Source: Candidatus Melainabacteria bacterium
GTDB taxonomy: Bacteria; Cyanobacteriota; Vampirovibrionia; Obscuribacterales; Obscuribacteraceae
Reading direction: 5' to 3'
NCBI GenBank assembly: GCA_027451745.1
Contig: DAIDIP010000014.1
Location: 1 to 64,000 of the forward strand
DNA length: 64,000 nt
Shown here: positions 1-64,000 of the stretch, piece after piece
How the letters are laid out: each line of letters begins with the position of its first letter
Position numbering within the stretch: the stretch's first letter is position 1
Notes under the pieces: generated by a model
Seen by the model: the letters and a program-made list of their open reading frames with translations, nothing else
What the model was told of the DNA's origin: nothing
The model's database searches: none
Translations under genes and position numbers: made by a program

Positions 1-41
1 AATTTTCCAATAAAAAGTTCTCTTTGTCCCATCATTTATTC

Positions 42-69
42 AAAAAAAATTGCCCTGTTTTGCAGGGCG
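42..69 (-). terminator. Rho-independent terminator (minus strand)
   Basis: A GCCCTG stem (52-57) pairs with CAGGGC (63-68) around a TTTTG loop. On the minus strand it is followed by a run of Ts (As at 42-49 on the plus strand). It would end transcripts from the TadG-like gene, although it lies about 290 bp beyond that stop codon. A near-copy of the core lies on the other side of that gene at 2181-2199. Confidence 0.65.
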
Positions 70-358
70 AACTAATTAATTGGATGGCGTTTACTTTGGA
101 TTCTTGTTTGAGGTGAGTGTTCGAATTTAGTCTGAAAAGTTCTGCTTTGTTACGTTCAATAGGTCATTTATAGATTGAGCATATCATTAACATTGTTTCT
201 GTTACTTGAACCTCTTGCGCTCAAAGATCTGCCAATCGCATTTCTATTAATAATAACGAGTGCCTGTAAGCTATTTGACTGTGAAGGTTTGGACTGTTCT
301 CAATCAACCATTATTACTGAATTGGATCGGCAGACGTGAGCGGTATCTATCGCGGCAC
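70..358. other. Intergenic stretch with no recognisable gene
   Basis: About 290 bp between the terminator and the stop codon of the TadG-like gene. I see no convincing reading frame with a ribosome binding site, no tRNA-like sequence and no further strong hairpin. It is probably the 3' untranslated region of the minus-strand transcript. Confidence 0.4.
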
Positions 359-2038
359 CTATCTTCTCTTCTTGTGATGGGCTGGAGGAGAAGGTGGAGG
401 AGGTGGTGGTGCGGCTCTTCTTCTATGATGAGCAGGCGATGTCGGTGCTGCTCCTTTCCAGTGGGCACCTGGTGGTGCTGCTGGTGGTGATATCCCTTCT
501 GCTGCTGCTATTGCTGCTGCTGCTTTGGCAGCAGTGGTGCTTGGATCATATTTGGTGATCGAATCAGACAATATTGCAACAGGCAACTCTTTAAGAATAG
601 CCATGTTAAGATCCCCGCTTTGAGCTACAAACACTTCACCAGGCACCAGGGTGAAATTGCCATCCTTACCAGTTATGGTAAATGCTTGGTTCACTACTAG
701 AGTGACGGTGTGTAACTTGCTCCAGCCTGAAGATGGAGGGTTGCCATAGCCACTGATGTTTAGATTATTGTTTTTCCAATATGCGAATGCATGTATTAAG
801 TTTATAGGAGTCGGGAATACACCTGGTGGAGATGGTGACGGTGGAGGTGGTGACGGTACAGGTGGTGACGATACAGGTGGTGACGATACAGGTGGTGACG
901 ATACAGGTGGTGACGGTACAGGTGGTGACGGTACAGGTGGTGACGGTACAGGTGGTGACGGTACAGGTGGTGGTGCTATCAGCTGAGCTGGAGCATTTGC
1001 TACGGCAGCACTCGAAGCTATCAAATCTAAAGCCGTTGAAGATGCCCCTCGTGTAATGGTATTTGATCCATTGCTTGTTGATGATTCACTATTTCCTGCA
1101 TTGGATTCTCCAGATAATTGTAAGGCATTATGAGGCAGATTGCCGACTAAATCAGAAATAGGAGTGGAGTGATAATATGCTGAGTCGGCAGCGACAAGAT
1201 GAGTAAGCTGGTTGGACCGAAAAGGTACCGCAATAACTTCAAGAGGGGAACCATTTTTGTCTATAAACTGCTTACTTTCGGTAATGGCATTTATATTGAA
1301 TTTTTTGCCAGCGGCAACCATATAAGTGCCGCTACTTGATTTAGTGTTAGAGAGAACCTGTTTTACCCAATTGATAATGGTTGGGTTTGAGGAGGGATAG
1401 AAAGAGGTGGGGAAAGAAACACCGCTTGATGGATCTTCTCCAATATAATAGGCATATTGAATACTATTGGGTACTATAGTAGCTGCTGAAGTACTATTAG
1501 TATAGATCTGACCAGGTAAGTTATTAATTGAATTGGCTGCCATAAGATTGGAAGCAGCTTGAGGTATACTTGATGAATTTGTTATGTCTCTATCAAGAAC
1601 TGCGGCAAAATCTGTGTTTAAAGCACTAATTAAATTACAAGCAGTAGTGATGTCTTGAGGATTATCACTAGAAGCAGCTGTGAAAGCTTGTGCTAAACAA
1701 TACACAACAGCAACGTTGTAGGCAAGTTCATTAAACATAGCAGGATTGCCGTTAGAGTCTTTGCCGGTAGGGCAGATATTGCCATTGGAGTCCACACCAA
1801 GACACTGAAATTGAGTAGGTAATTGCTGCACTTGCTTTGGGGTAAGCGAAATAGCCAGAATTTGGTGCGCACCAGCTAGTGCTGCAGCGTCAGTAGCATT
1901 AGCTAATTGTTTAACTCCACTGACAGTTTGTGCAAAATAGAACAGAGTGAGCCCTATTAAGAAAATGGTGAAGGTCAGGGCCACAACTAAACCTATTGTA
2001 GCGCCCATATTTTTACGTGTGCGATTTTGTATTAACAT
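359..2038 (-). CDS. TadE/TadG-like membrane-anchored protein with Pro-rich minisatellite
   Basis: 559 aa. A short basic N-terminus is followed by one long hydrophobic segment (about residues 12-38) and then the ANATDAAALAGAH stretch. This matches the N-terminal anchor of the TadG/TadE-like Flp-pilus assembly family, so it is probably an inner-membrane protein with a large extracytoplasmic part. Residues about 355-405 are a PPVPS/PPVSS repeat encoded by a 15-bp DNA minisatellite. The extreme C-terminus is again Pro-, His-, Lys- and Arg-rich. No other Tad genes (CpaF-type ATPase, TadB/C, secretin) are visible, so a role in a pilus is uncertain; it could be a stand-alone surface protein. The start is an ATG followed at once by basic residues. 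The family call rests only on the N-terminal anchor pattern. Confidence 0.6.
   Translation of the reverse strand: MLIQNRTRKNMGATIGLVVALTFTIFLIGLTLFYFAQTVSGVKQLANATDAAALAGAHQILAISLTPKQVQQLPTQFQCLGVDSNGNICPTGKDSNGNPAMFNELAYNVAVVYCLAQAFTAASSDNPQDITTACNLISALNTDFAAVLDRDITNSSSIPQAASNLMAANSINNLPGQIYTNSTSAATIVPNSIQYAYYIGEDPSSGVSFPTSFYPSSNPTIINWVKQVLSNTKSSSGTYMVAAGKKFNINAITESKQFIDKNGSPLEVIAVPFRSNQLTHLVAADSAYYHSTPISDLVGNLPHNALQLSGESNAGNSESSTSNGSNTITRGASSTALDLIASSAAVANAPAQLIAPPPVPSPPVPSPPVPSPPVPSPPVSSPPVSSPPVSSPPVPSPPPPSPSPPGVFPTPINLIHAFAYWKNNNLNISGYGNPPSSGWSKLHTVTLVVNQAFTITGKDGNFTLVPGEVFVAQSGDLNMAILKELPVAILSDSITKYDPSTTAAKAAAAIAAAEGISPPAAPPGAHWKGAAPTSPAHHRRRAAPPPPPPSPPAHHKKRR
846..965. repeat. 15-bp in-frame minisatellite, 8 units
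   Basis: Eight head-to-tail copies of a 15-bp unit, GGTGGTGACGGTACA on the plus strand. Units 2-4 carry GATACA instead of GGTACA. On the coding (minus) strand each unit encodes PPVPS or, for the three variants, PPVSS. Since 15 is a multiple of three, gain or loss of units changes length without a frameshift. The unit variants are grouped, as expected from local slippage or unequal exchange. Confidence 0.9.
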
Positions 2039-2180
2039 AACTCCTGCCTATCCTGATGTGAAGATTTTGATGATTTGTTAGCAAAGCTATTATTAAGATA
2101 GCGAGAAAAAATGAAAAGATTATGAGTGAAACCCCTCAAAAAGGATTATCTGACACTGGTTGCAATACCAACTACAAAAT

Positions 2181-2199
2181 CCCTGTTTTGCAGTGCGAA
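2181..2199. repeat. Second copy of a 19-bp terminator-like sequence
   Basis: CCCTGTTTTGCAGTGCGAA at 2181-2199 matches 53-71 with a single G/T difference, so near-identical 19-mers flank the TadG-like gene. The change breaks one pair of the hairpin. It lies just past the stop codon of the histidine kinase gene and could be a degenerate terminator for it. Confidence 0.45.
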
Positions 2200-2224
2200 T
2201 ATGTAGTGTAAATTACAAGTGCTG

Positions 2225-4042
2225 CTACATTATTGAAATTTTGTTTGCTTGAGCTACAGGCATGTTAAAAGAAAATGTGCTGCCGCCATGAATGTTATTT
2301 TCAATGGTGATTTTGCCATTATGTAATTCAACAATTGCTTTGCATATAGCTAATCCTAAGCCGCTTCCTCCTTTGTCTATTGCATCAGCAATTTCAACTT
2401 GCTGGAATCTTTCGAAGATAGCTTCTTTTAAATGTTCAGGTATGCCGCGACCTTGATCTGAAATACTGATGGTAGCCATTTCATTGTTTTGTTCAACCTT
2501 TATTGCTATAGTGCTATTTTGTGGTGAGAATTTAATAGCATTGCTCAATAAATTGACAGCTACTTGTGTGACTCGATGTGCATCGGCAAATATAGTTAAA
2601 TCTTTCGGGCTATAATCTATGGTTATCTGCTTTTCTGCAGCCAAACTGCTAACTGATTTTACCGAATAATCGAGAAGATTATCTAGCTTTAGGCTTGAAC
2701 ATTCAAGCTTTAGTCCGCCAAATTCTGCTTTCTCTAAATCCAATAAGTCATTGATAAGAGTGAGCATACGGTGGGCATTGTTTTCAGCTACTCGAAGTAA
2801 ATGGCTTCCTTTATCATTTAACTGACCAAATAAGCCTGCTTCCAACATTTCTAAATAATTGCCGATGGTTGTGAGTGGAGTTCTGAGATCATGACTGATC
2901 ATTGCCATGAACTGTTGTTTGAGTCTTTCGATTTCTTTGCGCGCAGTTATATCATGACCGACACAGAAAAACGATTTTTCTGTGTCTACCCAGTGTATTG
3001 ACCAAAGAACATCTATAGCGCCACCGTCTTTGCGTTTAATTCGAGATTCTACCCTTGCTTCTGTTTTGCCTGATATTGCTGATAAGAGAGCACTATTGAA
3101 TGTTTCGATGTCCTCGTGAACAATGATGCTGCGCAGATTCATTCCAGTTATTATCTCTTCTGTATATCCTAGTATGTTTCTACAGGCTGGATTAGCAGCG
3201 GTAATTTTACCATCTGAGTCAAATGAGCAAATTACATCTAGAGAATGCTCGATCATTGATTTTTCCTTTTGTTTTGCTTCTGACATGGCTATGGCCATCT
3301 CGTGAAAGGTATTATCAATATTAGCTATTTCATCGGACCCGCCCATCTGCGGTAGCAGAGGCATTCGACTGGCGAAGCGGAAGTTATTATTTATAATAAC
3401 TTCCAGCCTACCCACAATGTGCTTACTCATGAACAGAGCTACAAAGACCGTGATGGCTGCACTTAAAATTAATCCGAAAATCAATAACCACTGAATATGT
3501 TGTCTTGATGCAAGTTGTTTCTGATGATATTCTTCTGCTCTTTGTTTTTCAGTTTGTGCCAGTTGAATCAAATCTGGAGATATCATTCGCTGCATGCAAG
3601 AACGCAGTTCACCTCGTAATTGCTTGAGTTGATCAATTGCTCCTAAAGCATTTCCAGACTCAAATGTCCTTTGTAATTGCTTGATGAGGATGAAGGCTTC
3701 TTCGCCTGCATCAATGGAGTGATTTACTATGGCAACTTGCTGTGGATCGCCTTTTGCAGCCCGTTTTAGATCAGTTAAATCAGTTCGAATGGTTTCGATT
3801 CTTTTTTGATAACCGTTTGAGGTAAACAGTTCAATGACTTCGGCATGTGAAATGGCACTTAGCTCGAAAATATCTTTGATCAATTTATTAGAACAGTTGC
3901 CGATGTTGGCGGATCTGAAAACACCGGATGCTTCTTGTTCTGCTTGGTTTAATAAGAATGCTAGTACACCGACAAATAACACTTCAAAAACCAATGGGAT
4001 AGCCACTAATATAATGGATTTATTTGTTAGGGTAAGTTTCAC
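2225..4042 (-). CDS. Membrane sensor histidine kinase (HAMP-PAS-HisKA-HATPase)
   Basis: 605 aa. In order: TM1 (about 8-30), an extracytoplasmic helical region, TM2 (about 185-207), a HAMP-like linker (about 208-262), a PAS domain (about 263-370, NPACRNILGYTEE region), HisKA with the phospho-acceptor motif SHDLRTPL (His near residue 384), and a HATPase_c domain with N-, G1- (DQGRGIP) and G2-type (GGSGLGLAI) boxes. It should autophosphorylate on His and pass the phosphate to a response regulator, but none is encoded in this window, so it is an orphan here. The extracytoplasmic region is alpha-helical and Gln/Lys-rich, CHASE3-like in appearance. It is transcribed divergently from the exported TPR gene at 4283. 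Confidence 0.93.
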   Translation of the reverse strand: MKLTLTNKSIILVAIPLVFEVLFVGVLAFLLNQAEQEASGVFRSANIGNCSNKLIKDIFELSAISHAEVIELFTSNGYQKRIETIRTDLTDLKRAAKGDPQQVAIVNHSIDAGEEAFILIKQLQRTFESGNALGAIDQLKQLRGELRSCMQRMISPDLIQLAQTEKQRAEEYHQKQLASRQHIQWLLIFGLILSAAITVFVALFMSKHIVGRLEVIINNNFRFASRMPLLPQMGGSDEIANIDNTFHEMAIAMSEAKQKEKSMIEHSLDVICSFDSDGKITAANPACRNILGYTEEIITGMNLRSIIVHEDIETFNSALLSAISGKTEARVESRIKRKDGGAIDVLWSIHWVDTEKSFFCVGHDITARKEIERLKQQFMAMISHDLRTPLTTIGNYLEMLEAGLFGQLNDKGSHLLRVAENNAHRMLTLINDLLDLEKAEFGGLKLECSSLKLDNLLDYSVKSVSSLAAEKQITIDYSPKDLTIFADAHRVTQVAVNLLSNAIKFSPQNSTIAIKVEQNNEMATISISDQGRGIPEHLKEAIFERFQQVEIADAIDKGGSGLGLAICKAIVELHNGKITIENNIHGGSTFSFNMPVAQANKISIM

Positions 4043-4174
4043 TATTGCACTACCGCAGGATAAATAGCAAAGGGAATATTGTTACTATTCCTCAGACGAA
4101 AGAAGCATTAAACATTAAGCGGAGCCATCAATATTTTTTTGTCTTGTATTTGGCTAAACTCACAATTTAATGTT

Positions 4175-4205
4175 GTTGTGTCACAACTTTGTCACGCGTC
4201 ATAAT
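4175..4205 (+). promoter_or_regulatory. Candidate promoter with overlapping palindrome
   Basis: TTGTGT (4176-4181) and CATAAT (4200-4205) with an 18-nt spacer form a plausible sigma70-type promoter for the plus-strand TPR gene. A perfect inverted repeat, GTTGTG-T-CACAAC (4175-4187), covers the -35 element and could be an operator. A start of transcription near 4212 would rule out the upstream ATG at 4211 as the translation start. Confidence 0.4.
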
Positions 4206-4282
4206 GTAACATGCTTATGGACATCCTATTACTAAATACTATTCAAATTAGCAGTGAAGTGCCTTTAATACGAGAAAAATTT

Positions 4283-5767
4283 ATGCGCATTAAAAGCATT
4301 GTTTTGATAGTTACGATAGTTCTTGCTGTGGTAGCGTTTTCATCGAATAAGGCGTGGGCAACTGCCATAGATGATTGGCAAAAACTTATTCAAGAAGGCA
4401 GTTCCAAGAAGTTTGATGGGCAGTATAAAGCTGCCACTCAATTCTTCAGTCAGGCAGTGAACTTATCCGAAAGCCAAAAGCTACCTGCTAAGTGCTTGCC
4501 CATAGCGTTATGCCGATTAGCTGATGCAGAAGTCTCATCGAATCAGGTTAACGAGGCTGATGCCCATTTTAAAAAACTCATAGATCTTATGAATCAGCAA
4601 AAGGAGAACGGGACCTTAGATCCCAAAGTCAATTTTTGGGCGGCTGTTTTATCAGACTCATATATGAGCAATTCTAGACCTGAAACGCGTGAAACTTGTT
4701 TGAGGCGAGCCTGTTACCTTAAGACGTTTATTTATGGGGGCAAGCATAGAGAGTGTATCGATTGTGTAAATAAGCTTGCAGACTGTTATGTTGGAAACGG
4801 TAAAATAGATAGGGCTATAAGCCTTCTGACAGCTGCCAACAAATCAAATAATGAGAAAGGTTCGGACGTGCTGGCTTGCACGCTTCACAATATGGCAGTT
4901 TGTAGTCAGCGTAAACATAAATACGAACAAGCAAAGCAACTTGAATTAGCTGCAATCGACATTGCTAGATCTGCTTCTGCGAGTCTGAAGAGCGAATTGC
5001 CAAACTTCTATGATTTTCTTAGTTTGAATGCTTTTGTTGAGGGGAAAATTTCGGAGAGTAAACAGTATTTTGATATGGCTACTAGTGAATGTCAGACGGT
5101 GAAACGCCTTTATTCTAAGCAAATGTTACTATTGCCTTTTGTGGATCTTGCCATATTTGATGAGCTGGCACCGTCGAAACAAGAATATGTATTGAGGCAG
5201 CGATTGGCATTGGTCAAATTGCTTCGAGAAGACCCGCGCTGGCAATGTGGCATTCTTGAGTCACTCACAAACGTTTTGTATGCTGAGACTAAATACAAAG
5301 AGTCCGAAGAATGTTTGGTAAATGCCATAAAAATAGCTCAATTACCAAATTGCTATGCTGCAAATGATATACCAGAGCTTTACTTGAAATTAGGGGTTCA
5401 TCGATGTCAGACAGGAAAATATTCTGAGGGTTTTAAGGCATTTGACCAAGCTTTTAGCGCAGAGAAAGATAAGCATGCCCAGCATGCGGCATTGGTACTG
5501 TTCTGGTGGGGAGCTTCTTTAAAAGAGCGTTCGCAGCTAGTTTTGGCTGAGCAAAAATTGTCTCAGGCATGTGATTTAGCAAAAGCACTTCACCCAGAAA
5601 AGCGTGGAACTTTGTTTGCTGATAGTTTGCAGATGTTAGCTGCTACAAAGTACGATATAGGTAAACAAAACGAGGCGCATATTCTCAACAAAATGTCTGC
5701 TGATGAGATAAAAATACAGAAAGATATGAAGACAAAACTCGGTCCAGACTTTTTCCATAGATTGTAA
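4283..5767 (+). CDS. Exported TPR-repeat protein
   Basis: 494 aa from the ATG at 4283. An in-frame ATG at 4211 exists, but 4283 is preferred. It gives a clean signal peptide (MRIKS, a hydrophobic stretch, then NKAWATA before the likely cleavage site), and 4211 coincides with the predicted transcription start. The mature protein consists of helical repeats of TPR type (A-x-x-x-F-x-x-A patterns), including a SEQ- and Cys-containing series at residues about 70-450. No catalytic domain is visible. It probably acts as a periplasmic or surface scaffold. It is divergent from the sensor kinase and convergent with the next gene, whose stop lies 6 bp away. Confidence 0.75.
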   Translation: MRIKSIVLIVTIVLAVVAFSSNKAWATAIDDWQKLIQEGSSKKFDGQYKAATQFFSQAVNLSESQKLPAKCLPIALCRLADAEVSSNQVNEADAHFKKLIDLMNQQKENGTLDPKVNFWAAVLSDSYMSNSRPETRETCLRRACYLKTFIYGGKHRECIDCVNKLADCYVGNGKIDRAISLLTAANKSNNEKGSDVLACTLHNMAVCSQRKHKYEQAKQLELAAIDIARSASASLKSELPNFYDFLSLNAFVEGKISESKQYFDMATSECQTVKRLYSKQMLLLPFVDLAIFDELAPSKQEYVLRQRLALVKLLREDPRWQCGILESLTNVLYAETKYKESEECLVNAIKIAQLPNCYAANDIPELYLKLGVHRCQTGKYSEGFKAFDQAFSAEKDKHAQHAALVLFWWGASLKERSQLVLAEQKLSQACDLAKALHPEKRGTLFADSLQMLAATKYDIGKQNEAHILNKMSADEIKIQKDMKTKLGPDFFHRL

Positions 5768-5773
5768 GAAAAT

Positions 5774-8149
5774 CTATGAGTCTACGAATATAAGAAAAGT
5801 ATCGCTAGAAAATCCTATTTGGTTATTTGTTGCGTCGAAGGATCTAATTCTGGCTCTGTATACACCAGTATTAGCTGGCAAGTCGGTTCGCCTAATTATC
5901 AATTGTCCTTTGTTATTGGTAGTCTTTATTTGTATAGCAAGATTGTTATTCTCTGGATGCGAATCCAGATATTCAAAAGTTTTGGGAAAGGCAATAATTT
6001 CAAGAAAAAGATGTTCACTGTTTTTTAGCCTCGAGGAATCATATTCAACACATTGTGTTTTGTGATCTTGTAGATCTAATCTTATTTGTCCGGGTGGATC
6101 TTGTGATAATGTGCTTATTTTGAATGTTGGCATCAGCTGACCTGCGTCTAGAGTAGATAACTTGGCTTGCTGGGACTGATTTGTCGGAGGCAAAATGATG
6201 TGTGCACTGGAGCAATTGCCACCCATAGTCCAGGATGGTAAATTACGAACGGGAAAAATTATTTCGGTTGTATTACCTTCTTTCTTTATAGGTGCCCAGC
6301 AATTAACGGTATTTGGTTGTTTTACAAGATCGTTAGAGAACACTAGTACAGCTTGCTGAACGGGTGCTATATTTGTACTAACATATGCCTTAAGCTCGAC
6401 CTTGATAAAATCTATATTCCAACAAGGTAACCCTTTTAAAGTTGGGGTGGCTAATATTAGTGATCCTTGTGGTGTTGTCGATATTTTTATTCTCGATTTT
6501 ATATTTGAAACATGGTGGAAAGGATGGGGCACTGGTATTAAATCATTTGTGGTTTTATCCCAATAAACTAATTGTATATTCTTGTGCTTGCTAGCGGCTT
6601 CTTTCAAGATTCCAGGACTTGGACTAAGTTCGTTTGCATCAAGACGAACACAACGGTAAAAATCTTTGTTCATAAATGGAGTCTTTGTTATAGCCTCAAG
6701 TAGTCCAATGCAAAAAACTCCATTATCGTGAAAAAGAGGGAGTCCCGTTACATAGATTGGCAGATCTTCATCTTTTGATGGATAACATTGGCTGATCTTA
6801 TTGAAAACATTATTTGTCCATGCACCAGCTTCGTTCCAAGCCAAATTATATTTATAAAGGATGCTCGCAGAAGTAATGAGCAGAAGAGTGGCTACAAGTC
6901 GAATACCATTTCGGAAACGATTATGAATGCTAAAGGTGGCAAGCCCATAAGTTAAAAATGCACAAAGTGGTGCTGATGCTAAATAGGCTAATCTACTTCC
7001 GGAAAGATAATTCATCATGACCGGAAAAATTTTAAAAGTTGGTGCAAGAGCAAGTACCGTCCAACCGAGAAGGAAGAAGACTAATCTTTTTTCGCTTTTA
7101 CCTGCCTTAGTTGTGGCGATAAGGCTGAGTGCAACGCAAGTGACTAAGAGTATATGCCACAGCTTAACAAGATAGTTCTCAGAGTTGAAGACCAGAGGAT
7201 TAATAGGGTCAATAACCTCTTTTAAGCTGTGTATCCAGATACGCAAATTATGGTGGCACATTTCATCGGAATATCCCGCAATTATGTCCCCAAGAATTAT
7301 GCGTCTTATTAGGAAATACAAACCTAATAGTAACCAATAAGGAAGAGTTGCCGAAAATGCTGTAAACAACCGGCTCGGAAACTTAGATATTGCTGAATCG
7401 TTTGCGGAACTTGGTAGTCTAAGATCGAGGCATAGAATTTCGTACAAGAAAAGAGTAGGTGGTAATGCGACGCACATTTCTTTTGTTAAGAATGCCAAGA
7501 TAGCCATGCCTAAACTAACTACAAAAAATTGAACTTTGGATTTCTTGCGCCACTGAATGTAACACCAAAAACTTGAAAGAAAAAATAAAGTGACGAATAA
7601 ATCTACTTGATCAGAGATGGAATTTACGGACTCGTTGTGAAGAGGGTGAAGTATAAATAGAGAGGCTGACATTGTTGTCCATATTTTTGTTCTAGTATTT
7701 AAAGAAGTTGAACTTTTATTTATGACAGTACTTAAGTTAGTTATTAACGCCGCTACTGTAAGCCCAGTCGTGAGTTCGAGAATAATATTGGTTACGTGAA
7801 AGCATAAAGTGTTTAATCCCCAGAACTTGTACTCCATGGCTAGAATTGTGAAAATTAACGGACGATAAAATACGAGATTGTTAGTGGGTACTAGATATTT
7901 TTCAAGTATGAGTTCTGGGTGACTGATAGCTTTGTGTGACCAGGTTAGGTAAATAAAGTCATCAGCTGTTATTAGATTGTATAAAGCCGATCTGTAAATA
8001 AATAGAAAAATGGCAAGTACTATAAAAGATACAAGGACTAAATGCCATTGGTTCTTCAAATTGTGTAAGTTAGGCAGTTTAGTTATCCGCCCAAAGCAAA
8101 GATCGTTCATATACGGTCTAATTATAGAGTAATCAGTACAGTTTAGCAT
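5774..8149 (-). CDS. GT-C-type membrane glycosyltransferase-like protein (paralogue 1)
   Basis: 791 aa. About 10-12 hydrophobic segments fill residues 35-460. The first loop after TM1 carries ADDFIYLTW, followed by a FYRPL motif and paired His/Asn positions (CFHVTN). This is the layout of GT-C glycosyltransferases of the PMT/ArnT/TMTC type, which use polyprenyl-linked sugars and a loop Asp pair. A soluble, probably periplasmic, C-terminal half of about 300 residues contains a WTMGGN motif. It is a full-length paralogue of the protein encoded at 13634-15982 (shared DDF-LTW, FYRPL, GSRLAYL and W-MGGN). The start at 8149 is not fixed; an in-frame ATG 13 codons later is possible. The acceptor is unknown. 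Confidence 0.65.
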   Translation of the reverse strand: MLNCTDYSIIRPYMNDLCFGRITKLPNLHNLKNQWHLVLVSFIVLAIFLFIYRSALYNLITADDFIYLTWSHKAISHPELILEKYLVPTNNLVFYRPLIFTILAMEYKFWGLNTLCFHVTNIILELTTGLTVAALITNLSTVINKSSTSLNTRTKIWTTMSASLFILHPLHNESVNSISDQVDLFVTLFFLSSFWCYIQWRKKSKVQFFVVSLGMAILAFLTKEMCVALPPTLFLYEILCLDLRLPSSANDSAISKFPSRLFTAFSATLPYWLLLGLYFLIRRIILGDIIAGYSDEMCHHNLRIWIHSLKEVIDPINPLVFNSENYLVKLWHILLVTCVALSLIATTKAGKSEKRLVFFLLGWTVLALAPTFKIFPVMMNYLSGSRLAYLASAPLCAFLTYGLATFSIHNRFRNGIRLVATLLLITSASILYKYNLAWNEAGAWTNNVFNKISQCYPSKDEDLPIYVTGLPLFHDNGVFCIGLLEAITKTPFMNKDFYRCVRLDANELSPSPGILKEAASKHKNIQLVYWDKTTNDLIPVPHPFHHVSNIKSRIKISTTPQGSLILATPTLKGLPCWNIDFIKVELKAYVSTNIAPVQQAVLVFSNDLVKQPNTVNCWAPIKKEGNTTEIIFPVRNLPSWTMGGNCSSAHIILPPTNQSQQAKLSTLDAGQLMPTFKISTLSQDPPGQIRLDLQDHKTQCVEYDSSRLKNSEHLFLEIIAFPKTFEYLDSHPENNNLAIQIKTTNNKGQLIIRRTDLPANTGVYRARIRSFDATNNQIGFSSDTFLIFVDS

Positions 8150-8282
8150 GCAGCGATAGTTGTTAAATTCAAGAACTTTTGCTATATCGATCTGGTTGCG
8201 ATCATGACAAGAGGCATGGTTATGGCAAAATCTTCCTATAATTGAGAGAATTGATTTTTGAATCTAACTGATAATTTATCTA

Positions 8283-9677
8283 ATGAAGATTTCCCAGAAA
8301 ATTACTATCGTTCTTAGTCTGCTTGTAGTATGGCTTATTGCCTGCGGAATAATCATTTACCGCCTCAATACCTACGGTGCTTTTGCTTCGCTGTGTGGTA
8401 AAAAAACACTTGAGTATATAAGAGAGATTGGGCAGGGGGATCCAGGAAGTGTAGGGCTGGATCAATCCTACACTCAGTGGGCATTAGCGCTGAATCTTAC
8501 TGATGCTAGCAATTACATCAAAGTCGGTCTTAGTTTTGCTGATGGAAAGGGCGTAAGCTTCAAGGATATTAGTAAACAAGATCCTTATCGTCGAAGATAT
8601 TTGCCCTATTATTTTCAGTCCCCAGGTACGCCAGTCGTTATTGGTACTATGATAAAAATGTTTGGCGAAAAAAGTGTTCTGCCATATTTTATTCTTGTAT
8701 TGGGCATGCATTTTTTAACGACATTACTAGTTTGCTTTTTAGGCAGTAAGTTTGTCCAAGAGAGTGCCTATGTCTTTGGTGTGGGATTGCTTAGTATGTT
8801 GTCGCTGCCAATTCTAGACTTTGATTTTGGTATGGGTCTGTTTTCTTCTGAGCCTTTTGCTGCACTATTTGTAGTGGCAGGTCTTATAGCCTTATCTGTT
8901 TTTTGGACCAATTTTAACAGTGAAAATTCTAGCTATAAAGTCACCTGTTTTGCGGCATTAGGTTTTGGAATATTTTTAGGGTTGGCGACATATTTTAGAG
9001 ACGTGTATTGTACATTTGCGCATTTTTGTTTTGCTGTATTGCTTATATATGGAGCGGTGAGGAATATAAAGTTAAAGCAAATTGTGGTCTTTATTCTTGT
9101 GAGTAGCGTTGTTTTAACTGGCATTTTATATCCATGGCAAAAACGCAATCAGAAGTATTTGGGTGAATTTACTATGGCTGGTTCTAGTTATTGCAGCTTC
9201 AGTCGTTGGCATCAAATTTGGGATGACTATAAGGAATCTTCTAAATGGTGTTGGGACGGAGCTACAGGATTGGGTAATTATTTAGAACCTGAAAAATCAA
9301 AAGAGATAATGGCGCTTCTTGATAGAGACAAAAAAGCAGGAGATAAATATGCCTGGAAATGTTACTTTGAGGCTATTTGTAAAAAACCTTGGCAAGCTCT
9401 ATCCTATAAGCTTGGTTTTTATGACACACTTTGGTTTGGACAAAGATGCCATCCTTTTATTTATATCTGGTGTGTACTATCACTTTTGAGCTTTGCAGGC
9501 TTTTTATGGTTGACACGCTTCCGTTTTGTACCAGAATTGTGGCTTTTCCCAGTATTTCTTTTGTTTATATCTCCATTTGTACACTACGAGCATCGATATG
9601 CACAACCATTTTTTTCCCTTGTTACACCCATTACAATGATGTATTTGATCAAGTATTGGCGGAAAAAAGTTATTTAG
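8283..9677 (+). CDS. Polytopic membrane protein, glycosyltransferase-39-like
   Basis: 464 aa with about 9 predicted membrane spans, the first directly at the N-terminus (residues 7-28). A long loop follows TM1 and ends in a QSPGTPVVIG segment before TM2. A conserved-looking YFRD stretch sits about two-thirds of the way through the hydrophobic core. The topology resembles PMT_2/GT39 transferases, but the acidic catalytic motif is less clear than in the neighbouring GT-C paralogues. A TATAAT hexamer at 8237-8242 without an obvious -35 partner lies upstream. Its stop overlaps the stop of the convergent gene at 9670 by 8 bp. The function is inferred only from topology and context. Confidence 0.55.
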   Translation: MKISQKITIVLSLLVVWLIACGIIIYRLNTYGAFASLCGKKTLEYIREIGQGDPGSVGLDQSYTQWALALNLTDASNYIKVGLSFADGKGVSFKDISKQDPYRRRYLPYYFQSPGTPVVIGTMIKMFGEKSVLPYFILVLGMHFLTTLLVCFLGSKFVQESAYVFGVGLLSMLSLPILDFDFGMGLFSSEPFAALFVVAGLIALSVFWTNFNSENSSYKVTCFAALGFGIFLGLATYFRDVYCTFAHFCFAVLLIYGAVRNIKLKQIVVFILVSSVVLTGILYPWQKRNQKYLGEFTMAGSSYCSFSRWHQIWDDYKESSKWCWDGATGLGNYLEPEKSKEIMALLDRDKKAGDKYAWKCYFEAICKKPWQALSYKLGFYDTLWFGQRCHPFIYIWCVLSLLSFAGFLWLTRFRFVPELWLFPVFLLFISPFVHYEHRYAQPFFSLVTPITMMYLIKYWRKKVI

Positions 9678-10077
9678 TTTGTTTTTCGGCTGGATAAGGG
9701 TGTTCGGTAATATTGCCTTCCATATCCTGGATGAAATATCGTGGTGGCAGTGAATGACTTTCTTTGTCTTTAAATTTTTCGCTATTTTGTATATTTTTTG
9801 TTTGGAATCTCTTGTCTATGTAATCGTCATTTTGGTGGAACACATTAGTTACTGTATGTATTTTCAAAACGTGCTTACCGCTTGTTTTGTCATCCAGCAG
9901 AATGGTTGTGTCTTTCAAATCACCGAAGGGTTTTTCCTTTTGCGGTGAGGAAAATAGATTCTGGAGGGCCTCTTCCAGGAGTTTTTGTTTTGATTGGGAG
10001 CTATTATCTTGGGCAAATTGATTTTTTAGTATAGGTTCATTACTGTCGAAAGAGTTTGTTTCAGATAATTTAGACAT
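9670..10077 (-). CDS. Small hydrophilic protein of unknown function
   Basis: 135 aa, Lys/Asp/Ser/Gln-rich, with no signal peptide or membrane segment and no recognised domain. The ATG (10077-10075) lies inside the last codons of the upstream gene, giving an 8-bp overlap that implies translational coupling. Both proteins share an ILLDD segment, which may indicate a common short fold or only chance. The 3' end overlaps the convergent membrane protein gene by 8 bp. The tight packing suggests a real gene. Confidence 0.55.
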   Translation of the reverse strand: MSKLSETNSFDSNEPILKNQFAQDNSSQSKQKLLEEALQNLFSSPQKEKPFGDLKDTTILLDDKTSGKHVLKIHTVTNVFHQNDDYIDKRFQTKNIQNSEKFKDKESHSLPPRYFIQDMEGNITEHPYPAEKQTK

Positions 10078-10474
10078 TGGTTGGCTCTCTTTGTGGCATG
10101 TTGATTTCTAGGATTTTGCCTCCCTTGCTTAAAATGGTTTTACCGCTCGGATATCGCTCAAATGTGTTTGCGGCCATTGTTTCGGTTAGTTTATGGCGAG
10201 AGATGATTTCTTCGTGCTCAGCTGCGCCTGGTAAGGCACAGCTGAAGCCAAAATATTGACTGCCATCTCTACCTACTTTGATGTAACAGTATTCTATGAC
10301 ACCGTCATCAAGTAGAATGGCTGCTTCGGAATATTCAGGAGTTTCGTCTAAAAGATCAAAGTAAGTCAGAGGCAGGGCGTTTATTAGCAATTCTTCTGAT
10401 GGTTGATTTGTTTTGTTTATCAGAAAACTGTTGTTAGTTTGATTGGTACTCTGTCCTTCAGTTAACATTTTCAT
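10070..10474 (-). CDS. Small cytoplasmic protein of unknown function
   Basis: 134 aa and acidic, with no membrane segment. The central part (AAILLDDGVIEYCYIKVGRDGSQ) looks like a small beta-rich domain. A good ribosome binding site (GGAGAAAG) lies 8 nt before the ATG at 10474. It is the first gene of a two-gene unit with the overlapping downstream gene. A 15-bp perfect inverted repeat (10509-10557) lies just upstream of its ribosome binding site and may control it. I do not recognise the family. Confidence 0.6.
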   Translation of the reverse strand: MKMLTEGQSTNQTNNSFLINKTNQPSEELLINALPLTYFDLLDETPEYSEAAILLDDGVIEYCYIKVGRDGSQYFGFSCALPGAAEHEEIISRHKLTETMAANTFERYPSGKTILSKGGKILEINMPQREPTNV

Positions 10475-10508
10475 TTTTCTTTCTCCATTTTAGAGACCAG
10501 ATAGTAAT

Positions 10509-10557
10509 GACCATTTGTCCTATTGGGGCAGGTTTTATTTTGATAGGACAAATGGTC
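10509..10557. repeat. 15-bp perfect inverted repeat (hairpin or operator)
   Basis: GACCATTTGTCCTAT (10509-10523) is exactly repeated in inverse at 10543-10557 around a 19-nt spacer. No T-run follows on either strand, so it is not a standard terminator. It lies between the small-gene pair (minus) and the group II intron target (plus), so it could be a shared operator or a 5'-UTR hairpin. Confidence 0.8.
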
Positions 10558-11164
10558 TTCGAACGTGCTGATAGTTTAGGCAGCTTTCGTGACAAAGTTG
10601 TGGCAGTGCGATATGAAACTGATTAAAATGAATGGAATTAATCCAAGAGCGTCACCACGCTCTTTCTTCACGTAAAGGTGTCCCAGACACTGCCTACGCT
10701 GGTAGTAAGTAATGAATCCGGCGGATAGCAAGGCACGAAAGCTTCAAATCTTTTAGCCTAAAGAAAGAAGAGGAGCAAGAAGACGACCAGAAGGGTTAAT
10801 GTAGAGTGAATCGCTGTAAGTTTCGTTAGTTTGATTCGGTGAAATAGGCTGATACACCGCGGCCAAAAGGCAAATGGGTAGGCTATTGTAGTTGTCACAA
10901 CAACAGCGTGGTGACAGAAACCCCATCGGAATAAAGGCGAAACCCTCCCTGGTCAAATGGTCTTTTAATCGGGACATAGTAAACCCCATGAGTTCTCGCA
11001 AGAGTAATTAAACCGCAAGGGATGACTAATACTTAGGGGGTAAGGGATTCTGGAGAAAGCGAAAGCTGCTCTGTAATGGAACAGATAGGGTAATACCCAA
11101 GCCGAAAGGCTGCAGACTTCCAGAAGGTTCTCAACGGTAATCAAAGTAAAGGAACCAAACTTTT

Positions 11165-12655
11165 GTGAAAGATAGAACCTTAATTGGTATCGGAGCAAAC
11201 GGACAAATTTCTCAATGGGAGGCAATTGACTGGCAGACTGTTGAAGGGAATGTTAGGAACTTAAGACGGAGAATTTACCGTGCAACTAAATTAGGTCAAT
11301 GGAATCAGGTAAGAAGCTTGATGAAATTGATGCTACGCAGTTATTCTAACTTGCTTGCCTCCGTGCGTCGAGTCACTCAAGAAAATAAAGGAAGAAAGAT
11401 ACCTGGTGTTGATCGCCAAGTAATTCTAACTCCTAAATCACGAATGGCTCTGGTGAAAGAGATGTTGAGATATACGCTCTGGAAGGCAAAACCAACCAGA
11501 CGTGTATATATTCCCAAAGCGAACAATAAAATTCGCCCACTAGGGATACCAACAATCAAAAACCGAGTCGCACAGGCAGTTGTTAAAAATGCATTGGAAC
11601 CAAGCTGGGAGGTCCGATTTGAATCAAACAGCTATGGCTTTCGACCAGGGCGAAGCTGCCATGATGCGATAAAACATATCTGGCAACGCCTGAACAAAAG
11701 CCACAAGGACCGATGGATTTTAGACGCCGATATTAAAGGCGCCTTTGATAACATTAGCCATGAATATACTCTCAAAGCAATTGGTCATGTACCAGGCAGA
11801 GAGTTAATAAAACAATGGCTGAAAGCAGGTTACGTAGAAGCTGAAATCTTGCATGCTACAGAAAGTGGAGTGCCTCAAGGGGGAATAATTTCTCCTTTGA
11901 TAAGCAATATCTGCTTAGATGGCATGCAGCAATTACTCAAAGGCAAAGCAGGGTTAATCCGCTACGCCGATGATTTTGTTGCTACAGCGCCAACGCGTGA
12001 AAAGATTGAAGCAATTGTGCCAGCTATAGAAAAATGGCTAAAACAACGCGGACTAGTAATGCATTCAGAGAAGACAAGAATTGTATCCATCCAAGATGGA
12101 TTTAATTTCTTAGGATTTTCGGTAAAGCATTACAAAGGTAAATGCCTTTTCCAACCGCAAAAGGAAAAGGTATTCGGGTTGCTGAAAGAGGTGCGCGGAT
12201 GGCTCAAACGCAATCGCTCAGCGAGTGCAGAAAATGTTATTCGCCATCTCAACCCCATTTTAATTGGTTGGTCAAACTACTACAAACATGCATCAAGTGC
12301 ACAGACCTTTTCTTTCGTTCAACACCAAATCTGGGACACAATTTGGAAATGGTGTTTGCGACGACATCCAAACAAGGGGAAATATTGGGTATACAAGAAA
12401 TATTTCCAGAATACTCAAAAAGAACGCTGGATATTCTTTAGCAAGATCACAGATAAATATGGACAATCGGAAGTACTGCAGCTCTTTAACATGAGCCATG
12501 TACGGATAGAAAGACATATAAAGGTTTGTGGAAATGCTAGCCCGGATGACCCAACTCAACAAGAGTATTGGCAAAAACGTCGGCAGCGTAGTAAAGGTAT
12601 AATGCGCATGAGTGCATATTGGGATAATAGCGATGTTCGAATACGAACAGTCTAA
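11165..12655 (+). CDS. ltrA: Group II intron reverse transcriptase/maturase (no HNH domain)
   Basis: 496 aa starting at GTG 11165, with AAAGGAAC upstream. An N-terminal RT0-type region contains LMLRSYSNLLASVR. The RT domain has RPLGIPT, YGFRPGRSCHDA, the DADIKGAFDNI block, VPQGGIISPL and the catalytic YADD (near residue 268). A maturase (GIIM/X) domain follows with LNPILIGWSNYYKH. The chain ends shortly after a KVCGNASP segment; the usual C-x2-C HNH endonuclease is absent. Mobility would then depend on priming at a nick or at the replication fork, as for other endonuclease-lacking introns. It lies within the intron RNA, and its stop is 9 nt before domain V. Confidence 0.95.
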   Translation: MKDRTLIGIGANGQISQWEAIDWQTVEGNVRNLRRRIYRATKLGQWNQVRSLMKLMLRSYSNLLASVRRVTQENKGRKIPGVDRQVILTPKSRMALVKEMLRYTLWKAKPTRRVYIPKANNKIRPLGIPTIKNRVAQAVVKNALEPSWEVRFESNSYGFRPGRSCHDAIKHIWQRLNKSHKDRWILDADIKGAFDNISHEYTLKAIGHVPGRELIKQWLKAGYVEAEILHATESGVPQGGIISPLISNICLDGMQQLLKGKAGLIRYADDFVATAPTREKIEAIVPAIEKWLKQRGLVMHSEKTRIVSIQDGFNFLGFSVKHYKGKCLFQPQKEKVFGLLKEVRGWLKRNRSASAENVIRHLNPILIGWSNYYKHASSAQTFSFVQHQIWDTIWKWCLRRHPNKGKYWVYKKYFQNTQKERWIFFSKITDKYGQSEVLQLFNMSHVRIERHIKVCGNASPDDPTQQEYWQKRRQRSKGIMRMSAYWDNSDVRIRTV

Positions 12656-12664
12656 TGAGGGCTC

Positions 12665-12736
12665 GAGCCGGATGAAGCGAAAGTTTCATGTCCGGTTCCT
12701 AGAGGAGGTAGACGCGGCGACGCGTCTACTTTACTC
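12665..12736 (+). ncRNA. Group II intron domains V and VI
   Basis: Domain V is a 34-nt hairpin (12665-12698) with the AGC catalytic triad at 12666-12668, a GAAA tetraloop and a two-base bulge region. Domain VI follows as a long stem around a GCGA loop (12716-12719 region), with an unpaired A at 12733 as the predicted branch point and a CTC closing the stem at 12734-12736. These elements identify an active group II ribozyme core. Confidence 0.88.
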
Positions 12737-12848
12737 AACGAAAATTGATTTTGTGGAACCTAGAATTAAATTGCTGTGTAAAATAACAGTGGTCTGTAGT
12801 TTGGGGAATGTTAATTTGTATAAACGCTGCTGTGATTTGCAAGAAGTA

Positions 12849-13637
12849 TTGAAAAAGCGGAAAAAAAGTGAGCCTTCTATTGGTCTTATTGTTAATTCAG
12901 TATTGATCGTACTAATTCTCATTTGTAGTACTAATAGTTTGGTTTATGCTAAAGCCGGCAGCGGAGAGAAAGGCTGGGTCATCCACCAAAGCAGTAATTT
13001 TGCTGGGACAGTATTTTCGGATCTTACCGATCATGCTCTAAAAATGCATATTGGCAAATTAGGCTTGACTATTATTACCAAAGCGCCTAAGTGGAATGCA
13101 TTAGTTTTTAGTGAGAATACAAAGAGCTATGTTGATCTTCCATACAAGCGATGGCAGCAAAGATTTACTATAGGTGAAAACAGTAATTATAGAGATCCTA
13201 GTAGTAAGACCACAATATCTGCGCATGATTCAGGTAAAGTTATGCAAGTAGGAAATGTTAAAACATATGAGTGTGTGGTCGTAAAGAAGGGCGATCCTGT
13301 TAGGGATATTCCTGATGAAAAAGTTTCGCAATTATGGATTGCCTCTGATATTAAGGCGCCTTCTCAAATAGCTCAGCTTTTTTGTAGCCATCTAGGAATT
13401 CCGGCCCAAAAAGGAATTCCTCTCAAGGCCAATAGATGCGTGAATGGTAAAATGGTTTCTGCGCTAGAGACATTGTCAGTTGAAAGACGCTTTATTCCAG
13501 CTTCTACTTTTGAGCCGCTAACTGGTTATAGGAAAGTAAAAGATGAGCTTGAACTGGTGATGAGTAAGTCGACTAATGAAGAAATGGCAGATCTGCTTGA
13601 TGTATCGCAATCAGTCAAATCGGTAAATAAAAAATGA
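12849..13637 (+). CDS. Exported protein of unknown function, 5' end disturbed by the intron
   Basis: 262 aa from the TTG at 12849. This start gives a classic signal peptide: KKRKK, a hydrophobic core IGLIVNSVLIVLILI, then NSLVYA before the likely cleavage site. The frame stays open upstream through the intron end, so a start at 12612 inside the intron would be an artefact. If the intron is spliced, the exons join in frame and a GTG at 10589 becomes an alternative start (304 aa). The mature part is a single soluble domain without a recognised family. Its stop overlaps the ATG of the next gene (ATGA at 13634-13637), so the two are translationally coupled; it probably works with the GT-C protein. 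Confidence 0.65.
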   Translation: MKKRKKSEPSIGLIVNSVLIVLILICSTNSLVYAKAGSGEKGWVIHQSSNFAGTVFSDLTDHALKMHIGKLGLTIITKAPKWNALVFSENTKSYVDLPYKRWQQRFTIGENSNYRDPSSKTTISAHDSGKVMQVGNVKTYECVVVKKGDPVRDIPDEKVSQLWIASDIKAPSQIAQLFCSHLGIPAQKGIPLKANRCVNGKMVSALETLSVERRFIPASTFEPLTGYRKVKDELELVMSKSTNEEMADLLDVSQSVKSVNKK

Positions 13638-15982
13638 TTGATACGACTGCCAAAGCTGATGATAATATTGTTGACGAACGAAAGCAGTTGCACTTACTTG
13701 AGTGGCTTCCTGTTTGGGGAGTATTGATATTAGTAGGACTTGTTTATTCACCGGTAATTGCAAATGCTTTCAATGGTGATGATTTTGTTCATTTGACTTG
13801 GCTTGCTCAGGCTATACACAATCCTGAACTGATATGGCGCAATTTTCACAGTCCGTGGCTGGATATCACTACAGCAAAATTTTATCGACCACTAATTTCT
13901 TTATTTATGCTTGCAGATTATGTTTTATGGAGAGGCAATGGTATTGGATTTCATTTAACTAATTTGTTATGCCATTTGGCCAATACGTGCCTAGTTTGGC
14001 TTATTCTAAGACAACTAAGTATCAAAGATAACGAACAAAAACTTAGCTATATGTGGTGTGTAAGCTCGGCTGCATTATTTGGTCTTTATCCATTACATCC
14101 AGAAGCAGTATCTTGGATTACTGGACGAGTGGATACTTTCGTGACTCTATTTTCGTTAGCAAGCATGTTCTTTTATATGAATTGGCATGCTTCTGGCGTG
14201 GATAATTTGAAACAAAGAAATGGCAAGTGGTTATTGCTGTGCCTCTTTTCTATGGGATTAGCTTTACTCTGTAAAGAAATGGCTATTGTTTTGCCAGCTG
14301 TTTTCTATATCTATGAATTGCTGATGACAAATGAAACGGCTACTGAGTGGCAAAATATAGGTGAGCGCTTGCTATTGGCTATGCAAAAAACGAGTTTCTG
14401 TTGGTGTTTATTGCTTTTGTATTTTGTTGTGCGTTATTTTTCTTTGGGGACGCTTGTGGGTGGGTACGATAATAGTTTTTTATCTTTAGATAATTGTCGG
14501 ATCGTGCTAGCTAATTGGCGTCATTCTCTCTATTTTTTATGTTTTCCTTTTAATCAAACATTGTTAGATCAGCATAGTGCTATTAACGTTTTGTGGGGAA
14601 TTTTGTTGTTGGGAAATGTCTTGCTGACTATAAAGGGAGTATTTATTGAAAGAAAAAATGCGAGTATTTTTCTTTTTCTATTAGCATGGTTGGTACTGTC
14701 TTTAGTGCCAGTAATTAAGCTCTTTAATATTTCCCCGGATTTACAGGGAAGCAGATTGGCTTATTTGCCTAGTGTTCCGTTGTGTGCATTATTCTGCTTT
14801 GGTTATTGTTTTAGCTATAGTAAAAAATTGAATACTTTGGTTATTGTGGCATTGGGAATTATGCTATCCGCTGCAGGGGCAGCGTTATTGGTTAATAACT
14901 CTGCTTGGTCACAAGCAGAAACTATATCGCAATCAATTTTGCGCGAGTTAAATAGTCTATCTAAATCAGTTAACAAAGATGCGATTGTATATATTGTAGG
15001 GTTGCCGGATGAAGTCAATGGTGCCTATGTTTGTCGTAATGCACTAGATGGTATGAGTAAATTTCCACAGATTAGTCAAGATATTCGCTATTGCTTTAAT
15101 TTGGACGAAATAAACCATGTTTTTCCATTTGGTTATGCGCGTAGATCGATGATTGCAAATAAAAATAGACAAACGGGTCAATTTTTTGTTTGGCATGCGA
15201 AGAAACAAAAATTGGATAGGTTCTTATTAGCGAACAGCGATTTACAGCAGCAATTGAATTTGGATTTTAAGAAAGATATTTCTGGACGTGCAACCATTGT
15301 CGATATAAATCTGTTTGGCGTTCCTTGTTTTAATATTGAGTGTTTAAAAGTCGATGCTGATGTGAATGTGACTGACCAGAAAAGACTGCAACCGACAAAT
15401 TACAGTCTTTTCTATGCCAATGATCTTTGTCCCCAATTTGATAGAAAGCATAGCGTAGACTGTTTAACTAAGCCTGATACTAGGAGCTTGCAGATGTTGT
15501 TTCCTCTACGCGGACAGGCGGATTGGGCAATGGGCGGCAATGGATTGAGTCTAAGACTAAAGTGTCCCAAGGACTTCATGATAATACTTAGAACTATTAG
15601 TGCAGAGCCTATCAATAGAGTTATGCCAGAGCTTAGCTTTCAACCTAATGCAAATCAAAATATACTTGGTTTTATAGAATTGAATGATAAATATCCTACT
15701 TGCCAATTGAATTATTCAGGACGGAATATTAGGGGCGCTGAAAAACTTGTACTTGAAAGAACTATGCCCGATCAAACTTTCGCAGTATCGAATGATGTGA
15801 TGATTAATCCAGTTAGCACGAGTCCTCAGACAAAAGAACTTAACGGTTTAAATGGTCTGTTATTATTAAGTAAGCAGGATTTTGATGGTCCGGGTATATA
15901 TGGAATAAGATTACGAGCTTTAGATAGTAAAAACAACCCGGTAGGAATAGCCGGAGATCATATTGTGATAACCGTTAAATAA
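13634..15982 (+). CDS. GT-C-type membrane glycosyltransferase-like protein (paralogue 2)
   Basis: 782 aa. A 30-residue hydrophilic N-terminus is followed by about 11 membrane spans up to residue 430. The first loop contains NGDDFVHLTW, followed by FYRPL and the GIGFHLTN/CHLANT His-Asn motifs. The LHPEAVSWITGRVDT stretch is typical of TMTC/PMT-like GT-C proteins. The C-terminal 350 residues are soluble and include WAMGGN. It is clearly homologous along its length to the protein at 5774-8149. It is coupled by an ATGA overlap to the exported protein upstream. A polyprenyl-phosphate-sugar donor and an envelope acceptor are inferred from the family; neither can be read here. Confidence 0.68.
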   Translation: MIDTTAKADDNIVDERKQLHLLEWLPVWGVLILVGLVYSPVIANAFNGDDFVHLTWLAQAIHNPELIWRNFHSPWLDITTAKFYRPLISLFMLADYVLWRGNGIGFHLTNLLCHLANTCLVWLILRQLSIKDNEQKLSYMWCVSSAALFGLYPLHPEAVSWITGRVDTFVTLFSLASMFFYMNWHASGVDNLKQRNGKWLLLCLFSMGLALLCKEMAIVLPAVFYIYELLMTNETATEWQNIGERLLLAMQKTSFCWCLLLLYFVVRYFSLGTLVGGYDNSFLSLDNCRIVLANWRHSLYFLCFPFNQTLLDQHSAINVLWGILLLGNVLLTIKGVFIERKNASIFLFLLAWLVLSLVPVIKLFNISPDLQGSRLAYLPSVPLCALFCFGYCFSYSKKLNTLVIVALGIMLSAAGAALLVNNSAWSQAETISQSILRELNSLSKSVNKDAIVYIVGLPDEVNGAYVCRNALDGMSKFPQISQDIRYCFNLDEINHVFPFGYARRSMIANKNRQTGQFFVWHAKKQKLDRFLLANSDLQQQLNLDFKKDISGRATIVDINLFGVPCFNIECLKVDADVNVTDQKRLQPTNYSLFYANDLCPQFDRKHSVDCLTKPDTRSLQMLFPLRGQADWAMGGNGLSLRLKCPKDFMIILRTISAEPINRVMPELSFQPNANQNILGFIELNDKYPTCQLNYSGRNIRGAEKLVLERTMPDQTFAVSNDVMINPVSTSPQTKELNGLNGLLLLSKQDFDGPGIYGIRLRALDSKNNPVGIAGDHIVITVK

Positions 15983-15998
15983 AACTACGAGAAAAAGT

Positions 15999-16172
15999 AT
16001 GACCAAGAATCTATCAAAGGAAACATGCCGACAAAGTAATACTAATGAATCTTTGCTTGCTTTAGGAAAAGGTATTTGGCCTTTGATTGTTTCAGTATTT
16101 CTTGTGGCTATTTATGTATTAATAGCAGTCACTATGCTGTTTATATCCTATAAAACAGGACGTATTCAATAG
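15999..16172 (+). CDS. 57-aa single-span membrane protein
   Basis: Starts at the ATG at 15999 with a purine-rich GAGAAAAAG just upstream, 16 bp after the GT-C gene stop. Residues 1-24 are polar, 27-50 form one long hydrophobic helix (IWPLIVSVFLVAIYVLIAV), and the end is basic (YKTGRIQ). The spacing and strand suggest it is the last gene of the unit with the two genes before it, perhaps a small partner of the glycosyltransferase. No family is recognised. Confidence 0.5.
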   Translation: MTKNLSKETCRQSNTNESLLALGKGIWPLIVSVFLVAIYVLIAVTMLFISYKTGRIQ

Positions 16173-16195
16173 AACAGCGGTTTATAGTTTTAGAA

Positions 16196-19100
16196 CTATT
16201 GTTGTGTTGGTGGATTGCCCCAAGATTTTGACACTGGTCTATTCAATTCAGCATTTAATGAAGTAACAGGCTTTCTTGGCATTGGGTTTACTGCTGATTG
16301 ATTTGTTATATCAGTCATTGAATTTTGAGGAGTATTGGGTGAACCAATTCCTTGCACAATTTGTTTAACTGAAGGAGTGCCTGGCGCAAATGGAAATGGC
16401 GGTGGTGCAGCAGCAGCTTGTGCTTTAGGCTGAGGTTTATTTTGACCAACAAGGGCTGCAGACGTTTCTAATTCTACGCGATCTGGAGCCCCACTTTTGC
16501 GTGCAGATGCTGAGGATGACAGTGGCTGATTCGCAGTGATTTCTCCACCAGCTGAGTCAATACTCGCTGCCGGTTCGCGAAGAAAAGCACCACAATTAGT
16601 ACAGAATTTTTTGCTCGTCGCTGGTTGTTTGCAGGCTGGGCAAACACGATGAGATAAATTGTCTTCGATTTGCTTTGGTGATGTTATTGAAGTTGCATTT
16701 GCTCCGTCAGAAAGTGTTCCTGCAACTGGTTCTGGAACAACATTGACACTTGAAAGATCAGGAATAGTGCTAGCTAATTCATCGGCTAATTTACCGACAG
16801 AGGTTGTGGATTTTCCTGCAACAGCAGCGGCAATATTTTGCTGAGTTGGTCTGACTTGTCCTAAATGAGACTGCCAAGGCACATGGGTGGGTGGTGGAGT
16901 AGCAGCGCCATCACTATCACCATTGCTAGACGGTCCGCCATTGCGACTTGAGACATTATGCAATAAGTGTAAGCGAGCAATTTCTTCGATACCTCTAAGG
17001 TCAACCATAAATGGTTTTACTTCACCGAATTCTGGATCACCAGCTGGCGACAAGTATACAAGAGCATGTTGTTTTTCCATACGTTTAATAGCATCTGAAT
17101 CAACACGAGCTACAACTTGTTGTGAGTGAATTCTGTTCCAGCTGGTTGGGAATACACCAAAGCCATTATTTTGGAAGTGATCTGAAAGACCAGGAACAAT
17201 AACAGCTTGTTTGCCAATTTCATCCGAGAAGAAGCGAGCAGTCGTTTCATCTGCATTGTGTAAGCAAACGCGTACTGCGGCGTTAGAGAATATGGTTCTA
17301 AGTTCGGATGTTCCAGAAGCGGCAGGATTAGTTGAAGTAGTGTTAGAGGCTATCTGACTGACGTTTTGCAAAATAACTGTCAATCCACCGTTAGCACCAC
17401 GGACAATAGCAGACAATCTACCGGCGGTGTCTAAGTTCAATGTTTGATATTCATCAAAGAAGGCAAACAATGGAAGAACTGAAACAGTGCCATATCTGGT
17501 GTGCAGGGCTTGTTGTAGTTGATAAACGAAACAAGAAGCTAATGACTCAGCATCTGGACCTAAGGCTGCTGGAGCACCAAATATCAATACTGTAGGTTTG
17601 TGCATTGAGGCTTGCAGATCTACATTTGATCGTTCGGTGACATTGAGTACGCTTTGATTTTTAAACATACGCAAGCGACCGCGGACACCTTGGATGTTTT
17701 TATCCCAATCAGTGTCTGTACGAATAATAGAAGATAATGTTTGAGTTAACTCACTCAATTCTGCTGGATCGACATCTGGATTATCTTTTAATCGGCGTAA
17801 AGACTCAACAATATTGCGGCGGTTGTTGACTAGTTTCATTAAGCCGCGTGGATTGCAAGGCAATGGTGTGACTTCTGAAACGTAGCCATCTCCATCTTCA
17901 CCAGCTACTTGTACAGCTCCCCATTTAAGTAATTGGGTTAAGCCATTAATATAACCGTGGTCACGTTCTGCCCAGTGTTGTTCTTCTGGAGCTAACATAT
18001 TAATATCTTGCACAATAGAGGAAGCAAATACAGTAGGAGGAAGATCAAGAGGATTCCAGTGTACTGATTCTTCAAGATCTAATGGGTTGAAATACAATGT
18101 ATCGAATCCTGCTGCTTGAGCTTCAGGCAACACCGTGTATTTGAAACCTTCGCGTTTTTCATCTAAGTTAGGATCATTGGCTTTTGCTTCTAGAGCGATG
18201 ATTACGCATGGCTTAGCTAATAGAGCCTTCATTATGGCGCGCATCAAAGTCGTTTTACCTGAACCAGATGGAGCCACAATGAACATGTTTTTGTTAGGCA
18301 AGCGTCCTAATGGTATTGTAATTGGCAAGTGTGTACGAGCTAAGAAGCCAAATGGCAATACGACGCCATCTGCTTCTGTCCACGTAGCATTAGGATTACG
18401 CTTACCTAAGCGCCCATGTCGCCTTAAGTTTGGCGGGCAAAGATATGATTTTTCATAGTCTCGAGGAGACATAAGTCCTGAAGGAGGATTGAAAGTACGA
18501 ATTGTTTGCCATGGGAATAGACGCTTTTTGTGAGCCGCAGCAATACTTAAAGCTACTAATATCAAGGTTGGCAATAAAATAGCAATAGAAGTGGCATCTA
18601 AAAACCCGTGTGGTTTGTAAGTCACATTTGGTGAACCAGTAATATGACCAGGCATACCTTCTAATCTCAGGTTCTTTCCTTGCATAGGTTGACCAGCAGT
18701 AGGTGATATACCGGCACCGATTGGCACAGCCGGACGAGACAAATTACTAGCGGGTGATGTTGGACTTGGCGTCGATTCAGTTTGAACTGGAGCACTAATA
18801 GGTGTACTTATTGGCATAGTACCAGAGGAAAGAATTTGTGCACCTGGTTGAATGAGTGGGTTGTCACTTACTTCTGGTTGAGTGGGTGCTTGAGGCATTT
18901 GGTTATAACTAGCACTTGGTACATAACCATATTGTGGTGCCTGAGAACTATAAGTACCCCTATTATTGTCCGGTGGTACTACGACAGCATGACCAGCTCT
19001 AGTTTGATAGGCATACATACCTGTTGGATGGCTAATAGGTTGTGCTTGAGGAATAAAAGGCGAAGCCCCATACGTTCCGGCAGCAGATAAGCTAGGCTGA

Positions 19101-19240
19101 TTTGGATAGCCTGGTGTAAATCCGCCTGGCAATGTTTGCATGCGACGTTCGTACTCTTTAGCACTGATAACCTCGCCGGTATCTGAATTGCTAAAACGTG
19201 CTATTGCGCCTCTTTCATTAATTTGTGGTCTCCAGCCCAT
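16196..19240 (-). CDS. VirD4/TraG-like T4SS coupling ATPase with zinc-ribbon tail
   Basis: 1014 aa. Residues 1-215 are Pro/Gln/Ser/Tyr-rich low complexity. One TM follows (about 217-237), then an FtsK/VirD4-type ATPase with Walker A APSGSGKTT (about 323-331) and Walker B LFAFFDEYQ (about 590), and a TraG/TraM-recognition-like C-domain. Near residue 870 there are two CxxC pairs (CPACKQP, CTNCGAF) that look like a zinc ribbon, inside a second low-complexity tail. Family members dock substrates to the secretion channel at the inner membrane. The single TM, long N-terminus and zinc ribbon are unusual; typical VirD4 has two N-terminal TMs and is about 600-700 aa. An AGGAGA site precedes the ATG. 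It is the last gene of the operon, 11 bp after the VirB8-like gene. Confidence 0.82.
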   Translation of the reverse strand: MGWRPQINERGAIARFSNSDTGEVISAKEYERRMQTLPGGFTPGYPNQPSLSAAGTYGASPFIPQAQPISHPTGMYAYQTRAGHAVVVPPDNNRGTYSSQAPQYGYVPSASYNQMPQAPTQPEVSDNPLIQPGAQILSSGTMPISTPISAPVQTESTPSPTSPASNLSRPAVPIGAGISPTAGQPMQGKNLRLEGMPGHITGSPNVTYKPHGFLDATSIAILLPTLILVALSIAAAHKKRLFPWQTIRTFNPPSGLMSPRDYEKSYLCPPNLRRHGRLGKRNPNATWTEADGVVLPFGFLARTHLPITIPLGRLPNKNMFIVAPSGSGKTTLMRAIMKALLAKPCVIIALEAKANDPNLDEKREGFKYTVLPEAQAAGFDTLYFNPLDLEESVHWNPLDLPPTVFASSIVQDINMLAPEEQHWAERDHGYINGLTQLLKWGAVQVAGEDGDGYVSEVTPLPCNPRGLMKLVNNRRNIVESLRRLKDNPDVDPAELSELTQTLSSIIRTDTDWDKNIQGVRGRLRMFKNQSVLNVTERSNVDLQASMHKPTVLIFGAPAALGPDAESLASCFVYQLQQALHTRYGTVSVLPLFAFFDEYQTLNLDTAGRLSAIVRGANGGLTVILQNVSQIASNTTSTNPAASGTSELRTIFSNAAVRVCLHNADETTARFFSDEIGKQAVIVPGLSDHFQNNGFGVFPTSWNRIHSQQVVARVDSDAIKRMEKQHALVYLSPAGDPEFGEVKPFMVDLRGIEEIARLHLLHNVSSRNGGPSSNGDSDGAATPPPTHVPWQSHLGQVRPTQQNIAAAVAGKSTTSVGKLADELASTIPDLSSVNVVPEPVAGTLSDGANATSITSPKQIEDNLSHRVCPACKQPATSKKFCTNCGAFLREPAASIDSAGGEITANQPLSSSASARKSGAPDRVELETSAALVGQNKPQPKAQAAAAPPPFPFAPGTPSVKQIVQGIGSPNTPQNSMTDITNQSAVNPMPRKPVTSLNAELNRPVSKSWGNPPTQQ

Positions 19241-19251
19241 AGCTTTTCTCC

Positions 19252-19866
19252 TTAGCTTTTGCCACTTTCACTAATACCGGCTATACGCAGACCATCGGCT
19301 GTGTTTTTTACCAGGTATTCTAATTTGACAGAGCGGGTTTTAGCGCCCTTATTAGGTATATTGAGAATTTGTTTTCCTTCCACGGTGATTACAACTGAAC
19401 CATCTGGTTGATTATTGCCGGCTGCTACACGGCTAGCGCTAAAAGTACTTTTGATACCAGAAGCGTCTATTTGTTGAGCAATTTGCGGTGTCCAAACACT
19501 TTCTTGATAAGCTTTGGCACAATCTTCAGTCATATATTCTATGGCTTTGGCTTGACTATCACTAGCAGTTCCAGCGCTTAAGTCCCAACCTAATGGTAGC
19601 CAGTCTTGAATTAAATTCAAAGCAGCTAATGGATCTGCAAGTGAGGCTTGAGCCGCTTGTAATTGTTGATAAGCATTAGTAGCTGATGGTCCACCTGAAC
19701 GCCCGATAATATCTGGATTGTCCATATAAGCAGCATGTGGTCTTACTTTTACTGGTTCGGGGCCGGCAGAAAGAAGGATAGTGAAAAATGCTCCAGCCAT
19801 CATGCCAGCGATTGCTACCATAATTAGAGTTATTTTGTATTTTTCGCCTGCTTGATAGTCAAACAT
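19252..19866 (-). CDS. VirB8-like inner-membrane protein (candidate)
   Basis: 204 aa. A short cytoplasmic N-terminus, one TM (about 12-33, MVAIAGMMAGAFFTILLSA) and an extracytoplasmic domain. A helix-rich first part is followed by beta-rich segments (SVVITVEGKQIL, SVKLEYLVKN), the order expected for the NTF2-like fold of VirB8/TrwG/TcpC proteins. This family links the T4SS inner-membrane complex together. The assignment rests on size, topology and position between VirB4 and VirD4, not on a diagnostic motif. It starts 5 bp downstream of the VirB4 stop. Confidence 0.5.
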   Translation of the reverse strand: MFDYQAGEKYKITLIMVAIAGMMAGAFFTILLSAGPEPVKVRPHAAYMDNPDIIGRSGGPSATNAYQQLQAAQASLADPLAALNLIQDWLPLGWDLSAGTASDSQAKAIEYMTEDCAKAYQESVWTPQIAQQIDASGIKSTFSASRVAAGNNQPDGSVVITVEGKQILNIPNKGAKTRSVKLEYLVKNTADGLRIAGISESGKS

Positions 19867-19871
19867 AATTC

Positions 19872-22703
19872 TTACCCTTGTACATATTCGCTGTTGAAAG
19901 TTTCAGGTGTAACACCTTGAGCCAATAAATGGCAAGCCATACGTTGATCGCCGCCGCATAGACTGATCATTTTGGAACGCATTGGCTGATCTACGTTTGG
20001 TTCAGTAGTAGCTACCCAATACATGAAACGGGGTACCACAACTTTTACAACCCCACGAGAAAGTTTGTGATAAACAAGAAAAGCATCACTGTATTCCCGA
20101 TTTTTGCGTGTTAAATGAGCAATTGCTTGCATTTCTTGAGGGGTTAATCCGCAAGCGTCTTTGATTAGGTCAAAATTGCTTGGATCGTTACCAAGAATAA
20201 TTTTGATAGCACTGTTAGTAGCTAGGTTGCGCGCTCTTTCATCGCGGAGTAAGTCGCTTAATTCTTGCGATATACCGATAAACAATAAACCTAAGTGGCG
20301 GCTTGTGCGTGAAGCATCTTCAACTAGGGTTTTACCACCTTCGTATCTAAGCAAACGCCACAACTCATCTATACAGAAAACAAAGCGGGCTGGCAAACCC
20401 TTTGCCATTTGTTCAGCTTTGTGTTGAGCAGCTCTTTTAAGAACAAAATCAGAAACGAATAATGTTACAACTGCTTCTAAAGTTTTGTCATGAGCAAGAT
20501 CTGAAGTATCGAATATCATTAATTGAGCATTCATTGGGATGGTTGTTGGACCATCAAAAAGTTTGCCAAAAATGGCACCGCGACAATATAAGCTTAAGCG
20601 ATTAGCTAAGTCTTCACATATTTCGGCCCGTTTGCCATTTGTAGTCTGACCAGCTTCATGCATGAGCCAATTAACTAAATCAGATTCAATTGGAATGCGA
20701 TTTTCTTTGGCAGCGATTTTATATATTTGTTGAATGCCTTGCATAAGAATTGGTTTTTCATCTTTAGTCAAAGCTTGTTCACCTTGATCTCCCAACATTA
20801 CTGAGTGGAAATTCAAGATTTTAATAATGTGCGATTCAGGTGGATTGTTAATATCAAATGGTTTTTCGCCAGGACCAGTAACAGGTAAATCGTAGAGATT
20901 TATGCAAACTGAACCATCTGGACCCAATTTAATATACGCAGAATCATCATATACATCTGCCAACATTTTGTATGAACCGGAACGGTCGATGATAACTGTT
21001 TTTGCTCCTGCCAAAGTTTTCATTTGTATAATCTGTTGAGCAACCATTGATTTGCCTTCACCAGGTTGACCGAAAATTATACAAAGGGCATTAGGTAATT
21101 TTTCATCATATGGATTAAGGAATACAGGTTCTAAAGTTTCTTTGGAAAAGCCTAACCAATCGCCACTGCCAGATCCGAGTTTGGCATGGACATATGGGAA
21201 TGAATTGCGCAATGTAGGTGTGCGAACAATTTTGCCTCTTCGAACAGCATCTATACCTAAGCCAGGGAGGCTACTTGCTAATAATGCTTTTTGTTCATGA
21301 TGACCTACCACAAAGCGAGCACCGCGGCATTGAGGAGCAGCTGTGCGCATAAGTTCTGAGGAACGATTTAAATCATCAAGCGAGTCGGCTAACAATGTTA
21401 GATAAATAGCAAAATTAAATACTTCCATATTGGTTGTATATAATTCGGAGCCAATTGAAGCAGCTTCTTGTGCTTTTTCTGCTTCTTCTTGGTTCGGTGA
21501 AGAGCGTTCACCCATAATACCTTGATATGTATTGGCATGAGCTTGGGCTTGCTTGCGTTGTAATTGACGACGGAAAATATCTTTGTCTAATTTGTGAGCA
21601 TAAATATTCATGCGCCATTCACAATTAAGGCGCAATAAAGGTAAAAGCCAAAGTGGACCAGTACGTTCAGGTAAACGGTTCATGTATAAGGTACGAACAT
21701 AACTACCTTTGGCAGTTTTTTGTTCTGCATATTTAGCTGAACTAGTTTCAGTAGAATGAGATTCTGAATCGGTAAAGTCTGAAATTTTCAAATAATCAGA
21801 ATGACTAAAGTCATAGCATGATTCAGTCAATTGTTGTCTTATTGAAGCTGGTTCCATATCAGGAAATACACGACGTAAACTAGCTGGTAGAGGAGCTTGT
21901 CCTGGTCTTATTGGTTCTGGCAAAATATCTTCTTTTTCAGTACTTCTAGTTGGATTTAATTCACGATATAACATGCGGAAATATTCGGTAGCAGAAACTG
22001 CTCTACCGCTCATACCACAGCTGCCTACTTGATTGATATAACCAATTGCTCTTTGAATTAATGTATTTACGTTTTTACTATGGCTGCTTAATGTTTGTCT
22101 TGTAGCTTGATTGCTAAATACATCTACAACGTGGTCCATTTTGCTCTGAAACCAGTTTTGGTGGGCTGGTTTTTCTTTGGGAGGACGATAGCAGAAAGTA
22201 ACAAAGAATTTTAATTCAGGAATAAAATTGCGTGATAATAAAAATGCTTGGTCATTTTCAACACATTTGGCGACATATTTTAGAAAATCGTCGTTTATGA
22301 CATCGACTGGATGACGGGCAAAATATTCGTTTTTGCTAATGTTATGGCAAATTACAGTGAATTGTACTGAAGTATCAATGCTGTTAATGAGACCAGTAAA
22401 ATGGTTCATTAATGTTACTAGACGTACTTCATCAAAACCACTTACATGTATGCCATCTAATTCAAAGCAACAACGGTAACTACCATCTTTAAGGATTGCT
22501 ACACCAAGACCAGAAGCGTCATCTTGGAATAGGTCCCATAAAGGAATAATGCCAGCAGCTGATGGGTGTGAGCGAGGAACTGAATTGGCTGGCAATTTTG
22601 AATAAGCATCTGTAATTTTTGGATCAGCCGTTGCCCGTTTGAGTTTCAATATATTTAGAAACTCAGGTGTTTTGATAATAGGTATGCTTCTAGCGGAAAT
22701 CAT
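19872..22703 (-). CDS. virB4: VirB4/TraC-family T4SS ATPase
   Basis: 943 aa. The N-terminal half (about 1-450) matches the CagE/TrbE/VirB4-type membrane-associated region. The C-terminal half is a RecA-like ATPase with Walker A FGQPGEGKS (about 548) followed by VIIDRSGSYKML, Walker B FVFCIDELW (about 780), and a downstream ISQELSDLL motif typical of the VirB4/TraC group. VirB4 energises pilus assembly and substrate transfer at the inner membrane. It is longer than canonical VirB4 (about 800 aa) because of inserts around residues 320-440, including a Gln/Ala-rich linker. It lies directly downstream of the VirB3-like gene, the classical B3-B4 order. The start lacks a strong Shine-Dalgarno and may rely on coupling. 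Confidence 0.92.
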   Translation of the reverse strand: MISARSIPIIKTPEFLNILKLKRATADPKITDAYSKLPANSVPRSHPSAAGIIPLWDLFQDDASGLGVAILKDGSYRCCFELDGIHVSGFDEVRLVTLMNHFTGLINSIDTSVQFTVICHNISKNEYFARHPVDVINDDFLKYVAKCVENDQAFLLSRNFIPELKFFVTFCYRPPKEKPAHQNWFQSKMDHVVDVFSNQATRQTLSSHSKNVNTLIQRAIGYINQVGSCGMSGRAVSATEYFRMLYRELNPTRSTEKEDILPEPIRPGQAPLPASLRRVFPDMEPASIRQQLTESCYDFSHSDYLKISDFTDSESHSTETSSAKYAEQKTAKGSYVRTLYMNRLPERTGPLWLLPLLRLNCEWRMNIYAHKLDKDIFRRQLQRKQAQAHANTYQGIMGERSSPNQEEAEKAQEAASIGSELYTTNMEVFNFAIYLTLLADSLDDLNRSSELMRTAAPQCRGARFVVGHHEQKALLASSLPGLGIDAVRRGKIVRTPTLRNSFPYVHAKLGSGSGDWLGFSKETLEPVFLNPYDEKLPNALCIIFGQPGEGKSMVAQQIIQMKTLAGAKTVIIDRSGSYKMLADVYDDSAYIKLGPDGSVCINLYDLPVTGPGEKPFDINNPPESHIIKILNFHSVMLGDQGEQALTKDEKPILMQGIQQIYKIAAKENRIPIESDLVNWLMHEAGQTTNGKRAEICEDLANRLSLYCRGAIFGKLFDGPTTIPMNAQLMIFDTSDLAHDKTLEAVVTLFVSDFVLKRAAQHKAEQMAKGLPARFVFCIDELWRLLRYEGGKTLVEDASRTSRHLGLLFIGISQELSDLLRDERARNLATNSAIKIILGNDPSNFDLIKDACGLTPQEMQAIAHLTRKNREYSDAFLVYHKLSRGVVKVVVPRFMYWVATTEPNVDQPMRSKMISLCGGDQRMACHLLAQGVTPETFNSEYVQG

Positions 22704-22708
22704 TATTA

Positions 22709-23047
22709 TTACTCACTAAATTGGGGAAGTTCTTCATCAACAAGAAAACGGCGAGGATTAGGATCTGGTCCTGGGACATAAACTTGTGAGGTCACATAAA
22801 AATTGATCATCGTCTCCCAGTTGGCTGCTGAGCTATTCATAGTCAGGAAAGCATAAAGTGGTCCGAGGATACCGATAATTAGGGCTATGTCAAAACGCAA
22901 GTCTTGACCAGCAAAATTAATTGGGCAACACCAAGAATAAAATTGAGTGGAAACAATTAAGCTTGCTAAAACGCCGATAAGTTGATCGTAACGTAAGCCA
23001 AATAGCTTTGGATGGTCTTCTAAATTAAGGGGGGTGACGTCTTCCAT
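22709..23047 (-). CDS. VirB3/PrgI-like small membrane protein
   Basis: 112 aa. A polar N-terminus ending in LRYDQLIGVL, two closely spaced hydrophobic segments (about 22-42 and 52-70) and a polar tail with YVPGPDPNPRRF. Size, the two N-terminal membrane helices and its place immediately 5' of VirB4 (5-bp gap) fit the VirB3/TrbD/PrgI group, which forms part of the inner-membrane platform. AGGTAG precedes the ATG by 6 nt. Confidence 0.7.
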   Translation of the reverse strand: MEDVTPLNLEDHPKLFGLRYDQLIGVLASLIVSTQFYSWCCPINFAGQDLRFDIALIIGILGPLYAFLTMNSSAANWETMINFYVTSQVYVPGPDPNPRRFLVDEELPQFSE

Positions 23048-23057
23048 TTTATTCTAC

Positions 23058-23903
23058 CTAAACTGTAGCTTTGACTTTGCTTTGAAGGGCTGTACTCTTT
23101 TTGGGTGGAAAGAGTGCAGCACTGTATGTGCTTGATTGGATTGGTCCAAAATCAACCATTTCAGAGTTGCTGTTTTCAGTAACTTGTTCATTAGTTTTGA
23201 TTGGTTCGAGTAATTCTTGAGGCATTAAGCGAGGAATAACTAAAGCTGGGAAAAATATAGTTTTGACTTGTTCATTGCTCAATAAAAGTGGGTCGCTGTT
23301 TTTGTTTTGAGCCAAGGTTTTTTGATTGATGATTAAGTCTTCTGGCAAATTGCTAGTGGAATCTGCTAATTTAAATTCTTGAATAGCTTCTTCAAATTGA
23401 CGATTTAGGCGTAATAATTCACCTAAGAGATAGTGATAGCGAGCACGATTTCCTTCCCAGCTAGAATCAGCTAGAGCAGCACTTAATTCTTGAATTGAAA
23501 GAATTAGCCATTTGCTTGTTTCTTGATGGCTTTCTTTAGCACACCAATATCCATTTAAAGCGAGAATTGCTCGATCAAGGGTATGAAAATTATTTTTGCG
23601 TCCAGTTAAAACAGCATGAGCAAATTTTCTTGCTGAATCAATTTCTGGAGCTTGCTTGATACCGATTGGCAATGAGAAGTGGCGACTAAAAGTGTTTGTC
23701 CACCACGCATATTGGCAGGATGGACATATGGTCACCAAGCACGAGCGAATAATTCCATAAGGAAGCACACGGTGTAAGTCAGACTCTACTGGCAAACTGG
23801 TGGTCATTTCTGGAAGCCTAAACGATGTTTGAGTAGCAAAAACCTCGTTACATTCGGGGCAGCTGACTGACATAGTGTTGATAACAAATTCGTATTGGGA
23901 CAT
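23058..23903 (-). CDS. DUF2225-like zinc-binding cytoplasmic protein in the T4SS operon
   Basis: 281 aa and soluble. An N-terminal CPECNEVF and a second CPSCQYAWW about 50 residues later form two CxxC knuckles, the pattern of DUF2225 proteins (zinc ribbon followed by a helical/TPR-like region). Residues about 85-190 are helical, with one TPR-like unit (LGELLRLNRQFEEAIQEF). The last 90 residues are low-complexity. It has no counterpart in canonical T4SS operons. Its place between VirB6- and VirB3-like genes, with 10- and 28-bp gaps, suggests co-translation and a role as an assembly factor or chaperone for this machine; that role is inference. Confidence 0.6.
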   Translation of the reverse strand: MSQYEFVINTMSVSCPECNEVFATQTSFRLPEMTTSLPVESDLHRVLPYGIIRSCLVTICPSCQYAWWTNTFSRHFSLPIGIKQAPEIDSARKFAHAVLTGRKNNFHTLDRAILALNGYWCAKESHQETSKWLILSIQELSAALADSSWEGNRARYHYLLGELLRLNRQFEEAIQEFKLADSTSNLPEDLIINQKTLAQNKNSDPLLLSNEQVKTIFFPALVIPRLMPQELLEPIKTNEQVTENSNSEMVDFGPIQSSTYSAALFPPKKSTALQSKVKATV

Positions 23904-23931
23904 TGCTCATTACCTTCTTGCCATACATAGA

Positions 23932-26229
23932 TTAGAATCTATTAGCACTGGGGTAAATCGGGGGAATTCCCATTAGAGTGGGAGAATTCCCATGGTTGAA
24001 GATTAAATTGTAAATAGCCGAACCCGAAAGGCTTTCAGTAGATCCATAAGTCTTGTTAGAACGGTAAAAATAGCTGTTGGCTCCCGAGCCAGGGATGCGT
24101 TTATATATACAAAAAAGCTGTTTTTGTATTTGACAGTTGATAGATTGGTTTGTCGTGCTTTGGACTGGATTTATTAAAGAATTTTGCTTGGTTAAATCCA
24201 AATCTAGATTTATTGACTGGATGGCTGAATTGGAACTTAAAGCCAGTCCAGACGGGGGCAAAGGCTTTTTAGGGGGCGGAATGGAAATTACACCTAAACT
24301 TGGACTGTCGGGACTTAAATTTGAATTGCCAGGACTTAAGTTGTTTGGACCTAAGCCTAAAAGGTTTGGGCTTTGAGGATTGCAAGGATATGGTTTTGGT
24401 CCAGGGTGCGGCTTGGGGTCTGGGCGTGAATTGTTTAAGCCTAAACCTGAAATGCTTGGTTTATGAGGACCAGAAGGGGGTAGTTTTGGTCTGGGGTTTG
24501 GAGCGGGACCAGGGCTAGAATTTTTTAAGCCCAAATTTGGCGGGATTGGACTTTGGGGACCGGAAGGATATGGTTTTGGTCCAGGGTGTGGCTTAGGACC
24601 AAAAGGATTATTAGGGAAATTGTTATTAGATGAAGGACCTGCTGATGAATTTATAATAGCTAGAGCAATGCTCATAGCGTTAGCGATACTACTTGCTGAA
24701 GCAAAAGCAAATCCTTTTCCGCTGGCAGTTGCACTTGCTGAAAGTGTGTTTGTTCCGGCAAAGGCGCCAGCGCCAGCAAAGATGTTGGCTCCATGTAGTC
24801 CAAAAAAGGTTTTGGGTTCGGTGTGTGGTTGTGAGTTAGACCGAGGGGTAGATTCTTTAGGCTTAGGTTTTGTAGGCGGTAATGTGGTTAAGCTGTGAGA
24901 ATTGGTAGCAAAACTAAAGTTTTGTGGAGAGGATTCTGTAGGATGAGTTTTTGTTGGAGTACTTTTTGGTGTATTAGTACCAAAAAAATCTTTTAGGGTT
25001 TCAGTGCCACTTTTTAATTTGGCGTCGAAGCCAGATACATCTTTTAGAAGTTTGGCAAAAAAATGAGGACTAACAAAATCCGATGCCACACTTATTTTTG
25101 CATGGGCTAAAAACTGCGGCACTTGCATCATTAATTGCAAAACACCTATTGCGGTAATAATTTTTCCCCAGGGATTAAAATTGGAATAAAGCAAAATAAT
25201 AAGTATTTTTAGCAAACCAATCCATATAAAATTCCAAAGGCTTACTTCTACAAAAGAACGCAAAAAACTTGTACCAATATTATCTGTAACCGGATTGCTT
25301 AGAAACACAAGAAAAAAAGGCGCAAATACATATTGAGCTGTGAGTAGGGCTGTTTGGATTGCTTTTAAGACAATTAGATAAAATAATTCGTAAATTAAAA
25401 TGATTGCTAAGAAACAAAGAATAACAAGTCCAATTGACGCAATAATTTCCGAGAATTTAAATGATTCTGCAGCTATGGTGGAAACCGCTCCTAGGGCCGG
25501 AATTGTGCCACTATTTATTAGGTCGTGAGTTGATAAAGATGGCGGACTGCTAAATAAATGTGATATCAACAAATCTATAAATTCAATTTGTCCTGTTTTA
25601 TCAGGCAGGAGAACGCTAATCATTTCATTTGATAACTGGATCTGGAATTGGTATATTTTTGGCCACGCTATCATAGTTGACATGGCAAAGATTAAGCGAG
25701 CGATTGCAGTCATTGGACTACCATTGCCATGCCAGGAAGATTGAGTCCAATAGCGCCAAATACTCAATATAAATAATAAGAGTAATAAATCAATACTGAT
25801 ACCAGATATAGTGTTAGCTAATTGATTGATCAAATAAGATAAATCATTGCTATTTTGAGAGGAGTCTTTTATCTCTGTGAGGTCTGTATTTAGAAAAAAG
25901 CTTTTGACTATACTGCATAAATAGCCAATGATTGCGATAAGAGAATTGCGGATAAACTGGACAACATTAGACAAAAATTCAGTGATTATGTCTTTATGCC
26001 AAAATTGTTGTAGCCCAGCATAGGTATTGTTAGAAGGTGCAACCGCTGATTGATCAGGTCCAAAGCTCTGACCAAATGTCAGATCTGGTATGTCAATATT
26101 TTGCTGTGCGAACTCATTTATCAGTGATGTTTGAGAAGCATCGTATTGATGTTGCGCTATGGCAAATGGCGGCGTAAATGTAAATAATAGCCAGAGGGAT
26201 AATAAAATTAGTAAACATGATTTGGGCAT
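23932..26229 (-). CDS. VirB6/TrbL-like polytopic protein with Pro-rich repeat tail
   Basis: 765 aa. A signal-peptide-like N-terminus (MPKSCLLILLSLWLLF, ending near FAIAQ), an extracytoplasmic stretch, then about 6-7 membrane segments between residues 90 and 370, including a long central one (about 262-290). This is the arrangement of VirB6/TrbL proteins, which form part of the T4SS inner-membrane channel. Residues about 400-700 are Pro/Gly/Asn-rich and contain a 30-aa tandem repeat (GPKPHPGPKPYP type) encoded by 90-bp DNA repeats. The last residues are encoded by a 36-bp palindromic element that recurs at 33004. It is the first gene of the minus-strand operon. The VirB6 call is from topology and context. 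Confidence 0.62.
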   Translation of the reverse strand: MPKSCLLILLSLWLLFTFTPPFAIAQHQYDASQTSLINEFAQQNIDIPDLTFGQSFGPDQSAVAPSNNTYAGLQQFWHKDIITEFLSNVVQFIRNSLIAIIGYLCSIVKSFFLNTDLTEIKDSSQNSNDLSYLINQLANTISGISIDLLLLLFILSIWRYWTQSSWHGNGSPMTAIARLIFAMSTMIAWPKIYQFQIQLSNEMISVLLPDKTGQIEFIDLLISHLFSSPPSLSTHDLINSGTIPALGAVSTIAAESFKFSEIIASIGLVILCFLAIILIYELFYLIVLKAIQTALLTAQYVFAPFFLVFLSNPVTDNIGTSFLRSFVEVSLWNFIWIGLLKILIILLYSNFNPWGKIITAIGVLQLMMQVPQFLAHAKISVASDFVSPHFFAKLLKDVSGFDAKLKSGTETLKDFFGTNTPKSTPTKTHPTESSPQNFSFATNSHSLTTLPPTKPKPKESTPRSNSQPHTEPKTFFGLHGANIFAGAGAFAGTNTLSASATASGKGFAFASASSIANAMSIALAIINSSAGPSSNNNFPNNPFGPKPHPGPKPYPSGPQSPIPPNLGLKNSSPGPAPNPRPKLPPSGPHKPSISGLGLNNSRPDPKPHPGPKPYPCNPQSPNLLGLGPNNLSPGNSNLSPDSPSLGVISIPPPKKPLPPSGLALSSNSAIQSINLDLDLTKQNSLINPVQSTTNQSINCQIQKQLFCIYKRIPGSGANSYFYRSNKTYGSTESLSGSAIYNLIFNHGNSPTLMGIPPIYPSANRF
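23959..23994. repeat. 36-bp palindromic element, copy A (coding)
   Basis: CGGGGG-AATTCCCA, a 5-nt spacer, GTGGGA and then ATTCCCA: three alternating arms able to form competing hairpins. It aligns with 33004-33039, differing only in the spacer and a few bases. Here it lies in the last codons of the VirB6-like gene. Confidence 0.7.
24340..24610. repeat. 90-bp in-frame tandem repeat, about three units
   Basis: The AAGGATATGG or AAGGGGGTAG landmark recurs at 24384, 24474 and 24564, exactly 90 bp apart. The flanking AAGCCTAAA and TTTGGTC segments repeat in phase. On the coding strand each unit is 30 aa of PKPHPGPKPYP...GLGLNNSSP type. Units have diverged, with the outer ones most alike. Confidence 0.82.
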
Positions 26230-26428
26230 CGCAGATTGACTTCCAACCTGCCCCTAAATTTGTGATGACGTAGTGATTTTTTACAACGTTCATTAACACA
26301 GCTTAATCATTTTAAGAGCATTTGTCACTGGGGGATGTCCCATGACTAGCTAAAATTTGGTGAGATTAGCTTTTCTGTTTGCTGATATGGTAAAAAGCTT
26401 TATTTAGGCTTGGCTCTGAAGGACAGTA

Positions 26429-27127
26429 ATGACTAAAACACCTTTTTATAGATGGCTGCCGATTTTATGGACTTTACTGTTATCTATTCTTTTGCTGAGC
26501 TGGGCGGCTTATGAAGAAGGACAAGTGCAAGAGTCAATCTATTTGCCAGGCGGACTTACTTTTCAAGCATTTTTGCCAAGTCGATATTCTATTTATTGTG
26601 AAATGGAAGACGATTTGACTAATAAAGAAGCAATTTTGTCCAATATGAGATTGTTTCCCACAATAGCTTGTGAAGTAAGAGGTGCGGATCATCTTGATGT
26701 ATTGAGAGTGGATGTGTGGAGAGCAGGGGGCTTAACACGCTTCGTTAAAGATAAACGCACGGGCAAGAACAGGATGCTAATGCCTTTTGCTGAATTTGAA
26801 ATATTATGGCCGGGCTATTATGGAGTGAAAGCTGGTTTTATTGGTTTGGGAAGCAAGCGTTTTTTAATGACTGTTGGTCCAACTGGTCTTCTTGGTTCGG
26901 CAGCAATTTTGAGTCTGGTTATGCTTATGATTGCATTTCTTTGGCAGATCAGGCGCAATATTGAGATTGACCAGGATAAGAAAGAACTGGCTTTTCATGT
27001 TGAAGAAATTGAAGAGTCTCATATAGAGACAGATAAAGAAATAATTGCTGATCAAGTAGGAAATGTGACGCAAGAAATTGAGACTCAAGAAACAAGTGAA
27101 AGTGTAAATATGAGCGGAGGTTCTTGA
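26429..27127 (+). CDS. Bitopic/two-span membrane protein of unknown function
   Basis: 232 aa. TM1 lies at residues 10-28, an extracytoplasmic domain of about 120 residues contains three Cys, TM2 lies at about 152-174 (GPTGLLGSAAILSLVMLMI), and a very acidic Glu-rich cytoplasmic tail follows. AAGGACAG lies 6 nt before the ATG. The 3' end overlaps the start region of the next gene, so they form a two-gene unit. It is transcribed away from the T4SS-like operon. No family is recognised. Confidence 0.6.
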   Translation: MTKTPFYRWLPILWTLLLSILLLSWAAYEEGQVQESIYLPGGLTFQAFLPSRYSIYCEMEDDLTNKEAILSNMRLFPTIACEVRGADHLDVLRVDVWRAGGLTRFVKDKRTGKNRMLMPFAEFEILWPGYYGVKAGFIGLGSKRFLMTVGPTGLLGSAAILSLVMLMIAFLWQIRRNIEIDQDKKELAFHVEEIEESHIETDKEIIADQVGNVTQEIETQETSESVNMSGGS

Positions 27128-27129
27128 AA

Positions 27130-27963
27130 TTGAGCAGTGAAGAATCTATTTTGAATGGTGTCCGCATTTATTTATCAGGACCCATGGATTTTGTTGTTTC
27201 TCGGAATGAAGAAAAGCAATTTGGTTGGCGCAGTCGCTTGCGAAAATTTCTCAGTCCATTTGGAGCAATTGTTTATGATCCGTGGACAAAGCCAGTCATT
27301 GTTGGACAAAATGGTTATGCAGAAAATTATGAATATTCGAATACCAAAAGGGCGCAATGGACTTTTGAAGATTCGGATACTGGACGCAATGTTCGATCTC
27401 AATTGTGCGACTTGTTTTATCCAACTGTACACATAAACAGACGAATGGTAGACATTTGTGATTTGTTGATTGCTTATTGTCCCACTAATTTATATAGCGT
27501 TGGCACTGTAAACGAAATTATTCGAGCACGATCACAAAATAAGCCGGTATTGTTAGTTAGTCCACCGGTGACTTATCCTTCCTTTGCTAAATTGAGCGAA
27601 CACTTGCAAGAGCATAAGGATCAAGAAGGAGTAAAACGTTTAGAACAACTAAAAAGAGAAGCGGTCTTAAAAGAAAATCCAGAGGGAATACCGAGTCCTT
27701 GGTATTTAGGCATTTTGCCGGAGGATTATTTCTTTGATGGTTTTGGTTTTAGTTTGTATTCACACTTGATAAAAGACGAGCAATATCCACGCACACGGCT
27801 AGATGAAATTGAGGCAAATCGAAAACCGTTAAGGCCTTTGTTACCTTATCTGGAAAAATTGGATAAAGAAATCCCAAAGCTATATGACGCTAGACACAAA
27901 GATTACAAAGAAAATTCTGATTGGATGATTTTACGGCCCGGTGTTCACCAATCTATAGAGTAG
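27130..27963 (+). CDS. Nucleoside 2-deoxyribosyltransferase-like protein
   Basis: 277 aa from TTG 27130, chosen because GGAGG (27116-27120) sits 9 nt upstream; TTG 27124 would leave only 3 nt. An N-terminal RIYLSGPMDF matches the first beta strand and GPM loop of the nucleoside deoxyribosyltransferase/DUF4406 fold. DICDLLIAYCP and the SVGTVNEIIRA motif supply the Asp and the Glu expected as nucleophile. The C-terminal 120 residues are an extra helical, charged region not present in the small classical enzymes (about 150 aa). Known family members cleave or swap N-glycosidic bonds of nucleosides. Pairing with a membrane protein by overlap hints at a signalling or defence role rather than salvage; that is inference. 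Confidence 0.55.
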   Translation: MSSEESILNGVRIYLSGPMDFVVSRNEEKQFGWRSRLRKFLSPFGAIVYDPWTKPVIVGQNGYAENYEYSNTKRAQWTFEDSDTGRNVRSQLCDLFYPTVHINRRMVDICDLLIAYCPTNLYSVGTVNEIIRARSQNKPVLLVSPPVTYPSFAKLSEHLQEHKDQEGVKRLEQLKREAVLKENPEGIPSPWYLGILPEDYFFDGFGFSLYSHLIKDEQYPRTRLDEIEANRKPLRPLLPYLEKLDKEIPKLYDARHKDYKENSDWMILRPGVHQSIE

Positions 27964-28027
27964 GCGTTCGGGAATATGTCGGAAGAGCTCTACTGTTCGT
28001 TCTGTATGTTAGCCATCATTAGCCTTA

Positions 28028-28333
28028 TTATGCTGTCAATTTCTTAAGTTGTGGGAGTTTGGGTATTTTTTTATGATTCTGTTTAGCGATCCACAAATCC
28101 ATAGCTAGCTGGGCATTTAACCAAAATTGTGCACTTGTGCCTAAGGCATCAGCTAAAACCATGGCGGTCTCAGGAGTAATGCCTCGTTTGCCTTGAATAA
28201 TTTCGTTTAGTTTTGGTTGTGGCCAACCAATATGCCGAGCAAAAGCGCTTTGACTAAGTCCTAGTGGTTTGAGAAATTCTTCAAGCAAGATTTCGCCTGC
28301 TGGTGTGGGAGCTCTGTGTATATATTTATCCAT
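28028..28333 (-). CDS. higA: HigA-family antitoxin (Xre-type HTH)
   Basis: 101 aa. An N-terminal PTPAGEILLEEFLKPLGLSQ stretch and the following helix-turn-helix are the HigA/VapI signature. The protein should bind HigB and repress the operon through its HTH. AGGAG lies 7 nt before the ATG. The gene is 8 bp downstream of the toxin gene, the usual toxin-first HigBA order. It sits in the accessory block next to an IS, as expected of a mobile TA module. Confidence 0.92.
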   Translation of the reverse strand: MDKYIHRAPTPAGEILLEEFLKPLGLSQSAFARHIGWPQPKLNEIIQGKRGITPETAMVLADALGTSAQFWLNAQLAMDLWIAKQNHKKIPKLPQLKKLTA

Positions 28334-28341
28334 AATGTCTC

Positions 28342-28632
28342 CTAATGATAATCTATAATTTGCACATTATGTGCACCATCACGTTTCCATTCAAAAATGA
28401 TGCGCCATTGATCATTGATTCGAATGCTGTAAAAACCTTTTAAGTGTCCTTTTAATTTTTCAAGACGATTGGCAGGAGGGCTCTTTAGATCTTCAAGTAG
28501 AGTGGCGAATTCGATCATGTCAAGTTTTCGTTTTGCAACTTTATGAATCTCTTTAGGGATGCGGAGTATACCTTTATCTTTAGTACCATTAAATAGGTTT
28601 TCTGTTAAGGTATCGCCAAATGAGTTGATCAT
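28342..28632 (-). CDS. higB: HigB-family RelE-like toxin
   Basis: 96 aa. The sequence from [24 protein letters not shown] onward is the conserved core of HigB/RelE host-inhibition toxins, ribosome-dependent mRNA endonucleases. The basic and aromatic residues of the active region (Arg, Trp, Phe-Glu-Trp) are kept. It is slightly out of the usual length by virtue of an [11 protein letters not shown] leader, typical of the plasmid-maintenance-killer subgroup. It is the first gene of the TA operon. Confidence 0.92.
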
Positions 28633-28656
28633 AGAGTGTATTTATATTGCTATATC

Positions 28657-28670
28657 GTATAATAGTATAA
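28657..28670. promoter_or_regulatory. Candidate TA operator/promoter between divergent genes
   Basis: Direct GTATAA repeats at 28657-28662 and 28665-28670, with a perfect TATAAT at 28658-28663, lie in the 67-bp gap between higB (minus) and the HAD gene (plus). HigA usually binds such a site. Sequence evidence is limited to the repeats and the -10 hexamer. Confidence 0.3.
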
Positions 28671-28699
28671 CATAATCTTAAGAAGAGGGACTGATTTAA

Positions 28700-29368
28700 A
28701 TGACAAGAGGGGTTATATTTGATCTTGATGGTGTAATTTCTGACACACAAGACATGCACTCGGAAGTGGAAAGTAATTTTTTGCGCAGTCTTAATATCCA
28801 CATACATCCTAATGAGATTAGCGCTCGCTTTGCTGGAGTAGGAGACAAGCAAATGTTTGCTACTGTGTTTGCTGAACACGGTGTGCATCATTCTATTGAT
28901 GAAATGAGCAAAGAGAAATGGGCCAGAATGTCGCAAATGATAAATGAGCATGGCATTAAGGCTGTCAATCATTCTATTGCGCTTATTGAACGATTATATG
29001 CTAGTGGATTTACTCTAGCCATTGCTTCGGGGTCACCCAATGCTTTTATAGATCAAGTTGTGGATGCTCTTTCAATTCGTAAATATTTTAAGAGTATGGT
29101 TTCTGCTGATGAAGTGAAGCATGGTAAACCTTCGCCAGATGTTTTTTTAGAAGCTGCCAAACGGGCAGACATAGATACAAAGCAAAGTCTTATAGTTGAG
29201 GATGGAGTTAGTGGCATGCGAGCAGCAGCAACTGCTGGTATTCCATGCATAGGCTTGGTACAAAATAAAGACAAAGAGTATCCTGCGACTGTTGTAGTCA
29301 CTTCTTTAGCGGATGTAAGCATAGACTTAATTGAGCAATTAATAGCTAATAAAAGCTTTGTCAACTGA
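28700..29368 (+). CDS. HAD-superfamily phosphatase / beta-phosphoglucomutase-like
   Basis: 222 aa. Motif I FDLDGVISDT (Asp8 nucleophile, Asp10 acid/base), a helical cap domain (about 15-85), motif II (ASGSP), a Lys in the KHGKPSPDVF segment and motif IV VEDGVSGMRAA. This is the subfamily IA layout of beta-phosphoglucomutase, phosphoglycolate phosphatase and related enzymes. The substrate cannot be read. A GAGGG lies 10 nt before the ATG. It lies divergently from higB, and its position between TA and IS suggests it travels with the accessory block. Confidence 0.85.
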   Translation: MTRGVIFDLDGVISDTQDMHSEVESNFLRSLNIHIHPNEISARFAGVGDKQMFATVFAEHGVHHSIDEMSKEKWARMSQMINEHGIKAVNHSIALIERLYASGFTLAIASGSPNAFIDQVVDALSIRKYFKSMVSADEVKHGKPSPDVFLEAAKRADIDTKQSLIVEDGVSGMRAAATAGIPCIGLVQNKDKEYPATVVVTSLADVSIDLIEQLIANKSFVN

Positions 29369-29453
29369 ACTTTAGTAAAAGTTTTGGCTAAAATAACGGT
29401 CGGTACACGGAAATGCTCTCAAATACTAGATATTGAGAGGAGCAGTAAGTGAT

Positions 29454-29472
29454 GGTATTGATAATCAATACC
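29454..29472. repeat. Short inverted repeat next to the IS
   Basis: GGTATTGA-TAA-TCAATACC, an 8-bp stem with a 3-nt loop, lies 31 bp from the transposase stop. It may be a terminator without a T-run or part of the IS end. A second hairpin (CTCTCAA/TTGAGAG, 29416-29439) lies just outside it. Confidence 0.55.
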
Positions 29473-29502
29473 GATATGCAATTGCCTTGAATCCCGCCAG
29501 AC

Positions 29503-30845
29503 TCAGCAGGCAAAACCATTTAGACGTTTTTTTGTTAACGAGTCGAGCAACTCCTTTGGATCCTTTCCATCGGTAATTACATTCATGACAGTAGCAACAA
29601 AAGCCTGCAGCAAATTCATTTCCGTTGATCGGCATTTCTGTCCGATCGTATCAGTCACAAATGGTTTCATCCCATCCGGATAGTCAACCTGACACACCAG
29701 CTCTAAATACGCATACGCAACAAAGCACAATTCCCAATATCTGAGAACTGCTTGTTCCTTTCGTTGCTGACAGCTTTCAAAGCCGAGTTCCTGCTTCCCG
29801 TCACGGAAAAAATGTTCGATTGGATCACGAAATAGGTATGGTTGAAGAATTTTGTGTGCTTGTACCCAATTCAATTTATTACTTACGAAGAACCTTGGTT
29901 CTCCTTCTAATTCTGCATTGTCGTAACTGATCACCACCCTTAGCTTCTTCCAGAATTTTACTTTTGTATTTTTGGCGAATACCCAATAGGTTCGCTCTTC
30001 TCCCAGCCTGGTCCGAAGCATAACCGGCTGAAAGGCTTCTTTCGGTAAAGATTTTGCAAATGCATCAACAGTGTCAAATTTGCCTGACGGCAACTGAATA
30101 TGACGATTCTTGGCTAAACGTGTGACCCATGCCCGTTCATAGCTTTCTATTCTATCCATCAATTCGATGTTCAGAAATGCCCCATCTAAGACATACGCAT
30201 CTACAGGAATTGTATGCCGCTCACACTCATCAACCAGATCCCCAGCCAAATCTAGTTGTGTGCGATGAAGCTCGCGATTTTCTTCGTATTGCTTAACCAA
30301 CGAATGAAACTCATCCCAATCCTCTTGTGCTGCACTTGCAGCCGGCTTTGTTGCCTCAAGATAAAGCTTTTGTTCGTTTAAAAAACCACGGTGGTATAGC
30401 TCCATCCCTAACGGTACTGTCGTTCCTGGGGATACAAACGTTGCAGCTACCAACTTCTGCCCTAAACAAAAATTGTGATTGACGTAATCGTAATACCAGT
30501 AAACACCATGAATCTTCTCGCCATAATGGTGTATTAACGTCGAGTCAATTGCTACAACCTTTAGCTGCTTGCTTGCCACATCGTCTACAAGGCGCTTTGA
30601 TGTCCATTCGCCCGACGCAGAGCTCCATGGCTCCATGGACTATCGGTCATAAAATGATGTAAGCCGCCGTATTCAACATCATTTACCAGTCTTTGATGAA
30701 TACTCGCCAAAGTTCGATTTTTGGACGCTATCAAACCAGTCAGTATAATTTCAAAATGTTCACGCTGCGCAGGGTGGTTAAAGACATTTCCAAATTGCTC
30801 GGCAAATTCATGGAGGCGTGACGGTGTATATGAAATCGGCAGCAC
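29503..30845 (-). pseudogene. IS4/IS701-like DDE transposase, frameshifted by an 8-bp duplication
   Basis: Two minus-strand pieces: 30845-30585 (N-terminal, from GTG 30845) and the remainder down to 29503. They fall in different frames because GCTCCATG occurs twice in tandem (30622-30629 and 30630-30637). Removing one copy restores a continuous MTDSPWSSASGEWTSK reading. The second piece keeps DDE-type landmarks: VVAIDST (first Asp), VLDGAF (second Asp) and IEHFFRDGK with the Glu. The C-terminal YWELCFVAYAYLEL is typical of the IS4/IS701 group. Base composition is visibly richer in G+C than the surroundings, suggesting recent arrival. No slippery heptamer suggests programmed frameshifting. Terminal inverted repeats were not found. 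Confidence 0.85.
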
Positions 30846-30964
30846 AACCCTTCTCCACTAAAAAGATCAATGGAGAATAGCATACATACTCATAAATGGC
30901 CATCATGACAATAGGTTTAATCTATCATCTGCCAAAGTCCAGTTGTCAAAGCAAAGTAGACTAT

Positions 30965-30996
30965 AAAAAAGCCATCCTGTTAGGGATGGCTTTTTT
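30965..30996 (-). terminator. Strong (bidirectional-looking) terminator
   Basis: AAAAAAGCCATCC (30965-30977) and GGATGGCTTTTTT (30984-30996) form a near-perfect stem with a 6-nt loop, with A- and T-tracts on both sides. On the minus strand it lies about 25 bp after the stop of the pilin-like gene and closes the 35214-31022 transcription unit. Confidence 0.92.
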
Positions 30997-31021
30997 CTGT
31001 TCCTGGTGTTGGAATAACGGA

Positions 31022-31453
31022 TTATAGACCGCCACCCAATCCACCGAAGTTGTTGATAGCGAATGTACCAATTAAGTGGACAGCGGTTGGTGCGCCGAAG
31101 CCGACGCCTAAACCTTTAGCCACGTTCATTGCTGATTCACCACCATCCCGTTGACCGAAGGCAATTTTCATGCCTGCCATTGAAGATGGGATGGTTGACA
31201 TAGCGGTAACAACACGTGAGATGTCTCTTGCGGTATCGTAACCGAAGTCGGCCATTTGACCTACTTCATTGGATTGTCCGTAACGGGGGTCTACTGGTGC
31301 GCCGACTAACCCTTGAGCATGAGCAACTTGGTCGTAAACTCCAATGGCGAGTAGAACCAGCTGCGGTGCCAAGAGGAAACCAACGCGTGTTGCGACTTTA
31401 AATATTCGCGAGGACACAACTTTCTTGAGTGTAGATTTTATGCTGGTTGCCAT
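31022..31453 (-). CDS. Small exported membrane protein, pilin-like (VirB2/TrbC-type candidate)
   Basis: 143 aa. A long basic signal region (SIKSTLKKVVSSRIFKVATR), a hydrophobic core (VGFLLAPQLVLLAIGVYDQ) and an AHA-Q cleavage-like site near residue 46. The mature part has weakly hydrophobic segments (SRVVTAMSTIPSSMAGMKIAF and GLGVGFGAPTAVHLIGTFAI) and a Gly-rich end. Long signal, AxA site, small size and two mature hydrophobic stretches recall VirB2/TrbC pilins, and the neighbours support a surface role. No diagnostic motif exists, so this is a candidate. AGGAGG precedes the ATG. It is the last gene of the unit, just before the strong terminator. Confidence 0.45.
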   Translation of the reverse strand: MATSIKSTLKKVVSSRIFKVATRVGFLLAPQLVLLAIGVYDQVAHAQGLVGAPVDPRYGQSNEVGQMADFGYDTARDISRVVTAMSTIPSSMAGMKIAFGQRDGGESAMNVAKGLGVGFGAPTAVHLIGTFAINNFGGLGGGL

Positions 31454-31505
31454 TTTGACCTCCTATTTTGTGTACAAAATGAGTATTGAAATTTATCGAC
31501 CCTGT

Positions 31506-32135
31506 TTAGTGATGCAACAATCTGCCAGATACGGCCGTGTTTACTGCCGCACCGTTGCCATAAGTGGCTGGTGAGACAGAGCCCGGTTCGTAGCCGAAAT
31601 TCTTTCCGTAACTTGCAGCTGGACCAAGCGCGAGGGCTTGAGCAGAATTGCCAGCAACATGTTTTTTCAGTAGCTTGCCTGAAACTTTCTTATTCATTAA
31701 GTGAGCAGAGACTGCTTTATTAACAGATAAGGCTTTATCTTTAGCTTTAGGCAAATTTAGTGCTGTTGCAGGTAATGCGGCCATTACTGGAGCATTAGCT
31801 GGGGCACCAAAACTTTCTTTGTAGTGTGGAGTAGGTGAGGACTGGGTTAATTGAATTTGAGTTTGTTGGTTAACTACTGGAGCTGGAGCAACAGGTAATG
31901 AACCTGGATCAATCCCAAGAATATCTTTGCTACTTGGCACATGTCCATTTCTTACACTATGAGTAGTTGGATGATAAGAAACTGGTGGGGGACTGGATTG
32001 TTCTAAGCGGAAATAATTAGGAGCAAAGTTGAATCTGGCTCCTCTTTGTTGAGCAGAGGCTGGTTGTAAACTTACACCTATTGCTATAGCGATGGAGGCT
32101 AAGGATAATATTTTTACTTTTGTGTTTGTATTCAT
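31506..32135 (-). CDS. Exported low-complexity protein
   Basis: 209 aa from ATG 32135, preferred over GTG 32144 because AAGGAAGG lies 8 nt upstream of the ATG. The signal peptide is KVKILSLASIAIAIGV ending ASA-QQ. The mature chain is Pro/Ala/Ser-rich with a basic middle (KAKDKALSVNKAV, MNKKVSGKLLKKH) and a Gly/Tyr-rich C-terminus. No domain is recognised. It lies between the pilin-like gene and a similar exported gene, all on one strand with short gaps, so it probably belongs to the same surface structure. Confidence 0.6.
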   Translation of the reverse strand: MNTNTKVKILSLASIAIAIGVSLQPASAQQRGARFNFAPNYFRLEQSSPPPVSYHPTTHSVRNGHVPSSKDILGIDPGSLPVAPAPVVNQQTQIQLTQSSPTPHYKESFGAPANAPVMAALPATALNLPKAKDKALSVNKAVSAHLMNKKVSGKLLKKHVAGNSAQALALGPAASYGKNFGYEPGSVSPATYGNGAAVNTAVSGRLLHH

Positions 32136-32149
32136 GGCTAACACCTTCC

Positions 32150-32911
32150 TTAGAACCTAAAACCGTTACGTACGCCGTAATTCATCATGCCTGTACCAAG
32201 TAAACCGGCGCTGTAAGCACCGCCTGGGCTGCGCATGCCTGCCAAAGCAGCTCCACTTAATCCAAAACCGGTAACGACACCTAATAAATGAGAAATACCA
32301 CCAGTAGTGCGTTGTTGTGATGTATTTTGAGTGGCTACTGTTCCGCTTAATACTTGGGTTTGTGGCGGAGCAGCGTTGGACATATTTTGTGGCATTTGCA
32401 TATTTGCCATTGGTTGCATTTGATTGTTCAATTGGTTGCTTAGAGTTTGGGCATTACCTTCGTTATAAGACTGACTTGGACCAAAAGATGGAGTAGTCAT
32501 ATTGCCGGCAATATTGCCAGGCGTGTTGCTAATTTGATTAAAAGCTTGTCCATTGAATTGAGGGTATGTATTACTGCCCATTAAAGAGTGATATAAAGCT
32601 TGACGAGCTTCTTGTGGAGTTTGTTGTGCCCCTAGAGTAGAAATATTTTGTGGCGTATTTTGTGCTGTTAAACCAGGACTTTGTAATTGGCTTAAGTTAC
32701 TGGTGTTATTTACACTGTTATATTTAGAGCCGTAATTGAAAGCTTGGCTAACTGGAATTACTTCCGGGGGTAAGAATGAATCCATTGTGCCCTGGGCATT
32801 GACAGGTAAAGTGATTGCTGTGTTAGCAATAGCAAAGACTACTCCAGTTGAAAGGAACACCTTTTTATTGGATGGGTTTTGGTTTATTAAAGCTAGTATT
32901 TGCTTTTTCAT
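32150..32911 (-). CDS. Exported Asn/Gln/Met-rich protein with Gly-rich hydrophobic end
   Basis: 253 aa. The signal peptide is VFLSTGVVFAIANTAITLPVNA-Q. The mature chain is Asn/Gln/Ser-rich (for example NQLNNQMQPMANMQMPQNM). The last 50 residues alternate Gly/Ala and hydrophobic residues (LLGVVTGFGLSGAALAGM), which could insert in a membrane or pack in a fibre. It lies 14 bp upstream of the next exported gene in transcription order. No family is recognised. The 36-bp palindromic element and a 12-bp tandem repeat lie just upstream of it. Confidence 0.6.
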   Translation of the reverse strand: MKKQILALINQNPSNKKVFLSTGVVFAIANTAITLPVNAQGTMDSFLPPEVIPVSQAFNYGSKYNSVNNTSNLSQLQSPGLTAQNTPQNISTLGAQQTPQEARQALYHSLMGSNTYPQFNGQAFNQISNTPGNIAGNMTTPSFGPSQSYNEGNAQTLSNQLNNQMQPMANMQMPQNMSNAAPPQTQVLSGTVATQNTSQQRTTGGISHLLGVVTGFGLSGAALAGMRSPGGAYSAGLLGTGMMNYGVRNGFRF

Positions 32912-33003
32912 TTTTCTGTATTTTTTGTACTGGAGGGCTTTAGAGTCATTTACCTTATTTAAGTAACGTATTGATAATAGAAGAATTGTCTAGGGGATTA
33001 AAG

Positions 33004-33039
33004 CGGGGGAATTCCCACTTGCGTGGGAATATTCCCACG
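33004..33039. repeat. 36-bp palindromic element, copy B (intergenic)
   Basis: The same CGGGGGAATTCCCA, GTGGGA, ATTCCCA order as at 23959. Here ATTCCCAC (33011-33018), GTGGGAAT (33023-33030) and ATTCCCAC (33031-33038) give two alternative perfect hairpins, including a 16-bp uninterrupted palindrome at 33023-33038. It lies between two exported-protein genes. Confidence 0.75.
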
Positions 33040-33040
33040 A

Positions 33041-33081
33041 GATCCCGGCGCAGATCCCGGCGCAGATCCCGGCGCAGATCC
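33041..33081. repeat. 12-bp tandem repeat, 3.4 units
   Basis: GATCCCGGCGCA repeats exactly at 33041, 33053 and 33065, with a partial GATCC at 33077-33081. It runs from the palindromic element to the stop codon of the Pro-rich gene and is much more G+C-rich than its surroundings. Confidence 0.92.
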
Positions 33082-34100
33082 TAAAAATTCGTTTCTATGG
33101 CAGTTTGGGGCAAAGTATGAAGGGGCTCGTTGGGGTGAGCATTCAAACCTGTTTGTGGACGAAGTGGGAAGCCAAAGTCGGTTGTACGGTTATAACCTCT
33201 ACCGGCTGTGGTGTAAGCCAGTGGGGCGCCTTGACCAAATTCAGTGGAGAGGTTAGCTCCTAAACTTGGTACAGCATTACCATACAAAACGTTGTATCCA
33301 TTAAGATCCTGTACTGATTTACCGACAGGAAGAACTACTCCACCAACTTTTGTCCGCATACCACCACCTAAATCAATGGACTTATTGAAATTATCTGAAC
33401 CTTTCCCGGGAAGTGCGTTATTGTATCCAGGTCCGGTTGGTACACCGTTGATAACACCAAAACCAGCTAATGGACCAAATTGAGTGATTTCATCTTGTGA
33501 ATTACCACCACCACCTAAGAAAGACATATGTCCACGTCTTTCATACTGGGCTGTTTTTTGGGTTCCTAAGCGGCGAATCTTAGGTATAGTGCCGTAATAA
33601 CCACCGGTTCCTGCCAGTCCACCAATTGGTTGAACTTGGGTTGGCATAGCTGGATTACCTAAGCCTTTCAGTCCATACGGAGCAGGATTAACTCCTGGGG
33701 TGGAAGGAGAATTCGGGATGAAGGGAGTAAGTAATGGGCCCCAAACTCCTGGTGGCAAAGCTGTTGCTGGAGAAATAGGTAAACCGATTCCACTAAATAC
33801 TGAACCAATATTATTGGAAGGAATGGCAGGAATTGATGGAATCAATGTTGGCGGGCCAGTCATGCCTGGTATTACCGGCAATGAAGTTGGTCCTGCGCCA
33901 GGTGGAGGAGCAAAGCCTGTTGGAGCTGGTACGCCAGGTAAGCCGCTTGAGGCACCAGGTACCAATGGGTTACGCAAAGTTACTGCACCTTGAGCCAAAG
34001 CTTCAGGTATGTGAACTAAGCTCAATGCCATAAGAGTCGTAAGTAGCGTTGCGCTCTTTTTGCTTTTAGGCTCTATATTTTGATTATGCTTGGTATACAT
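33081..34100 (-). CDS. Exported Pro/Gly-rich protein (paralogue of the 34132 gene)
   Basis: 339 aa. The signal peptide has a basic start (EPKSKKSATLL) and ends near EALA-QG. The mature N-terminus, GAVTLRNPLVPGAS, and later NSPSTPG and LPPG motifs are shared with the protein encoded immediately upstream (GTTTLRTPLVPGAS), showing tandem duplication. The chain is dominated by Pro and Gly with no hydrophobic span, as in extended or fibrous surface proteins. AGGAGG lies 10 nt before the ATG. No known family is recognised. Position in the T4SS-like region suggests an extracellular or outer-membrane component. Confidence 0.62.
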   Translation of the reverse strand: MYTKHNQNIEPKSKKSATLLTTLMALSLVHIPEALAQGAVTLRNPLVPGASSGLPGVPAPTGFAPPPGAGPTSLPVIPGMTGPPTLIPSIPAIPSNNIGSVFSGIGLPISPATALPPGVWGPLLTPFIPNSPSTPGVNPAPYGLKGLGNPAMPTQVQPIGGLAGTGGYYGTIPKIRRLGTQKTAQYERRGHMSFLGGGGNSQDEITQFGPLAGFGVINGVPTGPGYNNALPGKGSDNFNKSIDLGGGMRTKVGGVVLPVGKSVQDLNGYNVLYGNAVPSLGANLSTEFGQGAPLAYTTAGRGYNRTTDFGFPLRPQTGLNAHPNEPLHTLPQTAIETNF

Positions 34101-34131
34101 TTTTGCTAGGCCTCCTAAGTGCCTGAATAAA

Positions 34132-35214
34132 TCAATAATTGGCTATTGTGGTGAGTGGTTGTGGGGGTGGTCCTGCTTGAACTTGTCCACCTGTGGTTGT
34201 TGTAATTTTGTTGGGGTTGATCATTGGTGTGCCATACAAGTCATTTGTTACTTGAGCACCGAGAAAATTCTTTTTGTGATTACCACGACTATTTTGATTC
34301 AAAGACCCAGTACCTGCTGTAGGTGCTAATGGCGCATATGTTGCAGCAAACGGGGAATCAAATGAAATTTGTGGAGGGAATTTGCTGCCAAGTTGTCCTT
34401 TGGCCATAGAACCTCTTACACCTAGACCATTATCAGTTGTAGTTGAACCTAATTTAGGTACCCATTGTTGGAAGGTCGATTGGCCATTATTGTTGCTAAA
34501 TTGAGCACGAAAACCAAAAGTTGTTCGTTTTAAGCCATAGTCAGCTACGCCTTGGCGGCTATTTCTTTGGTTTGAACCTTGCCCGGTTAAAAGATCAGGT
34601 AATTGACCATTTTGATCAACTTGGGTTAAGACCCCAGCACTTTCATAGTTTTGACCGGCACCTGCAGCAGATGATCCATTAGCAAAGCTTGGTGGTCTTA
34701 ACATACCAGGGTCTTGTCCAGGGGTGGAAGGAGAATGAGGAATAACACCACGTACTTGGGCATTGAATGCACCTGGTGGTAAAGCTGAAGCATTACTCAG
34801 TGGAAGAGATATCTGATTGCTTTGTTGATCTATTTGATTAGCTGGAATAACAGCTTGATTGGTTGGCTGACTAAATTGATTACCAGCTGATCCGTTTGTC
34901 CACGGTATTAAAGTTGGAGGAGTCAAAAGCATACCTGGATTAACAGGCATAGGCACAAAACCTGATCCTATAGGTGGTGGTGCGCCAGCAGCTGGTGGAA
35001 TATAGGGCAAGCTAAAACTTGCTCCTGGTACTAGTGGGGTTCGTAAAGTTGTGGTTCCAGTTCCTGCATACAGGCTATTGCCAAAAGAAAATCCAGGGGT
35101 GGAACCATTACCGGCAAAGGCTGGTTGGATTAAGACAATGATGCCAAACAATGGCAAAGACAGTGCTTGCGACACTGTTGTTTTTGCTTTTGTAATTTTC
35201 ATTGGATTAAGCAT
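34132..35214 (-). CDS. Exported Pro/Gly-rich protein (paralogue of the 33081 gene)
   Basis: 360 aa. Signal peptide with KITKAKTTVSQALSLPLFGIIV ending AFA-G; the ATG four codons in may be the true start. The mature N-terminus, TTTLRTPLVPGAS, followed by Pro-rich PPPIGSGFVP and SPSTPG motifs, repeats the plan of the next gene. The second half is Gly/Asn/Gln-rich with TTFGFRAQF and beta-like segments. It is the first gene of the five-gene exported-protein unit, 31 bp before its paralogue. No domain is recognised. Confidence 0.62.
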   Translation of the reverse strand: MLNPMKITKAKTTVSQALSLPLFGIIVLIQPAFAGNGSTPGFSFGNSLYAGTGTTTLRTPLVPGASFSLPYIPPAAGAPPPIGSGFVPMPVNPGMLLTPPTLIPWTNGSAGNQFSQPTNQAVIPANQIDQQSNQISLPLSNASALPPGAFNAQVRGVIPHSPSTPGQDPGMLRPPSFANGSSAAGAGQNYESAGVLTQVDQNGQLPDLLTGQGSNQRNSRQGVADYGLKRTTFGFRAQFSNNNGQSTFQQWVPKLGSTTTDNGLGVRGSMAKGQLGSKFPPQISFDSPFAATYAPLAPTAGTGSLNQNSRGNHKKNFLGAQVTNDLYGTPMINPNKITTTTGGQVQAGPPPQPLTTIANY

Positions 35215-35741
35215 TGTCTTATCCGTACATAAGGCTATTTGACCGATTTGGGTGGGCTTGCATTTATGTATATAACTTAGTCCTATGGCGTGCCTTTGTC
35301 TTGGGGGTTATTACGTATGACCCCCCGGTATTTCCCATTAAATCTTTGGTTGCTTGGTGTTTTGAGCTAATTTTGATCCTAAATTCTAGATATTGAGAAC
35401 AAAATTTTATTGGGCAATTATTTGTATGGAATATGTAATGACTATCGCCAGAACTTTGTAAGGCTCATTTTTTGGACCTTATAAAAGATTAATAAAGACT
35501 ATAAATTACTTTGTTTTTTGGTTTTTTGTTCTGTACTTCTTTTTGGCTAAAACTAGGCTATTGCTAAGAACCCCTGATCTGGGGCTAATTGTACCGTTAG
35601 CACCTCGGCTGGTATCACTTGCTCAATGACAAACTGGGTCAGTCATCTTGTCTCTTGTATATTACCTGTGGTGGCAAAAACAATTTGTAGAAATTCCTAT
35701 TTACCAGTATCATATCCGGTGAACTAGAAGAGGGAGGTCCT
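35215..35741. other. 527-bp divergent regulatory gap
   Basis: No convincing gene. It separates the minus-strand exported-protein unit from the plus-strand coiled-coil gene. Contents: a candidate minus-strand promoter (AAGACA at 35302-35297, 17 nt, TAAGTT at 35279-35274); a G/C-armed hairpin GGGGGTTAT/ATGACCCCC (35303-35325) directly upstream of it, perhaps an operator; a CCCCTGATCTGGGG hairpin near 35573; and AT-rich, T-rich sequence in between. No tRNA or riboswitch was recognised. Confidence 0.4.
35685..35713 (+). promoter_or_regulatory. Candidate sigma70 promoter of the coiled-coil gene
   Basis: TTGTAG (35685-35690), a 17-nt spacer, then TATCAT (35708-35713). Predicted start of transcription is near 35720, leaving a short leader with the GGGAGG ribosome site at 35732-35737. 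Confidence 0.4.
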
Positions 35742-36347
35742 GTGAGTACGCAACAGACAAGCATGATGGAACAACCAACTACACCGAAAGAATTGCATGA
35801 GCAATCTGTAGATATGAATGGTCTTGATGACATATTTAAATGGGCATCGGATATAGTGGCTGATGGACATGAAGATGGTCGGGTTAGGCTGGCAAGAGAA
35901 AAACGTGTACGTAAGCAAGTCTTGGAAGTTATACAAAAGTCAGGCGAAGACAAAGTATTAGCTGAGGCTAATCACGAAATCAATTACTTACAAAAAAGAG
36001 TTATTGCCCTCCTTACTAAATTACAAGAAACAATTGAAGAAAATTCTTTGCTAAAGCAAATTATGTTGACACAGCTCTATTCATTGCAGCAAATTCCAAT
36101 CATGGAGGCTGAATTAAGAGAGCTCAAATCAATCCAATGCGAAAAAGAATCGGCAGTTGATGAAAGACGCTACCTTATGGATGGTCTTACTAAGCTTAAA
36201 GTTGAAAGGGACTATTTAGAGGGAGTTCTTACTGCTGCTGAAACAGAGAATTATCGTCTAGCTAAAGTACTCAGAACCACTCGAGAAGAATTGACTGCTA
36301 GCCAAGCGAAAAAGTGGTGGCAGAATCTTTTACCCTGGTTGTCATAA
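35742..36347 (+). CDS. Coiled-coil protein of unknown function
   Basis: 201 aa from GTG 35742, with a GGGAGG ribosome site 4 nt upstream; ATG 35763 is an alternative. No signal or membrane span. From about residue 50 to 190 the sequence has continuous heptad patterns rich in Leu, Glu, Lys and Gln (for example VIALLTKLQETIEENSLLKQIM), so a long parallel coiled coil is likely. The end, KKWWQNLLPWLS, is aromatic and could be a membrane-surface anchor. It is a monocistronic gene with its own candidate promoter and terminator. Confidence 0.65.
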   Translation: MSTQQTSMMEQPTTPKELHEQSVDMNGLDDIFKWASDIVADGHEDGRVRLAREKRVRKQVLEVIQKSGEDKVLAEANHEINYLQKRVIALLTKLQETIEENSLLKQIMLTQLYSLQQIPIMEAELRELKSIQCEKESAVDERRYLMDGLTKLKVERDYLEGVLTAAETENYRLAKVLRTTREELTASQAKKWWQNLLPWLS

Positions 36348-36370
36348 AAAGCTGACAATTGTCAAATAGC

Positions 36371-36400
36371 AAGCGCTGAAGCAATCGCTTCGGCGCTTTT
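36371..36400 (+). terminator. Terminator of the coiled-coil gene
   Basis: AAGCGCTGAAGC (36371-36382) pairs with GCTTCGGCGCTT (36387-36398), one T-G pair, loop AATC, followed by TT. It overlaps the stop of the convergent rarA gene. A 12-bp palindrome TGACAATTGTCA lies just before it at 36353. Confidence 0.7.
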
Positions 36401-37697
36401 AGGATGTGTTGCTTGTGGTGCTTTGGCCGTTTTTCTTATTGGCTAATTTGCTTTCAAAGCCTCTACTTGTTGGCGAATAATATTTTTTATTTGCTAAACC
36501 TTCAGGTAGGCAAGACATATTTTCGGCTTTTCCAGATTCAAAATTATGTGCATATTGATAACCTTGGCTATAGCCTAAATCTTTCATGAGCTTTGTTGGT
36601 GCATTGCGCAAATATAAAGGAACAGGTTGGCTAATAGTGTTGAGGGCATCATCGGCGGCATTGTTGTATGCCACATAAACAGCATTGGATTTTGGGGCGC
36701 TGGCTAAATATACAACTGCTTGAGCCAAGGCAATTTTCCCTTCTGGCATACCTATGAGTTCAACAGTTTGCATGGCAGCAACTGCTTGAGGTAAGGCTTG
36801 AGGGACAGCCAAACCAACATCTTCTGAAGCGAAGCGAACAATACGTCTAGCTACATATAAAGGATCTTCGCCTGCTTCTAACATACGGGCGAGCCAATAC
36901 AAACTAGCATCAACATCTGAATTGCGCATCGATTTATGCAAAGCTGATATAAGGTTGTAGTGGTTTTCTCCAGTTTTGTCGTATTGCAAAACCATCTGCT
37001 GAATAGCATCTTTGATAATTTTGTCTGTTAGTTTGTTTTCTTTGGCTTTATCGGCCAAAAGAAAGGCTAGTTCGATGCTGTTTAAAGCAGTTCTAGCATC
37101 TCCACCAGAATAATTAGCAAATATTTGCAGATCCTCATTGGTAGCTTGAATAGTTTGTTTTAGTCCCCGATCTTTATCGTCAACTGCTTGCCGCATAATT
37201 GTTACGAGATTTTCAATGGTTAGCTGTTCAAGAACAAAAACTTTTAGCCTCGATAATAAAGCCGAATTGATTTCAAAAGATGGGTTTTCTGTTGTAGCTC
37301 CTATTAATATGATAGTGCCATTTTCTACATAGGGTAAGAAAGCATCCTGTTGAGCTCTATTGAAGCGATGAATTTCATCTACAAACAATATAGTTTGTTT
37401 ATTACTTAGTTTCATAAGTGCTTCAGCTTCAGCCATCACATTTTTGATTTCTTTTATTCCTGAAGTGACAGCAGAAAAAGAAATCCATTGACTATTTGTT
37501 TCAGTAGCAATAATTTTGGCTAAAGTTGTTTTTCCAACACCTGGCGGACCCCAAAGAATAAAAGAAAACGGACGTCCAGATTCAAGCATTTTACGCAAGA
37601 CCCCCTGGGCGCCAACTAACTTTTCTTGACCAATAAATTGATCAAAAGAAGTTGGACGCAGCCTATCAGCTAAAGGAGCCTTGCTTGGATTGTTCAT
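36399..37697 (-). CDS. rarA: Replication-associated recombination protein A (RarA/MgsA)
   Basis: 432 aa, the usual family length. AAA+ ATPase: Walker [11 protein letters not shown] (about 49-58), Walker [10 protein letters not shown] (about 107-115), sensor 1 [11 protein letters not shown], and the MgsA C-terminal tetramerisation domain with [17 protein letters not shown] and [12 protein letters not shown]. It acts on stalled replication forks with SSB. It follows uvrC and a small membrane-peptide frame on the same strand. Confidence 0.96.
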
Positions 37698-37709
37698 TTT
37701 TATAAGTGT

Positions 37710-37808
37710 TTAACGTATAAACAAGAAGGACGGAATCATACCAATTATAAAAGCGATGAGCATAACCCATATAATGGCGCGATAATGTCTTTGAAAGAAG
37801 GAGATCAT
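37710..37808 (-). CDS. Possible 32-aa single-span membrane peptide
   Basis: ATG at 37808, stop at 37710, 12 bp upstream of rarA. The sequence starts MISFFQRHYR and is then almost wholly hydrophobic (AIIWVMLIAFIIGMIPSFLFI) with a final Arg. The ribosome binding site is weak. It fills the otherwise empty uvrC-rarA gap on the coding strand; it could be a true micropeptide or chance. Confidence 0.35.
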   Translation of the reverse strand: MISFFQRHYRAIIWVMLIAFIIGMIPSFLFIR

Positions 37809-37862
37809 TTTTTTGGGTATCCAAACTCTGAGTATTGATTATAACTTATTTTATTATTGCAT

Positions 37863-39737
37863 TTAGGATTCGTTGTTTTTGTGAATATGGTCTAAGAGTT
37901 GTTGAGCTAGCTTTGCCGAAAAACCTGGAATTTTTACTATTTCTTCAACTGAACTGTTTTCAAAGCCTTCATAAGAGCCAAAATGGTTGAGAAGAGCTTT
38001 CCGTCGAGCTTGTCCTATGCCTGGCAAATCATCAAAAGACGACTTTAAAGACCGTTTAGCTCGTTTTTTGCGATGGAAAGTAATGGCAAAACGATGAGCT
38101 TCATTTCTGGCCGCTTGCAATACATGCAAGGCCCTGCTTCGACGAGAAAGCAAAACGGGAGTTTTTTTATTAGGGAAATAAATTTCTTCCTGTTTTTTTG
38201 CTAGACCAATAATTGCTAAATTAGTAATGCCTAGCTCGGTTAATGCTTCTAAAGCAGCATTTAATTGACCACGTCCGCCGTCAATAATGACTAAATCTGC
38301 AAATTGCTTTTCTTCTTTTTGCAAACGTCCATAACGTCTACTAACAACTTCTTTCATGGATGCAAAATCATTAGCTGTGCCTTCTACAGCTTTAATTTTA
38401 AATAGACGATAATCGGACTTTTTTGGCAAACCATTTTCAAAAACAACCATGCTTGCTACATTGTCTGTGCCTTGAATATTGGAAATGTCAAAACATTCTA
38501 TGCGATGAGGCAAATGATCTAAAGCTAGTTCAGCTTTTAGCTCTTCTAAAATTTGTAATTGATGTGCATCAATATTTGAATTGTCAGGAATATACTTGCG
38601 CATCTCTTGTTCTAAGAAAGCTTCGGCATTGCGCTTCGCCATATTAATCAGTTTTTGTTTTTCGCCACGTTGTGGATAGCTTATGCGTACGGCAAAACTA
38701 GTGCGTTCACTTAAGATTTCTGCTAGAGCCTGTTCGTCCTCAATCTTCTCTTCAAGAAGTACTTCTCTAGGAATGGCTAAATCATCGCAATTGGTGTAAT
38801 ACTGATCAACAAAACTTTGCCAAGCTTCTGAAGCGCCTGTTTTGTCGGTTAAAGATATAGTTATAACTTCTGAGGAAATGAGCTTACCTTCTCTGATTTG
38901 CAGCCTACAAATAGAAATGAGTTTACTGTTGTGAGCGTGAGCCAATACATCTTGATTGACTTTTTCACTGGCAAAAAAGACTTGCTGCTTTTCGATCATA
39001 GTTGCCAGAGCTTTTAGTCGGTCTCTCACTTTGCCGGCTTGTTCAAAGTTTAAAGCTTGTGAGTGAGAGTCCATCTCTGCTTTTAATTGGGACACTACTT
39101 CGCTCTGATGTCCTGTCAAAAATAATTCAACTTGTTTGACTATTTTGTCATAAGCAATATCATCAATTAAATTTTGGCATGGACCCAAACAAAGACCGAG
39201 ATGATAATTCATGCAAGGTCTATCTTTAAATAAAGGTTTTTTTCTTTGGCGTAATGGAAATACTTTGCGCAATACTTTTACTGTATCCCACATGGCGCCA
39301 GAGGCTACATATGGTCCAAAAATTCTTGCTTTGGGATTAGCTTTGCGATATCTGGAAGGATCGCGGATCATAATGAGTCTTGGAAAAGGTGTGTCATATG
39401 TTATAGTCAGCCATGGGTAACGTCTGTCATCTTTGAGGGCTACGTTGTATCGGGGCATATGTTGTTTTATTAGAGTGGATTCTAATAATAAAGCCTCTTT
39501 ACCCCCTCTTGTGAGTATCCATTCAAAGGTTTGTACTTTTGGCATCATAACGGCTAATTTAGGCCGTTCCCGCCAGGCATTGTCGCTAAAATAAGATCGC
39601 ATTCTATTGCGCAAGCTTAAAGCTTTGCCAATATAAACAATTTGCCCATCTTTATTTTTGAAAATATAAACCCCTGGTGCCTCAGGTACACCAGAAAGCC
39701 GCTTCTTTAATTCAAGAATAATCGATGTTGTTTCCAT
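37863..39737 (-). CDS. uvrC: Excinuclease ABC subunit C (UvrC)
   Basis: 624 aa. N-terminal GIY-YIG nuclease (GVYIFKNKDGQIVYIGKA, about 22-40), Cys-containing DRPCMNYHLGLCLGPC segment, UVR helix (about 205-245), UvrC RNase-H-like nuclease domain with IECFDISNIQG and VIIDGGRGQLNAA, and C-terminal helix-hairpin-helix pair (LPGIGQARRKALLNHFGS). It makes the dual incisions in nucleotide excision repair. It starts 15 bp after radA and is probably co-transcribed with it. mfd, which brings UvrABC to stalled polymerase, is also in the window. Confidence 0.97.
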   Translation of the reverse strand: METTSIILELKKRLSGVPEAPGVYIFKNKDGQIVYIGKALSLRNRMRSYFSDNAWRERPKLAVMMPKVQTFEWILTRGGKEALLLESTLIKQHMPRYNVALKDDRRYPWLTITYDTPFPRLIMIRDPSRYRKANPKARIFGPYVASGAMWDTVKVLRKVFPLRQRKKPLFKDRPCMNYHLGLCLGPCQNLIDDIAYDKIVKQVELFLTGHQSEVVSQLKAEMDSHSQALNFEQAGKVRDRLKALATMIEKQQVFFASEKVNQDVLAHAHNSKLISICRLQIREGKLISSEVITISLTDKTGASEAWQSFVDQYYTNCDDLAIPREVLLEEKIEDEQALAEILSERTSFAVRISYPQRGEKQKLINMAKRNAEAFLEQEMRKYIPDNSNIDAHQLQILEELKAELALDHLPHRIECFDISNIQGTDNVASMVVFENGLPKKSDYRLFKIKAVEGTANDFASMKEVVSRRYGRLQKEEKQFADLVIIDGGRGQLNAALEALTELGITNLAIIGLAKKQEEIYFPNKKTPVLLSRRSRALHVLQAARNEAHRFAITFHRKKRAKRSLKSSFDDLPGIGQARRKALLNHFGSYEGFENSSVEEIVKIPGFSAKLAQQLLDHIHKNNES

Positions 39738-39752
39738 GACATCATGATAACA

Positions 39753-41243
39753 TCAGCTTTGATTTGGGACAGGAGACTTTGTTGAGCGCCTAGTGTTCTG
39801 TAAGTCTTTTTGCCAGTCGGGAATTATTAGATTAAAGGCCTCTTTGATGAATTCTACTTCGCTAATTTTGATTTTGTTAGCATTTTCTTTGCCGTTGGTA
39901 GAATTGGCTTTGCGACGAGTTTTTGGTGCTATTACTTGACGAAAGCCTAGTTTAGTTGCTTCTTTTATTATTTTTTCGGACTCGGAGACCTGTCTTATTT
40001 CGCCAGTTAAGCCTACTTCGCCAATGGTGACTAGATTAGCGGGTAGCGCTCGATCTAAAAGTGAGGTAGCTATGGCTAAGGCTACACCTAAGTCACCGGA
40101 GGGATGATTGAAGTCTAGTCCGCCTACTACATTTATATAAACGTCGCGAGTAGCTAAAGTTAGTCCGACTTTTTTTTCTAATACAGCAATTATTTGCAAT
40201 AAGCGACTGTAATCCCAGCCATTAGCTACTCTACGAGGATTTGAATACACACTTGTGCCAACTAATGCTTGCACTTCTAAAAACAATACTTGGTTGCCTT
40301 CACTATAGGCGATAATCGCTGTGCCTGGACTTAGTTCTTGTTCGCTACTTACTTTATCCATGTGGTCGGCAAGGAAAAATGCGCCGGCATGATTGATCTC
40401 ATTTAAACCAGCACCTTCCATAGAAAAAATTGCTATTTCATTTGTTGTGCCAAAGCGATTTTTGATAGCACGCAAAATTCTAAGTTGTTTTGCTTTGTCT
40501 CCTTCAAATTGCAAAACTACATCTACCATGTGTTCTAAAACTTTAGGTCCAGCAATTACACCTTCTTTGTTTATATGACCAACAATAATTACGGGTATAT
40601 TTGCTGCTCGAGCAATACTGATTATTTCTTCTGCTGTTTGGCGAACTTGACTGATAGAGCCAGGAGTTGAGGTGATGTCGGGATGATAAATAGTTTGGAT
40701 GCTATCAACAATTACTAAATTGGGTTTTTTTGTATTGATATGCTCACAAATAGTTAAAACATCTTGCTGGGTGTCGATGTACAAATTTTCGCCAACAATA
40801 CCCAGTCGAGATGCCCTCAAGCTTACTTGTGAGGCCGATTCTTCTGCACTTATATAAACGATCTCATGTTTTGTTTCCAGAGACTTAGCTACTTGTAGAA
40901 GTAAAGTAGACTTGCCTATGCCTGGTTCTCCAGCTAACAAAATGACTGAGCCTGGCACAATGCCTCCTCCTAAAACTTCGTCTAAAGAAGATATGCCTGT
41001 TGCAAGACGCTCGTAATTTTCTTTTTTTATTTCTTTTAGGGCGACAGGACTATCAAAACTGTTCACACCACCCTGTATACTACTACGTATGAGAGCGCGC
41101 TCATTGTTTTTGCTAGAGGATATATCGCGAATGACTTCTTCTGACATCGAGTTCCAGCTGCCACATTCAGTACAGCGTCCTAAAAATGCGGCTGCTTGAA
41201 AGCCACATTCCTGACATATCCATTTTGACTTTAGTTTTGCCAT
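39753..41243 (-). CDS. radA: DNA repair protein RadA
   Basis: 496 aa. N-terminal zinc finger with Cys10, 13, 24 and 27; RecA-like core with Walker A LAGEPGIGKST (about 105) and the RadA-specific KNRFG motif (about 258); C-terminal Lon-protease-like domain (GGLDFNHPSGDLGVALAIAT). RadA is a branch-migration helicase in recombination. It is the first gene of the radA-uvrC-rarA strand group and divergent from lgt (42-bp gap). Confidence 0.97.
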   Translation of the reverse strand: MAKLKSKWICQECGFQAAAFLGRCTECGSWNSMSEEVIRDISSSKNNERALIRSSIQGGVNSFDSPVALKEIKKENYERLATGISSLDEVLGGGIVPGSVILLAGEPGIGKSTLLLQVAKSLETKHEIVYISAEESASQVSLRASRLGIVGENLYIDTQQDVLTICEHINTKKPNLVIVDSIQTIYHPDITSTPGSISQVRQTAEEIISIARAANIPVIIVGHINKEGVIAGPKVLEHMVDVVLQFEGDKAKQLRILRAIKNRFGTTNEIAIFSMEGAGLNEINHAGAFFLADHMDKVSSEQELSPGTAIIAYSEGNQVLFLEVQALVGTSVYSNPRRVANGWDYSRLLQIIAVLEKKVGLTLATRDVYINVVGGLDFNHPSGDLGVALAIATSLLDRALPANLVTIGEVGLTGEIRQVSESEKIIKEATKLGFRQVIAPKTRRKANSTNGKENANKIKISEVEFIKEAFNLIIPDWQKDLQNTRRSTKSPVPNQS

Positions 41244-41285
41244 AATATCTTGATATTATCTGATAATTGGATTTAGAAAGCAAAG

Positions 41286-42089
41286 ATGACCTTTTATTCT
41301 CCTGGGCAAATATTTTTACATATAGGACCGATAAGTATTCGCTATTACGGTCTTATGTATCTACTTGCTTTTATTTTGGCAAGCTTTGTTATAAAGAAGC
41401 TAAGCTTACGCTATAAATTTGACCCAGACCTCCTTATTAATTGCGCATTAGTATGTTTTCTTAGTGGCATATTTGGTGCCAGGCTATATTTTGTTTTATT
41501 GAGCTGGCCATACTTTGCTAGTCATTTAACTGAAATTTTTGCTGTTTGGCAAGGAGGATTATCAATCCATGGCGGTCTTTTAGGAGCTCTATTAATCGGT
41601 ATTTGGTATGTTAAGAAAAAGAATTTGCCCATAATGCGAACAGCTGACATATTAGCTACGGTTGTGCCATTAGGACAAGCAATAGGACGCTGGGGCAACT
41701 TTTTTAATTGTGAACTCTTTGGTTTGCCAGTAGATGCAAGTTTTCTTTTTAAACAGTATATTCCTCCAAATTTGAGACCGCCGCAATTTGCCTCTTGTGA
41801 ATTTTTTCACCCCACATTCTTCTACGAATCGGTTTGGGACTTAGTTCTATTTTTAGGATTATATTTTCTGATTTTGCCTAAATTTAATCGAATTCCCGGT
41901 GTAACGCTGTTTGTATATATGATTGGTTATTCATTAGGTAGAATTTTAATTGAACCAATTAGGCTTGATAGCATCATGTTTGGAGCAACAAAAATCCCGT
42001 TAGTTGCTAGTTGGATATTTTTATTACTATCGTTAGTTGCAATGGCAATTGTATATTTAAGAGATAAGAAAAGTGCTAACAGCAAATAA
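41286..42089 (+). CDS. lgt: Prolipoprotein diacylglyceryl transferase
   Basis: 267 aa with 7 membrane spans. The signature GRWGNFFNCELFG (about 136-148), an N-terminal RYYGLMYL and GGLSIHGGLLGA, and the C-terminal GRILIEPIRLDS are all present. It transfers a diacylglyceryl group from phosphatidylglycerol to the lipobox Cys of prolipoproteins, such as the foldase at 62410. The ribosome site is weak. Confidence 0.97.
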   Translation: MTFYSPGQIFLHIGPISIRYYGLMYLLAFILASFVIKKLSLRYKFDPDLLINCALVCFLSGIFGARLYFVLLSWPYFASHLTEIFAVWQGGLSIHGGLLGALLIGIWYVKKKNLPIMRTADILATVVPLGQAIGRWGNFFNCELFGLPVDASFLFKQYIPPNLRPPQFASCEFFHPTFFYESVWDLVLFLGLYFLILPKFNRIPGVTLFVYMIGYSLGRILIEPIRLDSIMFGATKIPLVASWIFLLLSLVAMAIVYLRDKKSANSK

Positions 42090-42185
42090 GAGTGAGAGTA
42101 AAGACCATGAAAATTTGCCTGAGCATTGTTTCGTAGCTATACTTAACCGAATTGGGTAAAACTGACTGTCAGTTCGAGGATGATT

Positions 42186-42962
42186 ATGAATACTGTTGTA
42201 TCAAAGTTGAGTGTACGGGCAGCACTTAGTGGTTCTATTTCATTTTTGGCAGACTTTCTCAAACAACATTGGCTAATTGTAGTCTTGTATGTGGTTGTTG
42301 CTTCAGCAGGCGGATTTGTACTTAAAGACACAGATTATCTTTGGGAGTTGCCTGGAGAGAAGCTTGCTCAATTATCATTGCTTAGTATTGTGAGTGCTTT
42401 CCTGGCATTCCTGATGCCCTATTACGGTATCAGCATGGCTGTAGGCAAGCTTGATCCAACGGCAAAAGCTTTTAGTAAAGGGTTATGGAAGTCCCTATGG
42501 CAATTGTTTTGCGTAAGTCTTTTGATGGCAATTATTGGTACCCCGCTTTTGATTCTGTTTCTTATTCCCGGTATTTGGTGGTTTATAAAATCTAGTGTTT
42601 CATGCGTAAATCTGTTGAGTACAGATGACGGACCAATAGCTAGCATTAAGAAAAGCCATGAATTGATGAACAATAGATTTTGGCAATGTTTTGGATTCCT
42701 CTTTTTAACTGGACTGATAGTTTTTATCGTCAATATGATAATTACCGGTTCAGTTGGTTTGTGTTTATTTGTGGGTGGATTATTGCACTCAGCTTTTGAT
42801 GCAGACACAGGTATAAACAAAATAGCAAATGTATTCCGTACTATAGGTGCTGTAATTTCTATATTTACGGCAATTATTTTTTATTACATTCAAGCATGGC
42901 TTTATGTGTATTTAAAGAATAATCCTATCGGGCAAAATATCTCGATTGATACTTCTGCCTAA
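42186..42962 (+). CDS. Polytopic membrane protein of unknown function
   Basis: 258 aa from ATG 42186, chosen over ATG 42180 because GAGG (42176-42179) is 6 nt upstream. Five to six hydrophobic segments. Segments around residues 115-135 (LLILFLIPGIWWFIKSSV) with following D-G-P-IASIKKSHEL resemble DUF975/YciC-like membrane proteins, in which a W-x-S-x-L/M motif recurs. No catalytic motif is seen. It is monocistronic, convergent with the large TPR gene. Confidence 0.6.
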   Translation: MNTVVSKLSVRAALSGSISFLADFLKQHWLIVVLYVVVASAGGFVLKDTDYLWELPGEKLAQLSLLSIVSAFLAFLMPYYGISMAVGKLDPTAKAFSKGLWKSLWQLFCVSLLMAIIGTPLLILFLIPGIWWFIKSSVSCVNLLSTDDGPIASIKKSHELMNNRFWQCFGFLFLTGLIVFIVNMIITGSVGLCLFVGGLLHSAFDADTGINKIANVFRTIGAVISIFTAIIFYYIQAWLYVYLKNNPIGQNISIDTSA

Positions 42963-42985
42963 GAAGAATGTTGCTGAGCAAGATA

Positions 42986-45900
42986 TTAGTGTCCCAGGGC
43001 TTTTAGTCTGGCTCTGGCATCGGCAACTGATTGTCCGTTGGGAGACATTTTTAGATACTTTTGGTATTCGCTTACCGCTAAAGGCACTTGTTTATTAGTG
43101 TCGTATATAGTGGCAAGATAATAATGAGCATCAGCTAAATTTGGATTTAATTGCAATGCGCGTTTGTACTCGGACATTGCTCGAGGCAGATTATTATTGC
43201 CTTGATATGCTGTGCCAAGGTTCAAATGCGTATTAGCATCGTCATCTATTTTTAAAGCGGCTTCGTAGTCGGCGATGGCGCCATTTAGGTCATATTTGCC
43301 AGCGCTGTCAGCAATAGTTTGTTTTTTAATGGCTGATTCAATAAGTGGGGCTGCTTGGGCTTGATTGGCTTGTTGAAGGGCTTGTTTGAAGCTTGGTTCT
43401 TGCGGATTTAAAGAAATGGCTTTTTTGTAATTAGCTATAGCTTCAGTTAAATCGTTCTTTTGAGCGTAACAAGTCCCAATGCCATAATAGTATGATGCTT
43501 CATTAGGCTGACTGGCGATGGCTTTTTTATATAATTCAAGCGCATCATCTAATTTATTTTCTTGTTGTAGTTTAATTGCTTGATCGTAGGAAGAGCCTGC
43601 TTCATTTATTTGTGTTTGTTCATGAGCAGTAAGAATTTTTTGTGTGGCGTTAGGATTCGCTCTTAAAGCTGCTATACGAGCCTTAGCATCATTGACATAG
43701 GTGCCACGAGGAGCAGCACCAATATAGCGGATGTAGTCTTGGACGGCTTTACTGCCTTGCCCAGCATTTTCATCCAACAGGGCGATGAAATACAAATTGT
43801 CTGCCTCGCCTTTACTGTCAAGAGAATAAGCTTTGTTGAATGAATCCAGGGCTTTGGCAAAATTTCCTTCTGCCTGGTAGGCGCTGGCAAGATTGGTCCA
43901 GCCGTGGGCATAATCAGGGTTTATAGCTAGCGCCTGCTCATATAAAGGAATAGCACCGCTTATGTCTCCAGCAGTATGTTTTTTTACTGCCTCATCCATA
44001 ATTGGTGCTGCTTTTAATTGTTTGGCTGCCAAATATACTTTTTTGTAGTCCGGATTTTTTGGAGACAAAGAAAGAGCTTTTTCATAGGAAGAAATAGCAT
44101 TGTCTATATCGCCTTTAGCTTGATAGGCAGTTCCTAAAGCATATGGATAAGCTGATTCAGATGGAGCTTCGCTTATTGCTTTTTGATAAAGAGTAATAGC
44201 TTGATCTAGATTATTATTTTGTTGTGCTTGTACGGCTTGGTTATAGTCATCTTGAGCTTGGGCTGCTGTTTTCATCTCATTAGCTGTTCTCAATTGTTGC
44301 ACAGCAGTAATGTCAACACTTAAAGCCTTGATGCGATCCTTGGCAGCAGCAGCATATTGACCAGTAGGTGCTTGAGCTAAATATTTCTTGTAATTAGCAA
44401 GAGCGAGAGCGCCTTGTTTGTAATTTTCATTTATAGTGCCGATGAGATAAAGATCGCCTACTTCATTTTTATTATCTAAGTCGTAACCTTTTTGATAGGC
44501 TGCTTGTGCATCTTTAAATTGATCTGATTGCTGATAGGCAGTGCCTAGGTTTGTCCAAAGGCGGGCATTTTGTGGGGACAATAAACAAGCTTCTCTATAG
44601 AGGCTAATGGCAGAAGTTATGTCACCAGAGGTTTGTTTTTGTACAGCTTGATCTAATAAAGCATCAGCTTTTATATCATTGGCTGCTTTAAGAGCATTGG
44701 CAAAGTCTTTGTTTTTAGGATCTAAATTACTGGCTTGTTGATACCAAGTAATGGCTTGGTCTATATCGTTTTTTTGTTGGTATAGAGTTCCTAATCCATA
44801 GGCATAACTTGACTCTTTTGGTTGTAAATTAATTGCTTGTTGATAAAGAGGTATTGCATCATCAAATTTTTGTTGCTGTTGTAATTGCACAGCTTGTTGA
44901 TAAGCTTTGGCCGCATCTTGAATCTGAGCTAATTCGGCTTCTGATTTTATTTTTACTGTGGCTGTAATATCCTTAGACAAGGCATTAAGACGGGCTGCGG
45001 CGTTATTTGCATAAGGACCATTAGGAGCCTCACTTAAATATTGCTTGTAGCCGTAAAGAGCATCAGTACCATGTCCATCGTTATCGTCTATCGTAGCAAT
45101 TAAGTATAAATCGCCTAGTTGATTCTTTCTATCAAGCTTAAGAGCTTTGGCATAATCAGCTTTTGCTTTAGGATAATTTTGTCTGGCATATTCAGCCGTT
45201 GCCATATTGAACCAAACATCAGTATTGTTTGGACACATATCTAAAGCTTGCTGATAAAGATCAATTGCTTTAGCATAGTTTTTGTTTTTATGTTCCTGTA
45301 CGGCTTGATCAATAATTGGTTTTGCTTTTAGATCGAAAGCACTATTAAGAGCTTTTTTGTATTGATCATTGTCTGAATCATAAGCTAAAGCATTGTGATA
45401 AGCATCAATAGCGGCATCTAGATCGCCTTTGGCTTGATAAGTGGCACCGATGTCAAAATAAGCAGTAGCATTCTTTGGATTTATATCAAGCAATTGTTTG
45501 TATTTTTGCAAGGCCTCATCGTATTTGCCTTGTTTGAATAAATCATCGCCCGTACTGGAAATATCTTTTAATTGTTTGTCTTGATTTTGAGCTGAAGCTG
45601 TTTGCAGTCCTTGCTTAGCATTGGCATTGTTAGGATCTATTTGTAATGCTTGTTGGTAGCGTGCTACAGCATTAGCAAAGTCTCCTTTAGCTTGGTAAGC
45701 TGTGCCAAGATTTACTAGAATATTGGCATTATTCGGATCTAATTGCAGAGCTAAGTTGTATTCATCGAGCGCTTGATCATAAAGCTGGCGGCTTTGCAAA
45801 TCAACGCCTGCATTTATATGTTTAATGCTCTTAGCTTTTTTCTCTGCAATTGGTAGAGCATCAAGTAATTGTTTAGCAGTGTTGCCAGCAGGTGAATTTT

Positions 45901-46792
45901 TTGCTTGCGCTAATTTAATTGCTTGAAGAAGCTCTTGTCTTGCTTGGCCAAAGTCTCCTCTAAATTGTAATGCTTGTGCTAAACCAACATGATTTTCTGG
46001 AGCTAAAGGATCAGCTTTCAGGGCTGCTTCCCAGCCAGCATAAAGGGAATCTTGGACGTCTGTATCATCCGGTTTAAAGGCAATAGCTTTGTTATAAGCT
46101 TCAATTGCATCAGCTATATCGTTTTTAGCTTGATATGATTGACCGAGCTTAACTTCTACATCAGCATCGTCTTGAGTCAACGCAGCAATTTTGAATTCAT
46201 TTATTGCTTTATCAGGATCGTCTTGGATGCGATAAAGATCCCCGAGTACCAAATGTAAGTTACGATCATCTTTTATTTTGAGGGCTGCAGAATATTCAAC
46301 TATGGCACCGATCATATCGCCAGAATGACGGGCTTCGTCGCCCAGCTGGACCCGATCAGCAAAAGATTTCGGGTTTTTACCCATCATAGAAATAATGCCA
46401 GCCAAATTGGATTGGGTAGTAGTATTGCTGGGGTTGAGATAAATCGCTTGATGGAATTCTTTAATGGCTGCTTTTGGATTGTTTTTCAATTGCAGACCAT
46501 TATTGTTGTGAGCGATAGCTAAATTGTCGCGAGCGAGCTGATAATTTGGATCTAGTTTTAAGGCTTGTTCAAACTTTTGCATTGCCAGGGTAACATTGCC
46601 GGCATTTAGTGCTACTACCCCTTCGTTATTGAGTGCAATTACTTGATTGCTATCAGCTTGAGCCGGAAATGTATATAGAAAAAAACTTTGGCTGAGCAAT
46701 AATGCTGATAACGAAACAAGAGGCAAAACTTTATTGGGGAAATTTTTGTATAAATATTTGCTGGTTTTCAAGCTGTTGGAGGCTGTTGTCAT
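42986..46792 (-). CDS. Giant exported TPR protein with repeated 220-aa supermodules
   Basis: 1268 aa. The N-terminus has a basic start and a signal-like helix (VLPLVSLSALLLSQSFFLY ending FPAQADS). The rest is an unbroken TPR array (more than 20 units of A-x-x-x-Y-x-x-A type with N-P ends). A higher-order unit of about 216-226 aa recurs four times. Each unit holds two TPRs, a KA-PIIDQAV linker, two more TPRs, and a YL-AP-G-Y...R-ALS end at residues near 604, 826, 1042 and 1268. It probably acts as a periplasmic or surface scaffold. An 8-bp inverted repeat lies upstream. No Shine-Dalgarno is obvious. Confidence 0.8.
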   Translation of the reverse strand: MTTASNSLKTSKYLYKNFPNKVLPLVSLSALLLSQSFFLYTFPAQADSNQVIALNNEGVVALNAGNVTLAMQKFEQALKLDPNYQLARDNLAIAHNNNGLQLKNNPKAAIKEFHQAIYLNPSNTTTQSNLAGIISMMGKNPKSFADRVQLGDEARHSGDMIGAIVEYSAALKIKDDRNLHLVLGDLYRIQDDPDKAINEFKIAALTQDDADVEVKLGQSYQAKNDIADAIEAYNKAIAFKPDDTDVQDSLYAGWEAALKADPLAPENHVGLAQALQFRGDFGQARQELLQAIKLAQAKNSPAGNTAKQLLDALPIAEKKAKSIKHINAGVDLQSRQLYDQALDEYNLALQLDPNNANILVNLGTAYQAKGDFANAVARYQQALQIDPNNANAKQGLQTASAQNQDKQLKDISSTGDDLFKQGKYDEALQKYKQLLDINPKNATAYFDIGATYQAKGDLDAAIDAYHNALAYDSDNDQYKKALNSAFDLKAKPIIDQAVQEHKNKNYAKAIDLYQQALDMCPNNTDVWFNMATAEYARQNYPKAKADYAKALKLDRKNQLGDLYLIATIDDNDGHGTDALYGYKQYLSEAPNGPYANNAAARLNALSKDITATVKIKSEAELAQIQDAAKAYQQAVQLQQQQKFDDAIPLYQQAINLQPKESSYAYGLGTLYQQKNDIDQAITWYQQASNLDPKNKDFANALKAANDIKADALLDQAVQKQTSGDITSAISLYREACLLSPQNARLWTNLGTAYQQSDQFKDAQAAYQKGYDLDNKNEVGDLYLIGTINENYKQGALALANYKKYLAQAPTGQYAAAAKDRIKALSVDITAVQQLRTANEMKTAAQAQDDYNQAVQAQQNNNLDQAITLYQKAISEAPSESAYPYALGTAYQAKGDIDNAISSYEKALSLSPKNPDYKKVYLAAKQLKAAPIMDEAVKKHTAGDISGAIPLYEQALAINPDYAHGWTNLASAYQAEGNFAKALDSFNKAYSLDSKGEADNLYFIALLDENAGQGSKAVQDYIRYIGAAPRGTYVNDAKARIAALRANPNATQKILTAHEQTQINEAGSSYDQAIKLQQENKLDDALELYKKAIASQPNEASYYYGIGTCYAQKNDLTEAIANYKKAISLNPQEPSFKQALQQANQAQAAPLIESAIKKQTIADSAGKYDLNGAIADYEAALKIDDDANTHLNLGTAYQGNNNLPRAMSEYKRALQLNPNLADAHYYLATIYDTNKQVPLAVSEYQKYLKMSPNGQSVADARARLKALGH

Positions 46793-46863
46793 CTTAGTAA
46801 TTTATTTGATGTAAACTCGGGTTTTGTTATTTGACTACTGCAAGAATTTTAAACAGACAGAGC

Positions 46864-46900
46864 ACTTTGTTACAGCTACACTTTAATACTGCAACAAAGT
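46864..46900. repeat. 8-bp inverted repeat upstream of the giant TPR gene
   Basis: ACTTTGTT (46864-46871) and AACAAAGT (46893-46900), 21 nt apart, 70-110 bp before the start codon. It could be an operator. Nothing else is seen in the 278-bp gap 46793-47070. Confidence 0.35.
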
Positions 46901-47070
46901 CTTAAGAATACTGTTCTTATAGCAAGAAAGCTATTTTATTTCGGCAATATTACAGTTTATCGATCTTGCCAAGTCAACGACTACTTCATAATAGGCGAAT
47001 TGAGAAGTCCATGATTTGTTCATTGACTATCAATGTCGATTGTGTTGCTATGAATAGCTACAGGTTGTGA

Positions 47071-47637
47071 TTAAATTTCTGGTTCGATAAGACCATAATT
47101 GCCATCACGCCGGTGATAAATGGTATTTACCTGGCTAGTATCTGAATTAATGAACATAAAAAAGTCATGGCCTAATAAATCCATTTGTTTGCATGCTTCT
47201 TCTGCAGGCATTGGCTTTAAGGTAAAGCGTTTTGAGCGCACAATTTTTGGCAGATGATTTTCGTCTTTAGACTGACCTATGTCATAGTCTAGTTCGGACA
47301 ATTCGACTGCGCCGTTTCTATTTTTTGTTTTTGTACCTTTATGGTAATAGCGTGTTTTGTATTTTCTCAATTGTCGCTCTATTTTATCGGCGACTAAATC
47401 TATAGATGCATACATATTTTCAGTAGATTCTTCTCCTCGAATTACTGAGCCATTTAGTTTGATTGTTATTTCTGCTGTCTGATTTTGTGCCACAGAGGGG
47501 TTCTTGGCTACAGTAAGCAAAGCTGTAGCTACTAAAACATGATCAAAATGCTTTTGCGATCTTTGCAGCTTATCAACTAAATAATCTTTGAGAGCCGGTG
47601 TAAGATCTACATTGCGACCAGTTACCGTTACTTGCAT
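47071..47637 (-). CDS. hpf: Long-form ribosome hibernation promoting factor
   Basis: 188 aa from ATG 47637. This start gives the canonical MQVTVTGRNVDLTP N-terminus and has GGAGGT about 9 nt upstream; an in-frame start 10 codons earlier is rejected. The N-terminal HPF/YfiA domain (1-110) binds the 30S subunit. A linker leads to the C-terminal dimerisation domain with VRSKRF-LKPM, EEAC-QMDLLGHDFFMF and VNTIYHRRDGNYGLIEP. The long form makes 100S dimers in stationary phase. It is common in Firmicutes and cyanobacteria. Confidence 0.96.
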   Translation of the reverse strand: MQVTVTGRNVDLTPALKDYLVDKLQRSQKHFDHVLVATALLTVAKNPSVAQNQTAEITIKLNGSVIRGEESTENMYASIDLVADKIERQLRKYKTRYYHKGTKTKNRNGAVELSELDYDIGQSKDENHLPKIVRSKRFTLKPMPAEEACKQMDLLGHDFFMFINSDTSQVNTIYHRRDGNYGLIEPEI

Positions 47638-47709
47638 AGGCAGGTACCTCCAGGGTTGAAAAGACAAAAAAAGCGCGACATAAGAATGTTGTCATGCCAT
47701 GGCACACCG

Positions 47710-47738
47710 AATTTACTAGTTTTAAATGAATCAAACAA
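47710..47738 (-). promoter_or_regulatory. Candidate hpf promoter
   Basis: On the minus strand TTGTTT (47738-47733), a 17-nt spacer, then TAAATT (47715-47710). Start of transcription would be near 47703, 65 bp before the hpf ATG. Confidence 0.3.
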
Positions 47739-47884
47739 AGTTCCAAGCACCTAAATTGGCCGAAGATAACTTGTTTACATAACTAGTTTACCCCCGAAAG
47801 TCCTGCTTGAATCATGCTTTCACAACAGTTTGGATATAAATTTATATCTGTTAGAAATGTGAGCTATATAAGTTTTGTTGTTAA

Positions 47885-49216
47885 TTATTTAAGGGTGCCA
47901 GAGGCAAGCAAAATAATTTGGGCGGCATCTAAATAAGAAAGAGGTGGGGCTTCTTTTGAGGTCTCGGCGGCAAAAGCTGGTTGTGCAAAGAGCTGCCGAG
48001 CCTGTTTGCTTGTTTTTGCTACCAAAGCTTGGCCGGAATGGTTGTGTTTATTTTGACCTTGGGAGTCAACAATACGAGCGACAATATCAATGGCTTCTTT
48101 GGAGGAAATCGATTCGCTTAAAAGTGGATCGATTTCTGCTAACTGACTATTTAAACTTATAATTCCGGCACTAGATAAAACAGCAAATGCCGTGTTTTCG
48201 TCCTGCTGAATACCGCTATTGGGATAAAACTGATGTACCAATATTTGATAAAACTGGCCACGGTTAATGCTACTGCTTGGATCTGTTCCTGTTGGCAAGT
48301 GCATTTTGCCGCTCTTAGTTAAGGCTTTAAAGGCTACTAAGCGCAGGCGTCCATCGGCTGGAAAAAAGTCTGGATAATGAGCAAGAGCGCTCAATTGGTC
48401 TGTGGTTATTTGTTGATTAGGATATAAACTTGCTGAAGTGGCAGCGCCATTTTTGCAAGCTAATAAAAACTGGCTGACAGATTGTGCATTTGTGCCCATA
48501 CCATCACCGATAATGTGAATATCCAAATCTGGTCTATGACTTAGTTCTCTTATCCGTTTAATGGTATCTAGTGTGTATTGATAAGCATCGTATTTGGCAA
48601 AATATTTAGAATTCCAATAACTCATTAAAGCAATAGTGGAGAATTGTTCCGCCAGTAAAGCCCAAGGAGTAGTAGCGACAACGGCGGCCTTATTGAGCGG
48701 ACTATAAACAACTGCTACTAAGGGATAGTTATTGCCAAGATTTTGTTTTACTTTGTCGCAAAAAACATTAAGTTTCGCCGGACTAAGGTCCTTTTCCATA
48801 TTAGCTGCTACAGCATCTACTTTTTGTCCATTTTCATTTGTGAAATTGGCAGCTGATATTACTTTATTAGCATCAGCAGTGGGGTTATCCAATTCATTAA
48901 ATGACCAGGCAATGACACGCATTTGATAGCGATGGGCGGCATCTAATAAATGGCTTAAGCCTTGCGGATTGCATATGTCTTGTGTATTAGACCGTGAAGT
49001 TTGAATAAATATATTTCGAATACCGTTGGAATATAGCTTTAAGCAGTAGGTATCAGCATCGGCTGGGTAATTCCACATATTGACCCAGACGCCAGCTCCA
49101 TCAGCAATTCCTTTAGCCTGTATATTGGAAGCATTTCTGGCAAAAGATTGACAACAAATAAATAAGGCTAAAATAAAGCCTAAACATAGGCTGAATTTTT
49201 TTAATGAAATTGACAT
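47885..49216 (-). CDS. Exported TIM-barrel/glycoside-hydrolase-like protein
   Basis: 443 aa. Signal peptide (KKFSLCLGFILALFICCQSFA). Residues 30-270 alternate beta strands and helices: GVWVNMW, NIFIQTS, LLDAAHRYQMRVIAWSF, YPLVAVVYSP, STIALMSYW and IHIIGDGMGT. This is the order of a (beta/alpha)8 barrel as in putative glycoside hydrolases. Acidic residues at strand ends (AWSFNELD) are candidates for catalysis. Residues 300-440 look like one or two S-layer-homology-type helical modules (NRGQFYQILVHQFY, SSKEAIDIVARIV). The function is unproven. It could be a cell-wall-associated hydrolase. Confidence 0.5.
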   Translation of the reverse strand: MSISLKKFSLCLGFILALFICCQSFARNASNIQAKGIADGAGVWVNMWNYPADADTYCLKLYSNGIRNIFIQTSRSNTQDICNPQGLSHLLDAAHRYQMRVIAWSFNELDNPTADANKVISAANFTNENGQKVDAVAANMEKDLSPAKLNVFCDKVKQNLGNNYPLVAVVYSPLNKAAVVATTPWALLAEQFSTIALMSYWNSKYFAKYDAYQYTLDTIKRIRELSHRPDLDIHIIGDGMGTNAQSVSQFLLACKNGAATSASLYPNQQITTDQLSALAHYPDFFPADGRLRLVAFKALTKSGKMHLPTGTDPSSSINRGQFYQILVHQFYPNSGIQQDENTAFAVLSSAGIISLNSQLAEIDPLLSESISSKEAIDIVARIVDSQGQNKHNHSGQALVAKTSKQARQLFAQPAFAAETSKEAPPLSYLDAAQIILLASGTLK

Positions 49217-49351
49217 GCTGACCTGACTTCCTAGTAAATACTTATCAATTATTATACCCGCCTTTGGCTGGAAGCCAAGTAGCCTTATGATTAGAATACC
49301 GCGAAATCACTTGTTTTAACCGTCTTTCCCAATTACTTTTCCAAGGAAACT

Positions 49352-51115
49352 ATGAAAATTGCCCTAGCACAAATAAATACCACAATAGGTGACATAAGCG
49401 GAAACGTAGAGAAGATTTTGCAATTTGCCAAAAATGCAAAATCAGAGGGTGCAGAATTAATAATTTATCCTGAGCTAACAATTTGTGGTTATCCTCCTGG
49501 AGATTTACTTTTGAAAGAGAGCTTTGTCAACGAAAATCTTAGTGCTTTAGATGAGCTCAAAGAGAAAATGCCAATAGCTGCGATCATTGGTTTTGTGGAC
49601 CGCAATTATGAAAGAGGACGTCCTCTTTATAATGCATGTGCATTTATCCAGGATGGAGAAATTAAAGCCAAACAATATAAAACACTTTTGCCTACCTATG
49701 ATGTATTTGATGAAGATCGCTATTTTCAATCAGCAGATGAGTATAGCTGTGTTAGTTTGGGCGATCTCAAATTTGGTACTACTATTTGTGAAGATGCCTG
49801 GTCTGCAAATCTAATTTCTGAAAATGAAAAAGATGAGGTGAAAGAGTTAAAGCATGTCTTTGCTACGGGGCAAATAGTATTACATGGAACCTATGTCCAT
49901 GGTTTAAATTCTCGATATTCGCTTGACCCAATAGAGAAGGTTGTGGCTATGAAGCCTGATTTTGTAATTAATATTGCCGCATCTCCTTTTGCTGCTGGCA
50001 AGCATTTATTGCGAGAAAATCTTTTTCGCTATCATGCTAAAAAATGGAGCATGCCAATTGTGTTCGTAAATCAAGTCGGAGGCAATGATGAACTTGTTTT
50101 TGATGGACGTTCTTTTGTTCTAGACAAAACTGGCAAAATGGTGGCATTGGCGTCAGCTTTTACTGAAGACCTATTGATTGTTGATATTGACGATACGAGT
50201 AAAAAAATAGACGGTCCTATCAATCAACGCAAAGATCAGGATAGGCGTGAAATATATGATGCACTAATTACGGGTACGCGTGACTATGTGCATAAATGTG
50301 GCTTTAAAGATGTTGTGCTTGGTGTATCAGGTGGAATTGACTCGGCCGTTGTCGCAGTGATAGCTTGCAAAGCTTTGGGTCCTGAGCACGTTTTTGGACT
50401 AAATATGCCATCACCATATTCTTCACCTGGCTCAATAACTGATTCGCAGCAACTGGCTAAAAATCTCGGTATGTCATTAACTTCAGTGCCCATTGATAAG
50501 GCAATGCACGAATTTGATGAGATGCTTGAACAATCATTTTCTGGTAAACAAACTGATGTCACTGAAGAAAATATTCAAGCTAGGCTTAGAGGTGCTGTTC
50601 TTATGGCTTTCTCTAATAAATTCAAGAGAATGCTTCTTACTACGGGCAATAAGTCTGAGCTAGCTGTAGGGTACTGCACATTGTACGGTGATATGTGTGG
50701 AGGCTTAGCTGTAATTTCAGATTTACCTAAAATGCGTGTGTACGAACTGGCGCGTTTGATTAACGAGGAAGCAGGATATGATTTAATTCCTAAGTCGACT
50801 ATTGAAAAAGCTCCTTCAGCTGAATTGAGTCCCAATCAAAAAGATGAAGACACATTGCCACCATATCCGGTTTTAGATGCTATCCTGCAAGCCTATATAG
50901 AAGAGGGTAAAGCGTTGGAGCAAATTATACAATCCGGATATGCACCAAATATGGCGGCAAGCGTTGTGGCTATGGTTGAACGAAATGAGTTTAAAAGAAG
51001 ACAGGCCGCTCCTGGACTTAAGTTAACCACAAGAGCTTTTGGTTTTGGTTGGAGGGTACCAGTAGCGCAGCGATATAGCGAACTGACCGATAAACAAAAA
51101 TTCAACATGTCTTAA
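49352..51115 (+). CDS. nadE: Glutamine-dependent NAD+ synthetase
   Basis: 587 aa, the two-domain form. The N-terminal nitrilase-type glutaminase has catalytic Glu41 (YPELTICGYPP), a Lys near 113 (KTLLPTYDVFDE) and a Cys near 145 (TTICEDAW). The C-terminal synthetase has the PP-loop GVSGGIDSA (about 324) and TTGNKSELAVGYCTLYGDM. It amidates deamido-NAD using Gln as nitrogen source. AAGGAA precedes the ATG. Confidence 0.97.
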   Translation: MKIALAQINTTIGDISGNVEKILQFAKNAKSEGAELIIYPELTICGYPPGDLLLKESFVNENLSALDELKEKMPIAAIIGFVDRNYERGRPLYNACAFIQDGEIKAKQYKTLLPTYDVFDEDRYFQSADEYSCVSLGDLKFGTTICEDAWSANLISENEKDEVKELKHVFATGQIVLHGTYVHGLNSRYSLDPIEKVVAMKPDFVINIAASPFAAGKHLLRENLFRYHAKKWSMPIVFVNQVGGNDELVFDGRSFVLDKTGKMVALASAFTEDLLIVDIDDTSKKIDGPINQRKDQDRREIYDALITGTRDYVHKCGFKDVVLGVSGGIDSAVVAVIACKALGPEHVFGLNMPSPYSSPGSITDSQQLAKNLGMSLTSVPIDKAMHEFDEMLEQSFSGKQTDVTEENIQARLRGAVLMAFSNKFKRMLLTTGNKSELAVGYCTLYGDMCGGLAVISDLPKMRVYELARLINEEAGYDLIPKSTIEKAPSAELSPNQKDEDTLPPYPVLDAILQAYIEEGKALEQIIQSGYAPNMAASVVAMVERNEFKRRQAAPGLKLTTRAFGFGWRVPVAQRYSELTDKQKFNMS

Positions 51116-51207
51116 GGGAACTCCTGGTTATTAGAATAATTCCTGGGGAATATATGGCGTAAGTTTAATGTATTATGGCATTAAACTTTAAGAGAAGGTG
51201 AATCTTA

Positions 51208-51792
51208 ATGGACAATTGCAATCGTGCTGATGGTGGCAGCGAGCCTAATAAGCAAGTGGAAGATAAATTAAAGCAACTCGAACAAGATCTTAAAAACAAG
51301 TCTTGTGTTGATTTGCCTGCTTCTGTTTCAAGTCAAGATCTAATGAACATACCTAATACAGCACCGTTAAAAGATGATCTGTATTATTTTTCGGGAATTG
51401 CCTTAATTGGCTTTGCTCTACTTATATTTTTTCAACATGTCCATGTAGGTACGGGGCTTTTACAAGCGCTTGGTCTAGGCGCAGGTGGCTTTGGTCTATT
51501 AGTGATGCCATTATTGCTCGGAATAGGCTTGATTGTATATAACAAGAAAAACAAGATTGGCTATGCAATACTCTCTGTTACTTGTGCTTTGATACTTTGG
51601 TCTGTTCTAGCCAGTTTGATAATGACCTTTACTCCAATTTCGTTTTTAGGACTTATCATTATGCTGTTGCCCTTAGCTGTTGGAGGCGCTTTATTCGTCA
51701 AAGGTTTAGGTGGCCCGAAGGGAATTGAGTATAGATTACGTAAGCAAGGTTTGCTTAAAACACCAATTGGTTCAGAGCAAAAATCTAAATAG
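51208..51792 (+). CDS. Four-span membrane protein of unknown function
   Basis: 194 aa. A charged N-terminus with a short helical segment (1-50) leads into four hydrophobic spans between residues 55 and 175, with Gly-rich turns (LGLGAGGFGLLVMPLLLGIGL). The C-terminus is basic. AGAAGG lies 8 nt before the ATG. No family is recognised. Confidence 0.6.
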   Translation: MDNCNRADGGSEPNKQVEDKLKQLEQDLKNKSCVDLPASVSSQDLMNIPNTAPLKDDLYYFSGIALIGFALLIFFQHVHVGTGLLQALGLGAGGFGLLVMPLLLGIGLIVYNKKNKIGYAILSVTCALILWSVLASLIMTFTPISFLGLIIMLLPLAVGGALFVKGLGGPKGIEYRLRKQGLLKTPIGSEQKSK

Positions 51793-51880
51793 TCTAAAGA
51801 TATTCTTTGATCTTATCGACAGACGCTTCTAGGTTGGTAAAATAAAGAGCCCACTTGCTATATGGAGCTCCTGAAATATT

Positions 51881-54082
51881 GTGCTAAAAACTGAAGAAGA
51901 AAAACAGTCCGGTACTCGACAATTAAAGTTGAAGCAACTTCCATCGGGGCTTTTGCTAGTCAAATTTGACTCTCTTCAAAAGGCTAATCAGCTTACATCG
52001 GCTGTAATGACTGAATTTGAAGAAGTCTTAAATAAAATTGAGCAAGATCCATCAGTTAAAGCTGTTGGGATCATTTCAGCCAAGCCAGATACATTTTTAC
52101 TGGGAGCTGACCTGCGTGAAATAATGCAATTGAAGTCGCAGGAAGCCGCGTCTAGGTTAGTCACTAGTGGACATGCCTGTTTCGCCCGCTTAGCTAATCT
52201 TAAAAAGCCAACAATTGCGGGAATTCATGGTACATGTTTAGGCGGTGGACTCGAATTAGCTTTATGCTGTCATAAACGATTAGCTACTCCAAGCAAAAAA
52301 ACTGTCCTTGGTTTGCCTGAAACAAAGCTTGGTTTTGTACCAGGATTAGGTGGTACCCAAAGACTGCCCAGATTGATTGGTCTTAAAAGCGCACTAGATC
52401 TTATTTTGTCGGCAGAGCCAATAAATGCTGCTCGTGCTTTAGAAATTAAACTTATTGATCAAATAGTGGAACTGGAAAATCTCGAAACCGAAATGGATCG
52501 AGTTGCTAAAGAACTCTTGCAACAATCCGGTTTAAAATCAGTAGATGAAAGCTATGAAAACGAGTTTGTAAATATCGATGCACGTGACGAAATGGCTCTT
52601 AAAACAGCCAGACGTTCTATGCGTATGATTACTCGTGGAAATTATCCAGCCTTATTACAAGTGATTGATGTTATTGAAACTGGACTTAAATCTGGATTTC
52701 AAAAAGGGCTAGCTGAAGAAGCAAAGACATTTGCAGAGTTAGCTGTGAGTGAAGTATCTCGAAATCTGGTCTCGCTCTTTTTTAATGCTGAATTAGTTAG
52801 ACAGTCGGCATTGGCAGCAGTAGAGAAAGAGCATGTTTTGCCGATTGGAACTGTTGGTGTCATTGGTGGTGGCATGATGGGGGCTGGTCTTGCTAAATAT
52901 CTCGCCGAGAAAGGCTTTAAGATACTTTTTAGATCGCTGAATAAAGATAGAACAGAACAGGCTTTCTTAGGCATTAAAGAAGAATTGCAAAAAAACGCTG
53001 CTAGGAAAAGCGATCTTGGATCGGAAGGACCCAACAGTCAAACAGAAGTTGATATTCAGCCAGTATTTGACGATAAAATGTTTGTCGAGGCAGATATTAT
53101 TCTAGAGGCTACACAAGAAACTTTAGATACCAAAACAACTTTATTTAGCGAATTAAAGCCTTTACTTAAAAACGATTGTTTATTAGCTACTATCACTTCT
53201 TCACTGTCTATTACTTCAATAGCTTCACAGCTTGATTTGGACATGTGTGTCATAGGTGCTCATTTCTTCAATCCGGTTGACAAAATGCCTTTAGTGGAGA
53301 TTGCTTTGCCTTCAGCTAATTATATTTCTCAGCATGGTGCGGAGATACGTTATAGACAAGCGAATGCCAAATTGCTTCATTTCTTGGCTGAATTGGGTAA
53401 AACTCCTCTCTCGGTTAAAGATAGTCCATGTTTTTTGGTGAATAGATTATTGGCTTGCTACCTCTTAGAGGCAGGTCGATTGGCTGAAACTGGAATTCCT
53501 CTTTCTTGGATTGATAAAGTGGCAATAGATTTTGGTCTGCCCTTAGGGCCATTAACGCTCCTTGATGAAATAGGTTTTGATCTGGTTTTATTAGTTGCTG
53601 ATACTTTGGCTGCACAATTTCCAGAAAGAGTAGTACTACCGTCTGTACTTAAAAAAGTTGAAAATGTCGGTATGAAAGGTAAACGATTTGGCTGCGGAAT
53701 TTATATGTGGGATGTCAACGGCAAACGCTTGAGTGTGAATCCTAGACTCATCAATGAAATTGGTTTAAAAGAGTCGGACAGTAATCCTGATGAAGAAACA
53801 AGTGCAAAAATTGCTTCTGCTTTAATATTGCCTATGGTTGATGAAGCAGCACACTGCTTAGAAGAAAAAGTGGTGCGTCGGGCTCGAGAAGTAGATATAG
53901 GTTGTGTATTAGGTCTTGGCTTTCCGGCCTTTCGTGGTGGCATTTTGCGCTATGCAGATAGTCTTGGCTTGAGCAATGTGGTAAGTAAATTGGAGAAGAT
54001 TTATTCGCAAACTGAATCAAAAAGAAAAGTTAGCAATTTACTGAAAGAATTAGCACAGAATAACGGCAAATTTTATTCTTAG
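51881..54082 (+). CDS. Bifunctional enoyl-CoA hydratase / 3-hydroxyacyl-CoA dehydrogenase (FadB/FadJ-like)
   Basis: 733 aa from GTG 51881 (weak ribosome site). Residues 1-200 are a crotonase domain with the oxyanion-hole segments LGADLRE and GTCLGGGLELAL, and the LGLPETKLGFVPGLGGTQRLPRL helix carrying a Glu. Residues 320-500 are the NAD-binding 3-hydroxyacyl-CoA dehydrogenase (GVIGGGMMGAG, HFFNPVDKMPLVEI), followed by the C-terminal helical domains (GPLTLLDEIG, GFPAFRGG). It catalyses the two middle steps of beta-oxidation. No thiolase or acyl-CoA dehydrogenase is nearby, so it stands alone here. Confidence 0.92.
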   Translation: MLKTEEEKQSGTRQLKLKQLPSGLLLVKFDSLQKANQLTSAVMTEFEEVLNKIEQDPSVKAVGIISAKPDTFLLGADLREIMQLKSQEAASRLVTSGHACFARLANLKKPTIAGIHGTCLGGGLELALCCHKRLATPSKKTVLGLPETKLGFVPGLGGTQRLPRLIGLKSALDLILSAEPINAARALEIKLIDQIVELENLETEMDRVAKELLQQSGLKSVDESYENEFVNIDARDEMALKTARRSMRMITRGNYPALLQVIDVIETGLKSGFQKGLAEEAKTFAELAVSEVSRNLVSLFFNAELVRQSALAAVEKEHVLPIGTVGVIGGGMMGAGLAKYLAEKGFKILFRSLNKDRTEQAFLGIKEELQKNAARKSDLGSEGPNSQTEVDIQPVFDDKMFVEADIILEATQETLDTKTTLFSELKPLLKNDCLLATITSSLSITSIASQLDLDMCVIGAHFFNPVDKMPLVEIALPSANYISQHGAEIRYRQANAKLLHFLAELGKTPLSVKDSPCFLVNRLLACYLLEAGRLAETGIPLSWIDKVAIDFGLPLGPLTLLDEIGFDLVLLVADTLAAQFPERVVLPSVLKKVENVGMKGKRFGCGIYMWDVNGKRLSVNPRLINEIGLKESDSNPDEETSAKIASALILPMVDEAAHCLEEKVVRRAREVDIGCVLGLGFPAFRGGILRYADSLGLSNVVSKLEKIYSQTESKRKVSNLLKELAQNNGKFYS

Positions 54083-54121
54083 ACAATAGGTTTTTTCTTT
54101 ATTTGATAAACAAGGCTTTTT

Positions 54122-55729
54122 TTATTGTCCCAGAAGAGATGCAGCATCATTTGGATCCATTTCAATTGGTCCACGAAGAGGCAAAAGTCGTTTGGAGTTG
54201 TAGACGCCACCGGTGCTAACTGGTATTAGAGATGAACCAGACTGTGGAGTATCGCTGCGAGATTTACTGGTATTGGGTTGCTGATTTGTCGAATTGGATT
54301 GTGGAGTATTGATAATTATAGAAAAAGGCACAAGTCGTTTTTGCGCAGGCGGTGGAACAAGTCGAGCTGTTCCGTTCGATGGGATTGGAGTGGTAATAAT
54401 AGTTTGGAAAGATGCCTGTTCGATTACAGATTCTTCAGTATCAGTCTTTGTCGGAACAGGTGCTTCATTAACAGTTTTATTTGTTGTATTTATTTTTACT
54501 TCCTGCTTTTCTATGGTTTGGTCATTTATTTGTCCAAATTTAGCTTCGAAAGGCGATTGTACAGGCTTATTGATAGAACCGAATCTAGCTTCAAGTGCTG
54601 ATTGGATGTTAGTATCAACTTTTGTTTGAGTTGTAGATTCCACTTTGCTTTCAGTAGGAATCAATTTTGAAACTGATGGTTTTGACGGTGCAGTTCTGGG
54701 GAGATAAACACCTGTTTTGTTGGACAAATCTATTATAGTTAAATCTGTCTTTGATTGGTTTACTGACGGTTTTTTATCTACAACAACAGCTGCTGGTTGT
54801 TCTAGGACAGGTTTCCAGTTGAAACTTTCTAGTTTCATCAATGCTATCTTTTGATTCAATCCTTGTCCTAACAGTGAATCTTTTTGAGCAATAAAATTAT
54901 CCCAGCCGAAATTAACTGGGTCGGTATGATCACCTTGTTGAGCGTAGCGGTGGGTGATGATATTGGCATCACTAATATTATAATGACTTTGCAAATAGCC
55001 AGCGAGGCGTGCTGCTGACTCAACTAAAGCAGGTGGGTAGTCTTGGTTGCCGTGGTGGCACATTTCAATACCAACGCTATTGTCATTATTAATACCTGGC
55101 AGCGTTTTAAAAATATTGATATGTACAGTTGCTAGATCTGGATCTACAGCTTGGTAAATAGTACCATCCCGGTCTATAACATAATGAGCCCCGGCATGTC
55201 TTCGTCCGCCATGGCTCCAGCCATCAATTATTGTTTTGGCGCCCACAGAAATACCAGGTTCAGTAGAGTGCATAATAATGTATTTTATAGGTTCGCGACG
55301 CCAAAAAATTCCACCACGCATGGGGTAGTAAGAAACAAGTCCTGTTCTTACAAGGCTGCGGGTTGGATATTCGCCAGCAAAACCACCGTAAAAAGCTTTT
55401 TTAACTTGGGCGCTGATTTCTTCTGGAAGTGGGGTGGATTCAAAGGCAGGTGGTTCCATAAGGAAAAATCCCATAGGATAAGCATATCTTGGTCTGGCAG
55501 CATGTTTAATAGTATGCTTAGTCTTTGTGGCAAGATGACGCTTGTTAGAGAGGCGATTTCTACCGTGATGTGTATAGACTGACTCAGAGACATTTTTGCT
55601 TGATTGAGTTGTTATATGTTTTTTGTGATGACTAGATGTTAAAGCCAAAGAATCATTTTGGCAAACGGATACAAAAATGAACATGAAGCTACTGAGAAAA
55701 ATTGGTAATTTATTCAATCCAACCACCAC
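54122..55729 (-). CDS. Exported N-acetylmuramoyl-L-alanine amidase (Amidase_2/PGRP type)
   Basis: 535 aa. N-terminal signal sequence (LPIFLSSFMFIFVSVC), a basic His/Lys-rich linker, then the amidase domain (about 130-285). It has YIIMHSTEPG (zinc His), GAHYVIDRDGTIYQ, VGIEMCHHG and ITHRYAQQGDHTDP (second His and Asp). It cleaves the peptide from the glycan of peptidoglycan. Residues 300-535 are Ser/Thr/Pro/Gln-rich low complexity with two short repeats (FGSINKPVQS, FGQINDQ). It overlaps the end of mnmA by 20 bp; GTG 55729 is the outermost start, and a TTG at about 55717 behind AGGTGGTGG is an alternative. Confidence 0.85.
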   Translation of the reverse strand: MVVGLNKLPIFLSSFMFIFVSVCQNDSLALTSSHHKKHITTQSSKNVSESVYTHHGRNRLSNKRHLATKTKHTIKHAARPRYAYPMGFFLMEPPAFESTPLPEEISAQVKKAFYGGFAGEYPTRSLVRTGLVSYYPMRGGIFWRREPIKYIIMHSTEPGISVGAKTIIDGWSHGGRRHAGAHYVIDRDGTIYQAVDPDLATVHINIFKTLPGINNDNSVGIEMCHHGNQDYPPALVESAARLAGYLQSHYNISDANIITHRYAQQGDHTDPVNFGWDNFIAQKDSLLGQGLNQKIALMKLESFNWKPVLEQPAAVVVDKKPSVNQSKTDLTIIDLSNKTGVYLPRTAPSKPSVSKLIPTESKVESTTQTKVDTNIQSALEARFGSINKPVQSPFEAKFGQINDQTIEKQEVKINTTNKTVNEAPVPTKTDTEESVIEQASFQTIITTPIPSNGTARLVPPPAQKRLVPFSIIINTPQSNSTNQQPNTSKSRSDTPQSGSSLIPVSTGGVYNSKRLLPLRGPIEMDPNDAASLLGQ

Positions 55730-56831
55730 CTAATAACAAAGTATCAGATGTATCGTAAATAGCAAGCACTTGTCCTGGGGTAATGGCGCTCTGTGCTTCT
55801 TCGAATTCTACGTGGATCTTATTATCTGGCAAAGGGCTTACCATTGCTGGTACGGCGGTACTGTTATAGCGGATTTTGGCTTTGGCCATAAATGGCTGCT
55901 CAGGCAATTCAGCTATTATCCAATTTGCTGAGTGAGCCTTTAGATCACGTCTTAATAAAGCACTTTTAGGACCAGCATAAACGGCCCTAGAATCTGGATC
56001 TATATGAGTGACATAAAGAGGTTCATTTGAAGAAATCCCCAGTCCTTTTCTTTGTCCAATAGTGAAATTGTGCGTACCTATATGTTGTCCCAATATTTGT
56101 CCAGTAAGACTATGAAGGATGGGACCAGGTGTTTGTGGTAAGAAGTTAGCCAGATATTCTTGAGTGGTTGTTCCCTGGGGAATAAAGCAGAGATCTTGGC
56201 TATCTGGGCGATGAGCAGAGACGAGCTGACCTTTATCGGCAATTGCTCGTATCTCATCCTTGCAGTAATCTCCTAGCGGAAGCAATGTTGATTTTAATTG
56301 TTCACGAGTCAATCCCCAGAGAACATAAGATTGATCTTTGCTTAAATCGGCAGCTCGAGCTAATTGTACATTGTTATCGCTGTGAATGACACGGGCATAA
56401 TGACCCGTAGCAATATAGTTGGCATGTAAAAGCTTCTTACTGTAATTAAAAAGGGCGCCCCATTTGACTAAAGTGTTACAAACACTACAAGGTAAAGGTG
56501 TTTGTGCACGAGCATAAGACTGAGGGAATTGATCAATAATTTCTGCTTTAAACATTTCACGCAGATCTACAGCATGGTGGGGGATTTCTAATTGTTCGCA
56601 GACCTTTGCAGCATCAATCATGCCTGTATCGCAGCAACGGCTACCTGATTTGATGAGCCAACCAGTTACACCTACCACATCATAACCAGCATCCCTTAAC
56701 AATAGAGCGGTGGTACTACTATCCACCCCGCCACTCATAGCTACAGCCACACGAGTTTTGTTAGCAGGTGGGGCAGCTAATTGTGCCAAACCAGAGGAAG
56801 CTTTTTCTAATTTTGGTGCGCAAATATCCAT
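55710..56831 (-). CDS. mnmA: tRNA-specific 2-thiouridylase MnmA
   Basis: 373 aa. PP-loop AMSGGVDSST (about 32-41), catalytic Cys in PCSVCNT (about 117), ATGHYARV, DQSYVLWGL and the second Cys in DSQDLCFIPQG (about 213), followed by the C-terminal beta-barrel. It forms 2-thiouridine at the wobble position of Lys, Glu and Gln tRNAs. About 20 extra N-terminal residues precede the PP-loop domain. It is upstream of, and overlaps, the amidase gene. Confidence 0.97.
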   Translation of the reverse strand: MDICAPKLEKASSGLAQLAAPPANKTRVAVAMSGGVDSSTTALLLRDAGYDVVGVTGWLIKSGSRCCDTGMIDAAKVCEQLEIPHHAVDLREMFKAEIIDQFPQSYARAQTPLPCSVCNTLVKWGALFNYSKKLLHANYIATGHYARVIHSDNNVQLARAADLSKDQSYVLWGLTREQLKSTLLPLGDYCKDEIRAIADKGQLVSAHRPDSQDLCFIPQGTTTQEYLANFLPQTPGPILHSLTGQILGQHIGTHNFTIGQRKGLGISSNEPLYVTHIDPDSRAVYAGPKSALLRRDLKAHSANWIIAELPEQPFMAKAKIRYNSTAVPAMVSPLPDNKIHVEFEEAQSAITPGQVLAIYDTSDTLLLGGGWIE

Positions 56832-56973
56832 GACTTTGAGTGTCTTATAGAGTAAAGATTATACAAGTAATAATCTATCTTACTGCGAAGATTTGAGCAA
56901 AAACTAATTTTAACTTAGAATCCCACATCCAGTCTCCAAGTTTGCTTGTCTGTGAAGCACTAAATTACTAAGA

Positions 56974-58503
56974 TTAAAGAAGTTCCTTGAGGTGTAACTG
57001 GGCATTCTTGACGTTTAATCCTTGAGGGGCAAGACGCAAATAGCTTTGGAATTCTTGAATTGCTTGTTGAGATTTATCCATTTTTTCTAATAAAATTCCC
57101 AGATTGTAGTGAATTACAGGGTAATTATCGCCTCCCTGTTTTATTGCTTCCTCATAAGCAGATTGGGCAGCTTTTAAATCGCCCTCCTGCTTGAAAGTAA
57201 TGGCCAGGGCATTATTTATGAGGGCAGAATCCACTTTTGGGTGGTCGGAAAAAGACTTGGCCTTTTCAAAAGAGGATTGGGCTTTAGATAAATTGTGTTT
57301 TGCTAAGTAGACTTGCCCAAGGTTGTAGTAGGCAGAAGCTAGACTGTTGTCGCTTTCCAAAAGAGCTTGATTGAGAACTTTTTCTGCTTCGATATATTTT
57401 TTTTGATTGAAGAGAACCAGTCCTAATTCATTTAGTAATACTGGGTCATTAGGATGTTCTTTGAGCAAACTGACTATGGTGCTATTAGCCTGCTTCCATT
57501 GCTTATTGGTGATTAAAGATGAGATCGTTGCGAAGTTTACCTGTTGCTCTTTTGGAGTCGAACTAACAGGCTGAATTTCTTTTGTAATGGACTGAGTTTT
57601 GTTATTACTCAGCTCTGGCTGAGCTGGCGTAAATGAGACCATGGATTTTACTAACTTAGACTGAAAATCCTGCAAATCTTGAAAAGAAATAGAGTTTGTA
57701 TCTAATCCTAGTTTGTCTATTAAATGTTGTGTGTCTTGAGCGTATTTAGAGTTTTTTTCATAGCGCAGTGAAAGAAGGTAAGCTTTTAAGGCATCGGTTT
57801 TATTGCCCCTGGCATTTTCTATCAAACCCAAGTGATAATAAGCAGTTGCATAAGTTGGTTTGAGTCTAATAGCTTCCGCAGTTTCGTAGTATGCTTGTTC
57901 TAAGTTATGTTGAGCAAATAATAATTCTGCATAACCGTTATGAGCTGGTGCATATAACGGATTTAGTTCAATTGCTTTTTTGTAATTGTCCGTCGCTTCT
58001 TGATTGAGTTCAGCATCCCGCAAGGCATTAGCAAGATTGGTCTGAGATTCGTAGGCGTTTTTTGGAGATAAAGAAAGAGCTTTTTTATAATAAGAAATTG
58101 CTTGATGAGTTTGGCCATTTAAATAGTAAACATCAGCCAAGCCGTTCCAGGCAGCAGGAAAATCAGGATCTGCATCTAAAGCAGTTGTGAAGTATACTCG
58201 AGCTGTGTCTAAGCTACTGGTTCTGACATTGGCATCTCTTGCATTTTGGCTCAGGCGCAAATAAATGCTGCCTAGATTATTCAATATATCAGGGCTTTTA
58301 GGGTTATATTTAAGTCCAGCAAAAAGCTCGGTTTTGGCTTGGTCGTATTTTCCTTGAATGACATATTGTTTTGCTTTATCGAGATGTTTAAGAGCTTCGG
58401 CGCTATGTTCATATCCTAAAGCAAATTGATAATTGCATAGCCAAATAAGAAAGAGAGTCAAGCTTATTAAATAAACCAATAATAATTTTCTATTTCTTGT
58501 CAT
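56974..58503 (-). CDS. Membrane-anchored TPR protein
   Basis: 509 aa. An N-terminal hydrophobic segment (LLLVYLISLTLFLIWLCNYQ, residues 7-27) is a signal anchor. Two TPR arrays (about 35-260 and 330-500) with N-P or D-P turns are separated by a polar Ser/Gln/Lys linker (about 275-325). The ending LRLAPQGLNVKNAQLHLKEL is the same type of closing motif seen in the giant TPR protein, hinting at common origin. Probably a periplasmic scaffold. Confidence 0.75.
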   Translation of the reverse strand: MTRNRKLLLVYLISLTLFLIWLCNYQFALGYEHSAEALKHLDKAKQYVIQGKYDQAKTELFAGLKYNPKSPDILNNLGSIYLRLSQNARDANVRTSSLDTARVYFTTALDADPDFPAAWNGLADVYYLNGQTHQAISYYKKALSLSPKNAYESQTNLANALRDAELNQEATDNYKKAIELNPLYAPAHNGYAELLFAQHNLEQAYYETAEAIRLKPTYATAYYHLGLIENARGNKTDALKAYLLSLRYEKNSKYAQDTQHLIDKLGLDTNSISFQDLQDFQSKLVKSMVSFTPAQPELSNNKTQSITKEIQPVSSTPKEQQVNFATISSLITNKQWKQANSTIVSLLKEHPNDPVLLNELGLVLFNQKKYIEAEKVLNQALLESDNSLASAYYNLGQVYLAKHNLSKAQSSFEKAKSFSDHPKVDSALINNALAITFKQEGDLKAAQSAYEEAIKQGGDNYPVIHYNLGILLEKMDKSQQAIQEFQSYLRLAPQGLNVKNAQLHLKELL

Positions 58504-58690
58504 TTAGATTTCTACGGACCATATGCTTTGCATGAGGGAATTTCATATCCAAACTTTAACAGCAAATTTTAGCCGACCAGCAGGAGGACTGCTACTACTA
58601 TTTTGAGCTAAATAAGCAAGTCTCTAGAGAAAGGCCGTGCCAGTTGTTCTTACTTTGTGCTAAGATAAAGAGTTCCCCAGATTTAAATAA

Positions 58691-61600
58691 ATGAATTCAC
58701 AGAACCTTTTAGCTAATTTTATAGAATCTCGCCTATTGCCCTGTCCGCAGTATGCACGCTTGCTGGCGAGGCTCAAGCGGCAGGACAAAGGCGAAAATAG
58801 TGAGTCTACTGTTGCAGGACTTACAGATTCAGCAAAATCTCTTTTAATCTCAGGTTTGCTTACAGATTTAAGACAACCTTTATTTTTTATTGTTAGTGAT
58901 AGTCATCAAGCTGCTTTCTATGAGCGTGAATTAAGTGATATATGTAATTATCCAGTATTTATATATCCAGCTTCGGAAATATCTCCTTATGAGCAAGTAT
59001 TGAGTAGCCCAGATAATATTGCTGCCCAGATGCATGTTTTGTACAAATTACAAGAAGCTTCTAATACAAATCCATATTTAGTTATTGTGCCCGCTAGAGC
59101 CCTCATGCAAAGAGTGCTCGATAAAAAAACTTTGCTTGATAATATTTTCAGCCTTAACGTAGGTGAAAATATAGATAGAGAAAGTTTGGCAAGCCAGCTT
59201 GTAGGACTTGGCTATTCGAGAGAAGGTCTGGTATCGCTTCGTGGAGAGTTTAGTATCAGGGGTGATATCGTTGATATTTATCCTTCAGCATTTGAGCCTG
59301 TGAGAATTGAGCTATTTGGTGATCAGATAGAGTCAATACGTTCTTTTAAAATTGACGATCAACGTTCAATTGAACAAAAAAAATCTGTATCTATTGGACC
59401 GAGATACTGGGTGGTTTTAGGTGATGAAATACAACGTCAGGATTTTATTAAAGCAATTGATACTGCCACAGAAAAGCAAGCTATACATTTAAGCGCTGAA
59501 GCCGCTGATACATTGCGATCAGTAATTGAAGGAGATAAAGAAGCATTTGCTGCCAATTCTTATCCAGAATCGGTGGAATACTATGCACCTTTTTTCCATA
59601 AACAATTTTCTACATTGTTAGATTATCTTCCAGAGAATGCGTTACTGGCTTTTGATGAATGGGACAGTGTCATCGGCAGCTTAAACACTTACTATGATAA
59701 GCTGGAGAAATCATATGCTGAAGGATTAGAGACTGGGCGCTTATTGCCTTTACCTTCTAGATTGCATCTTGATGTAAAACCGTGTCTTGATGCTCTAAAG
59801 AAGATGCGCAGAATGTTTTTTACAGCTTTGCCAGAGCTAGCCCAAGCAAGTATCGAAGTAAAACCTCACAGCGATAGAGAAAAATCTTTTCCGGACGATA
59901 TAGAAATAGCAGATAGAATTGATACTTCGCGCGATGATCGTGCTGTAAGCGGAGCAGGTGTTGTGCAGTTTGATTGTCATCCAGTAGAGCATTTCAATAA
60001 TCAGATTAAGCTTGCGGTAGAAAAAATTCGCGAATGGCAAACTGAGGGCTTTAATGTACTAGTTAATTCAGAGCAGCCGCAACGAATGATGGATTTATTG
60101 CGAGAATGGGATTGTTTGGCTTTATATCTTGGAGCAGAAAATGACAATATCGAACAAGCATTTGAGCTAAAAGGAATAACGCACATCGCTAATACGGTTT
60201 ATGTTGCAAGACATGGCTTTTTACATGGCTTTGTAATTCAAGAAATAAACTTAGCTGTAGTTACAGATGCCGAATTGTTTGGTCTGAAACGTAAACCAGC
60301 TACATATAGACGACCAATGGCGGAGAAATCGTCTGAACGATTTGCTTCAGTGGCAGATTTGAAAATTGGTGACTATGTTGTTCATATGAAGCATGGTATA
60401 GGACAGTTTGTTGGCGTGCAGCGTATTAGTGTTGATAAAGAACAGCGAGAATACCTAAGTATTCAATACACAGGAGATGACAAACTTTATGTGCCTGTTG
60501 ATCAAATAAATCTTCTCTCGCGTTATCGGGGTGCTGGTGATAATGCTCCACGTTTGTCCCGTTTGGGAGGAGCTGAGTGGGAAACAACTAAACGCAGAGT
60601 AAAACGCTCAGTTAAGCAGGTAGCTGAAGATTTGGTAAATCTTTATGCAATGAGAGCAAAACAACAAGGTTTTGCTAGTTTACCTGATACTCCTTGGCAG
60701 TACGAAATGGAAGAAGCATTTCCATATGATGAAACGCCAGATCAATGGCAAGCAATTGTTGATACAAAGAGTGATCTGGAATCAACTAAGCCTATGGATA
60801 GATTGATTTGTGGGGATGTTGGTTTTGGTAAAACCGAAGTAGCTATAAGAAGTGTTTTTAAAGCAGTGATGTCTGGTAAACAGGTGGCGGTCCTTGTACC
60901 AACAACAATTTTAGCGCAACAACATTTTAATACTTTGACAGAAAGATTTGCGCCATATCCAGTTAAAGTGGGCTTACTCAGCCGATTTAGAACGGCGACT
61001 GAACAAAAACAAGTTGTTGATCGATTGAATGTTGGTGAATGTGATGTGGTTGTTGGCACACATCGGATGTTGCAGAAAGATATTCGTTTTAAAGACTTAG
61101 GACTGGTAATTATTGATGAAGAACAACGTTTTGGTGTAGCACACAAAGAGAAGCTCAAACAATTGAGAGTGATGGTTGATGTGCTTACTATGTCTGCTAC
61201 GCCGATACCTAGAACATTACATATGGCTTTAACTGGTGCACGCGATATGTCTTTGATAAATACGCCACCGACTAATAGGGCCCCCATAAAAACTTTTGTA
61301 GGTGAGTATAAATTACCGTTAGTAAGAACTGCTATTTTGCATGAATTAGAACGTGGTGGACAAGTGTATTTTGTCCATAATAGAGTCGAATCTATTGAAA
61401 TGATAACAAATGAAATTAGACAATTGGTTCCAGAAGCGCGCATAGCTATTGGACATGGACAAATGCAAGAGCGAGATCTGGAAAATGTAATGCTTGATTT
61501 TGCTTCTCATCAATATGACATTCTTGTCTGTACTACGATTATTGAATCGGGTCTGGATATTCCGAACGTGAATACAATTATTATCAATGAAGCTGACAAA

Positions 61601-62395
61601 CTGGGTTTAGCTCAGATGTATCAACTAAGAGGGCGAGTTGGCAGAAGCCAGGTGCAAGCATACGCTTATTGTTTATACAGACCAGATAAAGCACTTAGTG
61701 AAACAGCGACAAACCGATTGAAAGCTATTCGCGAGTTTACATCACTAGGATCTGGATATCAGATTGCTTTGCGAGATATGGAAATTCGTGGAGTTGGCAA
61801 TATTTTGGGGGCCGAACAGCACGGACATATGATTTCAGTGGGCTTTGATTTATATTGCAAACTGCTCGAAGAATCAGTTGCAGAACTAAAGGGCGAAATA
61901 AAACCAATCGAAGCCGATACGCAAATTGATTTAAATATTACTGCCTATATTCCTGAGACATATATTGCTGATAATGAACAACGCTTGATCGAATATAAGC
62001 GACTAGCAGATGTAAAAACCGAAAAACAATTGAATGCACTTTTAGATGAATGGAAAGATCGTTTTGGAAATCTGCCGCAAGAAGCTCAGCAATTGGCTTT
62101 GATAGTAAAGTTGCGACTGTTAGCCAGTCAAGCCCAAGTATCAGCTATAAAGTCAGATATGCAGGGAATTCGATTATCAGTGGATTTTCGTTTACAGCAA
62201 TGGTTGCCTATTCAAGCCCGTTTGCCTAAACATCTTGGCAGCAAAACGACATATAAGCCTGGTGCTGCAGGTGGACATGGCACTATGCCTTATGTATTAC
62301 TTAAAACTGGAGCAATGACAAAGTCCGAGCAGTTAGATTTGCTCATGGAGTTAATTAATGCTATGGTGACAAATTATGTAGTCAAAGCGAGTTAA
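58691..62395 (+). CDS. mfd: Transcription-repair coupling factor Mfd
   Basis: 1234 aa. UvrB-like N-terminal domains (FSIRGDIVDIYP, SEISPYEQV), an RNA-polymerase-interaction domain (KIGDYVVHMKHGIGQFVG, about 556), the RecG-like translocase with Walker A GDVGFGKTE (about 710), Walker B IIDEEQRFGV (about 806), TMSATPIPRTL and the QLRGRVGRS motif VI, and the C-terminal TRCF domain. It removes stalled RNA polymerase and recruits UvrA. The start lacks a Shine-Dalgarno. It lies 14 bp before the foldase gene. Confidence 0.97.
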   Translation: MNSQNLLANFIESRLLPCPQYARLLARLKRQDKGENSESTVAGLTDSAKSLLISGLLTDLRQPLFFIVSDSHQAAFYERELSDICNYPVFIYPASEISPYEQVLSSPDNIAAQMHVLYKLQEASNTNPYLVIVPARALMQRVLDKKTLLDNIFSLNVGENIDRESLASQLVGLGYSREGLVSLRGEFSIRGDIVDIYPSAFEPVRIELFGDQIESIRSFKIDDQRSIEQKKSVSIGPRYWVVLGDEIQRQDFIKAIDTATEKQAIHLSAEAADTLRSVIEGDKEAFAANSYPESVEYYAPFFHKQFSTLLDYLPENALLAFDEWDSVIGSLNTYYDKLEKSYAEGLETGRLLPLPSRLHLDVKPCLDALKKMRRMFFTALPELAQASIEVKPHSDREKSFPDDIEIADRIDTSRDDRAVSGAGVVQFDCHPVEHFNNQIKLAVEKIREWQTEGFNVLVNSEQPQRMMDLLREWDCLALYLGAENDNIEQAFELKGITHIANTVYVARHGFLHGFVIQEINLAVVTDAELFGLKRKPATYRRPMAEKSSERFASVADLKIGDYVVHMKHGIGQFVGVQRISVDKEQREYLSIQYTGDDKLYVPVDQINLLSRYRGAGDNAPRLSRLGGAEWETTKRRVKRSVKQVAEDLVNLYAMRAKQQGFASLPDTPWQYEMEEAFPYDETPDQWQAIVDTKSDLESTKPMDRLICGDVGFGKTEVAIRSVFKAVMSGKQVAVLVPTTILAQQHFNTLTERFAPYPVKVGLLSRFRTATEQKQVVDRLNVGECDVVVGTHRMLQKDIRFKDLGLVIIDEEQRFGVAHKEKLKQLRVMVDVLTMSATPIPRTLHMALTGARDMSLINTPPTNRAPIKTFVGEYKLPLVRTAILHELERGGQVYFVHNRVESIEMITNEIRQLVPEARIAIGHGQMQERDLENVMLDFASHQYDILVCTTIIESGLDIPNVNTIIINEADKLGLAQMYQLRGRVGRSQVQAYAYCLYRPDKALSETATNRLKAIREFTSLGSGYQIALRDMEIRGVGNILGAEQHGHMISVGFDLYCKLLEESVAELKGEIKPIEADTQIDLNITAYIPETYIADNEQRLIEYKRLADVKTEKQLNALLDEWKDRFGNLPQEAQQLALIVKLRLLASQAQVSAIKSDMQGIRLSVDFRLQQWLPIQARLPKHLGSKTTYKPGAAGGHGTMPYVLLKTGAMTKSEQLDLLMELINAMVTNYVVKAS

Positions 62396-62409
62396 ATTGG
62401 AGTTGTAAG

Positions 62410-63903
62410 GTGAAAGGCAAATACGTCGTTCAAGTTCTAGGGATTGCTGTAAGTTTGTTTTGCTTAAATAGTTGTGCTAAACAATCTTCTTTAACCAGTA
62501 AGCCGTCATCTGAATTAGACGAATCCAAAATGAGCGTTGCTAAAACTGACTCTGAAAAAAATGTTTTATCATCAAAGCCAAGCGAAAGTAAGACTCAAGA
62601 AAATGTGGTTTCTGGTCTAGATGAGACCAAACAGAAAGAAACCTCGGACAACGATAAGATTCTTGCCGATCTAGCAAAAAAACTTGGTAAATCAAAACTA
62701 GATAAATTCTCTGATTCGTTTGTACTTTGTACTGTTAACAATGTTCCTATTACAGTTGGTGATTATCGTCGTCAATTTAAATCGGAACAACAACAAGTAC
62801 AGGCTTCATTAACTATGAATCCGGAAGTAACAAGCAATTTAATACGAACAGCTCAGGAACAAGGCGTAACTCTTTCTCTTGATGAAAAAAAGCGTCTTGC
62901 TGACTCTGCTATGAGAATGCAAAAAGGTGGTACAAAAAGTTTCGACAAAATGCTTGCCGAAAATCGTATGACTAAAGCTCAGTTTAGAGATCAAGTTTTA
63001 GATGTTGGCTTAGCTTTTAAAATGGCGAATTTAGTTATAGAAGATGGGCTAATAAATGAATTAGTTAACAGATCCATTTTGGCTCAAGCAGCAAAAGAGA
63101 ATGGATTTAGTAAAGATGCTATGAAAAAATACACTGAAGTTGCTCAATCGCCAGAATATAAACGATTGCTTGAAGTTAGTGGAATCTCTGGAGATGATTT
63201 ACGAAACGAGATCATCGGAAATGAGCTGTGTTTAAAACAAATAGATAAAATCAAAAAAGAATCACCCATTACCGATGTGGAAATCTCTAATTATTATGAG
63301 AAGAATCGCGGTAAATTTCGACACGGTGCCCGCATACGCTTGAGTCAGATTTTTATTGCTCGAGGATCAAAGGTAGGCGAAAGCGAGCAAGATATGGGAA
63401 TGAGGCTGAAGAAAGAAAATCCTAGTCTTTCAACAGGAGATATCAATAAGTTAGTTCAAGAGCAGATAAAGAAAAAGAGCGACTTAGCACAAGACATTTT
63501 GAACCGTGCTCATAAGGGAGAAGATTTTGCTACCTTAGCTAATCAATATTCTGAGGATCTAGTAAAAAGTACTCAAAAAAATGGTGGCGATCTCGGTTTT
63601 CAGGAAGAGTCAAAACTGGATAAATCTTTTGCCGACAAAATCACAAAGATACCTGCTGGAGGCGTCACTTCTGAAGTAATTACAAGCCCCTATGGTTTCC
63701 ATATTTTTAAAGTAACGGCTAAAGAAAGCCCTGGATATTACAAGTTGAGCGAAGTTAAAGAAACCTTGAAAGATTTGTTGACTGAAGAAAAAGGTCAGCA
63801 AGTATTGGACGACTGGCTAGCGGAAGGTAGACAGAAAGCAACTATCGTTGTTTCACCAGAAATGAAAAATATGATTGCATCTAACAAATTGGAAAAAAGA
63901 TAG
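62410..63903 (+). CDS. Lipoprotein peptidyl-prolyl isomerase / foldase (SurA/PrsA-like)
   Basis: 497 aa from GTG 62410 (GGAG 7 nt upstream). A signal sequence ends in LNSC, a lipobox with Cys22. A polar linker (25-100), a SurA-N-like chaperone domain (about 105-290, VNNVPITVGDYRRQF) and a parvulin rotamase domain (about 305-440, RIRLSQIFI...DFATLANQYSED...GGDLGF...SPYGFHIFKV) follow. It assists folding of exported proteins. It is a likely client of the Lgt encoded at 41286. The gene follows mfd with a 14-bp gap. A 40-aa insert rich in Lys/Glu splits the rotamase domain. Confidence 0.9.
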   Translation: MKGKYVVQVLGIAVSLFCLNSCAKQSSLTSKPSSELDESKMSVAKTDSEKNVLSSKPSESKTQENVVSGLDETKQKETSDNDKILADLAKKLGKSKLDKFSDSFVLCTVNNVPITVGDYRRQFKSEQQQVQASLTMNPEVTSNLIRTAQEQGVTLSLDEKKRLADSAMRMQKGGTKSFDKMLAENRMTKAQFRDQVLDVGLAFKMANLVIEDGLINELVNRSILAQAAKENGFSKDAMKKYTEVAQSPEYKRLLEVSGISGDDLRNEIIGNELCLKQIDKIKKESPITDVEISNYYEKNRGKFRHGARIRLSQIFIARGSKVGESEQDMGMRLKKENPSLSTGDINKLVQEQIKKKSDLAQDILNRAHKGEDFATLANQYSEDLVKSTQKNGGDLGFQEESKLDKSFADKITKIPAGGVTSEVITSPYGFHIFKVTAKESPGYYKLSEVKETLKDLLTEEKGQQVLDDWLAEGRQKATIVVSPEMKNMIASNKLEKR

Positions 63904-63939
63904 TCCGAACTGATAGAAAAATATTAGAAGGAAGTGTGT

Positions 63940-64000
63940 ATGAAAAAGAATCTTTTGATCATGGGTGGAACAGCATTTTTAATTTTGGCTATGTCAGTTC
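63940..64000 (+). CDS. Start of an exported protein (truncated by window end)
   Basis: ATG at 63940 with AGAAGGAAG upstream. The first 20 residues, MKKNLLIMGGTAFLILAMSV, form the basic and hydrophobic parts of a signal peptide. The rest lies outside the window, so the function cannot be called. It is 36 bp after the foldase gene and may be in the same unit. Confidence 0.65.
   Translation, partial: MKKNLLIMGGTAFLILAMSV

What the first reader, a model, noticed from the sequence alone, without database searches (positions are those of the whole stretch)
10582..12739. Complete group II intron with readable target pairing
Both exon-binding sites can be read: EBS1 (10893-10901) pairs over 9 nt with the exon right at the 5' splice site, and EBS2 (10734-10743) pairs over 10 nt with 10582-10591. 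Domain V with AGC and GAAA, a bulged branch A (12733) at -7 and a 3' AC agree on one set of ends. The maturase has YADD but no HNH.
Basis: seen in the sequence. Interest (0 to 1): 0.6.

Follow-up and report, generated by a model that had tools for sequence, protein, structure and literature searches.

The report
Ordinary endonuclease-less bacterial group II intron
This is a complete, single-copy self-splicing mobile intron of a known kind (group IIB, chloroplast-like, without the usual DNA-cutting domain); its ends and one target-pairing site were read correctly, but the second pairing site was placed in the wrong part of the intron.

Summary
The intron is real: 10606-12739, 5' GUGCGAU, 3' CUCAAC, DV/DVI matching Rfam RF00029 (52 bits, E 2e-07), bulged A12733, intact RT/maturase 11165-12655 with YADD and no HNH. 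Domains I-II are supported by 69 compensatory pairs across eight relatives. A sister species carries the same intron at the same site, broken by a resolvase-bearing insert. EBS3 is A10934 and does not pair with G12740. The maturase is younger (dS 0.65) than its neighbours (1.5 to about 3), suggesting horizontal homing into one site. HNH loss is a clade trait; HNH-less CL introns are already known. Side finding of more interest: a sister clade of introns begins UCAUCG and ends GC instead of GUGYG...AY.

The parts
10606..12739 (+). Group IIB (CL-type) intron, 2134 nt, 5' GUGCGAU ... 3' CUCAAC
   Evidence: Sequence, Rfam DV-DVI hit ending at 12739, conservation in relatives, covariation in domains I-II
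10593..10596 (+). IBS2 (CAAA), pairs with EBS2 10830-10833
   Evidence: Pairing scan over homologs
10597..10605 (+). IBS1 (GTTGTGGCA), pairs with EBS1
   Evidence: Pairing scan; identical in sister species
10830..10833 (+). EBS2 (TTTG), 4 pairs with IBS2; corrected position
   Evidence: Alignment column with strongest signal, z up to 9.8
10893..10901 (+). EBS1 (TGTCACAAC), 9 pairs with IBS1
   Evidence: Sequence; z 8.1
10934..10934 (+). EBS3 (A), should pair with first base of 3' exon; mismatched here
   Evidence: 14 of 16 homologs pair, none of 2000 shuffles as good
10734..10743 (+).
11165..12655 (+). RT/maturase ORF, 496 aa, GTG start, RVT_N + RVT_1 (YADD) + GIIM, no HNH
12665..12698 (+). 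Domain V, 34 nt, AGC triad 12666-12668, GAAA loop
12702..12736 (+). Domain VI with bulged branch-point candidate A12733
12740..12740 (+). IBS3 (G), first base of 3' exon
10589..10604 (+). Recurrent intergenic motif GTGACAAAGTTGTGGC in the 5' exon, overlapping IBS2 and IBS1
   Evidence: 39 matches against 14 for the reversed control in the genome, contexts

Best explanation
A complete group IIB (CL-type) mobile intron whose maturase lacks the HNH endonuclease. Inferred mechanism: the unspliced RNA makes the maturase, which helps the ribozyme splice by branching at A12733. The lariat with its RT then reverse-splices into DNA chosen mainly by the 9-bp EBS1 contact, helped by a short EBS2 contact and normally by EBS3, and is copied from a host-supplied primer (such as a nascent DNA strand) rather than a self-made nick. 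Shown by sequence: ends, domains, positions of EBS1/2/3, open RT/maturase frame, HNH absence. Inferred: splicing, homing, primer source. The intron seems to have reached the same intergenic site in two congeneric species after they split.
For: RF00029 hit and ends; DV-DVI fold z -7.4 with A12733 bulged; 69 of 118 consensus pairs with compensatory change; EBS1 and EBS2 located by pairing scan with exon swaps; EBS3 column; RT/maturase domains; same intron at the same site in the sister species; maturase dN 0.10, dS 0.65 against 1.5 to about 3 for neighbours; HNH absent in the whole family clade, present outside it.
Against: EBS2 contact is only 4 bp and EBS3 is mismatched, so this copy may no longer move well. 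Single copy. No empty allele found. No strand bias of HNH-less relatives that would support nascent-strand priming. Nothing is shown experimentally.
Confidence: 0.9

Rival explanations
1. One reading: EBS2 is 10734-10743, pairing ten bases with 10582-10591.
For: Ten perfect Watson-Crick pairs in the window; chance about 1.7% for one intron.
Against: The segment is conserved whatever the target, overlaps covarying helices, would leave a 5-nt gap to IBS1, and has no signal across homologs; the sister species breaks two pairs.
Confidence: 0.04
2. The intron was inherited vertically from the common ancestor of the two species and merely evolves slowly under strong constraint, rather than homing separately.
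For: Same site in both species with alignable exons, the last 61 bases of 5' exon 85% identical.
Against: Synonymous divergence of the maturase part (dS 0.65) is well below that of four neighbouring genes, which constraint on protein or ribozyme does not easily explain.
Confidence: 0.25
3. The copy is decaying: it still splices but no longer moves, as suggested by the mismatched EBS3 and the short EBS2 contact, and by the sister copy, which is already interrupted.
For: A10934 against G12740 where 14 of 16 homologs pair; EBS2 one nucleotide shorter than in relatives; interrupted sister copy; single copy although other copies of the target motif exist.
Against: Full-length open maturase; low dN/dS (0.15) in the shared part; 9-bp EBS1 contact.
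Confidence: 0.4

Closest known systems
Thermosynechococcus elongatus CL/IIB1 introns (TeI4h; PDB 6ME0; PMC2882425)
   Same: RT/maturase aligned over residues 10-475, GUGCGA...AC ends, EBS1/EBS2/EBS3 recognition
   Different: T. elongatus protein has HNH; window protein has none; about 42% amino-acid identity
HNH-bearing CL introns of cyanobacteria such as Leptolyngbya sp. Heron Island (L042)
   Same: 53% identical maturase, alignable domain I, canonical 5' end
   Different: HNH present in L042
Introns of the same family: L051, L052, L053, L054, L055, L056
   Same: 56-62% identical maturases, same RNA architecture, HNH absent
   Different: L052, L053, L055 and L056 start UCAUCG and end GC
RmInt1 (class D, HNH-less; PMC4238363)
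   Same: No endonuclease domain, so a host-supplied primer is expected
   Different: Not tested directly here; known as a different maturase class (general knowledge), while the window protein groups with HNH-bearing CL relatives

Membership tests
Group II intron | Domain V and VI with bulged A near the 3' end | tested here: met
   RF00029 52.4 bits, gathering 40; fold
Group II intron | 5' GUGYG and 3' AY | tested here: met
   GUGCG and AC
Group II intron | Domain I-IV architecture | tested here: met
   Domains I and II: 69 of 118 consensus pairs with compensatory change; domain III not separately tested; ORF in the domain IV position
Group II intron | Splicing as a lariat | not testable with these tools
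   Needs RT-PCR or an in vitro assay
Group IIB recognition | EBS1, EBS2 and EBS3-IBS3 (not delta-delta prime) | tested here: met
   For the lineage. In the window copy itself EBS3 is mismatched
CL-type intron | RT/maturase groups with CL introns | tested here: met
   Best solved relative 6ME0; tree with its near-identical homolog L108 and cyanobacterial homologs. Formal class CL1/CL2 representatives were not in the tree
CL-type intron | HNH endonuclease, usual but not universal | tested here: not met
   No HNH; relatives outside the family have it. A minority of CL introns lack it (PMC4424553), so this does not exclude membership
Group IIC | No EBS2, insertion just after a terminator, shorter DV | tested here: not met
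   EBS2 found; DV 34 nt; terminator-like stem ends about 70 nt upstream of the insertion

The most novel reading that the evidence does not exclude
The window intron is the nearest canonical-ended relative of a clade of HNH-less introns (L052, L053, L055, L056 and further copies) that changed both termini together, from GUGYG...AY to UCAUCG...GC, while keeping open maturases and spreading to several sites. If so, the first and penultimate nucleotides of a group II intron can co-evolve in nature.
Probability: 0.55. Interest if true: 0.6.

Novelty: new member of a known kind. Interest (0 to 1): 0.3.

Why it matters
By itself modest: it adds an HNH-less CL/IIB intron lineage in one bacterial family of the cyanobacterial phylum and shows how a long chance complementarity can be mistaken for EBS2. 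The related clade with altered termini would offer a natural test of the first/penultimate nucleotide contact in group II splicing.

Tried and rejected
Empty sites: a 192-base joined-flank query over 50 family genomes found none. Lagging-strand orientation bias expected of HNH-less introns: the window's + strand is G-rich throughout, which fits, but 15 loci of the family split 6 positive to 9 negative or near zero, so no support. Protein search of viral contigs: no relative. A DNA pattern for the UCAUCG start in viral contigs gave 57 stretches that were not examined and are probably chance. The spliced exons have no obvious host protein frame across the junction. Group IIC rejected: EBS2 is present and DV is 34 nt, although a terminator-like stem lies at 10513-10533.

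Full report
What was checked. The sequence at 10606-12739 has the parts of a bacterial group II intron. It begins GUGCGAU and ends CUCAAC. Rfam RF00029 matches 12663-12739 end to end at 52.4 bits, E 2e-07. The DV-DVI stretch folds at -42.4 kcal/mol, z -7.4 against shuffles, with A12733 unpaired at -7. The ORF 11165-12655 has RVT_N, RVT_1 and GIIM domains, exceeds the cut-off of the NCBIfam group II RT/maturase model, contains YADD, and has no HNH. Its best solved relative is 6ME0, a T. elongatus intron maturase. The intron is single copy in its genome.

Comparison with relatives. Homologs were fetched from the same family, the phylum, and Ktedonobacteria. One phylum genome, G246, carries an intron whose maturase is nearly identical to 6ME0, so the phylum is inferred to be that of the cyanobacteria. 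Eight aligned 5' regions give a consensus structure of 118 pairs, 69 of them with at least one compensatory change.

Exon pairing. Each intron should pair with its own exon. In 21 aligned introns with different targets, pairing was scored at every intron column and exon offset and compared with swapped exons. Two places stand out. The other is a loop at window 10828-10833 with the exon around -7 to -14 (z up to 9.8). This second loop is EBS2. In the window it gives TTTG 10830-10833 pairing with CAAA 10593-10596, four pairs, directly beside IBS1. In L052 the same loop gives eight perfect pairs. The published interval between IBS2 and IBS1 in three well-studied introns is 1 to 3 bases (PMC10100991). 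Its CACGAAAG is near-identical in family relatives with unrelated targets, and its ends lie in covarying helices. In the sister species two of the ten pairs are broken. A ten-base perfect match appears for 1.7% of shuffled exons. I conclude that it is a coincidence.

EBS3. Among 16 introns, one column, window 10934, pairs with the first base of the 3' exon in 14, and none of 2000 shuffles did as well. The two exceptions are the window and L051, both A against G. The sister species has C at this place, which pairs with its G. This identifies the recognition scheme as group IIB and shows that the contact is lost in the window.

Sister species and age. G001 has the same intron at the same place, 88.6% and 86.3% identical in its two parts, but the middle of its ORF is replaced by about 3.7 kb with a serine resolvase gene. 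The adjacent gene and the intergenic 5' exon are 65% and 69% identical, rising to 85% in the last 61 bases before the intron. For the shared maturase part dN is 0.10 and dS 0.65; neighbouring genes have dS 1.5 and about 3 or saturated. The intron therefore looks younger at this site than the species split, as expected for homing from related donors. Vertical inheritance is less likely but not excluded, because only a handful of neighbouring genes were compared.

HNH loss. All full-length family members examined lack HNH; the cyanobacterial and Ktedonobacter homologs examined have it. A tree of 30 proteins puts the HNH-less family members on one branch, support 96/95, next to Leptolyngbya and G410 (the G410 frame is broken). 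The parsimonious reading is a single loss within a CL lineage. A published review already notes that a minority of CL introns lack the domain (PMC4424553), so this is a new member and not a new kind.

Target. The 16 bases GTGACAAAGTTGTGGC just before the insertion recur in the genome: 39 matches with up to three mismatches against 14 for the reversed control, with two further perfect copies. Several of the better copies lie between diverging genes. The motif may be regulatory; I did not identify a regulator.

A related clade with altered ends. L052, L053, L055 and L056 form a clade with support 100/100, begin UCAUCGAC and end CAGC or CGGC. Further UCAUCGAC starts were found at two places in G015, one in G037 and one in G028. 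EBS1 and EBS2 put the 5' cut before the U in L052, and EBS1 does so in L055; EBS3 puts the 3' cut after GC in L052 and L055. In L052 the interrupted RHS-type gene reads DYAG before and AGNNSEF after the intron, and an uninterrupted homolog reads YPGSGNNSQF. The first-penultimate contact is known (Chanfreau and Jacquier 1993, cited in PMC4238363), and RmInt1 has an unusual CC end (PMC4238363). I found no paper describing a UCAUCG start, in a limited library. This clade is outside the finding and is reported as a lead.

Verdict.

Noticed in passing
L052:202-2322, L055:2136-4266, L053, L056; also G015:C711, G015:C565, G037:C8, G028:C270: A clade of related HNH-less introns starts UCAUCGAC and ends CAGC or CGGC instead of GUGYG...AY; EBS1, EBS2 and EBS3 pairing support these ends.
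   Followed up: partly
window 10589-10604 and 4180-4195; G000:C11:64746, C21:40418: Recurrent motif GTGACAAAGTTGTGRC, enriched in the genome and often between diverging genes; the intron sits at its edge. On the other strand it looks like a direct repeat of GTCAC with an 11-bp period.
   Followed up: partly
L049:8216-11956: The sister species' copy of the intron has lost the middle of its ORF to about 3.7 kb carrying a serine resolvase, a TPR protein and two unknown ORFs.
   Followed up: partly
L087, L090 (genomes G262, G229): Two related HNH-bearing introns begin GCGCG rather than GUGCG; L090 ends CCGCU, with EBS3 agreeing with that end.
   Followed up: no
L043 to L048 (Ktedonobacter racemifer and brp13): Related introns are inserted at the YADD-coding stretch of what look like other introns' RT genes (twintron-like arrangement; exon ends TATGCCGATGACTGG or similar).
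   Followed up: no
G028:C270 (L177): A UCAUCG intron start lies directly after the domain V of another group II intron, so it seems inserted in that intron's domain VI.
   Followed up: no
L053 and L056: Introns in G044 and G028 lack parts of domain I, including EBS1, yet keep full-length open maturase frames. In L053 a similar TTTGCGAATT...TTTCC stretch flanks the intron on both sides.
   Followed up: no
window 10507-10558: Inverted repeat GACCATTTGTCCTAT / ATAGGACAAATGGTC upstream of the intron; an imperfect version is present in the sister species.
   Followed up: no

Follow-up and report, generated by a model that had tools for sequence, protein, structure and literature searches.

The window, a stretch of 64,000 nucleotides from a Candidatus Obscuribacterales (Melainabacteria) genome, contains two minus-strand gene units, one at 16196-26229 with intergenic gaps of 5-28 bases and one at 31022-35214, which an earlier note had read as a reduced T4SS and which we refer to together as system A (Table 1). 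All 11 ORFs of that note are present where it placed them. The genes of the locus are all under purifying selection (dN/dS 0.01-0.35), which together with their conservation across the order argues that these ORFs are real genes.

Table 1. Features of the system A locus, in window positions
Feature	Position	Strand	Basis or content
VirD4/TraG-like coupling ATPase, 1014 aa	16196..19240	-	PF02534 1.9e-17, TraG-D_C 3e-8
VirB8-like, 204 aa: TM helix and NTF2-like periplasmic domain	19252..19866	-	26-row alignment, AlphaFold2, Foldseek
VirB4-like ATPase, 943 aa	19872..22703	-	profile matches, Walker motifs, orthologs
VirB3/PrgI-like membrane protein, 112 aa	22709..23047	-	place between virB6 and virB4, weak PrgI match
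Cytoplasmic zinc-ribbon/TPR protein, 281 aa	23058..23903	-	CPEC/CPSC motifs, PF09986 0.004
VirB6-like polytopic membrane protein, 765 aa, Pro/Ser-rich tail	23932..26229	-	sister-VirB6 homology, TrbL_4 in one ortholog
Operon-splitting insertion	26429..30636	.	232 aa membrane protein, nucleoside deoxyribosyltransferase-like, HigBA-like pair, HAD hydrolase, DDE transposase
Pilin-like exported protein, 143 aa	31022..31453	-	orthologs at site, conservation
Exported low-complexity protein, 212 aa	31506..32144	-	signal sequence, orthologs in same place
Exported Asn/Gln-rich protein, 253 aa	32150..32911	-	signal sequence, orthologs, dN/dS
Exported Gly/Pro-rich protein, 339 aa	33081..34100	-	distribution, dN/dS
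Exported Gly/Pro-rich protein, 360 aa, paralogous to 339 aa protein	34132..35214	-	signal sequence, orthologs

Comparison of gene order showed that the two units are a single operon in most relatives, reading rarA / exported x2 - exported - exported - pilin-like - giant VirB6 - Zn/TPR - VirB3 - VirB4 - VirB8 - VirD4, and that in many genera it occupies a constant site adjoining rarA/uvrC/radA/lgt. The insertion splits the operon in the source genus and is missing between the pilin and virB6 genes of other genera, and three of its genes (u232, nuc279, and HAD) also occur in genome G001. A group II intron reverse transcriptase, a transposase, and a toxin-antitoxin pair lie close to the locus; nothing pointed to a phage. 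G026 and G020 are two genomes of the order that lack all three of VirB4, the 339 aa protein, and the free pilin, and this joint presence and absence, with the single operon in relatives, indicates that the exported unit is part of the same system as the VirB engine.

The minus-strand operon with a VirB4 bearing Walker A and B motifs and a VirD4-like ATPase is borne out by profile matches and motifs. The VirB4-like protein matches P-loop_TraG with 64.4 bits (cut-off 25.8), with Walker A at residues 545-552 and Walker B near 774, and its scores against TraC-F TIGR02746 (156 bits) and CD1110 (152 bits) fall far under the family cut-offs of 567 and 325, respectively. The VirD4-like protein scores 63.7 bits against PF02534 (cut-off 20.1), its closest NCBIfam family being CD1115 (2.7e-15); it has one predicted TM segment (218-236), preceded by a long N-terminal part, and a C-terminal zinc ribbon (CPAC 867, CTNC 880). 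The presence of both VirB4-family and VirD4/TraG ATPases clearly points, at the level of sequence, to membership of the T4SS superfamily.

The three membrane proteins that had been proposed as VirB3-, VirB6-, and VirB8-like fared unequally. The AlphaFold2 model of the VirB8-like protein has a pLDDT of about 95 across residues 79-200, and its Foldseek matches include IcmL (7e-6), DotI (5.5e-5), CagV (3.6e-4), and VirB8 (3.9e-4). ARC6 is likewise among the top matches, and the NTF2-like fold is not unique to T4SS, so the identity rests on the fold together with the TM anchor and the place in the operon; on these grounds structure prediction confirms the protein as VirB8-like. The VirB6-like protein has orthologs of 843-2509 aa. 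Its assignment is moderately supported: one ortholog matches TrbL_4 just above the cut-off (2.1e-6), and the protein is homologous (E 5.9e-6) to the VirB6 of a diverged paralogous sister system, system B. Here the structural check gave a poor model (pLDDT 54) whose best Foldseek match, a chain of the R388 T4SS, is not significant (E 0.23), and alignments of monoderm or Trb VirB6, which were very shallow, gave no match. The VirB3-like protein, which is present order-wide with a conserved LFG motif and two predicted membrane segments, can be weakly assigned; hhalign against monoderm PrgI gave E 0.0018 at a probability of only 15%, and profile comparison with T-type VirB3 gave no match. The Zn/TPR gene occupies an equivalent place in the system A and system B operons, and the system B counterpart matches DUF2225 (PF09986; 4.1e-13).

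As the earlier note had claimed, 31022-35214 encodes five exported proteins, all with Sec-type signal sequences; these signals look cleavable, a lipobox is absent, and a Pfam search of the five found no match. Of the five, the pilin-like protein shows the strongest conservation (70-94% identity), and its gene is present in one to three tandem copies at the locus in relatives. Its domain also forms the end of a large VIT/VWA protein, with a two-TM hairpin in the fused copies. Profile search and hhalign revealed no detectable similarity to VirB2/TrbC; monoderm systems generally lack VirB2. The 212 aa and 339 aa proteins have dN/dS values of 0.11-0.31 and 0.06-0.18, respectively, and the latter is found in 37 of 39 genomes of the order and in none of 21 other genomes of the class.

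System A VirB4 orthologs are present in 35 of the 38 other genomes of the order, but 21 genomes of the class's other orders yielded no ortholog (two remote matches only), nor did 243 further genomes of the phylum at 1e-10. VirB4 distances correlate with those of RarA (rho 0.50, compared with 0.45 for RarA and UvrC) and track UvrC weakly, and VirB8 and pilin distances correlate with neither RarA nor UvrC, so the argument that the system descends vertically depends on synteny plus the VirB4-RarA comparison. The description of a reduced T4SS stands as regards a VirB3/B4/B6/B8/D4 machine without recognisable VirB7/B9/B10/B11; the machine is not a one-off reduction, however, but is kept order-wide by vertical inheritance.

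No VirB7/B9/B10/B11 is recognisable in the system, and profile searches placed neither VirB9/B10-type genes nor a PF03432 relaxase at the locus. The VirB9 (CagX) profile matched in 0/25 other genomes of the order that were searched, its only matches being in two ordinary Trb conjugation elements on contig C1 of the source genome; these carry VirB9/VirB10 homologues, lie away from the system A locus, and look different. Strong VirB10 (TrbI, PF03743) matches are likewise confined to these elements; PF03743 matches elsewhere reach at most 44 bits, most of them under the cut-off and none beside the system A locus, and we would guess that they are TonB-like cross-matches. Among the operon proteins there is no T2SSE match indicative of VirB11, no cell-wall hydrolase was seen in the operon, and in two relatives no long unassigned same-strand ORF lies between rarA and the serpin gene. 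Matches to the relaxase family PF03432 are patchy across genomes, with none in the locus. Borrowing of VirB9/VirB10 from the Trb elements is unlikely, since other genomes of the order keep system A yet lack VirB9. Omp85 was found in the source genome and in 24 of 26 genomes of the order searched, so the cells are diderm, at odds with the monoderm host of the MPF_FA/FATA class.

In the best VirB4 tree, whose sampling left out Patescibacteria sequences, systems A and B are sisters (support 100/99) that join FA/FATA-type VirB4 (support 96/89 and 88/90), and the Obscuribacterales systems do not group with cyanobacterial VirB4 (MPF_C). The AU test rejects grouping neither with the F type (p 0.138) nor with the cyanobacterial type (p 0.378), which leaves the link to monoderm systems unproven; descent of system A from a monoderm-type conjugation engine is moderately supported by these data. 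To our knowledge, the conjugation engines of single-membrane bacteria never possessed VirB7/B9/B10.

Several known systems resemble system A in part. The monoderm conjugation systems with which its VirB4 groups at moderate support (MPF_FA/FATA; the Embleya NBC_00896 plasmid, CD1110/CD1115) also have no outer-membrane core, and the Embleya order VirB6-PrgI-VirB4-VirD4-Replic_Relax resembles that of system A, with the VirB3-like protein for PrgI and with Replic_Relax following virD4 in several genera. Unlike these, system A has a diderm host and a pilin-like plus four low-complexity exported proteins, is chromosomally fixed, and has no PF03432 relaxase in the locus; its operon showed no cell-wall hydrolase either. 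Canonical diderm T4ASS (Agrobacterium VirB/D4, R388) have VirB4, VirB8, and VirD4 in common with system A, as well as its less firmly assigned VirB3 and VirB6, but no VirB7, VirB9, VirB10, or VirB11 was found in system A. A Thermus thermophilus plasmid T4SS (NC_017590) likewise serves a host with two membranes, and its annotation lists VirB2-VirB3-VirB4-...-VirD4 but neither VirB9 nor VirB10; however, it is plasmid-borne, has a VirB11-like ATPase and a transglycosylase, and its VirB4 lies elsewhere in the tree. The T4SS of Patescibacteria are chromosomal and lineage-wide, mostly without a relaxase and often in arrays, with a VirB3/B4/B6 core and VirB2-like pilins (PMC12102498); location, spread, and VirB4 are shared with system A, as are, more tentatively, VirB3 and VirB6, but the hosts are monoderm, and most of these systems have virD4 away from virB4 and no VirB8 that could be found (PMC12102498). 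In Vampirovibrio chlorellavorus, of the same class (Melainabacteria), a T4SS has a proposed role in attacking host cells (PMC4451040), but that system is of the T type (Trb/VirB), has copies on plasmids, and comes with relaxases (PMC4451040); its counterpart in the source genome is the Trb pair on contig C1, not system A.

We consider it fairly probable that system A is a chromosomally fixed, vertically inherited T4SS-family machine of Obscuribacterales for contact-dependent export through a new exported/pilin-like outer part. Substrates would be recruited by VirD4, for which the Zn/TPR protein would act as adaptor, and VirB4 with VirB3/B6/B8 would carry these and the pilin-like subunit over the inner membrane; the very long tail of VirB6, together with the four exported proteins of low complexity, may span the periplasm and outer membrane and display a contact structure resembling a pilus. 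We thus infer, rather than observe, a substrate, a pilus, and an outer channel, and the likeliest job would be contact-dependent delivery of protein, possibly also of DNA, to other cells rather than self-transfer of a mobile element. Points against this reading are the AU test result, the lack of a significant structural match for VirB6, the absence of VirB2 similarity in the pilin-like protein, the usual lack of VirB2 in monoderm systems, and the persistence of Replic_Relax in G026. More speculatively, and with somewhat less than even confidence, we propose that A (with B) is a separate T4SS class, in which a monoderm-type engine was captured once by an ancestor of this diderm order and duplicated, a new outer-envelope/pilus assembly of order-specific low-complexity proteins replacing VirB7/B9/B10.

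An ordinary diderm T4SS could instead have a core too diverged to recognise, with the exported proteins or the system B lipoprotein providing it. VirB7/9/10 evolve fast, which favours this reading; system B is present in 37 of the 38 other genomes of the order and encodes a conserved lipoprotein (480-690 aa) whose lipobox is present in almost every locus read, and because system A carries virD4 and none lies beside system B, A and B might each form half of a single machine. We nevertheless think this unlikely, since VirB9 matches are confined to the Trb elements, VirB10 is normally anchored in the inner membrane, and the system A exported proteins are of low complexity with cleavable-looking signals and no lipobox or Pfam match. 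A chromosomal machine for DNA transfer, uptake, or release, with Replic_Relax as DNA-processing partner, is rather less plausible. Replic_Relax (7e-15) lies immediately after virD4 in several genera, as on the Embleya plasmid, and is present once per genome in 37/39 genomes of the order and 0/21 others of the class; moreover, VirD4 belongs to a conjugative DNA-transfer family. However, the gene is far from virD4 in the source genus, it is not tied to system A alone because it persists in G026, which lost system A, and the patchy PF03432 relaxase is not conserved.

That system A is only a surface pilus or adhesin, with VirD4 serving assembly and no substrate delivered, would accord with the conservation of the pilin-like protein, its duplication in several genomes, and the recurrence of its domain at the end of the VIT/VWA protein, but we judge it improbable, as a full VirD4 is under strong selection and a pilus alone would not need one. 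A conjugative element that has integrated, or what is left of one, to which the conjugative ancestry of all engine parts and the nearby transposase, toxin-antitoxin pair, and reverse transcriptase might point, is very improbable indeed: we reject it on synteny at one chromosomal site across many genera, the vertical signal, and the lack of a PF03432 relaxase at the locus, and its genes are intact under purifying selection, with the genome's true conjugative elements sitting elsewhere and looking different.

A diderm T4SS that is lineage-wide and under selection yet has no core that can be recognised would stand as an exception, and system A points to a place in which to seek a second way across the outer membrane. 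System A would be a diderm parallel of the chromosomal T4SS of Patescibacteria, and would be a candidate contact or delivery organelle of a largely uncultured, non-photosynthetic order of cyanobacterial relatives.

System A, the T4SS-family locus of the window, encodes a real, conserved and unusual machine. The window comes from contig C14 of genome G000 (3.0 Mb in 76 contigs), and its system A ORFs were found as the earlier note listed them. Gene order in related genomes shows that the two units, which the note had treated as separate, are one operon: two Gly/Pro-rich exported proteins, two further exported proteins, a pilin-like protein, a giant VirB6, a Zn/TPR protein, VirB3, VirB4, VirB8 and VirD4, with the exported/pilin unit directly upstream of virB6. 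The operon lies just after rarA, and uvrC, radA and lgt often stand on the far side, as they do in the window. In the window's genus, an insertion carrying u232 (a 232 aa membrane protein gene), a nucleoside deoxyribosyltransferase-like gene and a HAD gene parts the pilin gene from virB6; the window adds HigBA-like genes and a transposase. A few genomes, G036 (second family) and G013 among them, likewise retain both units but apart from each other. A serpin gene (1e-82) is directly 3′ of virD4 in about ten relatives.

Among the system A proteins, Pfam clearly recognizes only the two ATPases, and its matches bear out their earlier naming as VirB4 (P-loop_TraG, 64.4 bits) and VirD4/TraG-like (PF02534, 63.7 bits). 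NCBIfam scores VirB4 almost equally as F-type TraC (156 bits) and as the Gram-positive CD1110 family (152 bits), both far under cut-off, and by these profile scores it therefore falls outside every curated subfamily. It is 86% identical to the VirB4 of a public Candidatus Melainabacteria genome, and other relatives are mostly labelled Obscuribacterales, Obscuribacter, Melainabacteria or Cyanobacteria, which places G000 in Candidatus Obscuribacterales. Two public MAGs bearing the Obscuribacterales operon (L056 and L059) are labelled Proteobacteria and Chloroflexi, probably by mislabelling.

The earlier note had also proposed VirB8-, VirB6- and VirB3-like proteins from topology. The structure of the 204 aa protein, predicted from 26 sequences, has a TM helix together with a domain modelled at pLDDT ~95 that in Foldseek searches of the PDB matches the VirB8 homologues IcmL, DotI, TraM and CagV and VirB8 itself, as well as NTF2-like ARC6 domains of plastids; because of this predicted fold, the TM anchor and its operon place, we regard the protein as VirB8-like. 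The VirB6 assignment is upheld in part: the protein has eight predicted hydrophobic segments (signal included), with a conserved membrane region and a tail of highly variable length (orthologs of 843–2509 aa), the sister system B contains a VirB6-like homologue of it, and one of 20 family sequences barely passes the TrbL_4 cut-off, but its own model is poor and the top Foldseek match, an R388 T4SS chain, is not significant. The VirB3-like protein weakly matches the monoderm PrgI family and does not match the T-type VirB3 profile.

System A VirB4 is present in 35 of the order's 38 other genomes; those without it are G020 and G028 (each ~65% complete) and G026 (91% complete). The 339 aa Gly/Pro-rich exported protein and the free pilin have nearly the same distribution, and G026 and G020 are without all three. 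No ortholog was found in 21 genomes of the class's other orders, which gave only two remote matches (1e-9 to 1e-11), and none of 243 further phylum genomes gave a VirB4 match at 1e-10. All system A genes have dN/dS of 0.01–0.35 where computable. VirB4 distances follow those of RarA (rho 0.50; 2 of 999 permutations as high), comparably to RarA and UvrC (rho 0.45); VirB8 and pilin distances do not follow in this way.

These cells are diderm, since Omp85 was found in G000 and in 24 of 26 order genomes searched, and the lack of a recognizable outer-membrane core that the earlier note reported is well supported at the profile level, where a core without sequence likeness would escape detection. VirB9 (PF03524) is absent from all other order genomes searched; the two matches in G000, like the strong VirB10 matches, fall inside two ordinary Trb-type conjugation elements on contig C1. 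In two relatives, the operon leaves no spare long ORF for VirB11 or a core protein. Likewise as reported, the locus contains no PF03432 relaxase, matches to which are patchy elsewhere.

Features and their coordinates (G, genomes, G000 being the window's own; C, contigs; L, loci read)
Feature	Location	Remarks
Group II intron reverse transcriptase/maturase	window 11165-12655	near operon 3′ end; G001 carries part of a closely related one at the corresponding position
Polytopic protein, ~785 aa	window 13634-15982	weak mannosyltransferase match (PF13231, 0.0024)
Polytopic protein, ~785 aa	window 5774-8149	
HigBA-like toxin–antitoxin pair	window 28028-28632	inside insertion; named from sequence
Serpin gene	L039:16610-17728; L045:9567-10703; about eight other loci	downstream of virD4; PF00079
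System B operon	L066:1695-16447 (G000:C17)	paralogous T4SS-like; conserved lipoprotein; adjoins riboflavin genes
Trb-type conjugation elements, two, similar	L068, L070; G000:C1 about 62000-82000 and 148000-168000	Trb homologues and relaxases
Recurrent weak TrbI-profile matches	G006:C13:581160; G002:C2:96888; G019:C41:107618; G009:C33:92779; G008:C1:27104; G036:C24:949	strand opposite to B
VIT/VWA-like proteins ending in pilin domain	L154:6389-9334; L155:6566-9715; L156:2880-5924; L157:5871-8936; L158:2553-5465; L159:3523-6444	

A second VirB4, ~30% identical to that of system A, occurs in G000 and in 37 of the 38 other order genomes. Its operon, system B, read in G000 and 13 other genomes, has genes for two exported proteins and a lipoprotein, for a pair of VirB6-like proteins and a DUF2225 Zn/TPR protein, for VirB3 and VirB4, and for two small membrane proteins; it lies beside riboflavin genes in many of these genomes, and no virD4 adjoins it. 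The weak TrbI-profile matches recur ~15–20 kb upstream.

When placed in trees beside F, T, B, cyanobacterial, FA/FATA, archaeal, Myxococcus and Thermus VirB4s, the A and B proteins come out as sisters (100/99) and together join the FA/FATA VirB4s (support 96/89, or 88/90 after rows were added, one of them archaeal). Grouping A and B instead with F (0.138) or the cyanobacterial type (0.378) is not rejected by AU tests; a monoderm origin of the system A engine is likely but not proven. Independent hints of such an origin come from a Replic_Relax protein (PF13814, up to 7e-15) directly 3′ of virD4 in several genera, and from an Embleya plasmid with the order VirB6-PrgI-VirB4-VirD4-Replic_Relax, in which we interpret an unnamed 753 aa protein as VirB6. 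Of the 39 order genomes, 37 have a single Replic_Relax copy, and the 21 other class genomes have none; its tie to system A is loose, because the gene is at least ~20 kb distant in the window's genus and is kept in G026, from which system A is absent. Our literature search, largely without subscription papers, found no description of these Obscuribacterales systems. The T-type T4SS operons reported in Vampirovibrio, of the same class (PMC4451040), are a different system; chromosomal, mostly relaxase-free, monoderm-type T4SSs with pilin arrays are described in Patescibacteria (PMC12102498).

In at least 14 genomes, the mature pilin domain also forms the C-terminus of VIT/VWA membrane proteins of ~1000 aa, where it has two clear TM helices and a basic loop, like VirB2-type hairpins; in the proteins tabulated above, its identity is about 41–60%. 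These fusion proteins are related to proteins of MSEP-CTERM/XrtN systems, and the pilin domain sits where a sorting domain is expected. In the L156 protein, the segment NDTYRGMTKWFRDDITGNLVSNSVQLL, about 150–95 residues before the C-terminal end and preceding the pilin domain, matches the N-terminal part of system A VirB6 (E ~1e-6). From sequence similarity, the pilin domain and VirB6-like segment suggest a shared docking module. In system A itself, the ATPases, VirB8 fold and exported proteins belong to one operon and are inherited jointly. We propose that VirD4 recruits substrates, perhaps via the Zn/TPR protein, that VirB4 with VirB3, VirB6 and VirB8 would form the inner channel, and that the exported proteins, along with the tail of the giant VirB6, would lead outward; the pilin-like protein may form a contact structure.
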